Shown here one piece after another: positions 1-64,000 of a stretch of DNA of 64,000 nt. Made by a program: the position numbers and the translations under genes. Numbering within the stretch: position 1 is the first letter of the stretch; the number at the start of each line of letters is the position of its first letter. The DNA is from Bacteroidetes bacterium UKL13-3 (GTDB taxonomy: Bacteria > Bacteroidota > Bacteroidia > UKL13-3): NCBI GenBank assembly GCA_001602415.1, contig CP012155.1, positions 868,001-932,000 on the forward strand, written 5' to 3'. The notes under the pieces were generated by a model that was not told the origin of the DNA, searched no databases, and saw only the letters and a program-made list of their open reading frames with translations.

Positions 1-1343
1 AACTCTTTACCTTTAGCATCGCATAATGCATAATAGGGAGGGGTGTTTATAGACGAATGGCTGTGCAAGAAGTAGGTGAATGTTGCATTAAAAGTTGCGT
101 TGTTCCAACCTTTGCTAGTGGTAAGTTGTTGCTTGTTTTTTCCATCTAATGAAATGGCATACACATACCTTTCGGCTGAGTTCATTTCCGATGTGGAAAC
201 AAAGAGTGTTTTCTTTTTCTCATCAATGCCATAAAATTGATCAATATCCCAATTGCCTTGTGTAATCTGTTTCATCAAATTACCTTTCATATCATATTGA
301 TATAAATGATTCCATCCTGTTTTTTCACTGTTGATGATAAACGATTTTCCATCATTCAAAAAAGTAATTTCCGGAACGTCAATGTATGCTTTGTTTTCTT
401 CTGTATAAACAATGACTGTTGATCCATTTTGGGTATTTCCCATGAGCAGTTCTAGTTTGTTTTGAAGGCGGTTTAAGCGTTCAATGCATAGTGTGTTTTT
501 TTCTTTTGTCCATTGTATACGAGGGATATAAATATCTTTTTCGGTGCCAATATTCATCAATTGTTTTTTGCCAGATTGAATATCGTAAGCATAAATTTCA
601 ATCACTGAATTTGCCTCCCCTGCTTTTGGGTATTTAAACTTATACTCCTCGGGATACAACTTGCCATACATCGGCATTCCGTATTCTTTTACTGCACTTT
701 CATCAAATCGGTAAAAAGCTATTTGTGTGCTGTTGGTATTCCAATAAAAACCTTTTGAAAGTGCGAACTCTTCTTCGTACACCCAATCAGTTGCTCCGTT
801 GATAATGCTGTTTGTTTTTCCATCGTTGGTAATCTGAAATTCTTTGCTTGAAGTTAAATCGTAATAAAAAAGATTATTGCTGCGCACATAAGCAATTTTT
901 TTTCCATCGGGCGAGAATGCTGCTAACATAACTGCATCCGAAAATGGCGTTATTACGGTTTTTGTTTTGAGGTCATACACCGAAATATTTGCAGAAAATG
1001 AATGGCGGTAAATTTGTTTAGGATTGGTGAGTATCAGAAGTTTTGATTCATCGGCACTCCACTCATAAGAGAAACCCGAAAATCCGATTTCTTTACTTTT
1101 AGCCAACGTATCAACAGCTTTTCCGGTTGCAAAACTGTATCGTACAATATTGTCCTGGTCATCTTGAGCCGAATAGTATTTGCCATCACTCATCGAGTTA
1201 AATCCTGCTACTCCTTTAGCAGAGAAGGTTCCCTTGGTAAAAATGTCTTCAAGCGTTATTTCCTGTTGTGCAGATACTCTTATTATCGCTGCACTCAAAA
1301 ATAGAACCGCAAAGGCGCAAAGGCGCAATGTTTTGTTTGTCAT
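1..1343 (-). CDS. Dipeptidyl-peptidase IV-like S9 peptidase, N-terminal part
   Basis: The gene runs off the left edge of the window, so only about 447 N-terminal residues are visible. They hold a signal peptide ending near the SAQQ sequence and a beta-propeller (DPPIV_N-like) with repeated WSADES/FSPDGK blade motifs. A DWVYEEE motif at residues 186-192 matches the double-glutamate motif that binds the free N-terminus of the substrate in S9B dipeptidyl peptidases. The Ser-Asp-His hydrolase domain would lie outside the window. Family role: periplasmic or exported removal of N-terminal dipeptides (usually X-Pro). The ATG at 1341-1343 lies one base after the stop of the upstream GxxExxY gene. Oddly, the hydrophobic core of the signal peptide is encoded by a dispersed intergenic repeat (see findings). 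Family call is strong; exact specificity is inferred. Confidence 0.88.
   Translation of the reverse strand, partial: MTNKTLRLCAFAVLFLSAAIIRVSAQQEITLEDIFTKGTFSAKGVAGFNSMSDGKYYSAQDDQDNIVRYSFATGKAVDTLAKSKEIGFSGFSYEWSADESKLLILTNPKQIYRHSFSANISVYDLKTKTVITPFSDAVMLAAFSPDGKKIAYVRSNNLFYYDLTSSKEFQITNDGKTNSIINGATDWVYEEEFALSKGFYWNTNSTQIAFYRFDESAVKEYGMPMYGKLYPEEYKFKYPKAGEANSVIEIYAYDIQSGKKQLMNIGTEKDIYIPRIQWTKEKNTLCIERLNRLQNKLELLMGNTQNGSTVIVYTEENKAYIDVPEITFLNDGKSFIINSEKTGWNHLYQYDMKGNLMKQITQGNWDIDQFYGIDEKKKTLFVSTSEMNSAERYVYAISLDGKNKQQLTTSKGWNNATFNATFTYFLHSHSSINTPPYYALCDAKGKE
1303..1326 (-). repeat. Dispersed GCGCCTTTGCGG-type repeat inside a signal-peptide coding region
   Basis: The plus strand reads aaccgcaaaggcgcaaaggc here, the same element as at 1741-1768 and in the cluster at 35630-35818. 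On the minus strand it encodes residues 6-13 or so of the DPP IV-like precursor (LRLCAFAV). Confidence 0.7.
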
Positions 1344-1344
1344 A

Positions 1345-1731
1345 TTAAAAATTATTTACTCTTCTTTTAAAGCCGTCAACGAGCTTCGGTACATTGAAAT
1401 TAATGAGAAACCCTAATGGTTTGTCTGCAAGTTTAAGATAAGTGATGAGTTGAGCCTCATGAACAGGTAATAGAATTTCAACAGCTTTTAACTCTATTAT
1501 GATTTCCTCTACCACCAACAAATCCAATCTAAAGTCCAATTCTAAAGCTTCATTTTTATATTTTACGGGTAATACAACTTGTCGTTGTACAAATAAATTT
1601 CTATTTCTGAGGTCTTTATATAAGCATATTTCGTAAACACTTTCCAATAAACCGGGACCAAGTTGTTTATGAACTTCAATTGAAGCATCCAGAATTTGTT
1701 TACTGATTACGTCTAACTTTTCCCTGTCCAT
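1345..1731 (-). CDS. GxxExxY protein
   Basis: A 128-residue protein with the family-defining GLLESVY motif (GxxExxY) following a helical VHKQLGPG segment, then a strand-rich half with LDFRLDLLV and IIIELKAVE. The acidic/lysine arrangement (D...ExK-like, IELK) resembles a PD-(D/E)XK nuclease-type core, as proposed for this family; function is not established. I chose the ATG at 1729-1731 (MDREKLDV). A longer reading from 1788 would only translate an intergenic repeat (FTAKTQRRK), a common over-annotation in these genomes. Its stop is one base from the start of the DPP IV-like gene, so the two are probably cotranscribed, although no functional link is known. Confidence 0.85.
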   Translation of the reverse strand: MDREKLDVISKQILDASIEVHKQLGPGLLESVYEICLYKDLRNRNLFVQRQVVLPVKYKNEALELDFRLDLLVVEEIIIELKAVEILLPVHEAQLITYLKLADKPLGFLINFNVPKLVDGFKRRVNNF

Positions 1732-1740
1732 AAAATAGTC

Positions 1741-1768
1741 TTTGCGCCTTTGTGTCTTTGCGGTAAAA
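1741..1768. repeat. Dispersed GCGCCTTTGTGTCTTTGCGG repeat
   Basis: This copy of the GCGCCTTTGCGG-type repeat fills the gap between the divergent GxxExxY gene and the FAD oxidase gene. It is open in both directions, which lengthens both ORFs artificially (AKTQRRK on one strand, RLCVFAV on the other). Confidence 0.7.
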
Positions 1769-1774
1769 TTGTAC

Positions 1775-3172
1775 ATGCAATATAACAAAGTAACCGCATC
1801 GCAAATAAAGCAGTTTCAATCAATAGTTGGACAATCCTTTGTGATTACTAGTAAAGAAGAAACCCATGAATACTCCCGCGATTACACTGAAGATTTGGAG
1901 TATTATCCTGATGTTGTGGTAAAGCCCAGAACAGCAGAGGAAGTTGCAGCTATTGTGAAAATATGTAATGATGCAAACATTGCACTCACACCTCGTGGAG
2001 CAGGAACAGGTTTAAGCGGAGGTGCTTTGCCTTTTTATGCTGGAGTTGTTTTGTCGATGGAGCGGTTTAACAAAATTTTGGAAATTGACGAACGTAATTT
2101 TCAAGCAACGGTTGAGCCAGGTGTTATTAATGAGGCTTTTCAAAATGCAGTGCGGGAAAAAGGATTGTTCTATCCTCCCGATCCTGCGAGTAAAGGTAGC
2201 TGCTTTTTAGGAGGAAATGTAGCCCATGCAAGCGGTGGACCAAGAGCACTGAAATATGGAACTACACGTGATTATGTATTGAATTTGCAAGTAGTATTAC
2301 CAACAGGCGAGATTATTTGGACGGGTGCCAATACCTTAAAATACTCAACTGGATATAACCTCACTCATCTCATGATAGGAAGTGAGGGAACGTTGGGAAT
2401 TGTTACACAAATTGTGTTAAAACTCATTCCACATCCGCAGCATACCTTGTTAATGTTAGCTCCATTCAACTCTCCCGAAAAAGCATGTGAAGCGGTGAAT
2501 GGAATTTTTTTAGCGGGAACCAATCCAAGTGCCTGCGAGTTTGTTGAACCCGAAGGCTTCCTATTATCGGCAGCCATGACGAATCTGAGTTTTACTGTTG
2601 AAGAAGGAGTGGAAGCGTACTTATTAATTGAGGTGGATGGTAATGATTTGGATGCAATGATGAAAGAATGTGAAGTGATAAGTGAAGTGTTGTATAAACA
2701 TGAAAGCGGTGAAGTGCTCTTTGCCCAAACAGCTGATGAGAAAGAATATTTTTGGAAGCTGCGCAGAAGCATTGGTGAAGCCACAAAGTTTAACAATACC
2801 TATAAAGAAGAAGATACAGTTGTGCCGAGGGCCGAGCTACCTGCGTTGTTTCGGGGAGTAAAAGAAATTGGTATGCGTTATGGTTTTCGCACGGTTTGCT
2901 ATGGACATGCAGGTGATGGGAATCTACATGTAAACATATTGAAGGATGAGTTGACAGATGATTTTTGGGGCATTGATATTCACCAGGCCATTATTGAGAT
3001 ATTTACCTTGTGTAAAAAACTAAAAGGAACCATTAGTGGCGAGCATGGTATTGGATTGGTGCAGAAGCCATACATGCATGTTGTGATGCCGGAGTTTCAG
3101 TTGGAGTTGATGCGCAATATCAAAAAGGCGTTTGATCCGAAAGGGATTTTAAATCCGGGTAAGATTTTTTAG
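1775..3172 (+). CDS. FAD-linked oxidase, glycolate oxidase GlcD/D-lactate dehydrogenase-like
   Basis: A 465-residue protein of the PCMH-type FAD-binding (FAD_binding_4) plus C-terminal FAD-oxidase (FAD-oxidase_C) architecture. The FAD pyrophosphate-binding segment PRGAGTGLSGGA lies near residue 75, after PRTAEEVAAIV. The C-terminal half has the family signatures GHAGDGNLHVNI and SGEHGIGLVQK, and it ends in AFDPKGILNPGKIF, typical of GlcD-like enzymes. Expected reaction: oxidation of a 2-hydroxy acid (glycolate, D-lactate or similar) to the 2-oxo acid with transfer of electrons to a membrane acceptor. No GlcE or GlcF partner is adjacent, which favours a single-subunit dehydrogenase. The ATG at 1775 is preferred; an upstream TTG at 1742 lies in an intergenic repeat. 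Substrate cannot be assigned from sequence. Confidence 0.9.
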   Translation: MQYNKVTASQIKQFQSIVGQSFVITSKEETHEYSRDYTEDLEYYPDVVVKPRTAEEVAAIVKICNDANIALTPRGAGTGLSGGALPFYAGVVLSMERFNKILEIDERNFQATVEPGVINEAFQNAVREKGLFYPPDPASKGSCFLGGNVAHASGGPRALKYGTTRDYVLNLQVVLPTGEIIWTGANTLKYSTGYNLTHLMIGSEGTLGIVTQIVLKLIPHPQHTLLMLAPFNSPEKACEAVNGIFLAGTNPSACEFVEPEGFLLSAAMTNLSFTVEEGVEAYLLIEVDGNDLDAMMKECEVISEVLYKHESGEVLFAQTADEKEYFWKLRRSIGEATKFNNTYKEEDTVVPRAELPALFRGVKEIGMRYGFRTVCYGHAGDGNLHVNILKDELTDDFWGIDIHQAIIEIFTLCKKLKGTISGEHGIGLVQKPYMHVVMPEFQLELMRNIKKAFDPKGILNPGKIF

Positions 3173-3297
3173 TTTGTTGATGTTGGAATCCTATGTTGTT
3201 GATTAAAACAGGATCTTATTTAAAGTTATTCAGTTATCGGGCTAAACAACATCCAGAAAATACTCGTCCTTTTTAATTGATCATATAATTCAACCAT

Positions 3298-3326
3298 GAA
3301 TCTGCGAGAATCTGTGGCATTTTCTC
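3298..3326. repeat. Dispersed AATCTGCGAGAATCTGTGGC repeat
   Basis: The gap between the FAD oxidase and the CDF gene contains the tandem 'atctgYgagaatctgtgg' element. A related, more decayed copy (cacagattcttacagatt) is at 35516-35534. Nothing else is recognised in 3173-3354. Confidence 0.55.
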
Positions 3327-3354
3327 AACACTGTTTTGCCACATATCTTTACTG

Positions 3355-4341
3355 TTACAAACGATGTTTTTCATTACGCATCACATTAGCCGATGTCCAT
3401 TCTATTTTGGATTCAAACGGCCGTATACGAACTGCACATGCTGTTAATTGGCAAAGACTACAACTGAAAGGCAAACAAGGATCGGGGTGGATAAAGAGTT
3501 CGACCTTGTCATGGAATTTTGCGGTAATCAGTTCTTCAATATTTTTCAATTCATCGTGCGATGTTTTCAAATCATTATACCAAGGAAGTGTAATATGGCA
3601 ATCGATATGATAGCTTGAACCGTATTGTAAAATTCGCAGGTTGTGAATATCAATCCAATTTTCGTTTCGGTTTTCGTTAAGCACCTCAATAACACCTTTA
3701 ATAATACTCTCGTCAGCTTCATCCATCAAACCTGCTAGCGATTTGCGTACAAGGTTATAGCCTGTAAAAATAATAATGCCTCCAAAAATGATGGCAAAAA
3801 CATTATCGAGATAAACCAATCCGGTGAGGTGAATAATAACAACTCCTACAACCAATCCTAAACTACTCCAAGTATCGCTCTGCAAATGTTTTCCATCGGC
3901 AATTAGTGTTATAGATTTATGATTTTCTCCTGTTTTAATTAAAAATCTTCCCAATAAAAAATTGGCGATACCAGCAACAGTTGCCAGCAATGCACCAACT
4001 TCTAATTTGTCAATGGGTATGGGGTGTAGCATATTCATGATTGATTTTCCGATGATGACAATCCCTGCTAACAAAATTAATCCACCTTCAAATCCTGCCG
4101 AGATAAATTCAATTTTGCCATGCCCGTATGGGTGATCTATGTCTTTAGGTTTAGCAGCTACCTTTAAACTATAATAGGCAAATGCTCCAGCAACTACATT
4201 AATTATGGATTCGAGCGCATCACTTAAAATGGCATTTGAATGAGTGATGAAAAATGCAATAAATTTGATGAGCATAATAACAATACCTGCTATCAATACA
4301 TTTCGGATCGCTTTTATTTTGATGTAAGATGATTTTTCCAA
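3355..4341 (-). CDS. Cation diffusion facilitator (CDF) family transporter
   Basis: A 328-residue inner-membrane protein with about six transmembrane segments in residues 12-205 and a cytoplasmic ferredoxin-like domain after them. Metal-site residues of the family are visible: D41 in TM2 (SDALES), and H152 and D156 in TM5 (ADGKHLQSD), close to the numbering of E. coli YiiP (H153/D157). The HPYGHGK motif at 70-76 is the conserved loop after TM2. It exports divalent cations (Zn, Fe, Mn or Co) in exchange for protons. The C-terminal tail carries four cysteines in CLPFSCSLCQLTAC, a probable extra metal-binding knuckle. An AT-rich leader separates it from the terminator of the upstream T9SS gene, so it probably has its own promoter. 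Metal specificity is unknown. Confidence 0.92.
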   Translation of the reverse strand: MEKSSYIKIKAIRNVLIAGIVIMLIKFIAFFITHSNAILSDALESIINVVAGAFAYYSLKVAAKPKDIDHPYGHGKIEFISAGFEGGLILLAGIVIIGKSIMNMLHPIPIDKLEVGALLATVAGIANFLLGRFLIKTGENHKSITLIADGKHLQSDTWSSLGLVVGVVIIHLTGLVYLDNVFAIIFGGIIIFTGYNLVRKSLAGLMDEADESIIKGVIEVLNENRNENWIDIHNLRILQYGSSYHIDCHITLPWYNDLKTSHDELKNIEELITAKFHDKVELFIHPDPCLPFSCSLCQLTACAVRIRPFESKIEWTSANVMRNEKHRL

Positions 4342-4354
4342 GTGTCAAAAATAA

Positions 4355-4382
4355 GAAAGGCGCCTCAATTGAAGCGCCTTTC
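4355..4382 (-). terminator. Rho-independent terminator of the T9SS cargo gene
   Basis: A hairpin with 9-bp arms gaaaggcgc/gcgcctttc surrounds a partly palindromic loop (tcaattga), with a T-rich tract on the minus-strand exit side. It lies just past the stop of the 4406-6268 gene. Confidence 0.85.
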
Positions 4383-4405
4383 TCAAAAAAAGAATTTGTG
4401 TTGAA

Positions 4406-6268
4406 TTATTTAGCAAGCATTTTACCACTTGTTTTAAATCCTCCTGCTTCTACATTGTAGAAATAGAATCCTGATTTAAAATCACCTGATACTTCCAAAG
4501 TATTAGCTCCTACCAAAGTGTTAGTATATGTTTGAGCGTATACCACTTCTCCTAAAATATTAATAACAGAAACTTTAACATCAGCTTTTTCTTTTAAGTT
4601 AACAGGGATGATGGTTGAATTATTAAATGGATTAGGATAATTGGTGCCAGCAGTAAATAAGGTGTTTTCAGTTTCGTTCAAACCAACTTTACCTGCTTGA
4701 ATATCTGCTAAAGAAATGCTGTAATAGATAATATCAAACGGCCCTGTTTTATTAGGATTATACTCAACACTATAAAATCCAATATCATTGCTTTCCATAA
4801 ACGTTATATGTAGTTTTCCGCTGGCAATAGCCGCACTGCCAAACATCTGCTCTTTGCTTAATCCCATTGTAGAGGTTAAGTTTTGAGTTTTGTTCCAAGT
4901 TGCACCATTATCTTTTGAAAATGTAATATTAATATCTCTGTAGCAAGATCCTTGTGCATCTAAATCATCTTCTGATAATGCGGAGTAGATTAAATAAATA
5001 GTGCCATCCGCACCTATAACACTGTATGGCATTGTGGCAGCTCCGGCATTTGCATAACGTGATCGATTGTTGGTGGTTCCAGGATCTAATGTTCCGTTAT
5101 TGTTTGCATCAACAGCTCCGGCAACACTAACTATGCTGTCTGGGCGGCCTTCGTACCAGTAGTCAATGGAATTGGTTCCTAAAAATACTGATAGTGCATT
5201 GGGATTAGAATTGGTATTCCAACTAACTCTTAAACGACCCCAAAAGCAATGTGCTTTTCCTGTTGAGTCTAATCGAAGAGCCATGCTCCCATCCGTTACA
5301 GTAACTGTATCATTAAATGGGGTATTATTGTATGCAGGGTATGGGAATGAATCAATGATGGTTCTAGTCCAACTTGTTCCATTATTAGTCGACTTCCACA
5401 AGGCAATGTCAGCAGTGTTATCGCCAATTAATACAGCCACATTTGAACCTTTTGCATCAATTGCATATTTATCTGCAGCACCGTTTAACCAACGAGTAGA
5501 ATCAAATCCAGGTAAAGTAATATTACTCACTTCCCAAGTTGAAGTACTAAATTTATATCTTGAATAAACAATTGGGTTTTTTACGCCTGCTTTGAATACC
5601 GTATCTGTTTGACTTTTTTCAGGGTCTGTATAGTTTGCGATTACGTGCATGTAATCGCCTGAAATTGCTGTGCGTGGCCACAATACAGAAGGTTGGTTAG
5701 TTGCAGGTGGAAGTACCAAATTGCTAGTCCATTCTGTGCTCCCAATAGCACCATTTGTATTGTAGATCAACCCTGCAGATTTACTGTTGGTATCTACACG
5801 GTGACTCATGATGATTTCTGAGGTACCGTTGTAATCAAAATTTGGATATCCGGCACGGAATGGCTCAATACGGTTTTTGGTAACAGGTCCCCAAGCAGTT
5901 CTATCAAAATGGTTGTATCCCGAACCTCTTCCTAAAAATTTATTTATGTAATTGTCGCTTGATGTTGTCCATAAAACACTCACCTTCCCGTTTTCGTAAG
6001 CTAATACCCTTTTGTATACAGATGAGTTGGTTTGACGGTCAAAAAATGTTGACCCCACAATTTCCCATTTCGCATATTTACCATAGCCACTTTGTCTGGA
6101 TGTGTAGGTATTGTCATTAACTCTTAAAGGAGAAGCCATTTCGTAATCGGTATTGTTACTAATATACGGTAATGGCTTATCTAATTTTGCCGAAGGTTCT
6201 TTCGTAGCTTGTTGCGCGCTTGCTGCAATATTCAAAGCTAATAATCCTATTAAGTAAAGTTTTTTCAT
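4406..6268 (-). CDS. T9SS-secreted protein with Asp-box beta-propeller features
   Basis: A 620-residue secreted protein. It starts with a signal peptide (MKKLYLIGLLALNIAASAQQ) and ends with a type A T9SS sorting domain of about 80 residues: NYPNPFNNST, then VINILGEVVY and a final GFYFYNVEAGGFKTSGKMLAK-like segment. The middle contains Asp-box/BNR-like loops (STNNGTSWTRT, SKDNGATWNKT), suggesting a sialidase-like six-bladed beta-propeller, but no sialidase catalytic residues could be assigned. It is probably a surface or secreted binding protein or glycan hydrolase. It is transcribed alone, divergently from dnaE, and ends at a strong terminator. Export by T9SS is inferred from the sorting domain; biochemical activity is unknown. 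Confidence 0.85.
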   Translation of the reverse strand: MKKLYLIGLLALNIAASAQQATKEPSAKLDKPLPYISNNTDYEMASPLRVNDNTYTSRQSGYGKYAKWEIVGSTFFDRQTNSSVYKRVLAYENGKVSVLWTTSSDNYINKFLGRGSGYNHFDRTAWGPVTKNRIEPFRAGYPNFDYNGTSEIIMSHRVDTNSKSAGLIYNTNGAIGSTEWTSNLVLPPATNQPSVLWPRTAISGDYMHVIANYTDPEKSQTDTVFKAGVKNPIVYSRYKFSTSTWEVSNITLPGFDSTRWLNGAADKYAIDAKGSNVAVLIGDNTADIALWKSTNNGTSWTRTIIDSFPYPAYNNTPFNDTVTVTDGSMALRLDSTGKAHCFWGRLRVSWNTNSNPNALSVFLGTNSIDYWYEGRPDSIVSVAGAVDANNNGTLDPGTTNNRSRYANAGAATMPYSVIGADGTIYLIYSALSEDDLDAQGSCYRDINITFSKDNGATWNKTQNLTSTMGLSKEQMFGSAAIASGKLHITFMESNDIGFYSVEYNPNKTGPFDIIYYSISLADIQAGKVGLNETENTLFTAGTNYPNPFNNSTIIPVNLKEKADVKVSVINILGEVVYAQTYTNTLVGANTLEVSGDFKSGFYFYNVEAGGFKTSGKMLAK

Positions 6269-6569
6269 GGTGTGTTATTAATTAATTGTTAATTGATTTC
6301 GCAACTCCAAAGCTATTAAAAATTTGGTAGAATCCAACTTCTGTTGCTAATTAAAAAATTATGACAATTATTGGTTCCTCTCTTACAAGATAATTGCATA
6401 AATAAGTATACAGCCCCAAAAGGTTAAATTGCTTGCCCTTTCCTATTTTTTTTCAACATACACCTAATTGTTGTTTGAGGTGTGGTACTTTTGAAACGAA
6501 GATTTTAATAGTTGAAGAACCCTATTACCCTTTTACAGTTAGAATTTTATTATGCGAATTTAAGCCAAG
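6269..6569. other. Divergent intergenic region between T9SS gene and dnaE
   Basis: About 300 bp of AT-rich DNA between two divergently transcribed genes. It must hold promoters for both. Only one candidate -7 box (6486-6493, toward dnaE) is clear; no ORF or RNA gene was seen. Confidence 0.6.
6486..6493 (+). promoter_or_regulatory. Candidate -7 box for dnaE
   Basis: TACTTTTG fits the Bacteroidota sigma-factor -7 consensus TAnnTTTG exactly. A matching -33 TTTG at the usual spacing is not evident, so the call is tentative. Confidence 0.4.
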
Positions 6570-9500
6570 ATGACTCAGTTTTCACACTTACATGTTCACA
6601 CCCAATTTTCGCTGCTCGATGGTGCAGCCGATATAAAAAAATTATACACAAAAGCCATTGCTGATAATATGCCTGCCATAGCACTTACCGATCATGGTAA
6701 TATGTTTGGCGCATTTAAGTTTGTTGCCGAGGCATACAAGCATAAAGGAGCTGATGGAAAGCCTCTTGTAAAACCCATTGTAGGTTGCGAGTTTTATGTG
6801 GTAGCCGATAGGCATAAAAGAGCCTTTACAAAAGATGACAAGGACCAACGTTTTCATCAATTATTATTGGCTAAAAACGAACAAGGGTATAAAAATTTAG
6901 TAAAATTATGTTCTCTTGGTTACATGCAAGGACTTTATGGAAAGTATCCACGTATTGATAAAGAATTGATTTTACAATATCATGAAGGGTTGATAGCAAC
7001 CACCTGTTGCATTGGGGCAATGGTTCCTAAAATGATTTTACGTAAAGGAGAGGAAGAAGGCGAAAAAGAGTTTAAGTGGTGGCTCGATTTATTTGGCGAT
7101 GATTATTATGTAGAATTACAGCGGCATGATATTCCCGATCAAAATAAAGTAAACGAAGTATTGTTGAAGTTTGCGGCCAAACACAATGTGCCCATTATAG
7201 CGTCCAATGATTCTCATTATGTAGATCAAAAAGATGCTAATGCGCACGATATTTTATTGTGCATTAACACAGGCGAAAAACAAAGTACTCCTAGTATGAA
7301 GGACTTTAGTGATGATGATACTTTTGTAAAAGGAAAACGTTTTGCCTTTGCCAACGATCAGTTTTATTTCAAGAAAACAGCTGAAATGGCTGCGTTGTTT
7401 CATGATATTCCGCAAGCTGTTGATAATACAAATCTTATTGTTGATAAGATCGAATTACTGGATTTAAAACGCGATATTTTATTGCCAGCATTCCCATTAC
7501 CTGATGGTTTTACCAATCAGGATGATTACCTGGAACATCTAACTTGGACGGGTGCAAAAGAACGCTACAAAGAAATTACTCCCGAGGTGGAAGAGCGCCT
7601 AAAATTTGAGCTGCACACTATTCGCACCATGGGATTTGCCGGATACTTTTTAATTGTATCCGACTTTATTGCCGCAGGCCGAAACATGGGTGTGTTCATT
7701 GGTCCTGGTCGTGGTTCGGCTGCTGGTTCGGTGGTGGCCTATTGCATTGGCATTACCAATATTGATCCCATCAAATATGATCTCCTCTTCGAGCGCTTCT
7801 TAAATCCAGATCGTAAGTCGATGCCCGATATTGATACGGATTTTGACGATGATGGTCGCCAAAAAGTAATTGATTATGTAGTTGATAAATATGGAAAAAA
7901 CCAAGTAGCCCATATTGTAACCTATGGTTCGATGGCCGCCAAAATGAGTATTAAAGATGTGGCGCGTGTAATGGATTTACCATTGCTCGAATCCAATATG
8001 TTGGCCAAGCTAGTGCCTGATAAACCAGGTATTTCACTAGATAGGGTTATTAATGCTCCAATTGATGGAGATAAAAGTTTGCGTGATAAAGAAGGCTTGC
8101 AAAGCGAAGATATTGATAACGTAAAAAAGCTTCGCGAAATACACGCAGGTAATGATTTGCAAGCAACAGTATTGAAAGAAGCACTCATCCTAGAAGGCTC
8201 GGTTCGCGGCACAGGTATCCATGCTGCTGGTATCATCATTGCACCAACCGATTTAACCGATTTAATTCCAGTATCAACCGTAAAGGATATTAATTTATTG
8301 GTTACCCAATATGATGGAAAGGTAATAGAAGAAGCTGGTGTAATTAAGATGGACTTTTTGGGTTTACGCAATCTTTCCATTATTCGCGATGCCCTTAAGC
8401 TTATTAAACAAAACCATGGTATAGAAATAGATATTGATTACATTCCATTGGATGATAAAGCAACACTGGATCTTTTTGCCAGAGGCGAAACCAACGCCAC
8501 GTTTCAGTTTGAAAGTCAGGGAATGCAAAAGCATATGAAAGACCTTAAACCCGATAGGTTTGAGGATTTAATTGCCATGAATGCTTTGTATCGTCCGGGG
8601 CCAATTGCATACATACCCAATTATATTGCCCGTAAGCATGGAAGAGAACCAGTAACCTATGATTTGGATGCCATGGAAGAGCATCTCAAGGATACTTATG
8701 GCATTACGGTATATCAGGAACAAGTGATGTTGCTCTCGCAAAAACTCGCAAACTTTACCAAAGGAGATGCGGATGTGTTGCGCAAAGCCATGGGTAAAAA
8801 GGATCGTCCTACATTGGATAGACTAAAACCTAAATTTATAGAAGGGGCTAAATCTAACGGGCACGATGAAACCATTCTCGAAAAAGTGTGGACCGATTGG
8901 GAAGCATTTGCACAATACGCTTTCAACAAATCACACTCTACGTGTTATGCGTTTGTAGCCTTTCAAACAGGGTATTTAAAAGCACATTACCCGGCAGAGT
9001 ATATGTCAAGCGTGCTTACCCATAACCAAAGCAATATTGAAAAAGTTACATTCTTTATGGAGGAATGCAAACGAATGGGTTTACCTGTATTAGGGCCTGA
9101 TGTGAATGAATCGCAGGTTAATTTCTCGGTAAATAAAAAGGGTGAAATCCGTTTTGGATTGGGTGCTATAAAAGGTGTTGGCGAAGCAGCTGTTGAAGAA
9201 ATCATCCGCGAACGCGATGAAAACGGTCCGTTCAAGACATTGTTTGATTTGACTTCTCGCGTAAACCTCAGAGCAGTGAATAAAAAAACGCTTGAAGGTT
9301 TAGCCTTGGGTGGTGGATTAGATTGTTTCTCAACGATTCATCGGGCACAATTTTTCGCTCCCGAAGCAAGTGATGAACCTAATTTGCTGGAGAAAGCTAT
9401 TCGATACGGGAGTAATGCTCAAAATAATGAATCTGCCAATCAGCAATCATTATTTGGCGGAACACAAATGGTAACGTTAACCGAACCTACTATTGCGGCT

Positions 9501-10148
9501 TGTGAACCTTGGACTCTGATTACCAAACTCGCCAAAGAAAAAGAAGTAATTGGAATGTACCTATCTGGACACCCGTTGGATGACTATAGAATTGAGTTTA
9601 ATTATTTCAACGTAACTGATATTAATAAAGCCGAAGAGTTTAAAAACAAAGATTTGAACATCGCAGGTGTTATCACCGATGTGTTTGAACGCATGGGTAA
9701 AAACAATAAACCTTATGGCAGTTTTACGTTGGAAGATTATTCAGGGAATATTCGCATAACCATGTGGAGCGAAGATTTTTTGCGGTTTAAACATTTTCTC
9801 ACCAACGGACAAATGCTTTACATTAAAGGTAGCATGCGCCCCGGTTTTCGCAGTCCCGATCAATTTGAGTTTAAAGTAAACCAAATTATGCTACTGGCCG
9901 AAGTAAGAGAGCGGTTGCTGAATAAGGTAACACTCACGCTCAAGTCAGATAAACTCAAAAATGGTTTTTTGCAACAATTTCAATCAATCGTACAAAACCA
10001 TAAAGGAAACGCGGTATTAAAACTAAACATTATTGATGATGCCCAAAAAATGGGTGTGAATACGGTAAGTACCCGTTTTAAAGTGAATTTCGAAAATGAA
10101 ATGGTGAAAGCACTGGAGGAAATGGAGATTGAGTATAAGCTTAATTAA
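6570..10148 (+). CDS. dnaE: DNA polymerase III alpha subunit
   Basis: A 1,192-residue replicative polymerase catalytic subunit of the DnaE1 type. The N-terminal PHP domain begins at once (FSHLHVHTQFSLLDGA). The polymerase active-site motif PDIDTDFDDDGR lies at residues 419-430. The ALYRPGP and GITVYQEQVM motifs of the C-family palm/fingers follow. A helix-hairpin-helix (GLGAIKGVGEAAVEEI) near residue 860 and an OB fold (IAGVITDVFERMGK onward) from about residue 1029 complete the usual order. It extends DNA at the replication fork with the beta clamp; a QQSLFGG segment near residue 965 is a plausible clamp-binding peptide (inferred). Length is normal for the family and the frame is intact. It is followed by a repeat-derived hairpin and then thioredoxin genes. 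Confidence 0.97.
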   Translation: MTQFSHLHVHTQFSLLDGAADIKKLYTKAIADNMPAIALTDHGNMFGAFKFVAEAYKHKGADGKPLVKPIVGCEFYVVADRHKRAFTKDDKDQRFHQLLLAKNEQGYKNLVKLCSLGYMQGLYGKYPRIDKELILQYHEGLIATTCCIGAMVPKMILRKGEEEGEKEFKWWLDLFGDDYYVELQRHDIPDQNKVNEVLLKFAAKHNVPIIASNDSHYVDQKDANAHDILLCINTGEKQSTPSMKDFSDDDTFVKGKRFAFANDQFYFKKTAEMAALFHDIPQAVDNTNLIVDKIELLDLKRDILLPAFPLPDGFTNQDDYLEHLTWTGAKERYKEITPEVEERLKFELHTIRTMGFAGYFLIVSDFIAAGRNMGVFIGPGRGSAAGSVVAYCIGITNIDPIKYDLLFERFLNPDRKSMPDIDTDFDDDGRQKVIDYVVDKYGKNQVAHIVTYGSMAAKMSIKDVARVMDLPLLESNMLAKLVPDKPGISLDRVINAPIDGDKSLRDKEGLQSEDIDNVKKLREIHAGNDLQATVLKEALILEGSVRGTGIHAAGIIIAPTDLTDLIPVSTVKDINLLVTQYDGKVIEEAGVIKMDFLGLRNLSIIRDALKLIKQNHGIEIDIDYIPLDDKATLDLFARGETNATFQFESQGMQKHMKDLKPDRFEDLIAMNALYRPGPIAYIPNYIARKHGREPVTYDLDAMEEHLKDTYGITVYQEQVMLLSQKLANFTKGDADVLRKAMGKKDRPTLDRLKPKFIEGAKSNGHDETILEKVWTDWEAFAQYAFNKSHSTCYAFVAFQTGYLKAHYPAEYMSSVLTHNQSNIEKVTFFMEECKRMGLPVLGPDVNESQVNFSVNKKGEIRFGLGAIKGVGEAAVEEIIRERDENGPFKTLFDLTSRVNLRAVNKKTLEGLALGGGLDCFSTIHRAQFFAPEASDEPNLLEKAIRYGSNAQNNESANQQSLFGGTQMVTLTEPTIAACEPWTLITKLAKEKEVIGMYLSGHPLDDYRIEFNYFNVTDINKAEEFKNKDLNIAGVITDVFERMGKNNKPYGSFTLEDYSGNIRITMWSEDFLRFKHFLTNGQMLYIKGSMRPGFRSPDQFEFKVNQIMLLAEVRERLLNKVTLTLKSDKLKNGFLQQFQSIVQNHKGNAVLKLNIIDDAQKMGVNTVSTRFKVNFENEMVKALEEMEIEYKLN

Positions 10149-10175
10149 GAAGGCGATGTGCATATTAGCAGATTA

Positions 10176-10248
10176 GAGGATGTGCACATGAAGAGAAGTG
10201 AGGATGTGCCAAGGGGGCATTTAGACATTTACACATCTGCACATCCTC
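10176..10248. repeat. Inverted copies of the CACATCTGCACATCCTCACAT intergenic repeat
   Basis: Arms gaggatgtgcacatg (10176-10190) and cacatctgcacatcctc (10232-10248) can pair as an imperfect hairpin after dnaE. A related single copy (agacatttacacatct) is at 22818-22850 between serC and serA. It may act as a transcript end or processing site for dnaE, but it lacks a T tract. Confidence 0.6.
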
Positions 10249-10338
10249 ACATTTCCACATCATATTCTGCCAAATTGTACCAAAAACAAAAAAGGAACTT
10301 AAATTGCACATACATTAAACACATAAACAAAATATAAA

Positions 10339-10659
10339 ATGGCATTAGAAATAACAGACAGTAACTTCGAGGAAGTTGTACTAAAATCAGGCAAACCCGT
10401 ATTGGTAGATTTTTGGGCAGAGTGGTGCGGACCTTGCCGCATGGTTGGTCCGGTTGTAGATGAATTGGCAAAAGAATATGAAGGAAAAGCAGTAATTGGA
10501 AAAGTAAACGTAGATTTTAATCCTAAAATTGCTACCGATTATGGCATTATGAGTATTCCCGCTTTATTGTTCTTTAAAGACGGTAAGCTTGTAGATAAAC
10601 AAGTTGGAGCAGTTCCAAAACACGTATTGGCTAACAAATTGGAAGCACAATTGGCTTAA
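10339..10659 (+). CDS. trxA: Thioredoxin (first of tandem pair)
   Basis: A 106-residue cytoplasmic thioredoxin, the usual length. The redox motif WCGPC is at residues 29-33 within [11 protein letters not shown]; the buried Asp (VDF, residue 24) and the cis-proline loop (SIPALLFF) are present. It reduces protein disulfides with electrons from thioredoxin reductase. The second copy starts four bases after its stop, so both are on one transcript. No signal peptide is present. The leader contains a TTAAATTGC element that may be a -7 box. Confidence 0.95.
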
Positions 10660-10663
10660 GTAT

Positions 10664-10984
10664 ATGGCTACGATTATAACGGATCAAAATTTTGAGGAGT
10701 TGGTAGTTAAATCGGGAAAACCGGTTTTACTGGATTTTGGTGCGGAGTGGTGCGGACCTTGCCGCATGGTGGGCCCGGTGGTAGATGAACTGTCGAAAGA
10801 ATACGAGGGGAAAGCTATTGTCGGCAAAATTGATGTAGATAGTAATCCGGTTATCTCTACGCATTTTGGCGTAATGAACCTGCCCACCTTTTTGTTTTTT
10901 AAAGATGGACAATTAGTTGATAAACAAGTTGGAGCCGTTCCTAAACACGTTTTAGCAAACAAACTCGAAGCCCAAATGGCTTAG
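10664..10984 (+). CDS. Thioredoxin (second of tandem pair), Trp28-equivalent replaced by Gly
   Basis: A 106-residue paralogue of the preceding gene, clearly a tandem duplicate: both end in [19 protein letters not shown] and share most of the fold. The WCGPC motif (29-33) and cis-Pro loop (NLPTFLFF) are intact. It differs in having FGAEWC in place of FWAEWC, so the tryptophan matching E. coli Trp28, which packs against the active site, is glycine. The start is the ATG at 10664; a longer ORF from 10604 would overlap the first copy and is not credible. It is cotranscribed with the first copy and followed by a strong terminator. A changed redox potential or partner range is possible but inferred. 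Confidence 0.93.
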   Translation: MATIITDQNFEELVVKSGKPVLLDFGAEWCGPCRMVGPVVDELSKEYEGKAIVGKIDVDSNPVISTHFGVMNLPTFLFFKDGQLVDKQVGAVPKHVLANKLEAQMA

Positions 10985-11006
10985 TTCGAAATTATTCCTC
11001 AGGAAT

Positions 11007-11040
11007 AACGGCTGCATCGGTAAATGATGCGGCCGTTTTT
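11007..11040 (+). terminator. Terminator of the thioredoxin operon
   Basis: The arms aacggctgcatc and gatgcggccgtt pair with one G-T wobble over a short loop and are followed by TTTTTG. A diverged copy of the same hairpin is at 13655-13687. Confidence 0.88.
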
Positions 11041-11109
11041 GTTTAATTAATACTTTTCCACCTCTCAGAACAATAATCTTAGATCATACTCGTTTACAAA
11101 AGAAAAAAT

Positions 11110-12579
11110 ATGACACGAATTGCAGTAGATGTAAGAAAAAAACTTTTATGCTGTAGGCGATGGTATTGCTGATGATACTATTTCTATTCAAAATGCCATA
11201 AACAGCGGGCTTCCAGTTTTTATTCCTCCTGGAAGGTATAAAAAACGCAAACAATTAATTTGTCTTCAAATGATTTTTTTGGCGCGGGTTCTGCATCTAC
11301 TATCTTTGAGATTCACGGAACCAACGGATTTCAAACATCTTTTTCAGGAGATAGATTTGCAACTAAAATCAGTGGTTTTAAAGTTATTGCCTACAACGAA
11401 TCATGTGATAATTATTGTGCAATAAAATCTAAAGTATCTTCAGGTATTAGCGATAGAGGTATTGGATTTAAGTTTTCCAATATTGAAATCGGGAATGGAA
11501 GCTCTAAGCATTTTGGGGCTGCATTTTTTATTACAGATTGCTTTAGGCTGTCTATACAAAATGTAGGTATTACCAACTGCATGAATGCAATTGCATTGTA
11601 TGGTCAAGTGGTCGGTGCCACAATTACGGATGTCACCTCAAATTTTGATCATTTGCCTTTTAGTACTACTGTCATTCCATTAATTTTTGGGGGCTCCACA
11701 AGTATTGGCTGTGGAGTATACGTAAGAGGAGCCAGTCATTCCGGAATTTATCAGATACCTGAATCTATAAAAATAACTAACTCTTCATTTGTTCAGCATG
11801 ATATTGGGATTTATCATCATGATGGATTGTTTTGCAAATATCATCAGGTTGATTTGGACTTTTGCAGACGTGTGGGGTTTTATTCATATTCCGATAATGG
11901 TTGCTCTTTATCTAGTTCTTACATAGCGGTACGTAACCCTGATCAACCAACTTATGGCATTTATATTGATTCAAATGATGTTGCAAATATCAAGCAACTA
12001 AATTTGATAGAAAATTATATCGTGGGTTATTCGGAAAATCATTCAGATTCTATTGCTATAAACTGTAATGGGGATCGTCCTGGTTCTCCTGTAATAAAGC
12101 AAGGTTTCTCAATTATTCGAAATGAGATAAAGTCATTAAATCCAGCTTTTAAATTCAAGTATGGGATATATATTGGACATTCAAAGCACTTCGAGTTATC
12201 CTCAAATATAATATACGCTGATGCGAGTTCTTCCGAGGGTATAAGTTCTTATGCTCCCGAATTTTTTGCTATACGAGATAATACAGTAATAGGAAACAAC
12301 ATAAGCCTTACTGTTGGAGACACTCCTCATGAAATTTCAAACAATGAATGTACCAATATGACTTTATTGTATCCCTCCTCAAATAATTCTCCATACAATA
12401 CCAAGTTAGCCGATACTGTAAAGTATAACAACTTTATAATGGATTTATCTGGTGGTTGGACAAATGGATTTTTAAGGATAGGAGAGGCTTGTATCTGGTA
12501 TGACTACACTAACAATCAATTAAGGGCTGAAAGCGCGAGTTCACCAAGCAGCGAAAATTCTGGTTCGGTGATTGTTTAA
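11110..12579 (+). pseudogene. Right-handed beta-helix (pectate-lyase-superfamily-like) protein, two compensating frameshifts
   Basis: Read with two corrections, this is a protein of about 489 residues. The N-terminus (ATG at 11110) gives AVGDGIADDTISIQNAIN, the signature start of Pectate_lyase_3-type beta-helix proteins, followed by PVFIPPGRY. The A7 run at 11136-11142 has one A too many for that frame and the A6 run at 11240-11245 one too few. After the second run the frame stays open to 12579 through a parallel beta-helix with repeated N/S-I-x-N turns (ISNNECTN, IRNEIKS). Without correction the only long ORF would start at a TTG at 11260 and lack the N-terminal cap. It may be a surface polysaccharide lyase or a tail-spike-like protein. 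Either two homopolymer sequencing errors or real inactivation explains it. No signal peptide is seen. Confidence 0.7.
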
Positions 12580-12592
12580 TTGCGTTTCATTT

Positions 12593-13378
12593 CTATTCAT
12601 ATCGTTTTTTCGCCCAATCTTTATTAAAGGTTGGTGAATTAGCTACTTCGTCCCATTTAATCCATTCGTGTAAGTCAGTCGGAATCTTTGGTTTTTCAAT
12701 GAAAAAGCAGAACAGATTTTGTTGTTTCTTAAATAGGATTACGAACAATGCAAAGAATGGATGAATACATCGAAGCATCATGTATTTTAAAAAACTTTTT
12801 TTATCATGTTTTAAGAGAAATGGGAAACGTGTTCCGTAATTGTATTTGAAGTTATGCTTTGCATAAGGAGTGTAAGAGTTAATTGTCTTTTCAATTTCTC
12901 TTTCTGTCCAACGATAAATAAAATTAGGAATTTCGGTATTATTTACTCCCCCAGTATATCCGTTTAAATATATGCCAAAGTATTCATAATCTTGGGTGAA
13001 GTTAAATTTAATCATTAATCTCATGATAAATGAATCACGTGCTTCTGTAGCCATCACTCCCTTTTTTGCTACTCTATACATTTCCGTTATTACTCGATGT
13101 GGAGATGAGGCATGGTGTATGGCTTCGTGAATGACTACGTAATCAAAAGAATTATCAGGATAGGATAATGATTCTGCATTTTGTAAAGAGTAGGAATAGG
13201 GTGACCAATCTAAGGCTGCCATTTCTGGACTAATATTTGAAATCACCACATTCTTAAAACCTGATAACTCAAGTGCTTTTTTGTCATCGCTGCCACCGCC
13301 ACAAACTAAAATTGTTGAATCTTTATCTAAATATTTAAGTAAATTTATCTTATAAAATTCTTCTCTAGTGGTTAACAT
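12593..13378 (-). CDS. Class I SAM-dependent methyltransferase
   Basis: A 261-residue protein with a Methyltransf_11-like fold. Motif I is ILVCGGGSDDKKALELSG near residues 23-40 (the usual GxGxG loop is CGGGSD). The post-motif DNSFDYVVIHEAIHHA at about 73-88 matches motif IV and the following helix of ubiE/type 11 methyltransferases. The C-terminal half is lineage-specific and rich in aromatic and basic residues (KHNFKYNYGTRFPFLLKHDKK). The substrate is unknown; such genes are often found with polysaccharide or glycolipid loci, and its neighbour is a beta-helix protein, which hints at surface carbohydrate work. It is convergent with the beta-helix gene, 13 bp apart, and is more AT-rich than the flanking housekeeping genes, in line with acquisition by transfer. 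Confidence 0.82.
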   Translation of the reverse strand: MLTTREEFYKINLLKYLDKDSTILVCGGGSDDKKALELSGFKNVVISNISPEMAALDWSPYSYSLQNAESLSYPDNSFDYVVIHEAIHHASSPHRVITEMYRVAKKGVMATEARDSFIMRLMIKFNFTQDYEYFGIYLNGYTGGVNNTEIPNFIYRWTEREIEKTINSYTPYAKHNFKYNYGTRFPFLLKHDKKSFLKYMMLRCIHPFFALFVILFKKQQNLFCFFIEKPKIPTDLHEWIKWDEVANSPTFNKDWAKKRYE

Positions 13379-13472
13379 AGTTCTTAGTTTATTTGCAATA
13401 TATTAAAAAAATATATTTCTCGGAGTAATAAAACCCTTTTTGGGGATATACTCTTAATCTATTAAATAGATT

Positions 13473-13692
13473 TTATTCCTCAAATATATCACTATTTTCT
13501 AGTATCGTTTGTTGTTTCAATCGTTCGGCTTCTATCAACGCTTCGAGTCCTTTTTTTTGTAATAAGGATCTTGCAAAATACTCACATCATATAGGTTTGA
13601 AACTTTGATAATGTAACTGCCAATTAACCTTTGGGCTAACCAGTCACCAAGCGAAACGGCTGCATCAGTATTTGATGTGGCCGTTTTTATTC
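13473..13692 (-). pseudogene. Relict ORF fragment of unknown function, frameshifted
   Basis: On the minus strand a frame is open from at least 13692 and reads VSLGDWLAQRLIGSYIIKV, then SNLYDVSILQDPYYKK, up to an A8 run at 13551-13558. Shifting frame there restores GLEALIEAERLKQQTILEN and a stop at 13473-13475. The joined sequence looks like real protein (charged helix at the C-terminus) but I do not recognise it. No start codon is certain, and it runs through a terminator-like hairpin. It is best seen as the decayed end of a gene, upstream of the methyltransferase gene on the same strand. Confidence 0.45.
13655..13687 (+). terminator. Diverged copy of the thioredoxin-operon terminator
   Basis: The arms aacggctgcatc and gatgtggccgtt pair with wobbles and end in TTTTT. 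The left arm is identical to that of the hairpin at 11007, about 2.65 kb away, and the loops differ. It overlaps the 3' end of the IS30 fragment. Confidence 0.6.
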
Positions 13693-13935
13693 TACAATAC
13701 TCACATATTTAGGTTTTTCTAAATGTCTAATATTTGTTTTACGTTGTGCATTTAGAGCCATATACTCTCCTGCCGTTTTTCCTCTCTTTGCGATATTACG
13801 TTTTAGCTCTCTACTTATAGTTGATGCATGAACGTTTAATTGCTCTGCGATCTTTTTTTGACTGAACCCTGCTTTTATTAAACATTCAATCTGATATCTT
13901 TGCTCTAAACTGAGCTGTTTGTAATTTTTTGACAT
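13687..13935 (-). pseudogene. IS30-family transposase, N-terminal fragment
   Basis: Eighty-two residues of an IS30-type transposase: YKQLSLEQRYQIECLIKAG, then SQKKIAEQLNVHASTISREL, the N-terminal helix-turn-helix that binds the terminal inverted repeats. Family members are about 300-400 residues with a C-terminal DDE domain; here the sequence stops right after the HTH region (PKYVSIVE) within the diverged terminator. The ATG at 13935 is preferred over an upstream TTG. It is a dead remnant that could still bind DNA if expressed. Confidence 0.85.
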
Positions 13936-13969
13936 AGACAATCCAAAGATTGCACTACTTGGTCAAAAG

Positions 13970-14002
13970 AAAAAAGCCCTCAAAAGCTTTTTTTTTTTTT
14001 TT
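13970..14002. terminator. Possible bidirectional terminator with a 15-T run
   Basis: AAAAAAGC and GCTTTTTT enclose an 8-base loop and continue into a run of 15 T (13988-14002). It isolates the TonB receptor gene from the remnant transposase. Confidence 0.5.
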
Positions 14003-14043
14003 AAAATTGCACTTATTTGTTGAACTCAGCTAGTCAATACGCA

Positions 14044-16395
14044 ATGAAATACTTCATTTTGCTCATCCTTTTAAGTGTTTATGTGAGTGGTCATGCGCAA
14101 CAACGCAAAGTGCTCAGTGGTTTTGTTAAAGATAAATCGAGTAAAGAGTTGTTGATAGGGGCAACGGTTGCCATTCCGAAATATAAAACAGGCACGGTAT
14201 CCAACGCATATGGTTTTTATTCCATCTCCCTTCCTGCCGATACGTTTGAAGTAATTATTAGTTATGTGGGTTTTGCACCCAAAGCTTACAGAATTGATTT
14301 GCGCACCGACACCGAATTAATGATTGAATTAGATGAAGCTAAATCGTTAAAAGAGGTAGTTATTCAGGCTGATAAACAAACCATGCGATTGGCTGAACAA
14401 ACCCGCATGAGCGTTATCGAAATTCCAATTTCTCAAATAAAAGATATTCCTGCTTTGCTAGGAGAAAAAGATGTATTGAAAGTTATTCAACTGCTGCCGG
14501 GTGTGCAAAAACCGAGTGAGGGTAATTCTGGTATTTATGTTAGAGGTGGCGGTCCGGATCAAAACTTAATCATCCTTGATGAGGCTAATGTTTACAACGC
14601 TTTTCACTTGTTTGGTTTTTTTAGTTTGTTTAACGGTGATGCCCTTAAAAGTGTAGAGCTCACCAAAGGCGGATTTCCTGCACGTTATGGCGGACGGTTA
14701 TCATCTGTGATCGATATGAGTATGAAAGAAGGTGATAAACAAAAATACAGAGGGGAAGCAGGTATTGGTATTCTGTCATCTCGTTTTGTGTTTGAAGGAC
14801 CCATAGTAAAAAACAAAGCTTCTTTTTTGGTTTCTGCCCGCAGAACGTATTTTGATATTTTAACTCGTCCCTTTATGCCAAGTGAAGGAAACGGAGGGTA
14901 TTATTTTTATGATGTAAACGCGAAAACAAACTGGGAAATTAATTCAAAAAATAGGCTGTTTGCCAGCGGTTATTTTGGAAAAGATAAATTTGGATTCTCC
15001 AGCAAGCAAAATAACGCATCATTGGAAGTCGGCCTAAACTGGGGTAATGCAACAGGAACCTTGCGTTGGAACCACTTATACAATAACCGTACTTTTAGTA
15101 ATACATCATTTATCTTTAGCGATTACAGGTTTGGAATTTACCAGTTGGCTAGTTTTGATGGGAGTAAGTTTGAGTTGAACTATCAATCGGGTATTCGCGA
15201 TTGGTCTATCAAACATGATATTGAATTTAGGCCTAATCCAAACCATCTCATTAAAGCCGGTATACAATTGATTTATCATCAATTCACACCTTCTGCTTAT
15301 GTTCTTAAGGATCAGTTTAGCGGACAAGATTCTTCATCTGAAATTTCAATCGGTTCTTGTGAAAATGCTATTTATGTTGAAGATGAACTTAAAATTGGAA
15401 CAAGAATTCGTGTAAATCCAGGAATGCGTCTCAGCCATTTCTCTGCAAAAAGTAAAAACTATTTTAACCTTGAACCTCGCTTAAGTACTTCTTATAATAT
15501 CAAGAGTGATTTAGCTGTAAAAGGATCTTTTGCGCTTATGAATCAATACATACATTTATTGTCGAATACAGGTGTAGGATTACCCACCGATTTGTGGGTT
15601 CCGAGCAGTGATAATTTAAAACCTCAACAAAGTTGGCAAGTGGCAGCAGGCGTGGCTAAAGATTTTTTAGATCTAAATTTTAGTTTAACCATTGAAGGAT
15701 ACTACAAAGGCATGAGTAACATTATCTCTTATAAAGAAGGAGCTAGTTTTTTGGAAGCTGATGGAAGCGCATCGTCAAATGACCCATATAGCTACGAAAA
15801 AAATATTACATCAGGAAACGGTACGAGTAATGGCGTTGAAGTATTGTTGCAGCGAAAAATAGGTAAGTTAACAGGATGGATAGGGTACACACTTTCGTGG
15901 ACAAAATGGCAATTTGATGAGTTAAATTTTGGGAAACCTTTTTTTGCCCGATATGATAGGCGACATGATATATCTGTGGTTGGAATTTATAAAGTGAAAG
16001 AGCAACAAGATAAAAAAAACGGAATCACACTTTCTGCTACTTGGGTTTACGGAACCGGTAATGCCATAACGCTTCCTATTGCCGAATACAATGCTCCTAT
16101 CCATTCACCTTCGGGACGTATAAATATGTTTGGTGATATGGGAAGCACAGCTACGGTTTACACAGCCCGAAATGATTTTAGAATGGCATCATACCACCGC
16201 ATGGATTTTGGCTTGCAAATAACTAAAAAACTAGATTGGTACATCCGCACATTTGAGTTGAGTGTTTACAATGTTTACAACCGAATGAATCCATATTTCT
16301 ATTATACATCAACCGATTCAAAAGGAAATGTTAATCTCAAACAAATTACACTGTTTCCCATTATTCCATCTATTTCTTGGAACATTAAATTTTAA
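14044..16395 (+). CDS. TonB-dependent receptor with CarboxypepD_reg-like N-terminus
   Basis: A 783-residue outer-membrane receptor. A signal peptide ends in SGHAQQ. Residues of about 25-110 form a carboxypeptidase-regulatory-like domain (LSGFVKDKSSKELLIGATV, VISYVGF). The plug follows with LPGVQKPSEG, GIYVRGGGPDQN and YNAFHLFGFFSLFN, then a beta-barrel ending in an aromatic residue (SWNIKF). I chose the ATG at 14044 because the signal peptide starts there. It overlaps no neighbour and is followed after 4 bp by a DUF4249 lipoprotein gene; this pair is common in Bacteroidota and looks like an SusCD-type uptake couple with an unknown ligand. A TAAAATTGC element about 35 bp upstream may be its -7 box. 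Confidence 0.93.
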   Translation: MKYFILLILLSVYVSGHAQQRKVLSGFVKDKSSKELLIGATVAIPKYKTGTVSNAYGFYSISLPADTFEVIISYVGFAPKAYRIDLRTDTELMIELDEAKSLKEVVIQADKQTMRLAEQTRMSVIEIPISQIKDIPALLGEKDVLKVIQLLPGVQKPSEGNSGIYVRGGGPDQNLIILDEANVYNAFHLFGFFSLFNGDALKSVELTKGGFPARYGGRLSSVIDMSMKEGDKQKYRGEAGIGILSSRFVFEGPIVKNKASFLVSARRTYFDILTRPFMPSEGNGGYYFYDVNAKTNWEINSKNRLFASGYFGKDKFGFSSKQNNASLEVGLNWGNATGTLRWNHLYNNRTFSNTSFIFSDYRFGIYQLASFDGSKFELNYQSGIRDWSIKHDIEFRPNPNHLIKAGIQLIYHQFTPSAYVLKDQFSGQDSSSEISIGSCENAIYVEDELKIGTRIRVNPGMRLSHFSAKSKNYFNLEPRLSTSYNIKSDLAVKGSFALMNQYIHLLSNTGVGLPTDLWVPSSDNLKPQQSWQVAAGVAKDFLDLNFSLTIEGYYKGMSNIISYKEGASFLEADGSASSNDPYSYEKNITSGNGTSNGVEVLLQRKIGKLTGWIGYTLSWTKWQFDELNFGKPFFARYDRRHDISVVGIYKVKEQQDKKNGITLSATWVYGTGNAITLPIAEYNAPIHSPSGRINMFGDMGSTATVYTARNDFRMASYHRMDFGLQITKKLDWYIRTFELSVYNVYNRMNPYFYYTSTDSKGNVNLKQITLFPIIPSISWNIKF

Positions 16396-16399
16396 CTGT

Positions 16400-17242
16400 A
16401 TGAAACGAATTTATTTTTTGGGTTTGCTGTGGATGAGTATTACCTTTATGGCGTGTGAAAAAATTGTAACAGATGTTGAAGTTCCTATAATTGAATCCCA
16501 AGTTGTTGTCTTTTCATTCCTCTCGCCCGAGGATAAATGGATTAAAGTTGAGGTTACTAAAAGTAAGCCGGTATTTACCCGCACTGTGAATGTGGGAGCA
16601 GTTAAAAATGCTTCAGTAACCATTGCGAATGATGGAGGGCAATCGGCCACTATTCCGTTTGTTGATTCCATGAATGCTTATGTTTTGCCAACACTTCTTT
16701 TTCCGATTGAACCGGGAAGAGTATATACAGTTGAAGTGATGGTTGATGGCAAAAAGGTTTCGGGTAGTTGCATTATTCCTGTTGATAAAATTGGTTTGGG
16801 TGAATTAAGGTACAAAAAATTGGGTGATTCATCAAATGGTTATGGTGGTCCGTATTTTAAATATGCGTATCAGTGGATGGATCCGGCAGGAACTCAAAAT
16901 TATTACCGACTGGCTATTGAACAACAATACACTTATATTTCTAACCTTGATACGGTTTTAGTAAAAAAAGATGTTTGCAGCAGCATTTGGACGGATCAAA
17001 ACAAGCAAGGAAACTATTTCACAGGTGTGTGCGATGATTATAACTATAGTTCCGATGAAACAACCGTTAAAGCATACTTGCTAAATACCGATATTCATTA
17101 CTATGAGTACCACATAAGAAGGTTGAATTATTTTGGTGAGAATCCGTTTAGCGAACCTTTTAAGCAATACAACAGTGTAAATGGCGGATTGGGAGTTGTA
17201 GGCGCATTCAGAAGAACAGAAAGAACCTTGGTAGTTCAATAG
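16400..17242 (+). CDS. DUF4249 domain lipoprotein
   Basis: A 280-residue lipoprotein with a lipobox at FMAC (Cys19) after a short hydrophobic signal. The body is a two-domain beta-rich structure with VVVFSFLSPEDKWIKVEVTK at the start and VEVMVDGKKVSGSCIIP in the middle, typical of DUF4249. It starts 4 bp after the TonB receptor stop and so is translated from the same transcript. Family proteins sit on the outer membrane beside their receptor and probably bind the ligand or cap the barrel; the ligand is unknown. No terminator is clear in the 276 bp after it. Confidence 0.9.
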   Translation: MKRIYFLGLLWMSITFMACEKIVTDVEVPIIESQVVVFSFLSPEDKWIKVEVTKSKPVFTRTVNVGAVKNASVTIANDGGQSATIPFVDSMNAYVLPTLLFPIEPGRVYTVEVMVDGKKVSGSCIIPVDKIGLGELRYKKLGDSSNGYGGPYFKYAYQWMDPAGTQNYYRLAIEQQYTYISNLDTVLVKKDVCSSIWTDQNKQGNYFTGVCDDYNYSSDETTVKAYLLNTDIHYYEYHIRRLNYFGENPFSEPFKQYNSVNGGLGVVGAFRRTERTLVVQ

Positions 17243-17486
17243 ATAGTAAGCAGGGGTTTAAATTGCCTATCAGCCAGACTCAGAAGGAAATGCAATGTAA
17301 AAACTCCATTGATCTTTAACGCACAACCTATAGCTTCGCTAAATAGAGCTTTATTTCAACCTAGCTCAACTACAGTGTATTACACTCCCACGTGAAGATA
17401 GTATAGAACTACTATTGATTCCTGAATTACATAATCCCCATTTTCGTCCGTTTATCACATTACGCTCTTCATTCCACATTTTTTTA

Positions 17487-17494
17487 TACATTCG
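17487..17494 (+). promoter_or_regulatory. Candidate -7 box for the S46 peptidase gene
   Basis: TACATTCG, a one-base variant of TAnnTTTG, lies 24 bp before the start codon. The same octamer precedes sufB (62160). No convincing -33 element is seen. Confidence 0.35.
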
Positions 17495-17518
17495 CGGTTC
17501 AATTTTTTAGAAAACGTT

Positions 17519-19654
17519 ATGAAGAATTTATGTAGAAGCCTCATTGCAATACTCTTAATCAGTAGTTTGCATGTAAAAGCTGATGAAGGAATGTGGATGC
17601 CTTTGTTGCTTAAAAAGTACAATTACGAAAAAATGAAAGCTATGGGTTTAAAACTAACCCCAGAGCAATTGTATGATGTAAACAACTCGAGCTTAAAAGA
17701 TGCTATTGTTTGGTTTAACGGAGGGTGTACAGGTGAGATTATTTCAAATCAAGGACTGGTATTAACCAATCACCATTGTGGCTATGATGCGATTGCATCG
17801 TTGTCTACTCCACAAGATAATATTTTAGATAACGGTTTTTGGGCAAAAAGCACCAAAGAAGAAAGACCAAAGCCAGGTATGTGGGTTTCGATTGTTCAGC
17901 GTATGGATGATGTTACCGATAAAGTTTTAGCCGAATTGAAAGATGTTCCTGAAAAAGATAGAGGTAGTAAATTGCAAGGTATCTTCAAAAAGCTATCGGA
18001 TGAGGCTGTTAAAGGTACACATTACGAAGCACAGGTTCGCGAGATGTTCAAGGGGAATGCATATTATGTATTCATCTTCGAAAAATTCACTGATATCCGT
18101 TTGGTTGGAACACCTCCGCAAAGTATAGGTAAATTTGGTGGAGATCCTGATAACTGGGTTTGGCCACGTCATACCGGTGATTTTAGCATGTTTCGTATTT
18201 ATTCAGGTAAAGATGGTAAGCCGGCAAAATACTCAGCAGATAACGTTCCTTACAAACCCAAACATTTCCTACCTATATCGTTAAAAGGAATAAAAGAAGG
18301 CGACTATGCAATGATTTATGGTTTCCCGGGTCGTACCAACCGTTACGAATTTTCAAATGGTATTCAGTTGGCTCAGGATAAAGTAAATCCAACCATTGTT
18401 GCATTGCGCGATATCCGCTTAAAAGCATGGAAAGAAGTGATGAATAAAAGTGAAGCCGATCGTTTACAACTATCTGCCCGTTATGCTCAAATTGCTAATT
18501 ACTGGAAATACTTTATCGGTCAAACCGAACAATTAAAGCACTTAAAAGTGTATGAAGGTAAAGTAGAAGACGAAAAGAAATTTGCTTCGTTTGCTGCCGG
18601 TAAAACCGATTTTGAAAATGTATTGCCTAATATAAACAAAGCTTACCAAGCTTATGTGCCTTATGCTCTGCAACGCACGTATTTAATTGAAGGTTTATTT
18701 GGTATTGATTTAACGTCACTTGTTTTTAGTATGTACGCTTACGAAACAGCAAAGGATACAGCTGCTGCCAATAAAGCTATTAATACAACTAAACAAAACC
18801 TAGATGCAGCTTACGAAGAGTTTTTTGCAGGTGCAGATGAAAAAATCATGTCGCAAATTTTGTTGATGTATTACAACAACATCCCTAAAGAGCAACAAGC
18901 TCCATACATGGCTACCATTCTTAAAATGGGAAAAACACCGGAAGAAGCTATTGCCAAATTTGCCAAAGAAGTATACGCCAAAAGCATGTTTGCCAACAAA
19001 GACAAATTCAGAGCATTTTTGAATAAACCATCGGTAAAAGCTGTTCAAAAAGATATGGCCTATCAGTTTGTGAAATCGTTTTACGAAAACTATATTAACA
19101 ATTACAAGCCGAAAGTGGATGAGTTTAATGCTACGGTTGGTAAAGAATCAAGAGCATTTATTAAAGGGTTAATGCAACTATCGCCCGATAAAACATTTTA
19201 TCCTGATGCCAATTCATCATTGCGTTTAACCTATGGAAGCGTTCAGGGTTATGAGCCCAAAGATGCTGTGAAATACAACTACTACACAACCTTAGAAGGA
19301 GTAATCGAAAAACACGATCCTAAAGATTTTGAATTTAATGCCCCACAACGTTTAATTGATTTGTACAACAACAAAAACTATGGTCAGTATGCAATGGAAA
19401 ATGGAAAACTTCCGGTAGCGTTTATTACCAATAATGATATTACTGGAGGAAACTCTGGTAGTCCGGTAATTAATGGCGAAGGTCAATTAATTGGATTGGC
19501 ATTTGATGGAAACTGGGAGGCCATGAGTGGTGATATCGTATTTGATGCAAAATATAAACGCACCATTAATGTTGATATTCGCTATGTATTGTTCTTGATT
19601 GACAAATATGGTGATGCGCCAAATATTATCAACGAATTACAAATTGTACGTTAA
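17519..19654 (+). CDS. S46 family dipeptidyl-peptidase (DPP7-like)
   Basis: A 711-residue exported serine peptidase, normal length for S46. A signal peptide ends at LHVKADEGMWMP, whose EGMW start is typical of the mature enzymes. The chymotrypsin-like triad is visible: His86 in TNHHCGYD, Asp221 in WPRHTGDFS and Ser646 in GGNSGSP. A helical regulatory domain is inserted between. In the S1 pocket the motif FDGNWE has Gly664 where DPP11 has Arg (the residue 673 position in Porphyromonas enzymes), so it should prefer hydrophobic rather than acidic P1 residues, as DPP7 does. It releases dipeptides in the periplasm for peptide feeding. A lipoprotein gene follows 9 bp later on the same transcript. 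Confidence 0.94.
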   Translation: MKNLCRSLIAILLISSLHVKADEGMWMPLLLKKYNYEKMKAMGLKLTPEQLYDVNNSSLKDAIVWFNGGCTGEIISNQGLVLTNHHCGYDAIASLSTPQDNILDNGFWAKSTKEERPKPGMWVSIVQRMDDVTDKVLAELKDVPEKDRGSKLQGIFKKLSDEAVKGTHYEAQVREMFKGNAYYVFIFEKFTDIRLVGTPPQSIGKFGGDPDNWVWPRHTGDFSMFRIYSGKDGKPAKYSADNVPYKPKHFLPISLKGIKEGDYAMIYGFPGRTNRYEFSNGIQLAQDKVNPTIVALRDIRLKAWKEVMNKSEADRLQLSARYAQIANYWKYFIGQTEQLKHLKVYEGKVEDEKKFASFAAGKTDFENVLPNINKAYQAYVPYALQRTYLIEGLFGIDLTSLVFSMYAYETAKDTAAANKAINTTKQNLDAAYEEFFAGADEKIMSQILLMYYNNIPKEQQAPYMATILKMGKTPEEAIAKFAKEVYAKSMFANKDKFRAFLNKPSVKAVQKDMAYQFVKSFYENYINNYKPKVDEFNATVGKESRAFIKGLMQLSPDKTFYPDANSSLRLTYGSVQGYEPKDAVKYNYYTTLEGVIEKHDPKDFEFNAPQRLIDLYNNKNYGQYAMENGKLPVAFITNNDITGGNSGSPVINGEGQLIGLAFDGNWEAMSGDIVFDAKYKRTINVDIRYVLFLIDKYGDAPNIINELQIVR

Positions 19655-19663
19655 CCAATAAAC

Positions 19664-20062
19664 ATGCAAAAGACACTTTATTCTTTCATCATTGCGTTGG
19701 TATTATTTTCGTGTAACAATGATCCGCGCTTAAAATTACCTCAAACAGGAAATTATGGTGTAACGTTTACTGCCGATAGTGTTCTGTCAGTTAAACAAGT
19801 TGCAGAAGCTTTAATCATCGGTGATGATATTCCTGTTACTGTATCCGGAACAGTTACCCAATACTGCAAAGGTGAAGGTTGTTGGCTTACACTTAAAAAT
19901 GATGATGGTGAAGATTTGTTTATAGATGTAAAGGACAAAGCCTTTGTGCTCCCTTATAACATCGAAAATAAAACAGCCATTGCACACGGTGTGGCTAAAC
20001 GAGATACTGTTGAAGGTAAAATACAACTCAGTGTGGTTGCCGATGGTATTTTGATAAAGTAA
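19664..20062 (+). CDS. DUF4920 lipoprotein
   Basis: A 132-residue lipoprotein with the lipobox LFSC (Cys17) and a DUF4920-like OB-fold: VTVSGTVTQYCKGEGCWLTL, then ENKTAIAHGVAKRD. The CKGEGCW pair of cysteines is the family's most conserved part. It is probably cotranscribed with the S46 peptidase (9-bp gap) and ends at a strong terminator. Its role is unknown; the pairing with the peptidase may be only positional. Confidence 0.85.
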   Translation: MQKTLYSFIIALVLFSCNNDPRLKLPQTGNYGVTFTADSVLSVKQVAEALIIGDDIPVTVSGTVTQYCKGEGCWLTLKNDDGEDLFIDVKDKAFVLPYNIENKTAIAHGVAKRDTVEGKIQLSVVADGILIK

Positions 20063-20084
20063 ACGTATAGTAAATATGCTCAGA

Positions 20085-20134
20085 AAGCCTCAATGCTACA
20101 AGTTCTATGTTGAACTTGTGGTATTGAGGCTTTT
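20085..20134 (+). terminator. Terminator after the S46/DUF4920 pair
   Basis: A long hairpin (gcctcaatgctacaagttc against gaacttgtggtattgaggc, two wobbles) ends in TTTTGTTGTTTT. Confidence 0.9.
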
Positions 20135-20160
20135 GTTGTTTTGACCAACTTGATTTTACT

Positions 20161-20378
20161 CAAAGTTGCAATGCGTTTATCGAATCGGGTTTGTATGTCA
20201 AGCTGAGTTTACCGAAGCCAAACTCATTATTGCCAACTGCCTACTTTTTTATTGCCTTCTTTATTGCGCGATGGATTTCAAGGGGTAGCCCAGGTTATTT
20301 TTACGCAAAGTCGCAATGATTTTATCGAATCGGGTTTGCTCTCGTGATTTGCTGCCAACTGCCTACTTCTTTATTGCC
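20161..20378. repeat. Local direct repeat in a 360-bp noncoding gap
   Basis: Two segments recur: a 33-bp unit at 20161-20193 and 20306-20338 (30 of 33 identical, core TTATCGAATCGGGTTTG) and a 26-bp unit at 20231-20256 and 20353-20378 (25 of 26, core TGCCAACTGCCTACTT). Order is kept, so a 120-145 bp block was duplicated. The gap holds no ORF. Confidence 0.75.
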
Positions 20379-20424
20379 TACTTTTTTGCGCTTTAGGGGC
20401 CAGGGGTTGCGAAGAGTATTGAGA

Positions 20425-21669
20425 TTATACTGTTTCATAAATAACCAATCCAGTTCTTAGTTTGGGTTCAATCCAAGTTGATTTTGGCGGCATAATTAGG
20501 TTGTTTTCGGCAACTTCTTTTACTTCTTCAATACTTGTTTGAAACAAGGTAATTGCCAAATCACAATCTTTACTATCAACAGTTTCTTGTAAGGTTCCAA
20601 TTCCTTTAGTGCCATCCATAAAGGCAATTCGCTTATCGGTTTTGCTATCGTTTATGTTAAAAATCCGTTTTAATATAAACTCTTCAACAATGCTAACATC
20701 CAGCTTATCCAACGTTCCATTTAAGGTAGCCGTATATTCTGCTTTAAGTTTTAAGAGGTAAGCACTTTTGTTAAAATACAAACCAAACTCCTTAGGTTTT
20801 AATGGCTGAACGGGCAGGCTACCGCTTGGAATAATATCAAAATAGGTTGCTATTTTTTCAAGAAAATCAGGTTTGGTTACCAATGCATCTTTAACCAAAC
20901 GGTGGTATTCAAAGATGTGAAGTTTTGAAAATGGAATTAAGCAAACGGGGAAAAAATTGAATGCTTCGGTTCCGTCAAATAAAGGATTTACGTTGCGTTC
21001 ATATTCACAGTAAGCTGCCGAACCTGCGCTGCGGTGGTGACCATCGGCAATGTATAATTTAGGAATATTTACAAACTCATTGCGAATCAATTCCACATCT
21101 TCGGGTTTGCTTACCACCCATAAGTTATGCTTTAATTGATCGGCACTTATAAAGTTGTATTCAGGGATATGATTTTCAGTATAATGATTGATTACCTTTT
21201 CAATATTGGAAGCATCAGGATAGGTGAGGAGCACTGGATTGCCTAATTGCTTGAACCACCGGATATGTTCGGCTAACTCGTTTTGTTTTTCGGTTAAGGT
21301 GTTTTCGTGTTTGAGAATGTGATTGTTGTTGTAGTCATCCACACTTGCCACAGCTATAATTCCGGTGTAGGCATTGCTTCCTTTGATTACGCGGTAAACA
21401 TAATAGGAGTCTGCCTCATCTTTAATAAGCCATCCTTTTTGCTTAAATGCTTCGAGATATGTTAACCCAAGCGGAAAATGTTTCTCCGGATTTTTTTTCT
21501 CGCCTTTAAAATGCAAATAGGGTTTAACCACATGCAGGTAGGAGTGAGGATTGGTTTCCAACTCGTTGTACGACTTATCCCGGCTTCCCGAATCATAGGA
21601 AGGAGAAGATACCTGAGCAACGGTTTCGCGAGAGGGACGTAAGGCTTTAAATGGTTTGACTATGGCCAT
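20425..21669 (-). CDS. DUF1015 family protein
   Basis: A 414-residue cytoplasmic protein of the DUF1015 family. It starts with the typical VKPFKALRPSRETVAQVSSPSYD and contains YIADGHHRSAGSAAY, the conserved ADGHHR motif. It is the last gene of serC-serA-DUF1015, an arrangement often kept in Bacteroidota. DUF1015 is related to proteins fused to or near phosphoserine and serine-kinase functions; an SbnI/SerK-type serine kinase activity is possible but unproven here. It lies 88 bp after serA across a repeat-derived hairpin. Confidence 0.88.
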   Translation of the reverse strand: MAIVKPFKALRPSRETVAQVSSPSYDSGSRDKSYNELETNPHSYLHVVKPYLHFKGEKKNPEKHFPLGLTYLEAFKQKGWLIKDEADSYYVYRVIKGSNAYTGIIAVASVDDYNNNHILKHENTLTEKQNELAEHIRWFKQLGNPVLLTYPDASNIEKVINHYTENHIPEYNFISADQLKHNLWVVSKPEDVELIRNEFVNIPKLYIADGHHRSAGSAAYCEYERNVNPLFDGTEAFNFFPVCLIPFSKLHIFEYHRLVKDALVTKPDFLEKIATYFDIIPSGSLPVQPLKPKEFGLYFNKSAYLLKLKAEYTATLNGTLDKLDVSIVEEFILKRIFNINDSKTDKRIAFMDGTKGIGTLQETVDSKDCDLAITLFQTSIEEVKEVAENNLIMPPKSTWIEPKLRTGLVIYETV

Positions 21670-21670
21670 G

Positions 21671-21757
21671 GTTAGCTATTAGCTTTTGGCTGTTAGCTTT
21701 TGGCCATTAGCTATTAGGGAAAACCACCAAAAGCCAATAGCAAAAAGCCAATAGCTA
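21671..21757. repeat. Intercistronic hairpin made of TAGCTTTTGGC-type repeats
   Basis: The left half reads tagctattagcttttggctg and the right half ccaatagcaaaaagccaatag. The halves are imperfectly complementary over about 30 bp around a short loop, so the serA-DUF1015 transcript can fold here. Related sequence is at 22735-22770 and 63629-63757. Confidence 0.75.
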
Positions 21758-22723
21758 TTATTTCTTAAAAAATTCAATTACTTTTTCGGCTAGCTCAATT
21801 CCTATACGGTTTTGAGCTTCTATTGTGCTACCACCAATATGCGGACTTACACTCACATGATCGTGTTGTAAAATATCCATGTTTACCGGTGGTTCTTTTT
21901 CAAATACATCCAATCCGGCAAAGGCTACATGTCCGCTGTTTAAGTTGGCTAGCAAATCAGTTTCACTAATCACACCTCCGCGCGAGCAGTTTATCAATCC
22001 TACTCCTTTTTTCATCTTCGCCATTTTTGCAGCATCGATAATGGCTTTATCACCTTCGTTAAACGGAACGTGGAATGTAATGAAATCGGAGTGTGTGATA
22101 ACCGACTCTTCGCTTACCGTTTTGATGTTTACTTTAATGCGTGAGTTTTCACCTAAAGCAGGTAAGTTTACAATCAAGTCGAGTGTTTCCACGTATGGAT
22201 CAAACGCAAGTACTTTCATTCCTAATCCGATAGCAATTTTAGCTACTTCTTGTCCAATTCGTCCGAAACCATAAACACCCATTGTTTTACCTTGTAACTC
22301 TATTCCGTTACTGGCAATTTTTTTCAAGTTACCAAATTCTTCATTACCTTTTGAAGGCATTACACGGTTGGTAATTTGGATAAAACGAGATCCGGAGAAT
22401 ATATGTGCAAACACCAATTCAGCTACCGAAACTGATGATGAGGCCGGAGTGTTGATAACAGCAATACCTTTGTTTTTGGCGTATGCCACATCAATATTAT
22501 CCATTCCTACACCACCACGTCCAATCAGTTTTAAATTGGGACATGCATCAATTAAATCTTCACGAACTTTGGTAGCACTGCGCACCAAAATTGCATCATA
22601 ATTATTTAGCTCGGTTGCTAATTTTTCTTGCGTAATTTTAGTTGTGTCAACCGTGAATCCTGCGGCTTCTAAAATCTTTTTTCCATTGGCATCAATGCCA
22701 TCGTTTGCTAATATTTTTGTCAT
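21758..22723 (-). CDS. serA: D-3-phosphoglycerate dehydrogenase
   Basis: A 321-residue NAD-dependent 2-hydroxyacid dehydrogenase without the C-terminal ACT domain (short type, so probably not feedback-inhibited by serine through ACT). The Rossmann motif VYGFGRIGQEVAK is near residue 150. Catalytic Arg (INCSRGGVI), Glu (FEKEPP) and His (SPHIGGST) are in place. It oxidises 3-phosphoglycerate to 3-phosphohydroxypyruvate, the first step of serine synthesis. Its place after serC, which performs the next step, supports the assignment. Confidence 0.94.
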   Translation of the reverse strand: MTKILANDGIDANGKKILEAAGFTVDTTKITQEKLATELNNYDAILVRSATKVREDLIDACPNLKLIGRGGVGMDNIDVAYAKNKGIAVINTPASSSVSVAELVFAHIFSGSRFIQITNRVMPSKGNEEFGNLKKIASNGIELQGKTMGVYGFGRIGQEVAKIAIGLGMKVLAFDPYVETLDLIVNLPALGENSRIKVNIKTVSEESVITHSDFITFHVPFNEGDKAIIDAAKMAKMKKGVGLINCSRGGVISETDLLANLNSGHVAFAGLDVFEKEPPVNMDILQHDHVSVSPHIGGSTIEAQNRIGIELAEKVIEFFKK

Positions 22724-22734
22724 TTTTGAATATG

Positions 22735-22848
22735 GCTTTTTGCTATTGGTTATTAGCCTTTAGCGAATTACAATTTTGTGTACAGAATTTACTGATATTA
22801 TAGAAAATGATTTGACAAAAGACATTTACACATCTTCTAATCTTCACA
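22735..22848. repeat. Two intergenic repeat families between serC and serA
   Basis: The gap holds a TAGCTTTTGGC-type segment (ggctttttgctattggttattagcc, written here only as landmarks ggctttttgc and ttattagcc, 22735-22762) and a CACATCTGCACATC-type segment (agacatttacacatct, 22820-22835). The second matches the repeat after dnaE. Confidence 0.6.
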
Positions 22849-23925
22849 TTATTTTTTCATTGCTTCAAACTCCTTCATTGCGTCAACAAGAGATTGTACA
22901 CTTTCTATTTCTAATGCGTTGTACAAACTTGCACGCAAGCCACCAACTGAGCGGTGGCCTTTTAATCCGCTTAAGTTTTTGCTTTCGCAGAATTTTAGAA
23001 ACTCAGCTTCGTATGCTGTATTGGTTAATACAAAGTTTATATTCATGCGGCTGCGGTCTTCAACAGCAACGGTTCCAGTAAATAGGCTATTGCGATCAAT
23101 CTCTGCATATAGCAAATCGGCTTTTGCTTTATTACGCACTTCCATAGCCTCCAATCCAATCGATTTAATCCAGCGTAACGTATGCATACACACAAAAATG
23201 GCGAACACACTCGGTGTGTTGTACATACTTCCATTTTCAATATGAACTGCATAATCCAACATGGTTGGAATTTTTTTACTAACACGTTTTTCCAAAAACG
23301 ACTTTTTAATAATCACCAATGTTGTTCCGGCAGGACCCATATTTTTTTGGGCTCCAGCATAAATCATATCAAACTGTTTGGCATCAAACGGACGGCTAAA
23401 AATATCCGAACTCATATCACAAATTAACGGTACTCCATTTGTGTTCGGGAATGAAAACATTTCGGTTCCGTAAATAGTGTTGTTACTGGTGCAATGAAAA
23501 TATTTGGCATCAGCCGGCATGGTATAATCTTTTGGAATATAGTTGAAATTCGTGTCTTCGCTCGAAGCTACTACGTTAACGTTTCCAAATAACTTCGCTT
23601 CCTTAACAGCGCGACTTGCCCATACTCCAGTGTTGGTGTAAGCGGCAGTTTCGCCTTCGCCCAACCAATTCATTGGAATCATATCAAATTGCAAACTCGC
23701 TCCACCTTGTAAAAAGGCCACTGCATAATCATCTCCTAGTTGCAATATATCTTTTACCAATTGTGTTGCTTCGGCAACTACAGCCTCGTATTCTTTGCTG
23801 CGGTGCGAAACTTCAATAAGTGATAAACCTGTTCCTGCAAAGTTTTGTAAGGCTTCAACGGATGCATCAATAGCCGATTGCGGAAGAATAGCCGGTCCGG
23901 CTGAAAAATTGTGGATTTTGCTCAT
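22849..23925 (-). CDS. serC: Phosphoserine aminotransferase
   Basis: A 358-residue class V aminotransferase with the SerC start IHNFSAGPAILPQSAI. The PLP-binding lysine is in MIYAGAQKNMGPAGTT. GLKGHRSVGGLRASLYN near the C-terminus is the substrate-binding HRS..G.R motif of SerC. It converts 3-phosphohydroxypyruvate and glutamate to phosphoserine. It is the first gene of the serC-serA-DUF1015 operon on the minus strand. Confidence 0.97.
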   Translation of the reverse strand: MSKIHNFSAGPAILPQSAIDASVEALQNFAGTGLSLIEVSHRSKEYEAVVAEATQLVKDILQLGDDYAVAFLQGGASLQFDMIPMNWLGEGETAAYTNTGVWASRAVKEAKLFGNVNVVASSEDTNFNYIPKDYTMPADAKYFHCTSNNTIYGTEMFSFPNTNGVPLICDMSSDIFSRPFDAKQFDMIYAGAQKNMGPAGTTLVIIKKSFLEKRVSKKIPTMLDYAVHIENGSMYNTPSVFAIFVCMHTLRWIKSIGLEAMEVRNKAKADLLYAEIDRNSLFTGTVAVEDRSRMNINFVLTNTAYEAEFLKFCESKNLSGLKGHRSVGGLRASLYNALEIESVQSLVDAMKEFEAMKK

Positions 23926-23990
23926 AATTACTTTGTTTTAGAAAGCTATGCGAAATAAATCTTTAAAAGGTGAATTCACCAATTATTCCA

Positions 23991-23998
23991 TAAATTTG
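23991..23998 (+). promoter_or_regulatory. Candidate -7 box for the outer-membrane protein gene
   Basis: TAAATTTG is an exact TAnnTTTG match 47 bp before the start codon at 24045; no -33 TTTG at the expected spacing. Confidence 0.35.
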
Positions 23999-24044
23999 TT
24001 TCAAAACACAACTAATCACCAAAGCTTTTTGTCTAAACGTTATT

Positions 24045-24674
24045 ATGAGTAAGCAATTATTTATTTCCCTCTTTTTTATGTTGGTTTTGGTTTCTCCAGT
24101 TTTATCGCAGAGGCGCATGAAACAAATGGATTCCGACAAGCAGGCGCAAGAAGATGAGGTTAAATCCTACGAGCAACAATCGTGGAAAGATAAAATGGTA
24201 TACGGTGGCAATTTTTGGCTTGCTTTTGGAAGCGCATCGTCTATGGTATACTTACAGCCGTTGGTTGGTTATAAGGTAACAGAAAATTTTACTGCCGGTG
24301 GCGGCTTTACTTATATTTATTGGAAGCAACAATATTTCTTCTCCAACAATCAAACAATAACCCTAACTGACAATATTTATGGTTTAAACATGTTTGCAAG
24401 GCACAACCTATTCGGGCCAATTTTCGCGCATGCCGAGTACCAACCCATGAACTTTACTTCGTATAACTATTTGCAAGAAAGTAAACGTATTTGGAGCAAT
24501 TCGCTATTTCTCGGAGGCGGTATCAATCAATCATTTGGCAAAAGCGGATCGGGTGCATACATTCTGCTATTGTATGATGTTTTATGGTCAGAAAGAGATC
24601 AAACAAATCCGAGGGCATTTGATAAATCATTCCGACCATCTCCGTTTGATATTCGTTTCGGATTGTTCTTTTAA
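24045..24674 (+). CDS. Predicted outer-membrane beta-barrel protein
   Basis: A 209-residue exported protein not assigned to a named family. A signal peptide ends at PVLSQRR, then comes a short charged linker (KQMDSDKQAQEDEVKSYEQQ). The rest has alternating aromatic strands (VYGGNFWLAFGSASSMVYL, FTAGGGFTYIYWKQQYFF) and ends in DIRFGLFF, a terminal-Phe signature recognised by the BAM complex. An eight-stranded barrel is plausible. Its last 4 bp overlap the end of the convergent rhomboid gene. Confidence 0.8.
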   Translation: MSKQLFISLFFMLVLVSPVLSQRRMKQMDSDKQAQEDEVKSYEQQSWKDKMVYGGNFWLAFGSASSMVYLQPLVGYKVTENFTAGGGFTYIYWKQQYFFSNNQTITLTDNIYGLNMFARHNLFGPIFAHAEYQPMNFTSYNYLQESKRIWSNSLFLGGGINQSFGKSGSGAYILLLYDVLWSERDQTNPRAFDKSFRPSPFDIRFGLFF

Positions 24675-25273
24675 AACAATTGGTTAATAAATACCATAAA
24701 TATCTTAGGTTTTAAGAACAAGGTAAACACAATCCCATAGATGGCTCCATACAAGTGTGCATCATGGTTTATATTATCGTTACTTCCTTTTTTGCCCATG
24801 TAGTATGAATATCCTAAATAAATTACACCTAATAAAATGCCAGGTAATCCTATAATTCCATATAAATAAATATTACGAAACGGATCGAATAAAATGGAAG
24901 TAAACACAACAGCCGAAACAGCTCCCGATGCTCCCAACGATCTATAACCTGGGTCATTTTGATGTTTAGCGTAAGTGGTAACATTTGCTGCAAAAATGGA
25001 CGAGACATACAGCAGCAAAAACACCAGCCACGAAAGTTCACCGAAAGCATAATTGTAATAAACTTCAACAGCATTGCCAAACGAGTATAAAACAAACATG
25101 TTTACAAACAGGTGCACAAAATCACCATGCAACAATCCGCAGGTTACATATCGATACCATTGTTTGTGGTGTTTCATCATGTAAGGCGAAAACACAAATT
25201 GATCAATGAGCGAAGTTTTGGAAAAAGCAGCTAAGCTTACAATGGTTGTGATGATGATAATGTATAATGTCAT
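24671..25273 (-). CDS. Rhomboid family intramembrane serine protease
   Basis: A 200-residue inner-membrane protein with six predicted transmembrane segments. The catalytic serine is in SLGASGAVSAV (GxSG motif in TM4) and the histidine in HDAHLYGAIYG (TM6). The conserved TM2 HLFVNMFVLYSFG segment helps form the oxyanion site. It cleaves transmembrane proteins within the membrane. I chose the ATG at 25273; a TTG at 25294 is less likely. It is divergent from the phosphoesterase gene, whose start is 23 bp away. Confidence 0.92.
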   Translation of the reverse strand: MTLYIIIITTIVSLAAFSKTSLIDQFVFSPYMMKHHKQWYRYVTCGLLHGDFVHLFVNMFVLYSFGNAVEVYYNYAFGELSWLVFLLLYVSSIFAANVTTYAKHQNDPGYRSLGASGAVSAVVFTSILFDPFRNIYLYGIIGLPGILLGVIYLGYSYYMGKKGSNDNINHDAHLYGAIYGIVFTLFLKPKIFMVFINQLF

Positions 25274-25296
25274 GCGTATACTTGTGAGCAGCAAAT

Positions 25297-25815
25297 ATGA
25301 TTAAAGTTGGCATTTTATCCGATACGCATGGATTTATTCCTGATGCATTGTTTACTTTTTTTGAACAATGCGATGAAATATGGCATGCAGGTGATTGGGG
25401 CGATTTAGAAACTTTTCAAAAATTACAGGAATTTAAAAAACTACGTACCGTTTGGGGAAATATTGATGGGAGAGAAGTACGTTTGGAAATGCCCGAGATA
25501 AATAGGTTTACTGTTGAAGAGTTAGAAGTTTGTATGCTACATATTGGTGGTTATCCTGATAAATACAGTCCTCAGTTTAGAAAAGAACTCCTAAAAGGGA
25601 AACCGGATGTGATGATTTGCGGACATTCACACATTTTAAAGGTGATGAGAGACAAAAAAATAGGGTTAATGCATTTTAATCCAGGGGCGGCAGGTATTAA
25701 AGGGTTTCATCAGGTGTGTACAGCTTTAAGACTTAACATAGATGGAAAACGAATGTTCGACCTCGAAGTATGGGAAGTTCCAAGAAATCAACTGTTAGTG
25801 CAACCAAATAAATAA
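25297..25815 (+). CDS. YfcE/MJ0936-type metallophosphoesterase
   Basis: A 172-residue cytoplasmic calcineurin-like phosphoesterase. All metal-binding motifs are present in order: GILSDTHG (1), HAGDWGD (2), WGNIDG (3), CGHSHIL and FNPGAAG (4 and 5). Relatives hydrolyse phosphodiesters with Mn or similar metals; the physiological substrate is unknown. The gene is single and no terminator is obvious after it. Confidence 0.93.
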   Translation: MIKVGILSDTHGFIPDALFTFFEQCDEIWHAGDWGDLETFQKLQEFKKLRTVWGNIDGREVRLEMPEINRFTVEELEVCMLHIGGYPDKYSPQFRKELLKGKPDVMICGHSHILKVMRDKKIGLMHFNPGAAGIKGFHQVCTALRLNIDGKRMFDLEVWEVPRNQLLVQPNK

Positions 25816-25934
25816 TCAGGTTGTCTTAACTAAAAAAAGTATTATTTTCCGCCTTTCAAAACTAATAAATTTAGTATTGCACAGTAGTAAATAACTGATG
25901 CATGCTTATAAATAAATTAAAATACATACATAAT

Positions 25935-28157
25935 ATGAAAAGACTTCTATTGAGTGTAGCCGTTTTATTATCTGGGTTTGCAGTTTTTGCACAACAAAAT
26001 GTTTGCGGAACAGATGAGCATTACAAGCAAGGTGCAGCAGAGCATGCAGAGATTGTAGCTAAACGTGCGGAATTTAACCGTGCATTTGCAGAGGCAATGA
26101 AAACCTACAATCCTAACGACTATAAAGTACAAAAAGGATTGGGTAAAAATTCAGCACCTAAATACATTATTCCAGTTGTAGTTCACGTGTTTCACCAAAA
26201 TGGGATAGAAAACATAAGTGATGCTCAAATTAAAAGTGAAATTGCTCAATTGAACAAAAGTTTTAGAAGAACTAACAGTGATACAGGAAACACACGTTCT
26301 ATTTTCAGAGATATAGCTGCTGATGCACAAATAGAATTCAGACTGGCTCAAAAGGATCCTCAGGGCAAATGTACTAACGGTATTGTGAGGTTTTACACCC
26401 CATTGACTTCAAAGGGAAATGATTTGGTAAAAAAAATGAGTGCTTGGGATACCAAGAGATATTTTAACATGTGGGTTGTAAACAGCATTAACAGAGGTCC
26501 AGGTGTTGGTGTTGCAGGGTATGCTCAGTTTCCTTTTTTTGCAGGCGGTTTTGGTTCTGCAACAACAGATGGAGTTATGATTATTCACAATGAGTTTGGT
26601 AATATTGGAACATCTTTACCAGGTCAAACCCCTAATGTTACAACTGTTACTCACGAGGCAGGTCATTGGTTAGGATTGTTTCACCCATTTCAGGGAGATA
26701 GCTGCGACAACGAAGGTGATGGAATTGCAGAAACGCCAACTACTTTTTTCGTAGCGAGCACAACTGAACCTCTTCGTAACCGTTGCAATATTCCAAATTT
26801 TAACTCATGCTCAACTGATAATCCAGATTTGCCAGATCAATACGAAAACTTTATGGACTATTTTATTGGACCATGTGCAAGTAATATGTTTACGCTGCAA
26901 CAGGTTGCCCGTATGCATTTTTGTTTAGAAAATTACAGAAGAGATTTGTGGCAACCGTCAAATTTGGCATTTACAGGAACTTCTGATGGTTACTCATGTC
27001 AAGCTTTGCCAATAGCATCGTTTAACATGTCAGCACCAGGAAAAATAGTGTGTGTGGGTTCTACTGTTAATTTCAGAGACAACTCATACAATGCTACTGT
27101 AAACGCATGGTCATGGAATTTTGGTGAAGGAGCCACACCTGCAACTTCTTCCATACAAAATCCCACGGGTATTTCATATGGTATTCCGGGATGGAAAACA
27201 GTTACTTTAACTGTTACAGGACCCAATGGTTCAGGTACTACTGCGGTAAAAGAGTATATTTATGTGCAACCACCAACTGATTTTTCAGGAATCGCTACTG
27301 GTGCGGTAAATGCCGATTGGGATTACGCCAATACCTTTTTAGCTGATGGCTGGTTTTTTGAAAACGAATCAACCACAAATTGGAAACGCACGTCAACGGC
27401 AAAAGTTAACGGTAACAATAGTTTAGTTTTGGAAACAAGGGGATTGCAATATGGATTTACTTATTCTTTGTTATCACCAACGTTTAATTTAGCTGGTGCA
27501 AGCAATCCTTATTTTTCATTCAGCTATTCATTTGCAGCTAACTACTTGGGAGCAGGAAATACAAACGACTCAAGAGATGCGATGCAGATTTTTGTTTCAT
27601 ACGATTGTGGTAAAACATGGGCACTAAGGAAAACAATCGCAGGAAGTCAATCGGCACCAGGAACTGCAAATCCTTTAACAACATCCGGTGGTCCAATGCA
27701 ACCTTCCGCCTACTATACGCCAAGCAATCCTTCACAATGGAAAACGGATGGTGTTGCAGGTAGTGCTCTAGGAAGCGGAGCGCAACTAGCAAGTGTTAAA
27801 TTCAAATTATCGTTTACTTATCAAGGTGGTAATAATTTTTATTTAGATGCCATGATGGTAGGCTTAAAATCGAGTTTATCTGATATAACTGCTAAAGATG
27901 TTAATTTCAATATTTCACCAAACCCATTTAACGCCACTGCCGACATTTATTATGAGTTAAATGAAAGCAGTTTGGTGGAAATAAAACTATTTGATATTAT
28001 GGGTAAAGAAGTTGCAACCTTGCAAAAAGGTAAACAAGAATCGGGCAAACACATTGTTAGTATTAATCGCTCGGAGTTAGGTTTACAATCAGCAATGTAC
28101 TTTGTAAAAACATCAATTGGAAACAGTAGCTTCAGCACAAAGGTGATGATTAATTAA
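25935..28157 (+). CDS. T9SS-secreted M43-type zinc metalloprotease with PKD domain
   Basis: A 740-residue secreted protease. A signal peptide ends at AVFAQQ. The catalytic domain has the metzincin-like zinc site HEAGHWLGLFH at residues 240-250 and the later YENFMDY Met-turn, as in pappalysin/cytophagalysin (M43) enzymes. A PKD domain follows (VNFRDNSYNATVNAWSWNFG, TVTLTVTGPNG), then a jelly-roll-like segment (WFFENESTTNWKRTS) and a type A T9SS sorting domain (ISPNPFNATADIYYEL to the C-terminus). The ATG at 25935 starts the signal peptide; the ORF is open upstream to 25902. It should degrade extracellular proteins or mature other T9SS cargo. It ends at a weak hairpin terminator. Confidence 0.93.
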   Translation: MKRLLLSVAVLLSGFAVFAQQNVCGTDEHYKQGAAEHAEIVAKRAEFNRAFAEAMKTYNPNDYKVQKGLGKNSAPKYIIPVVVHVFHQNGIENISDAQIKSEIAQLNKSFRRTNSDTGNTRSIFRDIAADAQIEFRLAQKDPQGKCTNGIVRFYTPLTSKGNDLVKKMSAWDTKRYFNMWVVNSINRGPGVGVAGYAQFPFFAGGFGSATTDGVMIIHNEFGNIGTSLPGQTPNVTTVTHEAGHWLGLFHPFQGDSCDNEGDGIAETPTTFFVASTTEPLRNRCNIPNFNSCSTDNPDLPDQYENFMDYFIGPCASNMFTLQQVARMHFCLENYRRDLWQPSNLAFTGTSDGYSCQALPIASFNMSAPGKIVCVGSTVNFRDNSYNATVNAWSWNFGEGATPATSSIQNPTGISYGIPGWKTVTLTVTGPNGSGTTAVKEYIYVQPPTDFSGIATGAVNADWDYANTFLADGWFFENESTTNWKRTSTAKVNGNNSLVLETRGLQYGFTYSLLSPTFNLAGASNPYFSFSYSFAANYLGAGNTNDSRDAMQIFVSYDCGKTWALRKTIAGSQSAPGTANPLTTSGGPMQPSAYYTPSNPSQWKTDGVAGSALGSGAQLASVKFKLSFTYQGGNNFYLDAMMVGLKSSLSDITAKDVNFNISPNPFNATADIYYELNESSLVEIKLFDIMGKEVATLQKGKQESGKHIVSINRSELGLQSAMYFVKTSIGNSSFSTKVMIN

Positions 28158-28175
28158 TCCTTTAAATAGTTATTG

Positions 28176-28210
28176 AAAAGGGTGATGCAGCAATGTGTCT
28201 CCCTTTTTTT
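28176..28210 (+). terminator. Terminator after the M43 protease gene
   Basis: AAAAGGGTGA and TCTCCCTTTT pair imperfectly (one mismatch) and continue into a run of seven T. Confidence 0.65.
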
Positions 28211-28529
28211 ATGCACCCAATCGTTGGATTAGGCCGTTTCCCTGTTGTAAAATCAGCCCCTAATTGGCTTGTTTATTTTCGATGATAGTATGTTGGTTGA
28301 TTCTTGCCAGAAGCACGGATTTAAGGTTAAAACTTCTAGAAACTACGTAACCTAAGCAAGTAAAGAGTACTTTAGTTTATTAATACCCATTCCAATTATA
28401 AAACAGTTCGAAATAGTAAGGGTATAATGATGAGACAATGCCTTTTTGGGCCAATTATCTTAAACTATTACAGCACAATGTTCTCGAAATAAAACAATAT
28501 TAGAACACTGGATATTTCACCCACAAAAA
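28211..28529. other. Noncoding gap between convergent genes
   Basis: About 320 bp between two terminators that face each other. No ORF, repeat family member or RNA gene could be supported. Confidence 0.5.
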
Positions 28530-28554
28530 AGCCGACCCTTTTGTGGAGTCGGCT
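28530..28554 (-). terminator. Terminator of the DUF6580 gene
   Basis: agccgac and gtcggct form a 7-bp stem, followed on the minus strand by TTTTTT. Confidence 0.85.
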
Positions 28555-28582
28555 TCATAAATGGAAGCATTTTAATAATGTA

Positions 28583-29125
28583 TCACTTTACTTTTTGTAG
28601 AGCAGGAATATTTATACTAGCAAGGTAAAATCCTCCGAAAAGTAGGCTGTTGTAGAACAAGTCACCCATTAAGCTGTTTTGGAAAAATGGTAAACCTGCG
28701 GCAAAACATTGTGCTAAACCTTGGCCGTTCATTGGGTATAATGCAGGAGCATGAAAAAATCCTCCCATCCAAACCGCAAAGTTTGTTATTACAAAGAAAA
28801 TTACTGAAGCACTAATAGAAGCACCAGCAACCCTAATGGCACTTTTGTTTGTTTGCAATGTTAATCCTAACAAGGCGATTAGTGCAAATGCACCGTATAC
28901 AGTGATTACTTGCTCAGTGAAATACCAGCCGTTGAACCCCATTAATGCATCACTCAGCAACATGGCCAATAGAGGAACAATTATTGCCAAATACCTGTTG
29001 GTTATGTAGGCACCGCCAAACAATGCCATTGCAGCAATTGGAGAAAAGTTAGGTGCGTGGGGTAATAAGCGCATGATAGCTGCCACAAATACAATGGCTA
29101 CAATAATTAATATTCTTTTATTCAT
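28583..29125 (-). CDS. DUF6580 family membrane protein
   Basis: A 180-residue integral membrane protein with five or six hydrophobic segments. The start RLLPHAPNFSPIAAMALFGGAY and the later LMGDLFYNSLLFGGFYL are typical of DUF6580, a group resembling the substrate-binding S component of ECF vitamin transporters. The transported compound is unknown. It is a single gene with its own terminator, divergent from the M16 peptidase gene. Confidence 0.85.
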   Translation of the reverse strand: MNKRILIIVAIVFVAAIMRLLPHAPNFSPIAAMALFGGAYITNRYLAIIVPLLAMLLSDALMGFNGWYFTEQVITVYGAFALIALLGLTLQTNKSAIRVAGASISASVIFFVITNFAVWMGGFFHAPALYPMNGQGLAQCFAAGLPFFQNSLMGDLFYNSLLFGGFYLASINIPALQKVK

Positions 29126-29309
29126 ATTGGTTTATAATTCTTTTTTGTTAGGAACTTCGGTTACGAAAGTAATGTCCTAATCTAAATTATCAAAGGATGG
29201 TTTTGCACATCTTTTGGCCATTAATCCCCAAACTGTTCCTTTCAAAAAAAGCGTTGGGTAAAATGTAAATAAACCATGAAATTGCATCCGCTTAAATTAT
29301 ATTAACCAA

Positions 29310-32204
29310 ATGAAAAAGTTATTCTTAGCATCAGCAGCAGTTGCGTGTATGTTGTTTACAACCAGTGCACAAACAGCAGCAGTAGCCGACCCAACCAAAC
29401 CTCAGTTAATTGAAAAAGTTACTGCCAATCCGGGTGAACTTGTAATTCCATACGAAAAATGGCGTTTGCCAAATGGCTTAACCGTAATCGTTCACGAGGA
29501 CCATTCAGATCCAATTGTTCATGTGGATATAACGTATCACGTTGGATCAGCACGCGAAACTCCAGGTAAATCAGGTTTTGCTCACTTTTTTGAGCACATG
29601 ATGTTCCAAGGATCAGACAACGTAGCTGATGAAGAACATTTTAAAATTGTGCAAGGTGCTGGTGGTCAAATGAACGGAACCACCAATCGCGATCGTACCA
29701 ATTACTTTGAAACATTGCCTAAAAATTATCTTGAAACTGCTTTGTGGTTAGAATCGGATAGAATGGGTTTTTTGCTGGATGCGGTTACCCAAAAGAAATT
29801 TGAAGTACAACGTGCAACGGTAAAAAATGAAAAAGGACAAAATGTAGATAATGTTCCTTATGGCCGTTTGGATGAATACAAAAATCAGATTCTATACCCA
29901 GCCAACCATCCTTACAGTTGGTCGACCATCGGTTACGTGGAAGATTTGGACCGTGTAAGTGTTGAGGATTTGAAAAACTTTTTTATGCGCTGGTACGGAC
30001 CCAACAATGCAAGTTTAACAGTTGCTGGAGATGTAAATCCACAGGAGGTTTTAAACCTAGCCATGAAATATTTCGGTTCCATCCCTCGCGGGCCGGAAGT
30101 GCGCAAGCAACGTGTTGATCCTGTTCGTTTACCTGATAATGTGTATGCAAATTATGGCGATAATATTGTGTTGCCTCTAACTTATGTTACTTATCCAAGT
30201 GTTGCCAACTACCATCCTGACGAGGCACCTTTAGATATTTTGGCTTCAGTATTAGGAAATGGAAATAACTCCATCTTCTACAAAAACTTTGTAAAATCTG
30301 AAAAAGCAATACAAGTATTTGTACAAAACCCATGTGCAGAGTTAGCAGGAGAGTTTACGATTGGTGCGTTATCATTCCCGGGTAATGATGCGGATATGGA
30401 GGCCTTGATTAAACAAACATTAGAGGAGTTTAACAAAACAGGAGTAAGTGATGATGATATGGCACGCGCCAAAGCTCAGTTTGAGGCAGGTTTAGTTCAA
30501 AACATACAAAGTGTTTCAGGCAAAGCATCAGTATTAGCTCAATGGAATTACCTGTTGCCTAACAAACCCATGAATGTGAAGGATGAAATTGCCCGTTACA
30601 ATAAAGTAACAAAAGAGGATGTGATGCGTGTATTCCGTCAGTATTTATATGGTAAAAATGCTGCCATTGTAAATGTTTGGGCAAAACAAAAAGATGCAAC
30701 GGCTAACAAAGACGGTAAAGAAGAAACCAAAGCCATTAGTTCATCTGGTGTTGCATCAAAAACTGAATTAGAGTACAAGGGATTATCTTACAAAAAACCT
30801 GCTGATAATTTCGACCGCAGCAAAAAACCTGAAATAACAACCGCAATTACTCCTGTAGTTCCTCAAATGTATCGTGCAACATTTGACAACGGATTAAAAG
30901 TAATCGGATCAACCAGCAGTGAAGTTCCATTTGTATCCATGATTTTAACCATTAAAGGTGGTAACAATGCGTTAGCAAATGATTTGAGTAAATCAGGTTT
31001 AGCGGCATTAACAGCTAGTATGATGGAAGAATCTACTCAAAATTATACATCTGAACAATTTGCGAATGAGCTCGAAAAACTTGGAAGTTCAATTAGTTTT
31101 GAAGCTACCCGAGATGCTATTACCATGATGGTAAACGCACCAAAGAAAAATTTGGATGCCACCTTAAAATTAGTTGAAGAAAAGCTACTTCGTCCGAAAT
31201 TTACTGCCGAAGATTTTAAATTGATTCAAAAACAAACAGCTGAGGGTATTAATGCCGAACGTGTAAATGCAGGTGATCAGGCTAACAAAGCTTATGCCCG
31301 TTTGTTGTATGGTAAATCAATTTTAGCAGAGCCAGTAAGCGGAACCATTAAAAACATCCGTGCAATGGGAGTGAAAGACATTCAGAATTTTTACGATAAA
31401 TTCTTCTCACCAACCTTAAGTAATTTGGTTGTTGTAGGAGATATTACCGAATCTGAAATTATGCCTAAGTTAGGATTTTTGAAAAACTGGGCTAAAAAAG
31501 ATGTGGTGTTGCCTCCTGTTGTTGCTGCAAATGTTCCGGATGGTCCAACTCAAATTTATATTATTGATAAATACAAAGCAGCTCAATCGGAATTGAGAGT
31601 GGGATACAGAGCGTTGCCGTATGATTATAATGGTAAATTCTTTAAATCAACTGTTATGAACTTTCCGTTGGGAGGGAACTTCAATAGTCGTTTAAACTTA
31701 AACCTGCGTGAAGACAAAGGATTTACATACGGTATTAATGCAAGGTTTAACGGAACAAAAGAGTATGGTGCCTATACCATTGCTGCAGGTGTTCGTGCTT
31801 CATCTACCGATAGTTCGCTAAAAGAGATATTCTCTGAATTAAACAAATACCGCGAAAATGGTATTACTCCAGAGGAATTAGCATACACTAAAAAAGCACT
31901 TTCTCAAGGAGATGCATTGCGTTATGAAACTCCGTATGATAAGGCCAATTTCTTGGGACAAATTGCTAAGTATGATTTGCCAGCAGATTATATCTCACAA
32001 CAAAACAATGTATTGCAAGCAATTAATAAAGCTGAAATTGATGCTTTGGCAAGAGAAATGTTGCCAATAGATAAAATGGTAATTGTGGTTGTTGGCGATA
32101 AAGATAAAATCATCAAGTCATTAGAGAAACTTGAGCTAAACTACCAACCTGGATATAAATCACCAACAGGTGGAATTAAAATTGTTGATTACAAATTAGA
32201 TTAG
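29310..32204 (+). CDS. M16 family zinc metallopeptidase, double-domain
   Basis: A 964-residue periplasmic peptidase with a signal peptide ending at TTSAQ. The N-terminal M16 domain has the inverted zinc motif HFFEH (residues 92-96) and the downstream glutamate region RATVKNEKGQN. A second M16 pair starts near residue 515 (YRATFDNGLKVIG) and lacks the zinc motif, as is usual for the inactive half. Together they form the clamshell that degrades peptides. It ends at a good terminator and appears to be monocistronic. Confidence 0.95.
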   Translation: MKKLFLASAAVACMLFTTSAQTAAVADPTKPQLIEKVTANPGELVIPYEKWRLPNGLTVIVHEDHSDPIVHVDITYHVGSARETPGKSGFAHFFEHMMFQGSDNVADEEHFKIVQGAGGQMNGTTNRDRTNYFETLPKNYLETALWLESDRMGFLLDAVTQKKFEVQRATVKNEKGQNVDNVPYGRLDEYKNQILYPANHPYSWSTIGYVEDLDRVSVEDLKNFFMRWYGPNNASLTVAGDVNPQEVLNLAMKYFGSIPRGPEVRKQRVDPVRLPDNVYANYGDNIVLPLTYVTYPSVANYHPDEAPLDILASVLGNGNNSIFYKNFVKSEKAIQVFVQNPCAELAGEFTIGALSFPGNDADMEALIKQTLEEFNKTGVSDDDMARAKAQFEAGLVQNIQSVSGKASVLAQWNYLLPNKPMNVKDEIARYNKVTKEDVMRVFRQYLYGKNAAIVNVWAKQKDATANKDGKEETKAISSSGVASKTELEYKGLSYKKPADNFDRSKKPEITTAITPVVPQMYRATFDNGLKVIGSTSSEVPFVSMILTIKGGNNALANDLSKSGLAALTASMMEESTQNYTSEQFANELEKLGSSISFEATRDAITMMVNAPKKNLDATLKLVEEKLLRPKFTAEDFKLIQKQTAEGINAERVNAGDQANKAYARLLYGKSILAEPVSGTIKNIRAMGVKDIQNFYDKFFSPTLSNLVVVGDITESEIMPKLGFLKNWAKKDVVLPPVVAANVPDGPTQIYIIDKYKAAQSELRVGYRALPYDYNGKFFKSTVMNFPLGGNFNSRLNLNLREDKGFTYGINARFNGTKEYGAYTIAAGVRASSTDSSLKEIFSELNKYRENGITPEELAYTKKALSQGDALRYETPYDKANFLGQIAKYDLPADYISQQNNVLQAINKAEIDALAREMLPIDKMVIVVVGDKDKIIKSLEKLELNYQPGYKSPTGGIKIVDYKLD

Positions 32205-32225
32205 TTTCGGTTACCATCTTTTCAG

Positions 32226-32260
32226 AAGGTCGCTTACAAGTTGTATGCGACCTTTTTTTT
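32226..32260 (+). terminator. Terminator of the M16 peptidase gene
   Basis: aaggtcgc and gcgacctt form an 8-bp stem followed by eight T. Confidence 0.9.
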
Positions 32261-32595
32261 GGTTAAATCCTTGAATTTATCCTTCTTAAATGAATACAAT
32301 TTTTCTTTGAAGTGCCGCTTTTGTTATAGGGCATATTGTTGAATACTTGGACAACATTTTTTTATTCTTGCTGAACACTTACAGGCTATTGTTGTGATCC
32401 ATGATAATTTTCAACACTCATAATTATACTATAGTTACGGTTTGTAATTTTAAAGTTCAGTTATTTTACTATCACTATTTTAGTGGCTTTCCACACATCA
32501 TCAACAACTGATTTTATTTACTTTTTTGCGATTGTAAAAAAAGTAAATTTGCCAACCTTTTAAGAATCCAGTTGTTATAATTTAAAACTTTTTAT
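32261..32595. other. AT-rich leader region upstream of gcvP
   Basis: About 335 bp without an ORF. I looked for a glycine-riboswitch-like fold and saw none; only a candidate -7 box near the 3' end stands out. Confidence 0.5.
32544..32551 (+). promoter_or_regulatory. Candidate -7 box for gcvP
   Basis: TAAATTTG matches TAnnTTTG exactly, followed by C as is common in this phylum, 45 bp before the start codon. A TTTG occurs upstream, but with a 15-bp spacer instead of about 19. Confidence 0.45.
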
Positions 32596-35463
32596 ATGCA
32601 AATCAACGCAAACCACAAAGACGAATTTATTTACCGCCACAATTCTTCTATGAAACATGATACGGAAGCCATGCTTAAAACCATTGGTGTAGCAACGGTA
32701 GATCAATTGATTGATGAAACTATTCCGGCCCACATACGGTTAAAGCACCGCATGCAATTACCGGAGCCAATGACGGAAGTAGAATTGCTAGCTATGTTGA
32801 GTGAAGTGGCATCTAAGAATAAAATTTACAAAAATTTCATCGGACAAGGTTACTATGGAACCAATACTCCTCTTGTAGTATTGCGTAACATTTTCGAAAA
32901 CCCAGGGTGGTACACAGCGTATACTCCTTACCAAGCTGAAATTGCTCAAGGACGTTTGGAAGCATTGTTAAATTTTCAGACAATGATTATCGACCTAACG
33001 GGAATGGAAATTGCAAATGCCAGTTTGTTAGATGAAGGAACAGCCGCAGCCGAGGCAATGCACATGCTGCACTCAGAAGCTAAGAATGCCAAAGCAACTA
33101 AATTTTTTGTATCTGAATTGTGTTTCCCGCAAACCATTGACGTATTAAAAACACGCACAGAGCCTATCGGTGTTGAACTAGTTGTAGGTGATCACAATAC
33201 TATTTTGTTAGATGATACCTTTTTTGGTGCGTTAATTCAGTATCCTGCCAGAAACGGTGAAGTTATCGATTACAGTGAGTTTATGGCAAAAGCCATACAA
33301 AATAATGTATTGGTTGCAGTAGCAGCCGACTTATTATCGCTAACGCTATTAACCCCTCCGGGCGAGTGGGGTGCCGATGCGGTTGTGGGATCTGCTCAAC
33401 GTTTTGGCGTGCCAATGGGTTATGGTGGTCCACATGCAGGATTTTTTGCAACTAAAGATGCCTACAAACGTCAGATGCCGGGCCGTTTAATTGGTGTGTC
33501 TATCGATAGTCAAGGTAACTCTGCTTTGCGTATGGCATTGCAAACGCGCGAACAACACATCAAACGCGAAAAAGCAACATCCAATATTTGTACTGCTCAG
33601 GTTTTACTATCTATTATGGCTAGTATGTATGGAGTGCATCACGGACCGGAAGGATTGAAAGGAATTGCAGGTCGTATACATGGATTAACAAAAGCATTAG
33701 CCGATGCATTAACATCAGCAGGTTTAGAAGTTGTAACTAAAAATTACTTCGATACGATTACTGTAAAAGTAACCGATGCACAAGCATTTCAAGCTAATTG
33801 TGAAAAAGCTGAAATCAATATCAATAAAGTAGATGCAGCAACTATTCGCATTTCAATAGACGAAACACACACTCCTGTTGATATCCAAAAATTAGTTGAA
33901 GTTCTTACTGGAACAGTTATTAATTATCAACCATCAACTGTGAACGTAACATGGCCTTCAAGTCTTTTACGCAAGAGTACTTTTATGACTCATCCTGTAT
34001 TCAACTCTTACCACAGCGAGCATGAAATGTTGCGTTATATCAAATCATTGGAAGCAAAAGATTTATCACTTTGCCATTCAATGATTGCTTTGGGTTCGTG
34101 TACGATGAAATTGAACGCTACTGCCGAAATGATTCCGGTAACCATGCCAGGTTTTGGTCAGTTGCATCCATTTATTCCGCGTAACCAAGCTTTAGGATAC
34201 ACACAAATATTCAACGAACTTTCAGATTATTTGCAACAAGTTACTGGTTTTGCAGGTATGAGTTTGCAGCCAAATTCAGGAGCTTCGGGCGAGTATGCAG
34301 GTTTGATGGTGATTCGTGAATACTTAAAATCAATTGGGCAAGGTCACCGAAACATCGCATTAATTCCTTCATCAGCTCACGGAACAAATCCTGCAAGTGC
34401 TGCAATGGCAGGTATGAAAGTAGTAGTTACCAAAACATTGGAAAACGGTTATGTTGATATTGATGATTTAAAGGCCAAAGCCGAAGAGCACAAAGATAAC
34501 TTGGCTTGTTTGATGGTTACATATCCTTCTACCTATGGCGTTTTTGAAGAGAATATCATTGATATCTGCGCTATGATTCACCAAAACGGTGGTCAGGTAT
34601 ACATGGATGGTGCAAACATGAATGCTCAAGTTGGGTTGACTAGTCCGGCTAATATTGGAGCGGATGTATGTCACTTAAACTTACACAAAACATTTTGTAT
34701 TCCACACGGTGGTGGCGGACCAGGAATGGGACCAATTGGCGTAGCAAAACATTTGGTTCCGTTTTTACCAGGTCATTCGGTAGTGGATATGCAAGGTGGC
34801 GATAAATCCATGAGCGCAGTAAGTGCTGCACCTTGGGGCAGTGCATCTATACTGTTAATCTCTTATGCATACATTCGTATGATGGGAACGGAGGGGTTGG
34901 AGCAAGCAACAAAATATGCCATCTTAAATGCCAACTATATCAAGGCTCGTTTGGAAAAACACTACCAAATTTTATACGTTGGAAGCAAAGGTCGTTGTGC
35001 ACACGAAATGATTTTAGATACACGTGTATTTAAAGGGGCAACTGGAGTTGAAGCAGAAGATATTGCTAAACGATTAATGGATTATGGATTTCATGCACCA
35101 ACCATGAGTTTCCCAGTTGCTGGAACCATTATGATTGAGCCAACCGAAAGCGAACCCAAAGCAGAGCTTGATCGTTTTTGCGATGCCATGATTGGAATAA
35201 AAAATGAAGTAGATGCCATTGCAAATGGAACAGTTGATAAAGTGGATAACGTATTAAAAAATGCGCCACACACAGCTAGTATGGTTATTGCTGATGAATG
35301 GAATCATGGGTACAGTCGTCAGGAAGCGGCATTCCCATTGCCTTACGTTCGTGCCAATAAATTTTGGCCAACAGTGGGCCGTGTAAACAATACGCATGGC
35401 GACCGTAACTTGGTTTGCTCATGTTTGCCAATTGAAGCTTACGAAGAGTCGGCTGCTAATTAA
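32596..35463 (+). CDS. gcvP: Glycine dehydrogenase (decarboxylating), P protein
   Basis: A 955-residue single-chain P protein (the alpha-beta fused form, usual length about 950). The N-terminal half has the [12 protein letters not shown] motif and the C-terminal half the PLP-lysine motif HLNLHKTF (Lys698) followed by the glycine-rich loop [11 protein letters not shown]. It decarboxylates glycine and passes the aminomethyl group to lipoylated GcvH. No gcvT or gcvH is adjacent, so the genes of the cleavage system are dispersed here. Family and frame are beyond doubt. Confidence 0.98.
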
Positions 35464-35629
35464 TTAATAATTCATAATTAATAATGAGTAATGAATAATT
35501 GTTGGGGAGGAATTGTCACAGATTCTTACAGATTATTTAATAGAAAGGCGGAGTAGAAGTGCTTCGCTTTTTTTATGCTCCACACACCTGCGTAACTCTG
35601 TCCTTAAAGGGAAGCTACCCGCACACTTT
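35464..35629. repeat. Decayed intergenic repeats after gcvP
   Basis: A near-palindromic AT segment (taattcataattaataatg, 35468-35500 region) is followed by a cacagattcttacagatt element (35516-35534), a relative of that at 3298. No ORF is present. Confidence 0.5.
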
Positions 35630-35818
35630 GCGAACTCTAACCCTCCGCGTTTAAATATTTTCCTAGCGCCTTTGCGGTGAATAAATGTTCTCTGCGCTCA
35701 CTGCGCCTCCGCGTTTAAAACATTCTTAGCGTCTTAGCGGTGAATAACTACTCTGCGTATTCCGCGGTTCCGCGTTTAAATATTCCTCCTTGCGCCTTGG
35801 CGTCTTTGCGGTGAATAA
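35630..35818. repeat. Cluster of GCGCCTTTGCGGTGAATAAA repeats
   Basis: At least four degenerate units follow each other, each ending in 'gcggtgaataa' or 'cgcgtttaaa' (gcgcctttgcggtgaataaa, gcgtcttagcggtgaataac, cgtctttgcggtgaataaaa). It is the densest occurrence of the repeat family also found at 1303 and 1741. In the minus frame they read AKTPRRKEEYLN. Confidence 0.8.
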
Positions 35819-35843
35819 AAATTGAACTTGGCACGCTAATTCA

Positions 35844-35851
35844 TATCTTCG
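35844..35851 (+). promoter_or_regulatory. Candidate -7 box with -33 element for the SIMPL gene
   Basis: TATCTTCG (TAnnTTYG) is preceded 19 bp upstream by ATTG, close to the -33 TTTG. It is 20 bp before the start codon and right after the repeat cluster. Confidence 0.45.
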
Positions 35852-35870
35852 AAGTACAAATAAACACATT

Positions 35871-36581
35871 ATGAAAAGAGAATTTGCAACACTGGCCTTA
35901 GCCTTTTTTACTACCCTTATTTTTGCACAAAATGAAACTAAGCCTCTTCCTCGCACCATCGAAGTAACAGGCAGTGCCGAAATGGAAATAGAACCTGATG
36001 AAGTATACTTAAGTGTGAATTTGCGCGAATACATGAAGGACAAGAATATAAAGGTATATTTAGCAGAGATCGATAAAGAATTTCAAAAAGTATTGGCTGC
36101 TGTAAAAATTGATCTTAAGAATGTTTCGGTAGAGGGAGCCAACGCTTATTATAATTATGAATATTGGCGTAACGAAACAAAACGCACTGATTTTTTAGCA
36201 TCTAAAACCTACATCATTAAATTACCAAACCTCGAAAAATACAACGATTTAATGCAAAAGTTGGATAATAAAGGCATAGAGAATGCCTCCTTGCAGCACA
36301 CCGAAAATAGCAAAATAGAAACCTATCGCCAACAAGTAAAAGTAAATGCTCTGAAAGCCGCAAAAACCAAAGCGAAATTAATGGTTGAGTCAATTGGTAG
36401 CCTTTTGGGTGAGGTTGTTTTTATAAAAGAAATAAATAATTCGAATATGTATCAACCGATGCTCTATGAATCAATGAGCAATAGGGTATTAAATGCCCAA
36501 AGTTCGGCAAGCGCAGAGCCGGTTCAAATGCAAAAAATAAAAGTTAAATACGAAATTGAAGCACACTTTCTGATTAAGTAA
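35871..36581 (+). CDS. SIMPL (DUF541) domain-containing protein
   Basis: A 236-residue exported protein with a signal peptide ending at LIFAQ. The SIMPL domain begins with PRTIEVTGSAEMEIEPDEVY, the canonical GSAEMEVxPDE motif, and contains the conserved helix VNALKAAKTKAKLMVESIG. Family members are periplasmic or surface proteins of poorly known role. Single gene, followed directly by an insertion sequence; the frame is intact, so the insertion did not damage it. Confidence 0.88.
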   Translation: MKREFATLALAFFTTLIFAQNETKPLPRTIEVTGSAEMEIEPDEVYLSVNLREYMKDKNIKVYLAEIDKEFQKVLAAVKIDLKNVSVEGANAYYNYEYWRNETKRTDFLASKTYIIKLPNLEKYNDLMQKLDNKGIENASLQHTENSKIETYRQQVKVNALKAAKTKAKLMVESIGSLLGEVVFIKEINNSNMYQPMLYESMSNRVLNAQSSASAEPVQMQKIKVKYEIEAHFLIK

Positions 36582-36650
36582 ATTGGTGTATATTATTCTA
36601 CAAAAATCCATTTTTAATATAGCGAATTTTCTTTTTTTTTTAGTCAAAAC

Positions 36651-37631
36651 GTATATCCGCAAATATACCACTCCGCAGATAGGATGCGAACAAAGGGCAG
36701 AACTTTGCAACATGAAATTAATAAACTTTATCAAACAATTTCCTGATGAGCAAAGTTGCAAGGAACATTTTAGGCTTAAACGCGAGCAAGAAGGTATCAG
36801 TTGTAAAGAGTGTGAATGTACAAAACATTATTGGCTAAAAGCTAAGTATCAATGGCAGTGCAGCCGCTGTGATTTTAGAACTACACTGCGTAGCGGAACA
36901 ATTATGGAGCATGCCAAATTACCTTTTCAAAAATGGTACATGGCGATGGCTTTTATGAGTTTAACTAAAAAAGGAATATCTGCAACGGAACTCCAAAAGC
37001 AAATGGATCACTCACGTTATGCAAGCATATGGAACTTGATGCATAAAATAAGAGAATCAATGGGTAAACGAGATTCTTTATATACACTTACAGGAATGAT
37101 AGAAATGGACGAGGGCTATTTTGAAAAAGCCACTCCTGAAGGAACAAAGTTAAAGCGAGGAAAAGGAAGCCAAAAGCAACAAAACGTAGCGGTTTTAGCA
37201 GAATCAACACCACTTGAAAATTTGGATACAGGTATTACATCGAAACATTGCAGGTACTTTAAGATGCAGGTTTTAAATAATCATAAGTCTGATGCAATCA
37301 ATAGCTTGTTCATTAACAACATTGAAGATAGCAGTATTGTATTTACCGATAAAAGCACGAGTTACGTAGATATTGCTGATTATGTTGAGGTTCATGTAAG
37401 TGAAGTATCAACTGAGATTACAACCAACACTACACTTAAATGGGTGCATATTGCAATTGCAAACGCCAAAAGAATGCTACTCGGAATTTATCACAAAATT
37501 AAAGGTCTATACCTGCAAAATTATCTCAACGAGTTTTGCTATAAACTCAATAGAAGATACTTTGGAGATAAACTCTTTGATAGACTAACTCTTGCCGTTG
37601 CTAAAACTTACTGGTAATATAGCGGATATAC
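36651..37631 (+). mobile_element. IS1595-family insertion sequence
   Basis: One intact transposase gene lies between imperfect inverted repeats: GTATATCCGC at 36651-36660 and its complement at 37622-37631, extending inward to 15 of 19 matches. T-rich tracts flank both ends. The outer limits and target duplication cannot be fixed by eye. A 10-bp direct repeat taatatagcg is at 36615-36624 and 37615-37624, so a fragment of another copy's right end may lie at the left border. Confidence 0.8.
36712..37617 (+). CDS. IS1595 family transposase (ISXO2-like)
   Basis: A 301-residue transposase. The N-terminal zinc ribbon has two CxxC pairs (CKEC...CSRC) spaced as in the family, in ISCKECECTKHYWLK and WQCSRCDFRTT. 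The catalytic domain contains MIEMDEGYFE (first Asp), SIVFTDKSTSY (second) and the C-terminal YLNEFCYKLNRRYFGDKLFD block typical of ISXO2-like enzymes. The ATG at 36712 is chosen; the longer ORF would include the inverted repeat. The gene is intact and probably active or recently active. It is oriented toward the giant gene. Confidence 0.92.
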   Translation: MKLINFIKQFPDEQSCKEHFRLKREQEGISCKECECTKHYWLKAKYQWQCSRCDFRTTLRSGTIMEHAKLPFQKWYMAMAFMSLTKKGISATELQKQMDHSRYASIWNLMHKIRESMGKRDSLYTLTGMIEMDEGYFEKATPEGTKLKRGKGSQKQQNVAVLAESTPLENLDTGITSKHCRYFKMQVLNNHKSDAINSLFINNIEDSSIVFTDKSTSYVDIADYVEVHVSEVSTEITTNTTLKWVHIAIANAKRMLLGIYHKIKGLYLQNYLNEFCYKLNRRYFGDKLFDRLTLAVAKTYW

Positions 37632-38041
37632 ATTTTTTTTTTTTAACCAAATCAATTTAAAGTTAAAAATAGCTCTATTTTTTACATTGAATGTGGGTAT
37701 GTTTTATGTTTATTTTATTGTAAGTAAATTATAATCAGTATTTTATATGTAATTTTCAAGATTAATATTTTTTTTATTTGTTTATAATCTACTAAATTAT
37801 ACATTGCGAAACGTTAATATTCTTTATCAATATACATAATAGAATCTATGAACAAACAACTCCCCAAATTTCAACTATTATTATCTTTTACGTTGCATCC
37901 TACCTTGTTTAAAGACCAGCAATTGGAATCGTCACATAGGTCTTCATTTCACATTCCCACTTTTATTTTAAGCAAGTTGCAAGCTTCACTTACTTTGGTG
38001 GTGTATTTTCTTTTTCAACTAAACTATAAATCAAATTAAAT
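37632..38041 (+). other. AT-rich leader of the giant gene
   Basis: About 410 bp, strongly AT-rich, with no terminator after the IS and no clear -7/-33 pair. It contains a short ORF, 37848-38039 (63 codons, MNKQLPKFQLLL...), that stops two bases before the start codon of the giant gene. It has no recognisable domain; it could be a leader peptide or chance. Confidence 0.4.
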
Positions 38042-41000
38042 ATGAATCAAATTTTTACCAATCAAAGGTATGCCAAGCATACTCTGAGTGTACTATCCAA
38101 AAGTATCTCACTCAAATGGGCAATGGTTTTGTTGCCGTTTTTTTTGTTAAACACATTACATGCTCAAACCACCTACACCTGGAATCAATCAGGTGGTGGG
38201 TTATGGACGACCACAACAAACTGGACTCCCAATGGAACACCAGGGGCCAATGATACAGTTATTATTAATCCATCGGTAGCAACACCCATTACAGCAGTGC
38301 CAACGGGTATTATACTTGGTGCTGTGAGAATTACTTCAAGTGCGGCAGTAACAACCACATTTACAGCTAGCTCCGTAGGTACCTTAAATGTAGTACAATT
38401 TACCATTGGCGGAACTACGGCCGCTAATACCTGTACATTTGCATTTGGTGCGCTAACGACTATCAATATTCCAACTGGTGGTTTTTTTACCGTAAACCAA
38501 GGTGGTGCTTTTTCGGGGGCATCTGCCATATTGTTTACTTTACAATCGGGTGCTACATTAAATTGGGCAAGAGATGGTGGAACAATACCCGTTGCTGGAT
38601 ACAATGCCAATTCAACTATTAACGTAACAGGAGTTACTTCGACAACCGTTGCGGCAACGACTTCGACATGGGGTAATCTTATTTGGAATTGTCCGAATCA
38701 AACTGTATTAGGTAACCTTTCTAGTACTATTACTGCTATAGCAGGATCCGTAACATTTTCGAATACAGGAACGGGTTCGTTTCAATGGGGAGCGGCACCA
38801 ACTACTGCAGTAGCAGGAGCTATGTCAGTTACAAACTCAACTATTACTGTTTCAGGAGGAACTGGTGTCGCCTATAATGGTGGATTAACATTAAATTCTG
38901 GTGGTATAATAAATACAACAGCAGCATCAACTTTTGCTGTAACTGGTGGTAATTTAACTGTAAATTCAGGAGGAACGATAAATAATGCCAGTGCAACAGC
39001 ACTTACTGTAAATATTAATGGAACAAATAATTTGTCAGTAAATAGTGGGGGACGTGTATTAGCAACAAGCACAGGTACCAACACTTTTGTAATGAATGGA
39101 ACCACCCAAGCAATTACCAATAATGGAATATTTACAGGATTAAATAATTTAACGATTAACGGCACTACCACCTTAAACTCCGACCTTACGGTTAATAATT
39201 TAACAATAACATCCGGACCAACAGGCTCACTCAGTGTAGCTTCAACAAAAACACTAACAGTAAATGGAACGGGGGGAATTGCAACTTCAAGTGCACTTAA
39301 TAACAATTTTTTGGGTGGATTGGGTAATGTTATTTTTACTTCACCAATCAATACATTAACCATTGGAGGAAATGGTCCTGCTATTCAAAGTGGAAGTGCC
39401 ACAGCAACTATTCGTAACTCGGGTACTATTACCATTAACTCACCAAATATTACATTAAATGGTGGATTAGGACAATCAACAGGAACGGGTTTTCCTGCAA
39501 GTTTTACAACTGGAACAGTAACTTGCAGTACAGTGGGAGGAACCACCATCACCCAAAATACCAGCTTTTTTAATTTAACAGGAACAACTACTATAACCAT
39601 TCCATCTGGTATTACTGCAACTGTGATAAGCGGTGGCGCATTAGTGATGGCAAATGCAGCAAGTGCCATAACAGTTGCTCCAACTGGAACTTTACAAGTA
39701 AATGGAACAGTAACATTTGGTGCAACAGCAACCATTACAGGTGCTGGTACATTTACACTTGCTTCAGGCGCAACTCTATCTACAGCTAGTACTGCTGGTA
39801 TTACACAACTTACACCAACAGGATCGGTGCAAACTACAACGCGTAATTATAACAGTGCAGCAAATTATAATTATACGGTTGCTACTGGTAATTCAGGTGA
39901 TGGATTGCCAGCTACTTTAACAGGTGGAACAGTTACAACCTCGGGTGCAACATTTACCTTAACCCGAACAACTACTTTTAATAATCTAACAGTAACAGCT
40001 TCTCCGTTTCAGGTTGGAGCCGGAATAACTTGTACAATTAATGGTACCTACTCAGCAGCAGGTGCTTTCAATATGACCGGTCTCGGTAATTTTACGGCTG
40101 CATCAGGTTCAACACTTATTTTGGGAAGCACATCGCCAAGTGGGGTTCTTCAAACAGGAGTTGCTGGAAATATTCAAGTGAGCGGAGCAAGGACGTATGC
40201 CCCTGATGTAAATATTACTATTGCTGCTTCAGCTAATGCAACTGGTTCTGGTGTTGGAGGTTTCCCTTCATCAATAGGCCGTTTAACCATTACTTCATCA
40301 GCCAATGTTACCTTATTGCAAGCAACTACAGTAACGGGTTTATCTTTACAAAGCGCAGCAAATTTGGTAACCACCACCACCAATTTATTAACCGTAACAG
40401 GAACAGCCAACAATAGTGTGAGTAGAACTTCTACAGGTTTTGTAAATGGCCCAATGGCTCGTACATTTCCTACCAGTTTTAATACACCTGGGGTGTATTT
40501 ATTTCCTATTGGAAAAACGGCTTCACAAAATTTTGAATTATACAACCCAACTGTAAATAGTTCAGGCTCTATAACCATTCAAGTGGAATCATTTGGAACT
40601 GCTCCTGCAGGAGGAACATCAAGCACTGGATTAACAGGTTCAATGAGTACCAGATATTGGGCAGTAAGTGCCATTACTGGAGCTGGAAGTTTAACCGGAT
40701 TAAGTAATATAAGAGTAACCGAAAGCAATTGGACAACCTTGCAAAAATTAGGCTTATCCACCACCTTGAGTGGTGCCTATACATCCATTGGTGGTTATAC
40801 ATCGGGTAATACTTTATTAAGTACCTCTGCACTCAATACAACTACCATTTCGGGTGGAGTATTTATTGGTATTGCAAACTCTTCTGGTTTAACTGCTGGA
40901 TTTACTGCTGGAACTTATGCAATTGGTCCTGGTTCATATACAGGCTTTGCAGGTACATACACCAGTATTGGTGCTGCCTTGCAAGCTATGTCGGGCTTTA

Positions 41001-44000
41001 GCTCATTGGCGGGAGCAGTGGTATTGGAATTGCAAACGGATTATGTACCAACAGTTGAAACTTACCCAATCAATATCGGTAATAGTTTACCTACAACTTT
41101 GGCCAATAATATTACCATTAGGCCTAATTCGGGTGTTGTTGTTCCTATAGCTTTCACAAGTGACGGTACCAACTTTGCCAATGCAGGAGTATTTGATTTT
41201 AATGGAGGTAAATTTGTTTCATTGGATGGAAGACCCGGAGGAACAGGAACATCGCAAATGATTTCTGTTACCAATACGGGTAATGGTCCTGCGGTAAGGT
41301 TTATTAACGAAGCACAAAACGATACTATACGCAGGGTAGTGCTTCAATCAAACAATCCATTAGCAACTACTGGTGTGGTGTTTTTTAGCACAGCTATTGC
41401 TTCAGGCACAGGAAATAATTCAAATGGATTAGATTTTTGTAATATCAATGCAAATGGTATAAACCCTTATGGCATTATATCAGGAGGTTCTTCAGGAACT
41501 GCCAATGAACAAAACAGGTTAAATACCATTAGCAATTGTAATATTTACGATTTCTTTTCGGATGTATCATCCGTTGGGGCAAATGTTGGAATATTCCTAT
41601 CCACAGGTTCATCAGCATTTACCATAACAGGTAACAGTATTTATCAAACTGCCGATAGAACGTTTACAAATAATATAAATGGGCATAGGGGAATACTCAT
41701 AAATAGCATAGCGAATAACTCAGGTAACTTTTTGATCACCAATAATTTTATTGGAGGTCAGGCTCCAAGTTGTGGTGGTGTTTCGATGAAATATTTAACG
41801 GCTTCTTCTGTTATTTCGGCAGCTACTAACTCCTTTTTTGGGATGCAAATTGCCCAAACAGCTACTCTAGGTAATACGACTAGTATACAAGGCAATACCA
41901 TTCAAAACTTAAGGGTGGACGGAATTCCAGCTTCAGCGGGCCCATATATATTCGTTGGAATTATTTGTACTGCAGGTGATATTAATGCTGGAACAGTAAC
42001 TGGCAATACCATTGGGTCAGGAACAGGAACTGCTTCGATTACCGTTAACAATAATAACTCAACATTTTCTGCAGCAGTTGCTGGATTTGATTTACGAGGT
42101 TTAAATACAAACCTACAAAACAATACTATTGGGTCAATTACTGTTTCTGGAACTTCTACTTCTGCGGTTAGTGCTCAAGGAATTTCTATTGGTAGTGGGG
42201 TTACAGGAACGCTTACGATTTCAGGCAATACAATTGGAAGTGGAACAGCCACCTTTGGAAGCGGAACTGCCAATAGCATTAATTTTACTTCGGCTAATAT
42301 GCCAGTGCAGTTTACTGCAATTTCTAATGCGGCTATTCCTGCTACTGCCACACCAGCCACTCCCATCACTAATAATATCATTGCAAACATTACGAGCAGC
42401 AGCACACATCATACTTCTTTTGTCCGTGGAATTTTACATTCAACAGGATCCATATCTCCTGCAGTAATTACAGGAAACATTGTTCGTAATTTCAGCAATG
42501 CCAACACTTTTCCGTTTGCCGATAACTCGTTAAATCAAACTAGCGGAATTAATATCAATGCTGCATCGGCAGTGGGTCACGTGGTGACCAATAACCAAAT
42601 ACACAGTTTAAGCAATACAAATGCTGCTTCATCAACAGGAGTTGTAGGTATTTTTTTCAATGGAACCACGGGCTATAATTTAATAAGCCGTAATTTCATT
42701 CACTCACTAAGTGCAAGTGGTTCACAAAGTTCAATAAGAGGTATTCATAATTTTGGAGGTAATGCTACTATACAAAACAATATGATACGTTTGGGAATAA
42801 ACCCAGATGGTACCAATCAAACTACTGATTTAGATATTCAAGCAGTTCGCACTACCTCAACAGCAGCAGTTAATTTACTTAACAATAGTATTTACGTTGG
42901 TGGAACAGGAGTAAGCGGAGCACTTAACTCATTTGCGTATTACAGAGTGGGTGCCAATACCTTACAAGACAGTATTTTTAACAATATTTTGGTGAACGAA
43001 CGCAGCAATGTCTCGGGCACAGGTATTCATTTTGCTGCAGTATTTCCGGCAGCCAGAACTGCAACCAATATCATCAGTAACTACAATATATACAGGGCAA
43101 GTGGCACAGGTGGGGCACTTATCAATACAGGAAATACCTTTACAACTTCGCTTACTTTTTCTCAATATCAGCAATCGATGGCTACTTTTACTGATTTAAA
43201 TTCAGGAGTAAGCACTGGTGCAGATATAATTTTTACCTCCGCTAAAACTGGCAGAGCAGATGGAACAGGAACAAATGTAAGTTTGGCATTAGCCAACCCA
43301 AGTGCAGCCAATGGAACCGGTGTTGTGGTTTCGGCCATGACGGAAGATTTTAATGGAGCAGCCAATAGAACTGGGGTAAATGGACAAGCTACCAATATTG
43401 GGGCGAGCAATACCGCAACAAGTATTACAGCCAGTGAAGATATTTTTGCTCCTGTAATTACTTACCCGATACTTGCTAATAGAGGAAACGCCAATTTAAG
43501 TGTAACAGGTATTACCATTACCGATCAAGGTGCAAGAATTCCGGGAATTGCCAATGCGAATAGACCTCGTTTTTACTATCGCAATGTTTCTACTTCAAGC
43601 ACTTGGGCGAGTGTGCCAGCAAGTGCTATAAGCGGAAATAGTTATTCATTTACAATTGATTATAGTTTGTTAACTCCAACCGGAGCAAATTTGGGAAATA
43701 CCATTCAATATTATGTAGTAGCTCAAGATGCGGCTACTGCAGCTAATCTTTCTTCAAATCCAAGAGCAGGATTTGTGGGAACAGATGTCAATACAGTAAC
43801 CACAGCTCCTACTACACCCAATAGCTTTACCATTGTACCTAGTTTATCAGGCACAGTAAATATTGGCGGAACAGCAGCAGCATTAACCGGAGGCGCAACT
43901 TATGCTACCTTAACTGAAGCCATTGGAGATATGGCAGGTGGGCAAATTATTGCCATTCGCAGAACAAATAAAGGAAGTGGTTATACTTCCGCACCTACCG

Positions 44001-47000
44001 TGGTGTTTACAGGTGGCGGAGGAACCGGGGCTGCTGCAACAGCAATCTTTGCCGGTGATTCGGTAGTATCGATACTAATGACCAATTATGGTTCAGGTTA
44101 CACTTCTGCACCTACAATTAGTTTTACAGGTGGTGGAGGCGGAACAGGAGCAGCAGGAACAGCTGTTCTTTCTGGAGGATATGAAATTTCAGGTGCTACC
44201 AGTTTTAATCTAACTTCAACTTACAACTCAGCATTGGAAAATTACCCTATTGTATTTCCTTCGCTTGCGCCAATTAACGCGAATGCTACAAATACTTTAA
44301 CCATTAAGCCAGCAAGCGGAGTGACAACAACAATTAGTGGATCTGTTGCAAGCAATTCCTTAATTCGGTTAAATGGTGCAAGTTTTTTAACCATTGATGG
44401 AAGTAATAGTGCTGGAACAGATAGAAGTTTAACCATCACCAATGCGTCTACAACTGCGCCTACCGCAATTTCACTCGTTAGTTTGGGAACTGCCGCAGGA
44501 GCTTCAAACAATACGATCAGAAATTGTAATATTAGTACAGGGGTAAATACAACTTTAGGTTATGGAATAGCCATAGGAGGAGCTACTCCTGGAACAGCCG
44601 GATCAGACAATGATTTTAACGTTATTCAAAATAACAATATCACACTTGCAGCCGTGCCAATTTATGCAATTGGAAACGCTTCCTTAAGTGCAACGGGTAT
44701 GGATAGTATAACTATTATCGGAAATACAACTGACGTTACTACTGCATCAAGTTTAGCCGTCATAGGAATAAGGGTAGGAAATTCCTTAAATTCAGTAATT
44801 ACTCAAAATACGGTAAGTGCAGAATCAAACAGTACTACCTCACCCGTGGGGATTTCATTAGAAACAGGTTTTATTAATTCAACAGTAACTAGAAATACGA
44901 TTACGAAAGTTTTAGCAACAAATACAGGTGGATATGGTGGACGTGGAATTACCATTGGTACAGGAACCGCCACAAGTAACCTTACTATTTCCAATAATGT
45001 ATTGTATGGAGTAAATGGTTCAAATTGGAATGCTTTTGCTGGTTCATCTTCAATGGGAATATGCATTGGAACAATAGGAGGTAGTGGAACTTTAACTACT
45101 ACAACAGGTGGGGTGAATCTTTACAATAACTCCGTGAACATGACAGGAAGCATGGGTGCTGGGAGCACTGCCGCAACAACAGCAGCATTATATATTGGCT
45201 CTGGAGCTTCGGCCTTGAATATTCGGAATAATAGTTTTGTGAGCACTCAAGTTGCTACAAATATAGGTCAGAAGAACTATGCTATATTTTCTGTGGCAGC
45301 AAATACTGCTTTTACAAACATCAATAACAACAGCTATTTTGTAAGCAATACCTTTAATGCAGCTTCTGCAATTGTTGGTTTAATTAGCGCAACAGATCAA
45401 TCCACATTGGCTGCATGGAGAGCTGCAAGTGCTCAAGATGCTAACAGTATTTCATCTGATCCATTATATAATGCAGCAACAAACTTACGTCCACAATTAT
45501 CATCACCTTTAATTGGTGCAGGAACCCCAATAAGCGGTATTACAACCGACTTTTTAGGAGTAACACGCAGTGGAACAACACCCAGTATTGGTGCTTATGA
45601 AAATGGGGTAGATTTAAATCCACCAGTTATAACTTATACTAATTTAAGTACATTTACTTCATCAACTACCAATAGGGTATTAAGTGCAACCATTCTAGAC
45701 TCATCGGGAGTAAGTTTATCGGGAGCTTTAATGCCACGTATATATTTTAGAAAAAACTCAAACGCTTGGTTCTCGGATGCAGGGGCGTTAAGCAGTGGAA
45801 CAAGCAAAAACGGTACATGGACATTTACGATTAATGCAACTACTTTAAGTGGAGTAACAGCTGCGGATACAATTGCCTATTATGTGATAGCTCAAGATAT
45901 TGCCGCTACTCCAAATGTTACTTCAGTGCCTACAACTGGTTTAGTAGCTACAGATGTAAATACGGTAACTACTCCACCAACCTCACCTAATGTTTATTAT
46001 GTAGTTCCATCATTAAGCGGAACGGTAAATATTGGTGGTAATGGTACTGGACCAAGTATAGGTAATACCTACGCAAGTTTAACTGAAGCATTTGGAGATT
46101 TAAGTGTAGGTAGAGTTAGGGCAATTAGGGTAACGGCTGGTGGCTCAGGTTATACAAGTGCGCCAACAGTTGTATTCACTGGTGGTGGTGGAACAGGAGC
46201 CGCAGCAACGGCCAGGTTTAATGGATCGGGTGCATTATCTTCAATTGTAATGACGAATTATGGAAGTGGTTATACAAGTGCACCAACCATTGCCATTACA
46301 GGCGGTGGAGGTGGAACTGGAGCCACAGCAACGGCTATTCTTTCTGCTGGACAAGAGTTAACAGGAGCAACTACTTTTTCACTTACTTCAACTTATAATA
46401 CTACAGATACAGTTGAAGCATATCCAATTGTGATTCCGTCATTAACCAATAATGGTGGTTCAACAACCAATACCATAACCATTATGCCAGCAAGTGGTGT
46501 TGCTACAAGTTCTATCAGTGGTTCATCAACAACCTCATCTATTATTGATTTTAATGGAGGAAGTAATGTAATTATTGATGGAAGAGCAGGTGGCACTGGT
46601 CCTATTGTGTTAACAATTGAAAACACTTCGGCTACGGCTGGCGCATCTACGGTTAGGTTTATTAATGAAGCTTCAAGAGATACGGTGCGTTTTTGTAATG
46701 TATTGGGGTCGGGAACAGGTGCAACTACAGGTACTATTTTAATTAGCACCACAACAGGAGCTAATGGAAATGATAATATAGGAATTACCGATTGTAATAT
46801 AACCAATTCGGGTGCAAACTTGCCAATTAATGGCATCTTCAACCAAGGAACTACAACAACCAATGCTACGTTCAATAATGGTCTTTTTGTTAATAACAAT
46901 AATATCAGCAATTACTTCAATGCAACAGCTGCCTCTACTGGTATTCAGTGTCAAACGGGTACTGGAGAGAATATTATTACCAATAATCGCTTTTTTCAAA

Positions 47001-50000
47001 CAGCAACCAGAACCAACACAACAGCTGCAGTCCACAGAGCCATTTGGGTTACACCCAATAGTGGTGTGCTTACCACAGGAAGTAGTAATGTAATTACAGG
47101 AAATTATATTGGGGGGAATGCAGCTGACGGAACAGGAACCTATACAATAACAGGAGCAACAACCCATACATTTTTAGGTATGGATTTTTCTGTGGGATTC
47201 GCAGCATCTACCTCTGTACAAAACAATACCATTACCAATATCAATTTTAATACTGCATCTACCTCTGCTCAGGCCTTTACGGGTATTGTGATTGCGAATG
47301 GAAATGTGAATGTTGGAAATTCTACGGCCAACACAATTGGATCAACAACAACCAACGGAGCCATTACATTTACAACCAGTGGGAATATTGGAGGTGTTAC
47401 GGGTATCAATATTATTGGAGGTGCTACAAGTGTGGATACTATTCAAAATAATATTGTTTCGGGTATTGATATCAACGGATCAACTGTTTCGGTGTGTAAC
47501 TCATTTAATGGAATTGTTTCTACAACGCCAGCAACGGTTCTTATTACAGGTAATACCATTGGAAGCGGCACGCTAGCCAACAGTATTAATGTGGTAACGG
47601 CTTCAACAAGCGGATCTATTTGCCCAATGCGTGGCATACAAACCACAGGTGGCACTAATGTTACTATAAGTAATAATTTGATTGCTAACCTAACTACCAA
47701 TTTAGCAGCCACAGGAACCCAAGCATCTACATTAACTGGTATCGCCTCAAGTGGAACTACTCCAAACACGACAATAACAGGCAATACCATTCGCAATTTA
47801 TCAACGGCCGCTCAGGTTACGAATAACGGTGTAGCTTCTTCTGCTTTATTGGGCATTTCAGTATCGACATCAGCTGGAACAGCAAACGTAACCAATAATA
47901 CGGTTCATTCCCTTTTATTATCTGGTGCAGCAACTACTGGTACTGTTACTGCTACAGGTATTATTTTTTCAGGAACAGCAGGTACTGTAAGCAAAAATAT
48001 TATTCATTCAATTGATTTAACAGCGGTAAACAATGCTGCAGTTATATCAGGTATCGTGCAATCAACAGGCACAGCAACATACTCGAACAATATGATACGT
48101 TTAGGTATCAAGCCAGATGGAACTGATTTAACTACAGGAGCTTTGATCTCAGGTATTACCAAATCAAATGCTACAAATAACAATTTCTTTTTTAACTCCG
48201 TGTATATTGGTGGAGCCAACGTAGTAAGCAGTACCAATACTTTTGCATTTAGGAGAATCAGCACTGGTACGGATAGCTTGTACAATAATATTTTGGTGAA
48301 CGAACGCAGCAATGCTTCGGGATCAGGTAAAAACTATGCCATTGTATTAAATGCTACCACCACCATGCGTAGTGATTATAATATTTTCAGGGCATCAGGA
48401 ACTGGAGCTGTATTCTCATCACTTAATGGAGGTACTAATGACTCAACCTCATTCCAATCATACAGGGTTGGTTTAGGATTAACACAAGATATGAATAGTG
48501 GAGTGGGTAATCCTAATTTTGCAAATGCTACGGGGAATGCAAGTGCAGTAAACTTAAAAGTAAGTGGAACGACTCCCGCAGAAGGTGTAGGTTTTCCAAT
48601 TGCATCTATTACGGATGATAGAGAAGGAGATATAAGAAGTTCAAATACTCCAACAGATATTGGTGCAGATGCAGGAAATTATACAGCATCTGATATTTAC
48701 ACACCTATCATTACCTATACCAATCTTGTTAATTCAGGATCAACATCAAATAGAACACTGGTGGCAACCCTTACTGATGTAGGTACTGGAGTTTCATCTG
48801 CTCGCGTTTGGTTTAGGCGTTCTGCTCCATCAGCCACAGCTTGGGCTAGTGTGGCAGGAAGTCTTAGTGCAGGAACTGCTAATAATGGAACTTGGTCGTT
48901 TACAATAGACTATAGTCAGTTAAGCTTAACACCAGTGGCTGGCGAAGTTTATCAATATTATGTAGTAGCACAAGATGGAGCTGGAAGTCCTAATATTTGG
49001 TATCAACCGGTAGCAGGTGCATTGCATTCCGATGTGAGTACACAAACTACTGCACCAACAACACCTAGTAATTATACCATTTTAAGTCCATTAGGCAGTA
49101 CAACTTTTACTGTAGGCTCGGGTGGTACTTACCCAACCTTAACAGGCTCGGGAGGACTATTTGAAGCCATTAACGCTGCTTCATTAGCAGGTAATAGTAC
49201 GGCACAAATCATTAGCGATATTACAGAACCGGGAACAGTACCATTAACCAATGCAGGTATGAGTGGTTTTACCTTAACCATAACACCTGATGCCTCATTG
49301 CGTACCTTAAGTGCAGGTATTACAACGGCCATGATCGATATTAATGGTGCGCAAGGAGTAATTATTGATGGAGGTGCTTCTAAAAATTTAGTATTGCGCA
49401 ATGCGATAGGTTCTACACCTGATGCCACAGTAGGCGCAACCATTCAATTCAGAGGAGGTGCCAGTAACGATACGTTGAGAAATTGTATTGTAGAAGGAAA
49501 CGCATCAACAGCAACTATTGGAACGGTAATGTTTGGAACAGGAGTAAATTCTAATATTGTGTTAACCCGCAATAGAATTCGTTCAGCTAATGCATCCATT
49601 ACCAATTTGCCAGCTAATGCCTTGTATTCAAATACCGCAACTAACTCAAGATTGTTTATTGGTTCGGCTGATGCTGCAGATAGCAATATGATTCACGATT
49701 TTACGAATGCGGGTATTTTATTTAGTTCTGTTGGTGATTCTATCAGAATTAGGAATAACCAATTATTTGAAAGAGTTGGAGTAGCTGCTCATACTTATGT
49801 AAGTATAGGGACTGGAAATGCGCATACAGTAAGCAATAATAGTATTTATCAAGTAGGTGGAGTAGCGCATTCAGGTACCATAACGGGTATTTCTGTAACT
49901 GGTTCAGGTAATGGACATACCATTGATGCAAATAGCATTGGGGGGTCGAACATTGCCAGAGGAGGCACTCCTTTATCTACAACAGGAACTGTGACGATCA

Positions 50001-53000
50001 TTGTAGCTAATGTTGGTTCAACAACCACAACTAACATCACCTCCAATTCTATATCTAATTTATTATCAACTTCCACTTCATCAAATAATTCAATAATTTC
50101 AAGCTCAAGTGGCAATATCACAATTGGAGGTTCTGCAATCGCAGGTAACACAATAGGGGGACTTATATCAGGAGATATTACTGCTTCAAACACTATAGAT
50201 GGTATTCTTTATACCGGAGCAGGAATAGTAAACATAAGCTTTAATACTATACAAAATATAACCTATGCTGACCCAGATTTTGAAAAACTGAGTGGAATTT
50301 TTGTGAGTAGTAATCAAACTTCCGCAATTGCATCTGCAGCTACTGCCACCATAACCAATAATACCATTTCTGGTTTAACTTACAATACATCTGCCACTAC
50401 AAATAGTGGGGTATTTTTCCCTTATGGAATATATATAAGTGTAAATACTTCTGGTAATAGTATAAGCAATAATCAAATATTTAATTACTCGCTTGCAAAT
50501 GCATCTGGTGGTCTTCCATTTTCTGGAATATTTGTTACTGGAACAACTGGTATTAATGTAAATGCAAATAGAATCTATGGTATTACAAGTGCAAGTACCC
50601 AAACCACCACCTCTGCACCAACCATTCGTGGTATTCAAATAGCAGGTGGCGCAGGAACTTATAGCAATAACCAAATTACTTTAAATACAAATACAGCATC
50701 AACACAGCCACTATTAAGAGGTATTGAGTTAATCGGAACCGGAGCAGTTAATGTGTTTTATAATTCCGTATTTATTGGTGGTAATGCTGCTGCTAATAAT
50801 AACACTTACGCTTATTTAAGAACTGCTAGTTCAGGAACACAAAATGTTCGTAATAACATTTTCTATAATAACCGCTCAGGATTGGGAAGTCATTATGCTA
50901 TTGGTTCAGTGGCGGGAACGGTTGTGGGTTTAACCAATACCAATAATTTCATGGTTGCGCCATCTGCAAATGCTATTGGAGAGGTTCCAACAGGAACTGC
51001 CAGAACCTTGGCAACATGGAATAGTAGCACAAATGGAAACACAACCAATCTTGCATATGACTCTTCAATTGTTACCTCTTCAGCGTTGTTTCCATCGTTT
51101 TCATCAGGTAACCTAACACCTAATTTGTGTTATGTTAACAATACCGGAACTCCAGTAACAACAACGGTTGATTTTGCAGGTAATACCAGAAGTACAACTA
51201 CACCTGATATTGGATCAGTTGAGTTTTCAACAGCTTCAGGATTTCCAAGTGTTACCACTCAACCGATAACTCCTGCTGTTGTATGCTCAGGAAATGGGGT
51301 TGCAACACTTACGGCCGTTGGGTCTGGCATCAATAATATTGTTACCTACAGGTGGCAGGTTCGTCCGGCTTCAACTTGGTTAACAATTGGGCAAGATTCT
51401 TCCGTTTACGCTGGTGCGGGAACAGGTACATTAACCATTACCAATCCATCTTCTGTTTATAATAACTATCAATACAGATGTATTGTAGGTGGTTCATGTT
51501 CGCCTGCCGATACAACTGTGGCAAGAACATTAACCATAAATCCGTTAATTGCATCCAATACAGTAACAAGCGCGCAATCAATTATAACAGGTCTAATACC
51601 ATCATCACTTACGGGTTCAACCCCAACAGGAGGCGATGGATCAACATATTCGTATCAGTGGCAAAGTAGCACAACCAGTGCAAGTGCAGGATTTACGGAT
51701 GCGAGTGGAACATCAACCACTCAAAATTACGCACCATCAGCATTAACAGCTACTACTTGGTACCGCAGAATTGCAAACTCAGGTGGATGTAGCGATACCT
51801 CATTGGCAATCCAAATAAGTGTGTTCCCAGTAATAACGGGCAATACAGTAAGCAGTAATCAAATCATTTGTAATGCAACAACACCTTCAGCTATAACGGG
51901 TTCAACACCGAGTGGCGGAAATGCATCATACAGTTACCAATGGATAGTGAGCACTACCAATGCTACAAGCGGTTTTAGTAATGCAACGGGTAAATCTACC
52001 AATCAGAATTACTCACCAGGATCATTAACTGCTACTGCATGGTACCGCAGGGTTGTAAGTTCGGTAGGAGGTATTGATACATCGGCAGTAATGCAGGTTG
52101 TTGTAAATCCGGTAATAGCAGACAATACAGCAACTGGAAAACAAACCATTTGTACAGGCAGCACAGCATTCGATATTATTGGTTCAACCCCAAAAGGTGG
52201 AACAGGAACCTACACGTATAGCTGGTTGAGTTCAACTACAAGTGCAACAGCAGGATTTGCTGCAATAAAAGGATCGAATACAACCATCAACTATGCACCG
52301 GGTATATTAACTGCTACCACATGGTACAGAAGATTAACCACATCAGGCGGTTGTACAGATACAAGTGCAGCGGTTGAAGTAACAGTAAACCCTGCGATAG
52401 CAGACAATACAGCAACTGGAAAACAAACCATTTGTTCTGGAAGCACAGCATCAAGTATTATTGGTTCAACCCCAACAGGTGGAACAGGAACCTACACGTA
52501 TAGCTGGTTGAGTTCAATTACAAGTGCAACAGCAGGATTTGCTGCAATAAAAGGATCGAATACAACCATCAACTATGCACCGGGTATATTAACTGCTACC
52601 ACATGGTACAGAAGATTAACCACATCAGGCGGTTGTACAGATACAAGTGCAGCGGTTGAAGTAACAGTAAACCCTGCGATAGCAGACAATACAGCAACTG
52701 GAAAACAAACCATTTGTTCTGGAAGCACAGCAGCAAGTATTATTGGTTCAACCCCAACAGGCGGAACAGGAACCTACACGTATAGCTGGTTGAGTTCAAT
52801 TACAAGTGCAACAGCAGGATTTGCTGCAATAAAAGGATCGAATACAACCATCAACTATGCACCGGGTATATTAACTGCTACCACATGGTACAGAAGATTA
52901 ACCACATCAGGCGGTTGTACAGATACAAGTGCAGCGGTTGAAGTAACAGTAAACCCTGCGATAGCAGACAATACAGCAACTGGAAAACAAACCATTTGTT

Positions 53001-56000
53001 CTGGAAGCACAGCATCAAGTATTATTGGTTCAACCCCAACAGGTGGAACAGGAACCTACACGTATAGCTGGTTGAGTTCAATTACAAGTGCAACAGCAGG
53101 ATTTGCTGCAATAAAAGGATCGAATACAACCATCAACTATGCACCGGGTATATTAACTGCTACCACATGGTACAGAAGATTAACCACGTCAGGCGGTTGT
53201 ACAGATACAAGTGCAGCGGTTGAAGTAACAGTAAACCCTGCGATAGCAGACAATACAGCAACTGGAAAACAAACCATTTGTTCTGGAAGCACAGCATCAA
53301 GTATTATTGGTTCAACCCCAACAGGTGGAACAGGAACCTACACGTATAGCTGGTTGAGTTCAACTACAAGTGCAACAGCAGGATTTGCTGCAATAAAAGG
53401 ATCGAATACAACCATCAACTATGCACCGGGTATATTAACTGCTACCACATGGTACAGAAGATTAACCACATCAGGCGGTTGTACAGATACAAGTGCAGCG
53501 GTTGAAGTAACAGTAAACCCTGCGATAGCAGACAATACAGCAACTGGAAAACAAACCATTTGTACAGGCAGCACAGCATCAAGTATTATTGGTTCAACCC
53601 CAACAGGTGGAACAGGAACATACACGTATAGCTGGTTGAGTTCAACTACAAGTGCAACAGCAGGATTTGCTGCAATAAAAGGATCGAATACAACCATCAA
53701 CTATGCACCGGGTATATTAACTGTTACCACATGGTACAGAAGATTAACCACGTCAGGCGGTTGTACAGATACAAGTGCAGCTGTTCAGATAACAGTAAAC
53801 CCTGCGATAGCAGGCAATACAGCAACTGGAACACAAACCATTTGTTCTGGAAGCACAGCAGCAAGTATTATTGGTTCAACCCCAACAGGCGGAACAGGAA
53901 CCTACACGTATAGCTGGTTACGTTCAATTACAAGTGCAACAGCAGGATTTGGTTTAGCAACAGGAACGAATACAACCATCAACTATGCACCGGGTATATT
54001 AATTGTTACCACATGGTACAGAAGATTAACCACATCAGGCGGTTGTACAGATACAAGTGCAGCTGTTCAGATAACAGTAAACCCTGCGATAGCAGGCAAT
54101 ACAGCAACTGGAACACAAACCATTTGTACAGGCAGCACAGCATTCGATATTATTGGTTCAGCCCCAACAGGCGGAACAGGAACATACACGTATAGCTGGT
54201 TGAGTTCAACTACAAGTGCAACAGCAGGATTTGGTTTAGCAACTGGAGTAACAACTTCTTCAATCTATTCTCCAGGAACAAGAACATCGACAACTTGGTT
54301 CAGACGCTTAGTTATATCAGGCGGTTGCACAGATACAAGTGCAGCTGTTCAGATAACAGTAAACCCTGCGATAGCAGGCAATACAGCAACTGGAACACAA
54401 ACCATTTGTACAGGCAGCACAGCATCAAGTATTATTGGTTCAACCCCAACAGGTGGAACAGGAACCTACACGTATAGCTGGTTGAGTTCAACTACAAGTG
54501 CAACAGCAGGATTTGCTGCAATAAAAGGATCGAATACAACCATCAACTATGCACCGGGTATATTAACTGCTACCACATGGTACAGAAGATTAACCACATC
54601 AGGCGGTTGTACAGATACAAGTGCAGCGGTTGAAGTAACAGTAAACCCTGCGATAGCAGACAATACAGCAACTGGAACACAAACCATTTGTACAGGCAGC
54701 ACAGCATCAAGTATTATTGGTTCAACCCCAACAGGTGGAACAGGAACCTACACGTATAGCTGGTTGAGTTCAACTACAAGTGCAACAGCAGGATTTGCTG
54801 CAATAAAAGGATCGAATACAACCATCAACTATGCACCGGGTATATTAACTGCTACCACATGGTACAGAAGATTAACCACATCAGGCGGTTGTACAGATAC
54901 AAGTGCAGCGGTTGAAGTAACAGTAAACCCTGCGATAGCAGACAATACAGCAACTGGAAAACAAACCATTTGTACAGGCAGCACAGCATCAAGTATTATT
55001 GGTTCAACCCCAACAGGTGGAACAGGAACATACACGTATAGCTGGTTGAGTTCAACTACAAGTGCAACAGCAGGATTTGCTGCAATAAAAGGATCGAATA
55101 CAACCATCAACTATGCACCGGGTATATTAACTGTTACCACATGGTACAGAAGATTAACCACGTCAGGCGGTTGTACAGATACAAGTGCAGCTGTTCAGAT
55201 AACAGTAAACCCTGCGATAGCAGGCAATACAGCAACTGGAACACAAACCATTTGTTCTGGAAGCACAGCAGCAAGTATTATTGGTTCAACCCCAACAGGC
55301 GGAACAGGAACCTACACGTATAGCTGGTTGAGTTCAACTACAAGCCCTTCAATAGGATTTACACTTGCAGCAGGAACAAACAATTCTAGTGATTACGCAC
55401 CACAGCCATTAACCCAAACAACATGGTTCCGTAGAGTTGTGAGTTCAGGAGTTTGCTCTGCAGATACTTCAGCTGCAATTGCAATATCAGTAAATCTAAA
55501 TATAACGGCTTCTGTTTCAGTATCTGCAACAGCAACTTCCGTTTGCGGTCCTGGTTCAATTACCTTTACTGCTTCACCAACAAATGGAGGAACCACACCT
55601 GCATACCAATGGAAATTAAATGGAGTAAATGCGGGGACTAACAGTAATACATATACCTTAACAACTCCTCTGGTAGATGACTCAGTTTATGCGGTATTAA
55701 CATCCAATGCAACACCATGTTTAGCCAATGTAACAGCAAACAGTAATGCTATAAAACTCACCAATTCTACCATAACGCCATCTGTTTCAATTTCAGTTCC
55801 TGATTCATTTATATGTTCAGGGAATTCAACAACATTCACTGCAATACCAACTAATGGAGGTAGTTCTCCTACATTCCAATGGAAAAAGAATGGAGTAAAT
55901 GTTGGAACTAATTTGAACACTTATACTGATAACAATTTATTAGCTGGAGACTCAATTGTTGTGGTACTTACTTCTAATGCGACTTGTTTGAGTTCAACGA

Positions 56001-59000
56001 CTGCTACAAGCAATTTCATCAGAATGAGTATTCGCATAGCAACTGCAATATCTGTTCATCCAGTTGGAATCAGCAGATGTATTGGTTCGTCAGCATCATT
56101 GAGTGTTTCGGCTATTGGAGATGGAGTTAGAACATATCAGTGGAGAAAAAATGGTGTTAATATTATAGGAGCAAATGCTGCATCATTCAATCTTCCGGCT
56201 GTGGCATTAATCGACTCGGGATCATATACAGTTATAGTTACTGCAAATTGTGGATCAGATACTTCATTGGTTGGCTATTTAACGATAACAGCACCTGTAA
56301 CTAATAACTCAATTTCTGGAACGCAGTCAATATGTTTTGGTAATTCGGTAAGTCAATTATCAGGTGCTTTACCTTCGGGTGGCAATGGTAACAACTACAG
56401 TTATTTGTGGCAATCGTCAACTATTAGCTCTTCCGCTGGATTTACGGCTGTGGCTGGAACAAATAATTCACTCAATTACAAGCCTAATTCACTTTCTCAA
56501 ACTACTTGGTTCAGAAGAGTGACTAGTTCTGGAGTTTGTACACCAGATACAAGTGCAGCGGTTGAAGTAACAGTAAACCCTGCGATAGCAGACAATACAG
56601 CAACTGGAAAACAAACCATTTGTACAGGCAGCACAGCATCAAGTATTATTGGTTCAACCCCAACAGGCGGAACAGGAACCTACACGTATAGTTGGTTGAG
56701 TTCAATTACAAGTGCAACAGCAGGATTTGCTGCAATAAAAGGATCGAATACAACCATCAACTATGCACCGGGTATATTAACTGCTACCACATGGTACAGA
56801 AGATTAACCACGTCAGGCGGTTGCACAGATACAAGTGCAGCTGTTCAGATAACAGTAAACCCTGCGATAGCAGACAATACAGCAACTGGAAAACAAACCA
56901 TTTGTACAGGCAGCACAGCATCAAGTATTATTGGTTCAACCCCAACAGGCGGAACAGGAACCTACACGTATAGCTGGTTGAGTTCAACTACAAGTGCAAC
57001 AGCAGGATTTGCTGCAATAAAAGGATCGAATACAACCATCAACTATGCACCAGGTATATTAACTGCTACCACATGGTACAGAAGATTAACCACGTCAGGC
57101 GGTTGTACAGATACAAGTGCAGCGGTTCAGATAACAGTAAACCCTGCGATAGCAGACAATACAGCAACTGGAAAACAAACCATTTGTTCTGGAAGCACAG
57201 CATCAAGTATTATTGGTTCAACCCCAACAGGTGGAACAGGAACATACACGTATAGCTGGTTACGTTCAATCACAAGTGCAACAGCAGGATTTGGTTTAGC
57301 AACAGGAACGAATACAACCATCAACTATGCACCGGGTATATTAATTGTTACCACATGGTACAGAAGATTAACCACATCAGGCGGTTGCACAGATACAAGT
57401 GCAGCTGTTCAGATAACAGTAAACCCTGCGATAGCAGGCAATACAGCAACTGGAACACAAACCATTTGTTCTGGCAGCACAGCATTCGATATTATTGGTT
57501 CAGCCCCAACAGGCGGAACAGGAACATACACGTATAGCTGGCTGAGTTCAACTACAAGTGCAACAGCAGGATTTGGTTTAGCAACTGGAGTAACAACTTC
57601 TTCAATCTATTCTCCAGGAACAAGAACATCGACAACTTGGTTCAGACGCTTAGTTATATCAGGCGGTTGCACAGATACAAGTGCAGCGGTTCAGATAACA
57701 GTAAACCCTGCGATAGCAGGCAATACAGCAACTGGAACACAAACCATTTGTACAGGCAGCACAGCATCAAGTATTATTGGTTCAACCCCAACAGGTGGAA
57801 CAGGAACATACACGTATAGCTGGTTGAGTTCAACTACAAGTGCAACAGCAGGATTTGCTGCAATAAAAGGATCGAATACAACCATCAACTATGCACCGGG
57901 TATATTAACTGCTACCACATGGTACAGAAGATTAACCACATCAGGCGGTTGTACAGATACAAGTGCAGCGGTTCAGATAACAGTAAACCCTGCGATAGCA
58001 GGCAATACAGCAACTGGAACACAAACCATTTGTACAGGCAGCACAGCATTCGATATTATTGGTTCAGCCCCAACAGGCGGAACAGGAACATACACGTATA
58101 GCTGGCTGAGTTCAACTACAAGTGCAACAGCAGGATTTGCTTTAGCAACTGGAACGAATACAACCATCAACTATGCACCGGGTATATTAACTGCTACCAC
58201 ATGGTACAGAAGATTAACCACATCAGGCGGTTGCACAGATACAAGTGCAGCTGTTCAGATAACAGTAAACCCTGCGATAGCAGGCAATACAGCAACTGGA
58301 ACACAAACCATTTGTTCTGGCAGCACAGCATTCGATATTATTGGTTCAGCCCCAACAGGCGGAACAGGAACATACACGTATAGCTGGCTGAGTTCAACTA
58401 CAAGTGCAACAGCAGGATTTGGTTTAGCAACTGGAGTAACAACTTCTTCAATCTATTCTCCAGGAACAAGAACATCGACAACTTGGTTCAGACGCTTAGT
58501 TATATCAGGCGGTTGCACAGATACAAGTGCAGCGGTTCAGATAACAGTAAACCCTGCGATAGCAGGCAATACAGCAACTGGAACACAAACCATTTGTACA
58601 GGCAGCACAGCATCAAGTATTATTGGTTCAACCCCAACAGGTGGAACAGGAACATACACGTATAGCTGGTTGAGTTCAACTACAAGTGCAACAGCAGGAT
58701 TTGCTGCAATAAAAGGATCGAATACAACCATCAACTATGCACCGGGTATATTAACTGCTACCACATGGTACAGAAGATTAACCACGTCAGGCGGTTGTAC
58801 AGATACAAGTGCAGCTGTTCAGATAACAGTAAACCCTGCGATAGCAGACAATACAGCAACTGGAAAACAAACCATTTGTACAGGCAGCACAGCATCAAGT
58901 ATTATTGGTTCAACCCCAACAGGTGGAACAGGAACGTATACGTATAGCTGGTTGAGTTCAATTACAAGTGCAACAGCAGGATTTGCTGCAATAAAAGGAA

Positions 59001-61768
59001 CGAATACAACCATCAACTATGCACCGGGTATATTAACTGCTACCACATGGTACAGAAGATTAACCACGTCAGGCGGTTGCACAGATACAAGTGCAGCTGT
59101 TCAGATAACAGTAAACCCTGCGATAGCAGACAATACAGCAACTGGAAAACAAACCATTTGTACAGGCAGCACAGCATTCGATATTATTGGTTCAACCCCA
59201 ACAGGTGGAACAGGAACATACACGTATAGCTGGCTGAGTTCAACTACAAGTGCAACAGCAGGATTTGGTTTAGCAACTGGAGTAACAACTTCTTCAATCT
59301 ATTCTCCAGGAACAAGAACATCGACAACTTGGTTCAGACGCTTAGTTATATCAGGCGGTTGCACAGATACAAGTGCAGCGGTTCAGATAACAGTAAACCC
59401 TGCGATAGCAGGCAATACAGCAACTGGAAAACAAACCATTTGTTCTGGAAGCACAGCATCAAGTATTATTGGTTCAACCCCAACAGGCGGAACAGGAACG
59501 TATACGTATAGCTGGTTACGTTCAATCACAAGTGCAACAGCAGGATTTGGTTTAGCAACAGGAACGAATACAACCATCAACTATGCACCGGGTATATTAA
59601 TTGTTACCACATGGTACAGAAGATTAACCACATCAGGCGGTTGTACAGATACAAGTGCAGCGGTTCAGATAACAGTAAACCCTGCGATAGCAGGCAATAC
59701 AGCAACTGGAACACAAACCATTTGTACAGGCAGCACAGCATTCGATATTATTGGTTCAGCCCCAACAGGCGGAACAGGAACATACACGTATAGCTGGCTG
59801 AGTTCAACTACAAGTGCAACAGCAGGATTTGCTTTAGCAACTGGAACGAATACAACCATCAACTATGCACCGGGTATATTAACTGCTACCACATGGTACA
59901 GAAGATTAACCACATCAGGCGGTTGTACAGATACAAGTGCAGCGGTTCAGGTAACAGTAACAAGTCCAATAGCAACAAACGTGGCAACGGGTAACCAAAC
60001 TATATGTACTAATTCAACACCATCTGTATTGTCGGGTTCAACAGCAACAGGTGGTAATGGCTCGGTTTACAATTACAGTTGGTTAAGCTCTACCACCAGT
60101 GCAACCGCAGGATTTGTATTAGCAGCAGGAACCAACAATTTGGTTAATTATACATCTTCGGCTTTAACTCAAACTACGTGGTTCAGAAGAGCAGTGTCAT
60201 CAGGAGCTTGTGCTATTGATACAAGTGTGGCTGTTCTAGTAACAGTAAATGCATCCGGAATTTGGACAGGATTGGTAAGTTCAGCATGGTCTAATACAGC
60301 AAACTGGAGTTGTCCGTTAGTTCCAACGTCAACAACAAATGTTACTATACCTTCATCAGGAGTTACCAGCATGCCATTTATAGCGGATGCACAACAAACA
60401 GCTAACCTCACTATTTTAGCAGGTGCAACACTTACCTTAAATGCGAGCTCGTCACAGTTGAGTATTTTCGGAACCACGACCAATAATGGAACGTTTAGCA
60501 ACACCAATGGGAAAGTGGTTTTTGCCGGAAGTGCAACCCAAATAGTACCTACAGGAACATATGCTAAATTGCAAATCAATAATGCTGCAAACGTAACATT
60601 GGCAGGTCCTGTTACAGTTAACGACTCGTTGATTTTGGTTAACGGTAGGGTAAATTTGGGAGCCAACAACCTCATATTAGGTGCTGCGTCATTTGCAACA
60701 TCAGGAAGCAGTAATAGCTATGTTTCAACAAATGGAACAGGAGCGGTTATTGTTCAGAATGTTGGTTCAACCGGAAAAACAGGATCTGTAATATTACCAA
60801 TAGGTAACAGTACATTTAATCCTGCCATCTTAGCAAATACAGGAACAACTGATACCTATACAGCGTGGGTTATTGATAGCGTTACGAATTCATATAGCGG
60901 TTCGGTGCCAACAGGCTTAAAGCTAACCACAGGTGCTGTTAACAGAACATGGATTATTAATGAAGGAGTAGCAGGAGGAAGCAATGCAACAGTTACGTTG
61001 CAATGGTTAGCAACTGACGAATTATCGGGCTTCACTAGAGGTGCATCATATGTTGGAAGGTATAACGGTGCAACATGGACAACCAATCTTATTGCAAATG
61101 CGGCATCGGGTTCAAATCCATACACGCAAACTCGTTCTGGTATTAATGCATTCTCTCCATTTGGAGTTGGAAGCAATGGAACGTTACCTGTTGAGATGTT
61201 GGGCTTCACAGCAAATAAACGCAAAGAAGCAGTGAAAGTAAATTGGGTAACTGCTAGTGAAATCAACAACGATCATTTCATCGTTCAACGTTCGGCTGAT
61301 GGAAAAACATTTGTTGATATTGCCAAGGTAAAAGGAAGTGGAACAACCAATATCCTTTCAAACTATCACCATGTTGATGAGAAAGCAACAGCATACGCAC
61401 AATCTGAAAATGTAACAATACTATATTACAGGTTGATGCAAGTTGATTACGACAATAGTACTGCTCATTCTGATGTTGTTGCCGTGAACATGGCCGTTGA
61501 AACAGATGAAATGCGAGTTGATGTTCATCCTAATCCGTTCACAGATATTACTGGATTAACGGTAAAAGTTATTGCCGATTCAAAATCAACAATTAAAGTA
61601 ACAGATGTTCAGGGACGCTTGGTGTTTGAAAAATCAGTAAACCTCGAACAAGGTACTAATACCATAATTATTGATGAATTGGCAGCTGATGCATACTCAG
61701 GCGTGTATTTTGTAACTGTTATCACACCAAACGAATCAATTGTGAAGCGAATTGTGAAAGGCAAATAG
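38042..61768 (+). CDS. Giant T9SS-secreted repeat protein, adhesin-like (7,908 residues)
   Basis: The protein has an extended signal peptide ending at LNTLHAQ. Residues about 40-965 form a beta-strand-rich region starting with a TWNQSGGGLWTTTTNW motif. Four beta-helix-type modules follow (about residues 968-1941, 1942-2664, 2665-3683 and 3684-4400), full of N-x-I/ITGNTIG turns and closing in PSIGAYE, DIGADAG or DIGSVEF. Then come an Ig-like domain, two diverged repeats, array 1 of 94-residue repeats (4690-5818), three Ig-like domains plus a hybrid repeat (5819-6179), array 2 (6180-7307), one diverged repeat, a second WxG...NW region (from about 7404) and a type A sorting domain (7826-7908, VHPNPF). 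It is Thr/Ser/Gly/Asn-rich with few charges. No enzyme motif was seen. Surface adhesion or gliding is inferred from architecture. The frame is unbroken over 23.7 kb and ends at a strong terminator. Confidence 0.93.
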   Translation: MNQIFTNQRYAKHTLSVLSKSISLKWAMVLLPFFLLNTLHAQTTYTWNQSGGGLWTTTTNWTPNGTPGANDTVIINPSVATPITAVPTGIILGAVRITSSAAVTTTFTASSVGTLNVVQFTIGGTTAANTCTFAFGALTTINIPTGGFFTVNQGGAFSGASAILFTLQSGATLNWARDGGTIPVAGYNANSTINVTGVTSTTVAATTSTWGNLIWNCPNQTVLGNLSSTITAIAGSVTFSNTGTGSFQWGAAPTTAVAGAMSVTNSTITVSGGTGVAYNGGLTLNSGGIINTTAASTFAVTGGNLTVNSGGTINNASATALTVNINGTNNLSVNSGGRVLATSTGTNTFVMNGTTQAITNNGIFTGLNNLTINGTTTLNSDLTVNNLTITSGPTGSLSVASTKTLTVNGTGGIATSSALNNNFLGGLGNVIFTSPINTLTIGGNGPAIQSGSATATIRNSGTITINSPNITLNGGLGQSTGTGFPASFTTGTVTCSTVGGTTITQNTSFFNLTGTTTITIPSGITATVISGGALVMANAASAITVAPTGTLQVNGTVTFGATATITGAGTFTLASGATLSTASTAGITQLTPTGSVQTTTRNYNSAANYNYTVATGNSGDGLPATLTGGTVTTSGATFTLTRTTTFNNLTVTASPFQVGAGITCTINGTYSAAGAFNMTGLGNFTAASGSTLILGSTSPSGVLQTGVAGNIQVSGARTYAPDVNITIAASANATGSGVGGFPSSIGRLTITSSANVTLLQATTVTGLSLQSAANLVTTTTNLLTVTGTANNSVSRTSTGFVNGPMARTFPTSFNTPGVYLFPIGKTASQNFELYNPTVNSSGSITIQVESFGTAPAGGTSSTGLTGSMSTRYWAVSAITGAGSLTGLSNIRVTESNWTTLQKLGLSTTLSGAYTSIGGYTSGNTLLSTSALNTTTISGGVFIGIANSSGLTAGFTAGTYAIGPGSYTGFAGTYTSIGAALQAMSGFSSLAGAVVLELQTDYVPTVETYPINIGNSLPTTLANNITIRPNSGVVVPIAFTSDGTNFANAGVFDFNGGKFVSLDGRPGGTGTSQMISVTNTGNGPAVRFINEAQNDTIRRVVLQSNNPLATTGVVFFSTAIASGTGNNSNGLDFCNINANGINPYGIISGGSSGTANEQNRLNTISNCNIYDFFSDVSSVGANVGIFLSTGSSAFTITGNSIYQTADRTFTNNINGHRGILINSIANNSGNFLITNNFIGGQAPSCGGVSMKYLTASSVISAATNSFFGMQIAQTATLGNTTSIQGNTIQNLRVDGIPASAGPYIFVGIICTAGDINAGTVTGNTIGSGTGTASITVNNNNSTFSAAVAGFDLRGLNTNLQNNTIGSITVSGTSTSAVSAQGISIGSGVTGTLTISGNTIGSGTATFGSGTANSINFTSANMPVQFTAISNAAIPATATPATPITNNIIANITSSSTHHTSFVRGILHSTGSISPAVITGNIVRNFSNANTFPFADNSLNQTSGININAASAVGHVVTNNQIHSLSNTNAASSTGVVGIFFNGTTGYNLISRNFIHSLSASGSQSSIRGIHNFGGNATIQNNMIRLGINPDGTNQTTDLDIQAVRTTSTAAVNLLNNSIYVGGTGVSGALNSFAYYRVGANTLQDSIFNNILVNERSNVSGTGIHFAAVFPAARTATNIISNYNIYRASGTGGALINTGNTFTTSLTFSQYQQSMATFTDLNSGVSTGADIIFTSAKTGRADGTGTNVSLALANPSAANGTGVVVSAMTEDFNGAANRTGVNGQATNIGASNTATSITASEDIFAPVITYPILANRGNANLSVTGITITDQGARIPGIANANRPRFYYRNVSTSSTWASVPASAISGNSYSFTIDYSLLTPTGANLGNTIQYYVVAQDAATAANLSSNPRAGFVGTDVNTVTTAPTTPNSFTIVPSLSGTVNIGGTAAALTGGATYATLTEAIGDMAGGQIIAIRRTNKGSGYTSAPTVVFTGGGGTGAAATAIFAGDSVVSILMTNYGSGYTSAPTISFTGGGGGTGAAGTAVLSGGYEISGATSFNLTSTYNSALENYPIVFPSLAPINANATNTLTIKPASGVTTTISGSVASNSLIRLNGASFLTIDGSNSAGTDRSLTITNASTTAPTAISLVSLGTAAGASNNTIRNCNISTGVNTTLGYGIAIGGATPGTAGSDNDFNVIQNNNITLAAVPIYAIGNASLSATGMDSITIIGNTTDVTTASSLAVIGIRVGNSLNSVITQNTVSAESNSTTSPVGISLETGFINSTVTRNTITKVLATNTGGYGGRGITIGTGTATSNLTISNNVLYGVNGSNWNAFAGSSSMGICIGTIGGSGTLTTTTGGVNLYNNSVNMTGSMGAGSTAATTAALYIGSGASALNIRNNSFVSTQVATNIGQKNYAIFSVAANTAFTNINNNSYFVSNTFNAASAIVGLISATDQSTLAAWRAASAQDANSISSDPLYNAATNLRPQLSSPLIGAGTPISGITTDFLGVTRSGTTPSIGAYENGVDLNPPVITYTNLSTFTSSTTNRVLSATILDSSGVSLSGALMPRIYFRKNSNAWFSDAGALSSGTSKNGTWTFTINATTLSGVTAADTIAYYVIAQDIAATPNVTSVPTTGLVATDVNTVTTPPTSPNVYYVVPSLSGTVNIGGNGTGPSIGNTYASLTEAFGDLSVGRVRAIRVTAGGSGYTSAPTVVFTGGGGTGAAATARFNGSGALSSIVMTNYGSGYTSAPTIAITGGGGGTGATATAILSAGQELTGATTFSLTSTYNTTDTVEAYPIVIPSLTNNGGSTTNTITIMPASGVATSSISGSSTTSSIIDFNGGSNVIIDGRAGGTGPIVLTIENTSATAGASTVRFINEASRDTVRFCNVLGSGTGATTGTILISTTTGANGNDNIGITDCNITNSGANLPINGIFNQGTTTTNATFNNGLFVNNNNISNYFNATAASTGIQCQTGTGENIITNNRFFQTATRTNTTAAVHRAIWVTPNSGVLTTGSSNVITGNYIGGNAADGTGTYTITGATTHTFLGMDFSVGFAASTSVQNNTITNINFNTASTSAQAFTGIVIANGNVNVGNSTANTIGSTTTNGAITFTTSGNIGGVTGINIIGGATSVDTIQNNIVSGIDINGSTVSVCNSFNGIVSTTPATVLITGNTIGSGTLANSINVVTASTSGSICPMRGIQTTGGTNVTISNNLIANLTTNLAATGTQASTLTGIASSGTTPNTTITGNTIRNLSTAAQVTNNGVASSALLGISVSTSAGTANVTNNTVHSLLLSGAATTGTVTATGIIFSGTAGTVSKNIIHSIDLTAVNNAAVISGIVQSTGTATYSNNMIRLGIKPDGTDLTTGALISGITKSNATNNNFFFNSVYIGGANVVSSTNTFAFRRISTGTDSLYNNILVNERSNASGSGKNYAIVLNATTTMRSDYNIFRASGTGAVFSSLNGGTNDSTSFQSYRVGLGLTQDMNSGVGNPNFANATGNASAVNLKVSGTTPAEGVGFPIASITDDREGDIRSSNTPTDIGADAGNYTASDIYTPIITYTNLVNSGSTSNRTLVATLTDVGTGVSSARVWFRRSAPSATAWASVAGSLSAGTANNGTWSFTIDYSQLSLTPVAGEVYQYYVVAQDGAGSPNIWYQPVAGALHSDVSTQTTAPTTPSNYTILSPLGSTTFTVGSGGTYPTLTGSGGLFEAINAASLAGNSTAQIISDITEPGTVPLTNAGMSGFTLTITPDASLRTLSAGITTAMIDINGAQGVIIDGGASKNLVLRNAIGSTPDATVGATIQFRGGASNDTLRNCIVEGNASTATIGTVMFGTGVNSNIVLTRNRIRSANASITNLPANALYSNTATNSRLFIGSADAADSNMIHDFTNAGILFSSVGDSIRIRNNQLFERVGVAAHTYVSIGTGNAHTVSNNSIYQVGGVAHSGTITGISVTGSGNGHTIDANSIGGSNIARGGTPLSTTGTVTIIVANVGSTTTTNITSNSISNLLSTSTSSNNSIISSSSGNITIGGSAIAGNTIGGLISGDITASNTIDGILYTGAGIVNISFNTIQNITYADPDFEKLSGIFVSSNQTSAIASAATATITNNTISGLTYNTSATTNSGVFFPYGIYISVNTSGNSISNNQIFNYSLANASGGLPFSGIFVTGTTGINVNANRIYGITSASTQTTTSAPTIRGIQIAGGAGTYSNNQITLNTNTASTQPLLRGIELIGTGAVNVFYNSVFIGGNAAANNNTYAYLRTASSGTQNVRNNIFYNNRSGLGSHYAIGSVAGTVVGLTNTNNFMVAPSANAIGEVPTGTARTLATWNSSTNGNTTNLAYDSSIVTSSALFPSFSSGNLTPNLCYVNNTGTPVTTTVDFAGNTRSTTTPDIGSVEFSTASGFPSVTTQPITPAVVCSGNGVATLTAVGSGINNIVTYRWQVRPASTWLTIGQDSSVYAGAGTGTLTITNPSSVYNNYQYRCIVGGSCSPADTTVARTLTINPLIASNTVTSAQSIITGLIPSSLTGSTPTGGDGSTYSYQWQSSTTSASAGFTDASGTSTTQNYAPSALTATTWYRRIANSGGCSDTSLAIQISVFPVITGNTVSSNQIICNATTPSAITGSTPSGGNASYSYQWIVSTTNATSGFSNATGKSTNQNYSPGSLTATAWYRRVVSSVGGIDTSAVMQVVVNPVIADNTATGKQTICTGSTAFDIIGSTPKGGTGTYTYSWLSSTTSATAGFAAIKGSNTTINYAPGILTATTWYRRLTTSGGCTDTSAAVEVTVNPAIADNTATGKQTICSGSTASSIIGSTPTGGTGTYTYSWLSSITSATAGFAAIKGSNTTINYAPGILTATTWYRRLTTSGGCTDTSAAVEVTVNPAIADNTATGKQTICSGSTAASIIGSTPTGGTGTYTYSWLSSITSATAGFAAIKGSNTTINYAPGILTATTWYRRLTTSGGCTDTSAAVEVTVNPAIADNTATGKQTICSGSTASSIIGSTPTGGTGTYTYSWLSSITSATAGFAAIKGSNTTINYAPGILTATTWYRRLTTSGGCTDTSAAVEVTVNPAIADNTATGKQTICSGSTASSIIGSTPTGGTGTYTYSWLSSTTSATAGFAAIKGSNTTINYAPGILTATTWYRRLTTSGGCTDTSAAVEVTVNPAIADNTATGKQTICTGSTASSIIGSTPTGGTGTYTYSWLSSTTSATAGFAAIKGSNTTINYAPGILTVTTWYRRLTTSGGCTDTSAAVQITVNPAIAGNTATGTQTICSGSTAASIIGSTPTGGTGTYTYSWLRSITSATAGFGLATGTNTTINYAPGILIVTTWYRRLTTSGGCTDTSAAVQITVNPAIAGNTATGTQTICTGSTAFDIIGSAPTGGTGTYTYSWLSSTTSATAGFGLATGVTTSSIYSPGTRTSTTWFRRLVISGGCTDTSAAVQITVNPAIAGNTATGTQTICTGSTASSIIGSTPTGGTGTYTYSWLSSTTSATAGFAAIKGSNTTINYAPGILTATTWYRRLTTSGGCTDTSAAVEVTVNPAIADNTATGTQTICTGSTASSIIGSTPTGGTGTYTYSWLSSTTSATAGFAAIKGSNTTINYAPGILTATTWYRRLTTSGGCTDTSAAVEVTVNPAIADNTATGKQTICTGSTASSIIGSTPTGGTGTYTYSWLSSTTSATAGFAAIKGSNTTINYAPGILTVTTWYRRLTTSGGCTDTSAAVQITVNPAIAGNTATGTQTICSGSTAASIIGSTPTGGTGTYTYSWLSSTTSPSIGFTLAAGTNNSSDYAPQPLTQTTWFRRVVSSGVCSADTSAAIAISVNLNITASVSVSATATSVCGPGSITFTASPTNGGTTPAYQWKLNGVNAGTNSNTYTLTTPLVDDSVYAVLTSNATPCLANVTANSNAIKLTNSTITPSVSISVPDSFICSGNSTTFTAIPTNGGSSPTFQWKKNGVNVGTNLNTYTDNNLLAGDSIVVVLTSNATCLSSTTATSNFIRMSIRIATAISVHPVGISRCIGSSASLSVSAIGDGVRTYQWRKNGVNIIGANAASFNLPAVALIDSGSYTVIVTANCGSDTSLVGYLTITAPVTNNSISGTQSICFGNSVSQLSGALPSGGNGNNYSYLWQSSTISSSAGFTAVAGTNNSLNYKPNSLSQTTWFRRVTSSGVCTPDTSAAVEVTVNPAIADNTATGKQTICTGSTASSIIGSTPTGGTGTYTYSWLSSITSATAGFAAIKGSNTTINYAPGILTATTWYRRLTTSGGCTDTSAAVQITVNPAIADNTATGKQTICTGSTASSIIGSTPTGGTGTYTYSWLSSTTSATAGFAAIKGSNTTINYAPGILTATTWYRRLTTSGGCTDTSAAVQITVNPAIADNTATGKQTICSGSTASSIIGSTPTGGTGTYTYSWLRSITSATAGFGLATGTNTTINYAPGILIVTTWYRRLTTSGGCTDTSAAVQITVNPAIAGNTATGTQTICSGSTAFDIIGSAPTGGTGTYTYSWLSSTTSATAGFGLATGVTTSSIYSPGTRTSTTWFRRLVISGGCTDTSAAVQITVNPAIAGNTATGTQTICTGSTASSIIGSTPTGGTGTYTYSWLSSTTSATAGFAAIKGSNTTINYAPGILTATTWYRRLTTSGGCTDTSAAVQITVNPAIAGNTATGTQTICTGSTAFDIIGSAPTGGTGTYTYSWLSSTTSATAGFALATGTNTTINYAPGILTATTWYRRLTTSGGCTDTSAAVQITVNPAIAGNTATGTQTICSGSTAFDIIGSAPTGGTGTYTYSWLSSTTSATAGFGLATGVTTSSIYSPGTRTSTTWFRRLVISGGCTDTSAAVQITVNPAIAGNTATGTQTICTGSTASSIIGSTPTGGTGTYTYSWLSSTTSATAGFAAIKGSNTTINYAPGILTATTWYRRLTTSGGCTDTSAAVQITVNPAIADNTATGKQTICTGSTASSIIGSTPTGGTGTYTYSWLSSITSATAGFAAIKGTNTTINYAPGILTATTWYRRLTTSGGCTDTSAAVQITVNPAIADNTATGKQTICTGSTAFDIIGSTPTGGTGTYTYSWLSSTTSATAGFGLATGVTTSSIYSPGTRTSTTWFRRLVISGGCTDTSAAVQITVNPAIAGNTATGKQTICSGSTASSIIGSTPTGGTGTYTYSWLRSITSATAGFGLATGTNTTINYAPGILIVTTWYRRLTTSGGCTDTSAAVQITVNPAIAGNTATGTQTICTGSTAFDIIGSAPTGGTGTYTYSWLSSTTSATAGFALATGTNTTINYAPGILTATTWYRRLTTSGGCTDTSAAVQVTVTSPIATNVATGNQTICTNSTPSVLSGSTATGGNGSVYNYSWLSSTTSATAGFVLAAGTNNLVNYTSSALTQTTWFRRAVSSGACAIDTSVAVLVTVNASGIWTGLVSSAWSNTANWSCPLVPTSTTNVTIPSSGVTSMPFIADAQQTANLTILAGATLTLNASSSQLSIFGTTTNNGTFSNTNGKVVFAGSATQIVPTGTYAKLQINNAANVTLAGPVTVNDSLILVNGRVNLGANNLILGAASFATSGSSNSYVSTNGTGAVIVQNVGSTGKTGSVILPIGNSTFNPAILANTGTTDTYTAWVIDSVTNSYSGSVPTGLKLTTGAVNRTWIINEGVAGGSNATVTLQWLATDELSGFTRGASYVGRYNGATWTTNLIANAASGSNPYTQTRSGINAFSPFGVGSNGTLPVEMLGFTANKRKEAVKVNWVTASEINNDHFIVQRSADGKTFVDIAKVKGSGTTNILSNYHHVDEKATAYAQSENVTILYYRLMQVDYDNSTAHSDVVAVNMAVETDEMRVDVHPNPFTDITGLTVKVIADSKSTIKVTDVQGRLVFEKSVNLEQGTNTIIIDELAADAYSGVYFVTVITPNESIVKRIVKGK
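43973..44180 (+). repeat. GSGYTSAPT motif pair in module B
   Basis: GSGYTSAPTVVFTGGGGTGA and, about 35 residues later, GSGYTSAPTISFTGGGGGTG form a two-copy glycine-rich repeat. An equivalent pair is at 46142-46351 in module C. Confidence 0.8.
46142..46351 (+). repeat. GSGYTSAPT motif pair in module C
   Basis: GSGYTSAPTVVFTGGGGTGA and GSGYTSAPTIAITGGGGGTG, at the same spacing and phase as in module B, set at the start of a beta-helix. Confidence 0.8.
52109..55495 (+). repeat. Tandem array 1: twelve 94-residue (282-bp) repeats
   Basis: Units start every 282 bp from 52109; the twelfth has one extra codon and a diverged second half. Consensus landmarks: PAIADNTATGKQTICSGSTA, GGTGTYTYSWLSS, TTWYRRLTTSGGCTDTSAAV. 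Variants occur at fixed places (D/G, K/T, SSII/ASII/FDII, AAIKG/GLATG). A block of about 640 bp at 53291-53928 is repeated, identical by eye, at 54701-55338 (offset 1,410 bp = 5 units). Units look like extracellular Ig/PKD-type domains of Bacteroidota adhesins. Confidence 0.95.
56579..59962 (+). repeat. Tandem array 2: twelve 94-residue (282-bp) repeats
   Basis: Twelve units, all exactly 282 bp, of the same repeat as array 1. Nearly all end in VQITVN, whereas array 1 begins with VEVTVN units. A variant with GVTTSSIYSPGTRTSTTWFRR recurs as units 4, 7 and 10, so a three-unit (846-bp) period is visible; units 6 and 12 match at an offset of 1,692 bp. The variant also occurs once in array 1 (unit 8). 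Confidence 0.95.
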
Positions 61769-61788
61769 ATTTAATAAGAGTTATCTGT

Positions 61789-61830
61789 ACAAAAAGAGGA
61801 GTAGGGAAACTTACTCCTCTTTTTGTATTT
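61789..61830 (+). terminator. Terminator of the giant gene
   Basis: acaaaaagaggagta and tactcctctttttgt form a long, nearly perfect hairpin with a 7-8 base loop, ending T-rich. Confidence 0.92.
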
Positions 61831-61898
61831 TTATGCCGATGAATAGCTTGATTCAATTTCAATATTAACTAAAATAGAAAACTAACGATTTCGCTCAA

Positions 61899-62096
61899 AT
61901 GCAATTTGGTTTCGAACAATGTCCTTACTGTGGTAATTCTTTCGGATTTGTATACATCCACGGTCACTACCAATGCAAACGTTGCCATCAAAATGTAATG
62001 CCTTGTTGTGGTGGTGAACAAGAGATTATAAAAGATGAAGATCAGAAGAAATCGACTGATAGTCAAAATGCTTCGGAAGAGTCAAGCAGAAGATAA
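61899..62096 (+). CDS. Small zinc-ribbon protein
   Basis: A 65-residue cytoplasmic protein with CPYC at residues 8-11 and CKRC about 18 residues later, a treble-clef or zinc-ribbon spacing, then a CCGG pair and an acidic/polar tail (KDEDQKKSTDSQNASEESS). I do not recognise a named family. It lies 82 bp before sufB on the same strand. A link to Fe-S assembly is only positional; a promoter-like TACATTCG between them suggests separate starts. Confidence 0.7.
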   Translation: MQFGFEQCPYCGNSFGFVYIHGHYQCKRCHQNVMPCCGGEQEIIKDEDQKKSTDSQNASEESSRR

Positions 62097-62159
62097 AACT
62101 TCTTACATCTTTTATTGTATTTAATTTAGACTAATTATAGATAAGTAAAAAACTTGTCT

Positions 62160-62167
62160 TACATTCG
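62160..62167 (+). promoter_or_regulatory. Candidate -7 box for sufB
   Basis: TACATTCG followed by C, identical to the octamer before the S46 gene, lies 12 bp from the sufB start, giving a very short leader. No -33 TTTG was found. Confidence 0.35.
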
Positions 62168-62178
62168 CACACTAAATT

Positions 62179-63624
62179 ATGGCAGAAGAAGTAGATATTA
62201 TAGATCAAGTGGTTGGCCAAGAATACAAGTATGGCTTTACCACCAATATAGAGATGGATACAGCTCCAATGGGGCTTACCGAGGATACCATCCGTTTTAT
62301 TTCGGCAAAAAAAAATGAGCCCGAATGGATGTTGGAATACAGGTTAAAAGCCTACAAATATTGGCTTACCTTACCCGATCCGAATTGGCAAAATTTTCAC
62401 TATCCCCCGATTAATTATCAGGATATTATTTTTTATGCTGCCCCCAAGGAGAAAATTAAATTAGATAGTCTTGATCAGGTAGATCCGGAGTTGCTTAAAA
62501 CTTTCGAAAAGTTGGGTATTTCTTTAACTGAGCAAAAGCGATTGACCGGAGTAGCAGTTGATGCTGTATTTGATTCGGTTTCTATTGCTACTACTTTCAA
62601 AGATCAACTGAAAGAAAAAGGTGTGATTTTTTGCTCAATGAGCGAGGCTATACATGAACATCCTGAGTTGGTAAAAAAATACCTAAGTTCGGTGGTTCCC
62701 CATACCGATAATTTCTTCGCGGCCTTAAACTCGGCTGTGTTCAGTGATGGATCATTTGTGTACATTCCAAAAGGTGTTCGTTGTCCAATGGAATTATCTA
62801 CCTACTTCCGTATCAATGCCGAAAATACAGGTCAGTTTGAGCGCACACTTATCATTGCCGATGAAGGCGCTTACGTGAGTTACCTCGAGGGTTGTACTGC
62901 CCCGATGCGTGATGAAAATCAATTGCACGCAGCAGTGGTAGAACTTGTAGCTCTGGATAATGCCGAAATCAAATATTCAACGGTACAAAATTGGTACCCT
63001 GGTGATAAAGAAGGCAAAGGCGGTATCTATAATTTTGTAACCAAACGTGGAATATGTCTTGGTGATCATGCTAAAATCAGCTGGACGCAAGTCGAAACAG
63101 GATCAGCCATCACATGGAAATATCCTAGTTGTATACTAAAGGGCGATTATTCGGTGGGAGAATTTTTCTCTGTTGCCGTTACAAACAACATGCAACAAGC
63201 CGATACCGGTACCAAAATGATTCATATCGGTAAACATACAAAGAGTCGCATCGTATCAAAAGGAATATCAGCAGGTAAATCCCATAATACATACAGAGGT
63301 TTAGTGAAGGTAAATAAAAAGGCTGAAAAAGCTCGTAACTACACACAATGCGATAGTATGTTAATTGGCGATCGAAGTGGAGCGCATACGTTTCCATATA
63401 TCGAAATCAATAATAAATCGGCAATGGTGGAGCACGAGGCCAGCACAAGTAAAATTGGAGAAGATCAGATCTTTTACTGCAACCAACGTGGTATTGGAAC
63501 TGAAGAAGCTATCGGACTAATCGTGAATGGTTTTTGCCGTGAAGTATTAAACCAATTACCCATGGAATTTGCAGTAGAAGCTCAAAAATTACTGGCAGTT
63601 TCCCTAGAAGGGTCAGTAGGATAG
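62179..63624 (+). CDS. sufB: Fe-S cluster assembly scaffold SufB
   Basis: A 481-residue cytoplasmic protein, normal length. Family motifs include [17 protein letters not shown] near residue 70, [29 protein letters not shown], and [20 protein letters not shown] near the C-terminus. The beta-helical core carries the conserved Cys and His/Glu residues for Fe-S assembly with SufC and SufD. sufC follows, the usual order. The two genes are separated by a 134-bp repeat-derived hairpin region, unusual for a suf operon. Confidence 0.97.
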
Positions 63625-63628
63625 AAGA

Positions 63629-63757
63629 GCTCTTAGCTACTAGCCTTTGGCTTTTGGCAGGAAGCGTTTAGAAGATACAAAATATATATATATTAACACA
63701 TAAAAGCCAACAGCTAAAAGCCAACAGCCAATAGCCGACAGGCAGCCAACAGCAGCA
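63629..63757. repeat. Intercistronic AGCTTTTGGC-type repeat hairpin between sufB and sufC
   Basis: Left arm agctactagcctttggcttt (from about 63635) and right arm with tandem aaaagccaacagct and aaaagccaacagcc units (from about 63703) are imperfect complements. Same family as 21671-21757. Confidence 0.75.
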
Positions 63758-63758
63758 C

Positions 63759-64000
63759 ATGTTAGAAATAAAAGAACTAAAGGCAGAAATTGAAGGAAAG
63801 AAAATCCTGAACGGAATAAACTTGGTAGTAAAACCGGGTGAAGTACACGCTATTATGGGGCCAAACGGTGCCGGGAAAAGTACCTTGTCAAGCGTTTTGG
63901 CAGGCCGTGCCGATTATGAAGTAACAGGTGGTACCGTTTCATTTAACGGAAAAGATTTATTGGATATGGCTCCAGAAGACAGAGCCCGCGAAGGAGTATT
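63759..64000 (+). CDS. sufC: Fe-S assembly ATPase SufC, N-terminal part
   Basis: Eighty codons are visible before the window ends. [19 protein letters not shown] opens an ABC-type ATPase; the Walker A is GPNGAGKST near residues 36-44, followed by [16 protein letters not shown], diagnostic of SufC. It powers the SufBCD scaffold. It follows sufB on the same strand. Confidence 0.95.

Follow-up and report, generated by a model that had tools for sequence, protein, structure and literature searches.

A giant modular protein with a predicted T9SS type A route and a probable Ig_7 repeat stalk encoded by Bacteroidetes bacterium UKL13-3

The window analyzed here, a stretch of 64,000 nucleotides corresponding to positions 868001 to 932000 of the single-contig genome (3,236,529 bases) of Bacteroidetes bacterium UKL13-3, contains one open reading frame (ORF) which specifies a protein of 7,908 residues, thus raising the question of whether a frame of such length represents a genuine gene and, if so, what kind of protein it encodes and what that protein may do. 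The single unbroken frame reported in a preliminary description of this DNA was borne out, being stop-free and located in a one-contig genome. Each of the remaining five frames over the same DNA contains between 219 and 600 stops, and a chance ORF was, therefore, ruled out. The encoded protein has few charged residues (K 0.9%, E 0.7%), while T, S, G, A, and N are abundant. The third-position G+C content of the gene (0.23 to 0.29) is lower than that of five neighboring genes (0.30 to 0.36). We propose that its product is a modular, carbohydrate-binding surface fiber of the T9SS type A class, either statically anchored or shed, a reading which we consider probable, if far from assured. The features of the locus, in window coordinates, are as follows.

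36576 to 61898, no strand assigned: stretch comprising the insertion element and the giant gene, missing at the syntenic site of the sister species
36651 to 37631, plus strand: IS1595-family element directly upstream of the giant gene, with the ends GTATATCCGC...GCGGATATAC
38042 to 61768, plus strand: giant ORF (7,908 aa, calculated mass of 795 kDa), ATG start, without internal stop
38042 to 38164, plus strand: probable Sec signal peptide, residues 1 to 41 (...LLNTLHA, followed by Q), from sequence and hydropathy
38165 to 40891, plus strand: M1, Thr/Ser/Gly-rich N-terminal region, residues 42 to 950, from sequence
40892 to 43861, plus strand: M2, residues 951 to 1940, predicted right-handed beta-helix in which an Asn ladder recurs approximately every 34 to 39 residues, followed by an Ig-like (E-set type) domain, from a structure model
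43862 to 46033, plus strand: M3, residues 1941 to 2664, a shorter M2-type module, from alignment and BLAST
46034 to 49096, plus strand: M4, residues 2665 to 3685, 39% identical to M2, from alignment and BLAST
49097 to 51241, plus strand: M5, residues 3686 to 4400, beta-helix part only, from alignment and BLAST
51242 to 60256, plus strand: Ig-domain stalk, residues 4401 to 7405, with approximately 29 Ig_7-type domains and a few other Ig domains, from PF19081 and a profile of the protein's own units
52142 to 55243, plus strand: array 1, 11 near-identical units of 94 aa (282 bp), residues 4701 to 5734, from repeat comparison
55244 to 56611, plus strand: divergent spacer containing a chimeric unit, Ig_3/I-set-like domains, and one divergent Ig_7 unit
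56612 to 59995, plus strand: array 2, 12 near-identical units of 94 aa (282 bp), residues 6191 to 7318, from repeat comparison
60257 to 61522, plus strand: C-terminal linker before the sorting domain
61523 to 61765, plus strand: T9SS type A C-terminal sorting domain (TIGR04183/PF18962), residues 7828 to 7906

The giant ORF is a real and striking gene, yet its product is a large example of a protein type that is already known, and proteins of equal or greater size occur both in the bacterial family to which it belongs and among giant proteins described elsewhere. The earlier suggestion that it ranks among the largest bacterial proteins was, therefore, overstated: in a set of 64 genomes from this family, in which giant T9SS proteins are a common feature, relatives harbor giant Ig_7 ORFs of 8,746 aa (G009), 8,149 aa (G008), 7,880 aa (G002), and 7,078 aa (G014, in which the frame runs to the contig end). 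Proteins exceeding 5,000 aa constitute a known class (PMC11573180), and the same article cites Omnitrophota proteins that are larger than the product of this ORF.

The stalk provides the closest tie to a characterized protein. The Pfam family PF19081 (Ig_7, "CHU_C associated") matched the giant protein with 223.7 bits (gathering score, 27.3) across 25 stretches, and a profile built from the protein's own units recovered 29 domains, each longer than 70 residues. When a profile of three units was compared with solved structures, it matched chain 8gl6_D, deposited as RemA, in two stretches (E value, 2e-20). The Ig_7 unit is, by this match, homologous to a domain of Flavobacterium RemA/RemZ, a relationship which was absent from the preliminary description. 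A trimer model of the units was poor (pLDDT, 42) and unusable; the fold of the unit is thus predicted from its Pfam match together with its homology to RemA/RemZ, and the Cys pair that is conserved in most of the approximately 29 Ig_7 domains would form a disulfide. Matches of the repeats to FliW and IS66 TnpA look spurious, with no single stretch passing on its own.

The fate of the protein is expected to depend on its C terminus. The sorting domain noted previously scored 44.6 bits against TIGR04183 (cutoff, 23), and 53.2 bits in the genome search. The same genome encodes SprA (2,557 bits), the sortase PorU (1,341 bits), and 106 type A sorting-domain matches, which together support the earlier assignment of the protein as a predicted, surface-exposed T9SS cargo, with adhesion a plausible function. 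Type A substrates are PorV dependent and are subsequently released or linked to lipopolysaccharide (LPS) (PMC10994853; PMC10202324), whereas SprB belongs to the type B substrates and is held by SprF (PMC9143113). Exchange of tags in Flavobacterium johnsoniae has shown that the tag decides the fate of the cargo: SprB fitted with a type A tag, taken from either RemA or AmyB, became immobile or was shed, and RemA itself showed no helical motion in the same study (PMC12618676).

As a type A tag leads to static anchoring or release, it speaks against the SprB-like gliding role which had been put forward earlier, and such a role was not supported. Like SprB, the 669-kDa gliding adhesin of F. johnsoniae, the giant protein is very large, repetitive, and, as judged by its tag, predicted to be T9SS cargo; unlike SprB, it carries a type A rather than a type B tag, has no SprF-like neighbor, and contains Ig_7 repeats. 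The previous impression that SprB homology was not evident by eye proved roughly right, as the SprB repeat family (PF13573) reached 27.3 bits against a cutoff of 28, with the best stretch covering 14 of the 37 profile positions, and membership of the SprB class was rejected on the basis of sorting domain class and neighboring genes. It is nevertheless conceivable that the protein is a mobile adhesin which is carried on the gliding track in the manner of RemA or SprB, its long stalk reaching the substratum. The homology of the Ig_7 unit to RemA/RemZ, a GldJ-like gene in the genome (335 bits, below the cutoff of 458), and the proximity of the SprB-repeat score to its cutoff would be in keeping with this, and as RemA, likewise a type A protein, takes part in gliding, the tag makes gliding less likely rather than impossible. 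Set against these points are the tag itself, the tag-swap results, and the genomic arrangement, in which no porP/sprF-like neighbor of the giant gene is present within the window (0.87 to 0.93 Mb), all three genomic PorP/SprF genes map to 2.35 and 2.66 Mb, and all 21 type B sorting-domain matches (TIGR04131/PF13585) lie outside the window. Furthermore, no described lectin family was detected in the giant protein at E values of up to 1 (Pfam), unlike RemA, which reportedly contains a lectin domain (PMC12618676). We, therefore, regard gliding as an unlikely function. The giant protein resembles RemA/RemZ, which are F. johnsoniae type A T9SS adhesins, in one domain type only (Ig_7), in its type A tag, and in the predicted Sec and T9SS route, and differs from them in its length (7,908 versus 1,436 aa) and in its beta-helix modules, for which the solved chains yielded no match.

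The N-terminal half of the giant protein begins with a hydrophobic stretch at approximately residues 21 to 36 and a likely cleavage site after A41, as judged by eye and by hydropathy. M1 is unlike M2 to M5 in composition and weakly resembles the C-terminal region spanning residues 7406 to 7715. A Pfam search of residues 1 to 4000, which include M1, returned no match; the only NCBIfam match in the N-terminal part was to choice-of-anchor Q and was subthreshold, the match to NF041518 in M3 falling just below its cutoff. Comparison by sequence with solved structures similarly produced no match for the N-terminal 4,360 residues, for the beta-helix profile, or for the C-terminal 509 residues. M3, M4, and M5 share 27 to 39% identity with M2 in alignment, and the modules detect each other by BLAST. 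The model of M2, generated from a four-sequence alignment, is almost entirely beta (mean pLDDT, 54; pTM, 0.63), and although a Foldseek search with this model gave nothing below an E value of 0.001, the candidates, when realigned to it, were right-handed parallel beta-helices with Z scores of 19 to 23. The fits included the epimerases AlgE4 and AlgE6, PL6 lyases, and phage tailspikes (Z scores of approximately 23), along with inulin fructotransferases and NosD; for this moderate-confidence model, the alignment to 2pyg_A had a Z score of 23.4 and a root mean square deviation of 3.4 over 322 residues. The four large beta-helix modules described earlier are thus upheld as a prediction, in that M2 to M5 recognize each other and M2 is modeled as a right-handed parallel beta-helix.

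Such fold matches raise the alternative that the product is a secreted, multimodule enzyme which degrades or modifies polysaccharide, its beta-helices representing lyases, epimerases, or hydrolases, as AlgE epimerases, PL6 lyases, and inulin fructotransferases are the top matches. This fold is, however, common to many nonenzymatic proteins, and neither Pfam nor NCBIfam identified any CAZy-type, lectin, carbohydrate-binding, or S-layer family in the giant protein. When 17 copies of the module, taken from the window and from relatives, were aligned, 90 columns were conserved at 75%, and Asn, Gly, or Ile accounted for 61 of these. Asn is invariant at positions 1361, 1396, 1445, 1479, 1518, 1551, 1580, 1615, and 1648, and is 94% conserved at position 1682, the spacing being mostly 29 to 39 residues, which corresponds to the Asn ladder of a beta-helix. 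Five conserved Asp residues are all located at or after residue 1718, past most of the helix, and no conserved acidic or basic cluster was present inside the helix. The structural nature of the conserved Asn and Gly columns, coupled with the lack of an acidic cluster in the helix, suggests that the module serves in binding or as a scaffold and is not catalytic. It is consequently improbable, in our estimation, that the protein is catalytic, and the beta-helix modules are more readily interpreted, from their sequence, as putative binding or scaffold elements.

A further alternative is that the protein forms a protective or spacer layer, such as an S-layer-like coat or a defense against predators or phages, in which bulk rather than specific binding would matter. 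The charge-poor, Thr/Ser/Gly/Asn-rich composition and the very long repeats are consistent with such a function, as is the presence in the genome of paralogues of approximately 2,450 to 3,060 aa, which carry the modules. The conservation of four structured modules across the family suggests more than bulk, and S-layer families gave no match; a protective coat accordingly has little probability in our assessment.

The regularity of the stalk bears on its history and on the reliability of its length. The 24 near-identical repeats reported previously correspond to 23 units with 77 to 100% identity to the consensus, together with a single chimeric copy, namely, the 12th unit following array 1, which explains the earlier count. 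Within the genome, such near-identical units are confined to the giant gene. Exact duplicated blocks of 632 bp (at a shift of five units) and 591 bp (at a shift of three units) were evident, comparison of the units gave a mean pN to mean pS ratio of 0.56, and the median identity among units was 79%, compared to 52 to 69% in the giant ORFs of relatives. This higher identity indicates that the array is either young or kept alike by recombination, and we infer from the near-identity and the block duplications that it has recently been amplified and homogenized, presumably by recombination. As the exact repeats reach 632 bp, and thus exceed the length of short reads, the unit copy number rests on the assembly, and it could be argued that misassembly accounts for part of the extreme length, with a true copy number smaller or larger in a protein otherwise of the same kind. 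We consider this to be a slim prospect, as the genome is a single contig, the 24 units comprise 22 distinct DNA sequences, the frame is intact throughout, and relatives possess proteins as long without near-identical repeats.

The distribution of the building blocks qualifies the earlier view of a lineage-specific adhesin of undescribed type. The Ig unit was detected in 55, and the M2 module in 57, of the 64 genomes of the family, and with such common building blocks and a unit homologous to a domain of RemA, the claim of an undescribed type mostly falls. The term "lineage specific" holds for the gene and its site, the gene being missing at the corresponding locus of the sister species, and does not hold for its components. 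In G008, G002, and G013 (5,572 aa, cut), beta-helix modules (28 to 43% identity) are followed by Ig_7 units in the same order as in the giant ORF; these proteins differ from it in having fewer (two to eight) and more divergent Ig_7 units. A C-terminal sorting domain is present in G002 and G008, that of G008 being of type A and preceded by a stalk which includes PKD_6 and HYR domains as well, while beta-helix modules were not detected by BLAST in the giant ORFs of G009 and G014. Elsewhere in the UKL13-3 genome (G000:C1:240800-260000), three T9SS type A ORFs, each of approximately 3,060 aa, are arranged in tandem, and at least two of them are related to the beta-helix modules of the giant protein. 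A literature search of incomplete coverage found no published description of the architecture of the giant protein. The best analogue outside the phylum, in architecture only, is provided by Giant1 to Giant4 of Apilactobacillus kunkeei, in which a beta-solenoid head is borne on a long repeat rod; Giant1 to Giant5 (3,000 to 8,000 aa) are likewise large surface proteins which change between species (PMC12863079). These proteins belong to a Gram-positive host, use a different secretion route, and have an alpha-helical rod, and no homology is claimed. Similarly, the giant adhesin of Mobiluncus mulieris (7,651 aa, 51 Ig-like domains; PMC10619420) is comparable in size and in its Ig-domain stalk, although it belongs to another phylum, one without T9SS, and the likeness is an analogy only.

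The genomic site was compared with that of the sister species, the one other species of the genus available for comparison, which is represented by a draft genome of 40 contigs (99% complete). In that species, the gene order is gcvP, a SIMPL gene, a small Cys-rich (zinc-ribbon-like) gene, and sufB, with a gap of approximately 69 bp between the SIMPL gene and the small gene. In the window, the IS1595 copy and the giant gene, amounting to approximately 25.3 kb, lie between flanks which are 66% and 87% identical in DNA sequence to those of the sister species. An orthologue was sought in this draft genome of the sister species and not found, as the best matches were partial (32 to 48% identity) and the syntenic site lacks the gene. 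Genome contigs were also scanned using segments of M4 and M5 and the beginning of the Ig region as queries, and nothing orthologous was revealed; the Ig segment alone gave weak matches, and the Ig_7 profile identified no unit at those loci. The transposase of the IS1595 copy was matched 18 times in the UKL13-3 genome, several of the matches having internal stops, and not at all in the sister species. On the basis of these two genomes, the giant gene was either gained or lost within the genus at the position flanked by the SIMPL gene and sufB. The small Cys-rich ORF of the window (61899 to 62100, MQFGFEQCPYCGNSFGFVYIHGHYQCKRCHQ...), upstream of sufB, is 87% identical in DNA sequence in the sister species, where approximately 1.1 kb with further small ORFs, which are missing from the window, lies between this gene and sufB (L046, 18447 to 19557). 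An imperfect tandem repeat of approximately 61 bp is located between gcvP and the SIMPL gene (35642 to 35782), and elsewhere in the window, an M43 metalloprotease of 751 aa (25902 to 28157) combines a PKD domain with a type A sorting domain.

Returning to the proposed static or shed fiber, its biogenesis would be initiated by Sec export through the signal peptide. By analogy with homologous systems, the type A domain and PorV would then direct passage through the SprA translocon, following which PorU would remove the sorting domain, the new C terminus being joined to surface LPS or the protein being released. The Ig_7 array would serve as a long stalk, holding the four beta-helix modules far from the cell. 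If an Ig domain spans approximately 4 nm, a stalk of approximately 29 or more such domains would perhaps be in the region of 0.1 micrometer long. The beta-helix modules, given their modeled fold and location, may bind polysaccharide or matrix, with adhesion of the cell to surfaces, neighbors, or particles as the outcome; no ligand-binding site was found in the giant protein. Unequal recombination between the 282-bp units would both keep the units alike and make stalk length changeable. We more tentatively suggest that the fiber may be length tunable, its 282-bp units expanding and shrinking between strains by recombination so that the same polysaccharide-binding beta-helix head is carried on stalks of different lengths, with the gene moving in and out of the site beside IS1595; this extension is possible, if doubtful.

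With the stalk unit linked to RemA/RemZ, and with beta-helices assigned to the N-terminal modules, a testable picture of a head, a stalk, and a static anchor emerges. If the tag rule applies, whereby type A cargo is static or shed and some type B cargo serves gliding, the role of many such proteins would be predictable from sequence. Two features merit further attention, namely, the young array and the variable occupancy of a fixed site by the gene. The near-identical array, coupled with the empty site of the sister species, offers a handle on how such stalks grow.

Follow-up and report, generated by a model that had tools for sequence, protein, structure and literature searches.

How two arrays of 282-bp repeats within one giant gene came to be, and whether exchange between the repeats could still change the length of the encoded protein, is the question raised by this locus. 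The window (the whole stretch of DNA analyzed, 64,000 nucleotides) contains a single open frame of 7,908 aa at positions 38042-61768, on the forward strand like all features of the gene given below, and this frame holds both arrays of Ig-like units. From the N terminus, its order is a leader, Ser/Thr/Asn-rich repeats, the two Ig arrays, a C-terminal module and a type IX secretion system (T9SS) sorting domain. The part before the arrays (∼4,500 aa) consists of Ser/Thr/Asn-rich repeats that look beta-helix-like by eye; it gave no Pfam match above cut-off and a single NCBIfam match (choice-of-anchor Q), with a score just over its cut-off. The C-terminal module (60245-61768), with 44-60% amino acid identity in relatives, ends in a type A sorting domain (TIGR04183: 47.8 bits, cut-off 23; PF18962: 34.8, cut-off 27), the C-terminal signature by which type A cargo of the T9SS is recognized. 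The genome also encodes a full SprA and has ∼100 sorting-domain matches in total. The initial annotation had taken the product for a surface protein, a view backed by the above-cut-off sorting domain and by the full SprA, and a surface location via the T9SS is predicted. Most likely, the protein serves as a T9SS-secreted stalk whose length would be open to change by recombination because its units are near-identical. We consider it likely that the arrays are the stalk of this giant surface protein and that they have undergone concerted evolution via homologous recombination between units.

To define the units, the array region was cut at the W[FY]RR anchor, giving 28 units of 282 bp (94 aa) each: 14 Ig-like units in array 1 (A01-A14; 51542-55489) and 14 in array 2 (B01-B14; 56291-60244). 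Homogenized 282-bp units make up the core of each array, with 11 in array 1 (A03-A13; 52106-55207) and 12 in array 2 (B02-B13; 56576-59959), where a GVTTSS cassette occurs in B05, B08 and B11. Pairs of core units differed at 0-57 of 282 bases, mostly at <25. Differences from the core were far more numerous in the edge units: at least 113 of 282 bases in A01 and A02 (together 51542-52105, clustering with units of other species), B01 (56291-56572) and B14 (59963-60244). The chimeric edge unit A14 (55208-55489) differed from the core at 70-86 bases, because it is core-like in its 5′ half only and diverged in its 3′ half. Between the arrays lies a single-copy spacer (55490-56290) with three other Ig-like domains (Ig_3 and Ig_7 above cut-off). 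The arrays are longer than the extent first proposed for them, 52109-59962, with diverged units flanking the core on both sides of each array (in A14 the 3′ half), and part of that interval is the non-repetitive spacer. No further copies of the window repeat that might act as conversion donors were found elsewhere in its own genome.

Within the arrays, exact repeats extended well beyond single units. In array 1, a 632-bp exact repeat (53288-53919 and 54698-55329) was found at an offset of 1,410 bp, or five units, with its second copy terminating within A14; allowing 2 mismatches, it extends to 640 bp, which confirms the block of ∼640 bp reported initially at this five-unit offset. In array 2, a 591-bp exact repeat (57349-57939 and 58195-58785) was found at an offset of 846 bp (three units) and a 321-bp exact repeat (57913-58233 and 59605-59925) at an offset of 1,692 bp (six units); an additional 223 bp matched at the latter offset, where a six-unit match had been claimed. 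The third longest match, after those of 632 and 591 bp, was an exact one of 387 bp at an offset of 564 bp. Over the full 282 bp, no base differs between B05 and B08 or between A08 and A13, and the adjacent units A04-A07 of array 1 differ by 1-3 bases. When unit order was shuffled within each array, a match as long as the longest one observed arose in 0.55% of array 1 trials (P = 0.0055) and in 0 of 2,000 array 2 trials; the higher-order copies are therefore real. A three-unit period of the GVTTSS variant in array 2, also proposed at the outset, held as a block copy at an 846-bp offset (cassette in B05, B08 and B11) but not as a property of the whole array: a global period of three was rejected in favor of local block duplication, as lag-3 similarity was not significant (P = 0.15).

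Tandem repeats are a known cause of assembly errors (PMC6868369), and drafts of relatives often stop inside such genes, so an assembly artefact, in which units were in part misjoined or collapsed, has to be weighed. Against it, the source genome forms a single contig of 3.24 Mb with 99.96% completeness, the reading frame stays open through all 28 units, and diverged units mark the ends of the arrays; we regard such an artefact as a very improbable source of the patterns described here.

Recombination within units was evident from the 23 core units, which had 71 variable sites, 63 of them informative, with 537 of 1,953 site pairs incompatible with one tree. Neighboring sites agreed far more than shuffled ones (PHI: 0 of 1,000), at least 12 breakpoints were required (Rmin = 12), and shared runs were longer than expected from column shuffling in 86 of 240 unit pairs (P ≤ 0.002). 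Independent drift of all units, which would have spoken against gene conversion, is excluded. The clearest recombination tract is the GVTTSS...WF cassette (codons 51-82): compared to standard units, units with this cassette showed a dS of ∼0.94 within it and of 0.15-0.18 in the remainder (rough values, as the stretches are short), with amino acid identities of 0.47 in the cassette and 0.91 in its flanks. The same style of cassette was found in foreign units of three other species (G016, G064 and G066; ASGVNIGSSYNPGVRTTTTWFKR and relatives), and therefore both cassette types predate the amplification. Judged by these divergences, the cassette is much older than the surrounding frame, which points to replacement of partial tracts, beyond mere duplication.

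These results bear directly on the simplest alternative, plain recent tandem duplication, in which blocks were doubled a few times and then drifted without conversion. Block copies do exist, and A04-A07 are as close as recent doublings should be. Nevertheless, a cassette of such synonymous divergence in flanks of so little is impossible by whole-unit copying plus drift, and the mosaic signal within units (PHI and Rmin above) contradicts plain duplication, so that breakpoints inside units are needed; we consider this alternative very unlikely. A further possibility is that strong purifying selection keeps the frame identical while diversifying selection varies the cassettes, all without recombination. 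In its favor, differences in the cassette block between A04 and A09 (AAIKG vs GLATG units) were all nonsynonymous (dN 0.14, dS 0). However, the frame is near-identical at synonymous sites too (A08 vs B06: dS 0.02-0.04), there are entire units with the same DNA sequence, an outcome that protein-level selection does not give, and the high synonymous divergence among core units that selection alone would leave was not seen, while units of relatives are still recognizable at ∼60% nucleotide identity. Selection acting alone is thus hardly credible. A role for selection alongside recombination is easier to imagine, though still doubtful: the gene would then act as an intragenic cassette-shuffling system, in which old, trans-species cassettes covering a portion of the Ig domain may be kept by selection in an otherwise homogenized array and reassorted by recombination within and between arrays, which would change the surface (e.g., against phages or grazers) in addition to protein length. 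Taken as a whole, the original proposal of higher-order duplication with recombinational exchange is strongly supported by the exact repeats, the shuffled arrays and the mosaicism of units.

Exchange was also proposed across arrays, from a shared order of LRSITS, GVTTSS and AAIKG units. This order is common to A09-A11 and B04-B06, two stretches of 846 bp that differ at 15 positions, and its occurrence in both arrays was unexpected under shuffled order (P = 0.016), so that the proposal is moderately supported; core units of both arrays were also members of a single clade. Exact matches, however, reached 173 bp across arrays compared to 632 bp within an array, and the nearest neighbor was found in the same array for 19.5 of the 23 core units (P = 0.003). 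The EV variant of the EV/QI marker at the unit end was present in 7 of 11 units of array 1 and in 0 of 12 of array 2 (P = 0.0013). Mean distances over whole arrays did not differ significantly across and within arrays (P = 0.098). Judging from the sequences, exchange across arrays happened, but was rarer or older than exchange within them, a difference that had escaped the initial annotation. As crossing-over from one array to the other would have removed the spacer or left two of them, and a single spacer is found, the cross-array transfer was probably by noncrossover conversion; alternatively, the likeness could stem from a duplication preceding the spacer or from a transient double event. 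Events within an array fit crossover and conversion alike, and the two cannot be separated.

To place the amplification in time, a tree was built from the window units and units from the genes of ∼20 relatives. The 23 core units formed their own clade, exclusive to the source genome (support 0.94), while A01, A02, B01 and B14 fell outside it, among units of other species. Relatives encode similar giant proteins of 5,000-8,700 aa, in which neighboring units mostly share ∼60% nucleotide identity. Together with the clade restricted to core units, this indicates that the amplification is recent and particular to the source lineage. Since the arrays of relatives are mostly diverged, rapid turnover does not hold throughout the family, with the proviso that in relatives sequenced with short reads the gene often runs into a contig end, biasing the sample, so homogenized arrays were possibly missed. 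In a related gene from another genus (G020), the part before the arrays was 41% identical over 2,009 aa and the C-terminal module 60% identical over 326 aa, and 2 + 1 units were detected compared to 28 in the window, in a draft whose contig ends inside the gene. Homogenized arrays of 228-240 bp were found at other Bacteroidota loci (e.g., L137, 12.6 copies at 90%), so homogenization as such is common; of all arrays compared, the window alone had exact matches of at least 300 bp at multi-unit offsets. Three Flavobacterium loci (L119, L137 and L144) carried long homogenized arrays of 12-27 copies with units of 228-231 bp, and in L119 a two-unit period outscored the single-unit period in TRF. Two loci of another genome (L068 and L069 of G021), ∼410 kb apart, had unit arrays that were near-identical pairwise (mean best match 0.87-0.95 amino acid identity), which suggests segmental duplication or exchange between genes.

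The sequence shows the following history of the arrays. Once the source lineage had diverged from the sampled relatives, a single type of unit was amplified to the 23 core units of both arrays. Blocks (five units in array 1, three in array 2) were copied recently enough to leave identity over ∼600 bp, presumably when units mispaired and underwent slippage or unequal crossing-over. Recombination inside units gave rise to mosaics, including a cassette far older than its surroundings, and exchange within arrays is more recent than exchange between them, the latter probably by noncrossover gene conversion. The arrays can thus be read as a sequence record of stalk renewal, with lineage-specific amplification, block copying, a homogenized frame and surviving older cassettes. 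If unit number varies in the population, the distance of the N-terminal part from the cell would change by what is termed the "Periscope" mechanism, and recombination would be able to tune how far the cell surface of an environmental bacterium reaches. Frequent changes in copy number, as anticipated in the initial annotation, would be expected from such DNA. A somewhat unlikely alternative is that past recombination shaped the arrays and that unit number is now fixed, with no regulatory role. As arrays have diverged in most relatives, homogenization can evidently stop; yet the exact repeats of ∼600 bp persist, far above what homologous recombination needs, which is only a few tens of bases. 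Among known Periscope Proteins, moreover, the greatest variation in repeat number accompanies the highest repeat identity (PMC8201768).

The 94-aa unit is confidently predicted to have an Ig fold. A single unit modelled with AlphaFold2 (pLDDT 94) aligned best to a CD22 Ig domain in VIA-align 2 (Z 10.7, rmsd 2.0, 85 residues), with domains of GhpA from Aureispira close behind (Z 9.5, rmsd 2.2, 81 residues, 21% identity); Foldseek with the modelled unit returned nothing below an E-value of 0.001. Against Pfam Ig_7 (PF19081), a single unit scored 21.3, below the cut-off of 27.3, while one spacer domain passed with 31.4. GhpA, the grappling hook of Aureispira (PDB 9flp, 9fls, 9fly and others), is likewise a giant Ig-domain bacterial surface protein, although the likeness to the unit (Z ∼9-9.5, 18-25% identity) is one of the fold of single domains only. 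SprB is a large, repetitive, T9SS-secreted surface adhesin, and the giant protein resembles adhesins of this type in being large, repetitive and (as predicted) T9SS-secreted. It differs from them in its type A sorting domain and in that the SprB repeat model (PF13573) matched 3 of 29 aligned units at E ≤ 0.01, with no match for the window reference unit.

Closer parallels are found among Periscope Proteins, defined by tandem repeats of >50 residues with ≥80% identity (PMC8201768), a length and identity also found in the 94-aa core units. For members such as SasG, Rib, Sgo_0707 and CdrA, stalk length altered by recombination has been proposed (PMC8201768, PMC9704523). Shared with these are tandem folded domains in a long (here predicted) surface protein, with near-identical coding DNA as a substrate for intragenic recombination; the giant protein differs in its T9SS sorting domain, in having two arrays and a spacer in one gene, and in its mosaic cassettes. 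Periscope Proteins vary in repeat number, whereas the giant gene is known here from one genome. Their folded repeats build an elongated rod that projects a distal ligand-binding domain; in the giant protein, single units are confidently predicted Ig folds, and the ∼4,500 aa ahead of the arrays matched no functional domain in Pfam. In the searched text of PMC8201768 and PMC9704523, Bacteroidetes go unmentioned, as does type IX secretion in that of the review. The giant genes of Apilactobacillus (Gram-positive) encode surface proteins of 3,000-8,000 aa diversified by intragenic recombination, but their repeats are highly imperfect, unlike the window units, and no recent gene conversion is reported between giant genes of one cluster (PMC12863079). 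In the open-access literature, no direct precedent was found for bacterial surface genes with higher-order repeats, which does not prove their absence. The giant gene is best described as a well-documented further example of known length-variable bacterial stalk proteins, without being a new type of system, and would widen the Periscope concept to include a giant protein bearing a T9SS sorting domain.

The giant gene lies upstream of sufB, a place occupied differently in relatives. In G001, the one further species sampled from the genus, this place is on an intact 130-kb contig and holds two small ORFs, with neither a giant gene nor another T9SS protein upstream of sufB. Five other relatives (G003, G009, G020, G058 and G066) encode a T9SS protein of ∼1,160-1,210 aa immediately upstream of sufB (in G009 with two small genes between). 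Compared to the 7,908-aa gene of the window, these arrangements show that T9SS proteins vary at the site before sufB (35871-63624). Some 425 bp upstream of the giant gene lies an IS1595-type transposase gene (36583-37617), for which imperfect inverted ends were recognized by eye near 36647-36669 and 37615-37634; four further near-identical copies (99-100%) of this element are present in the genome, and it may have an effect on expression of the giant gene. A degenerate 61-bp tandem repeat of 2.2 copies (CCTCCGCGTTTAAATA...) was found in an intergenic region at 35642-35782.
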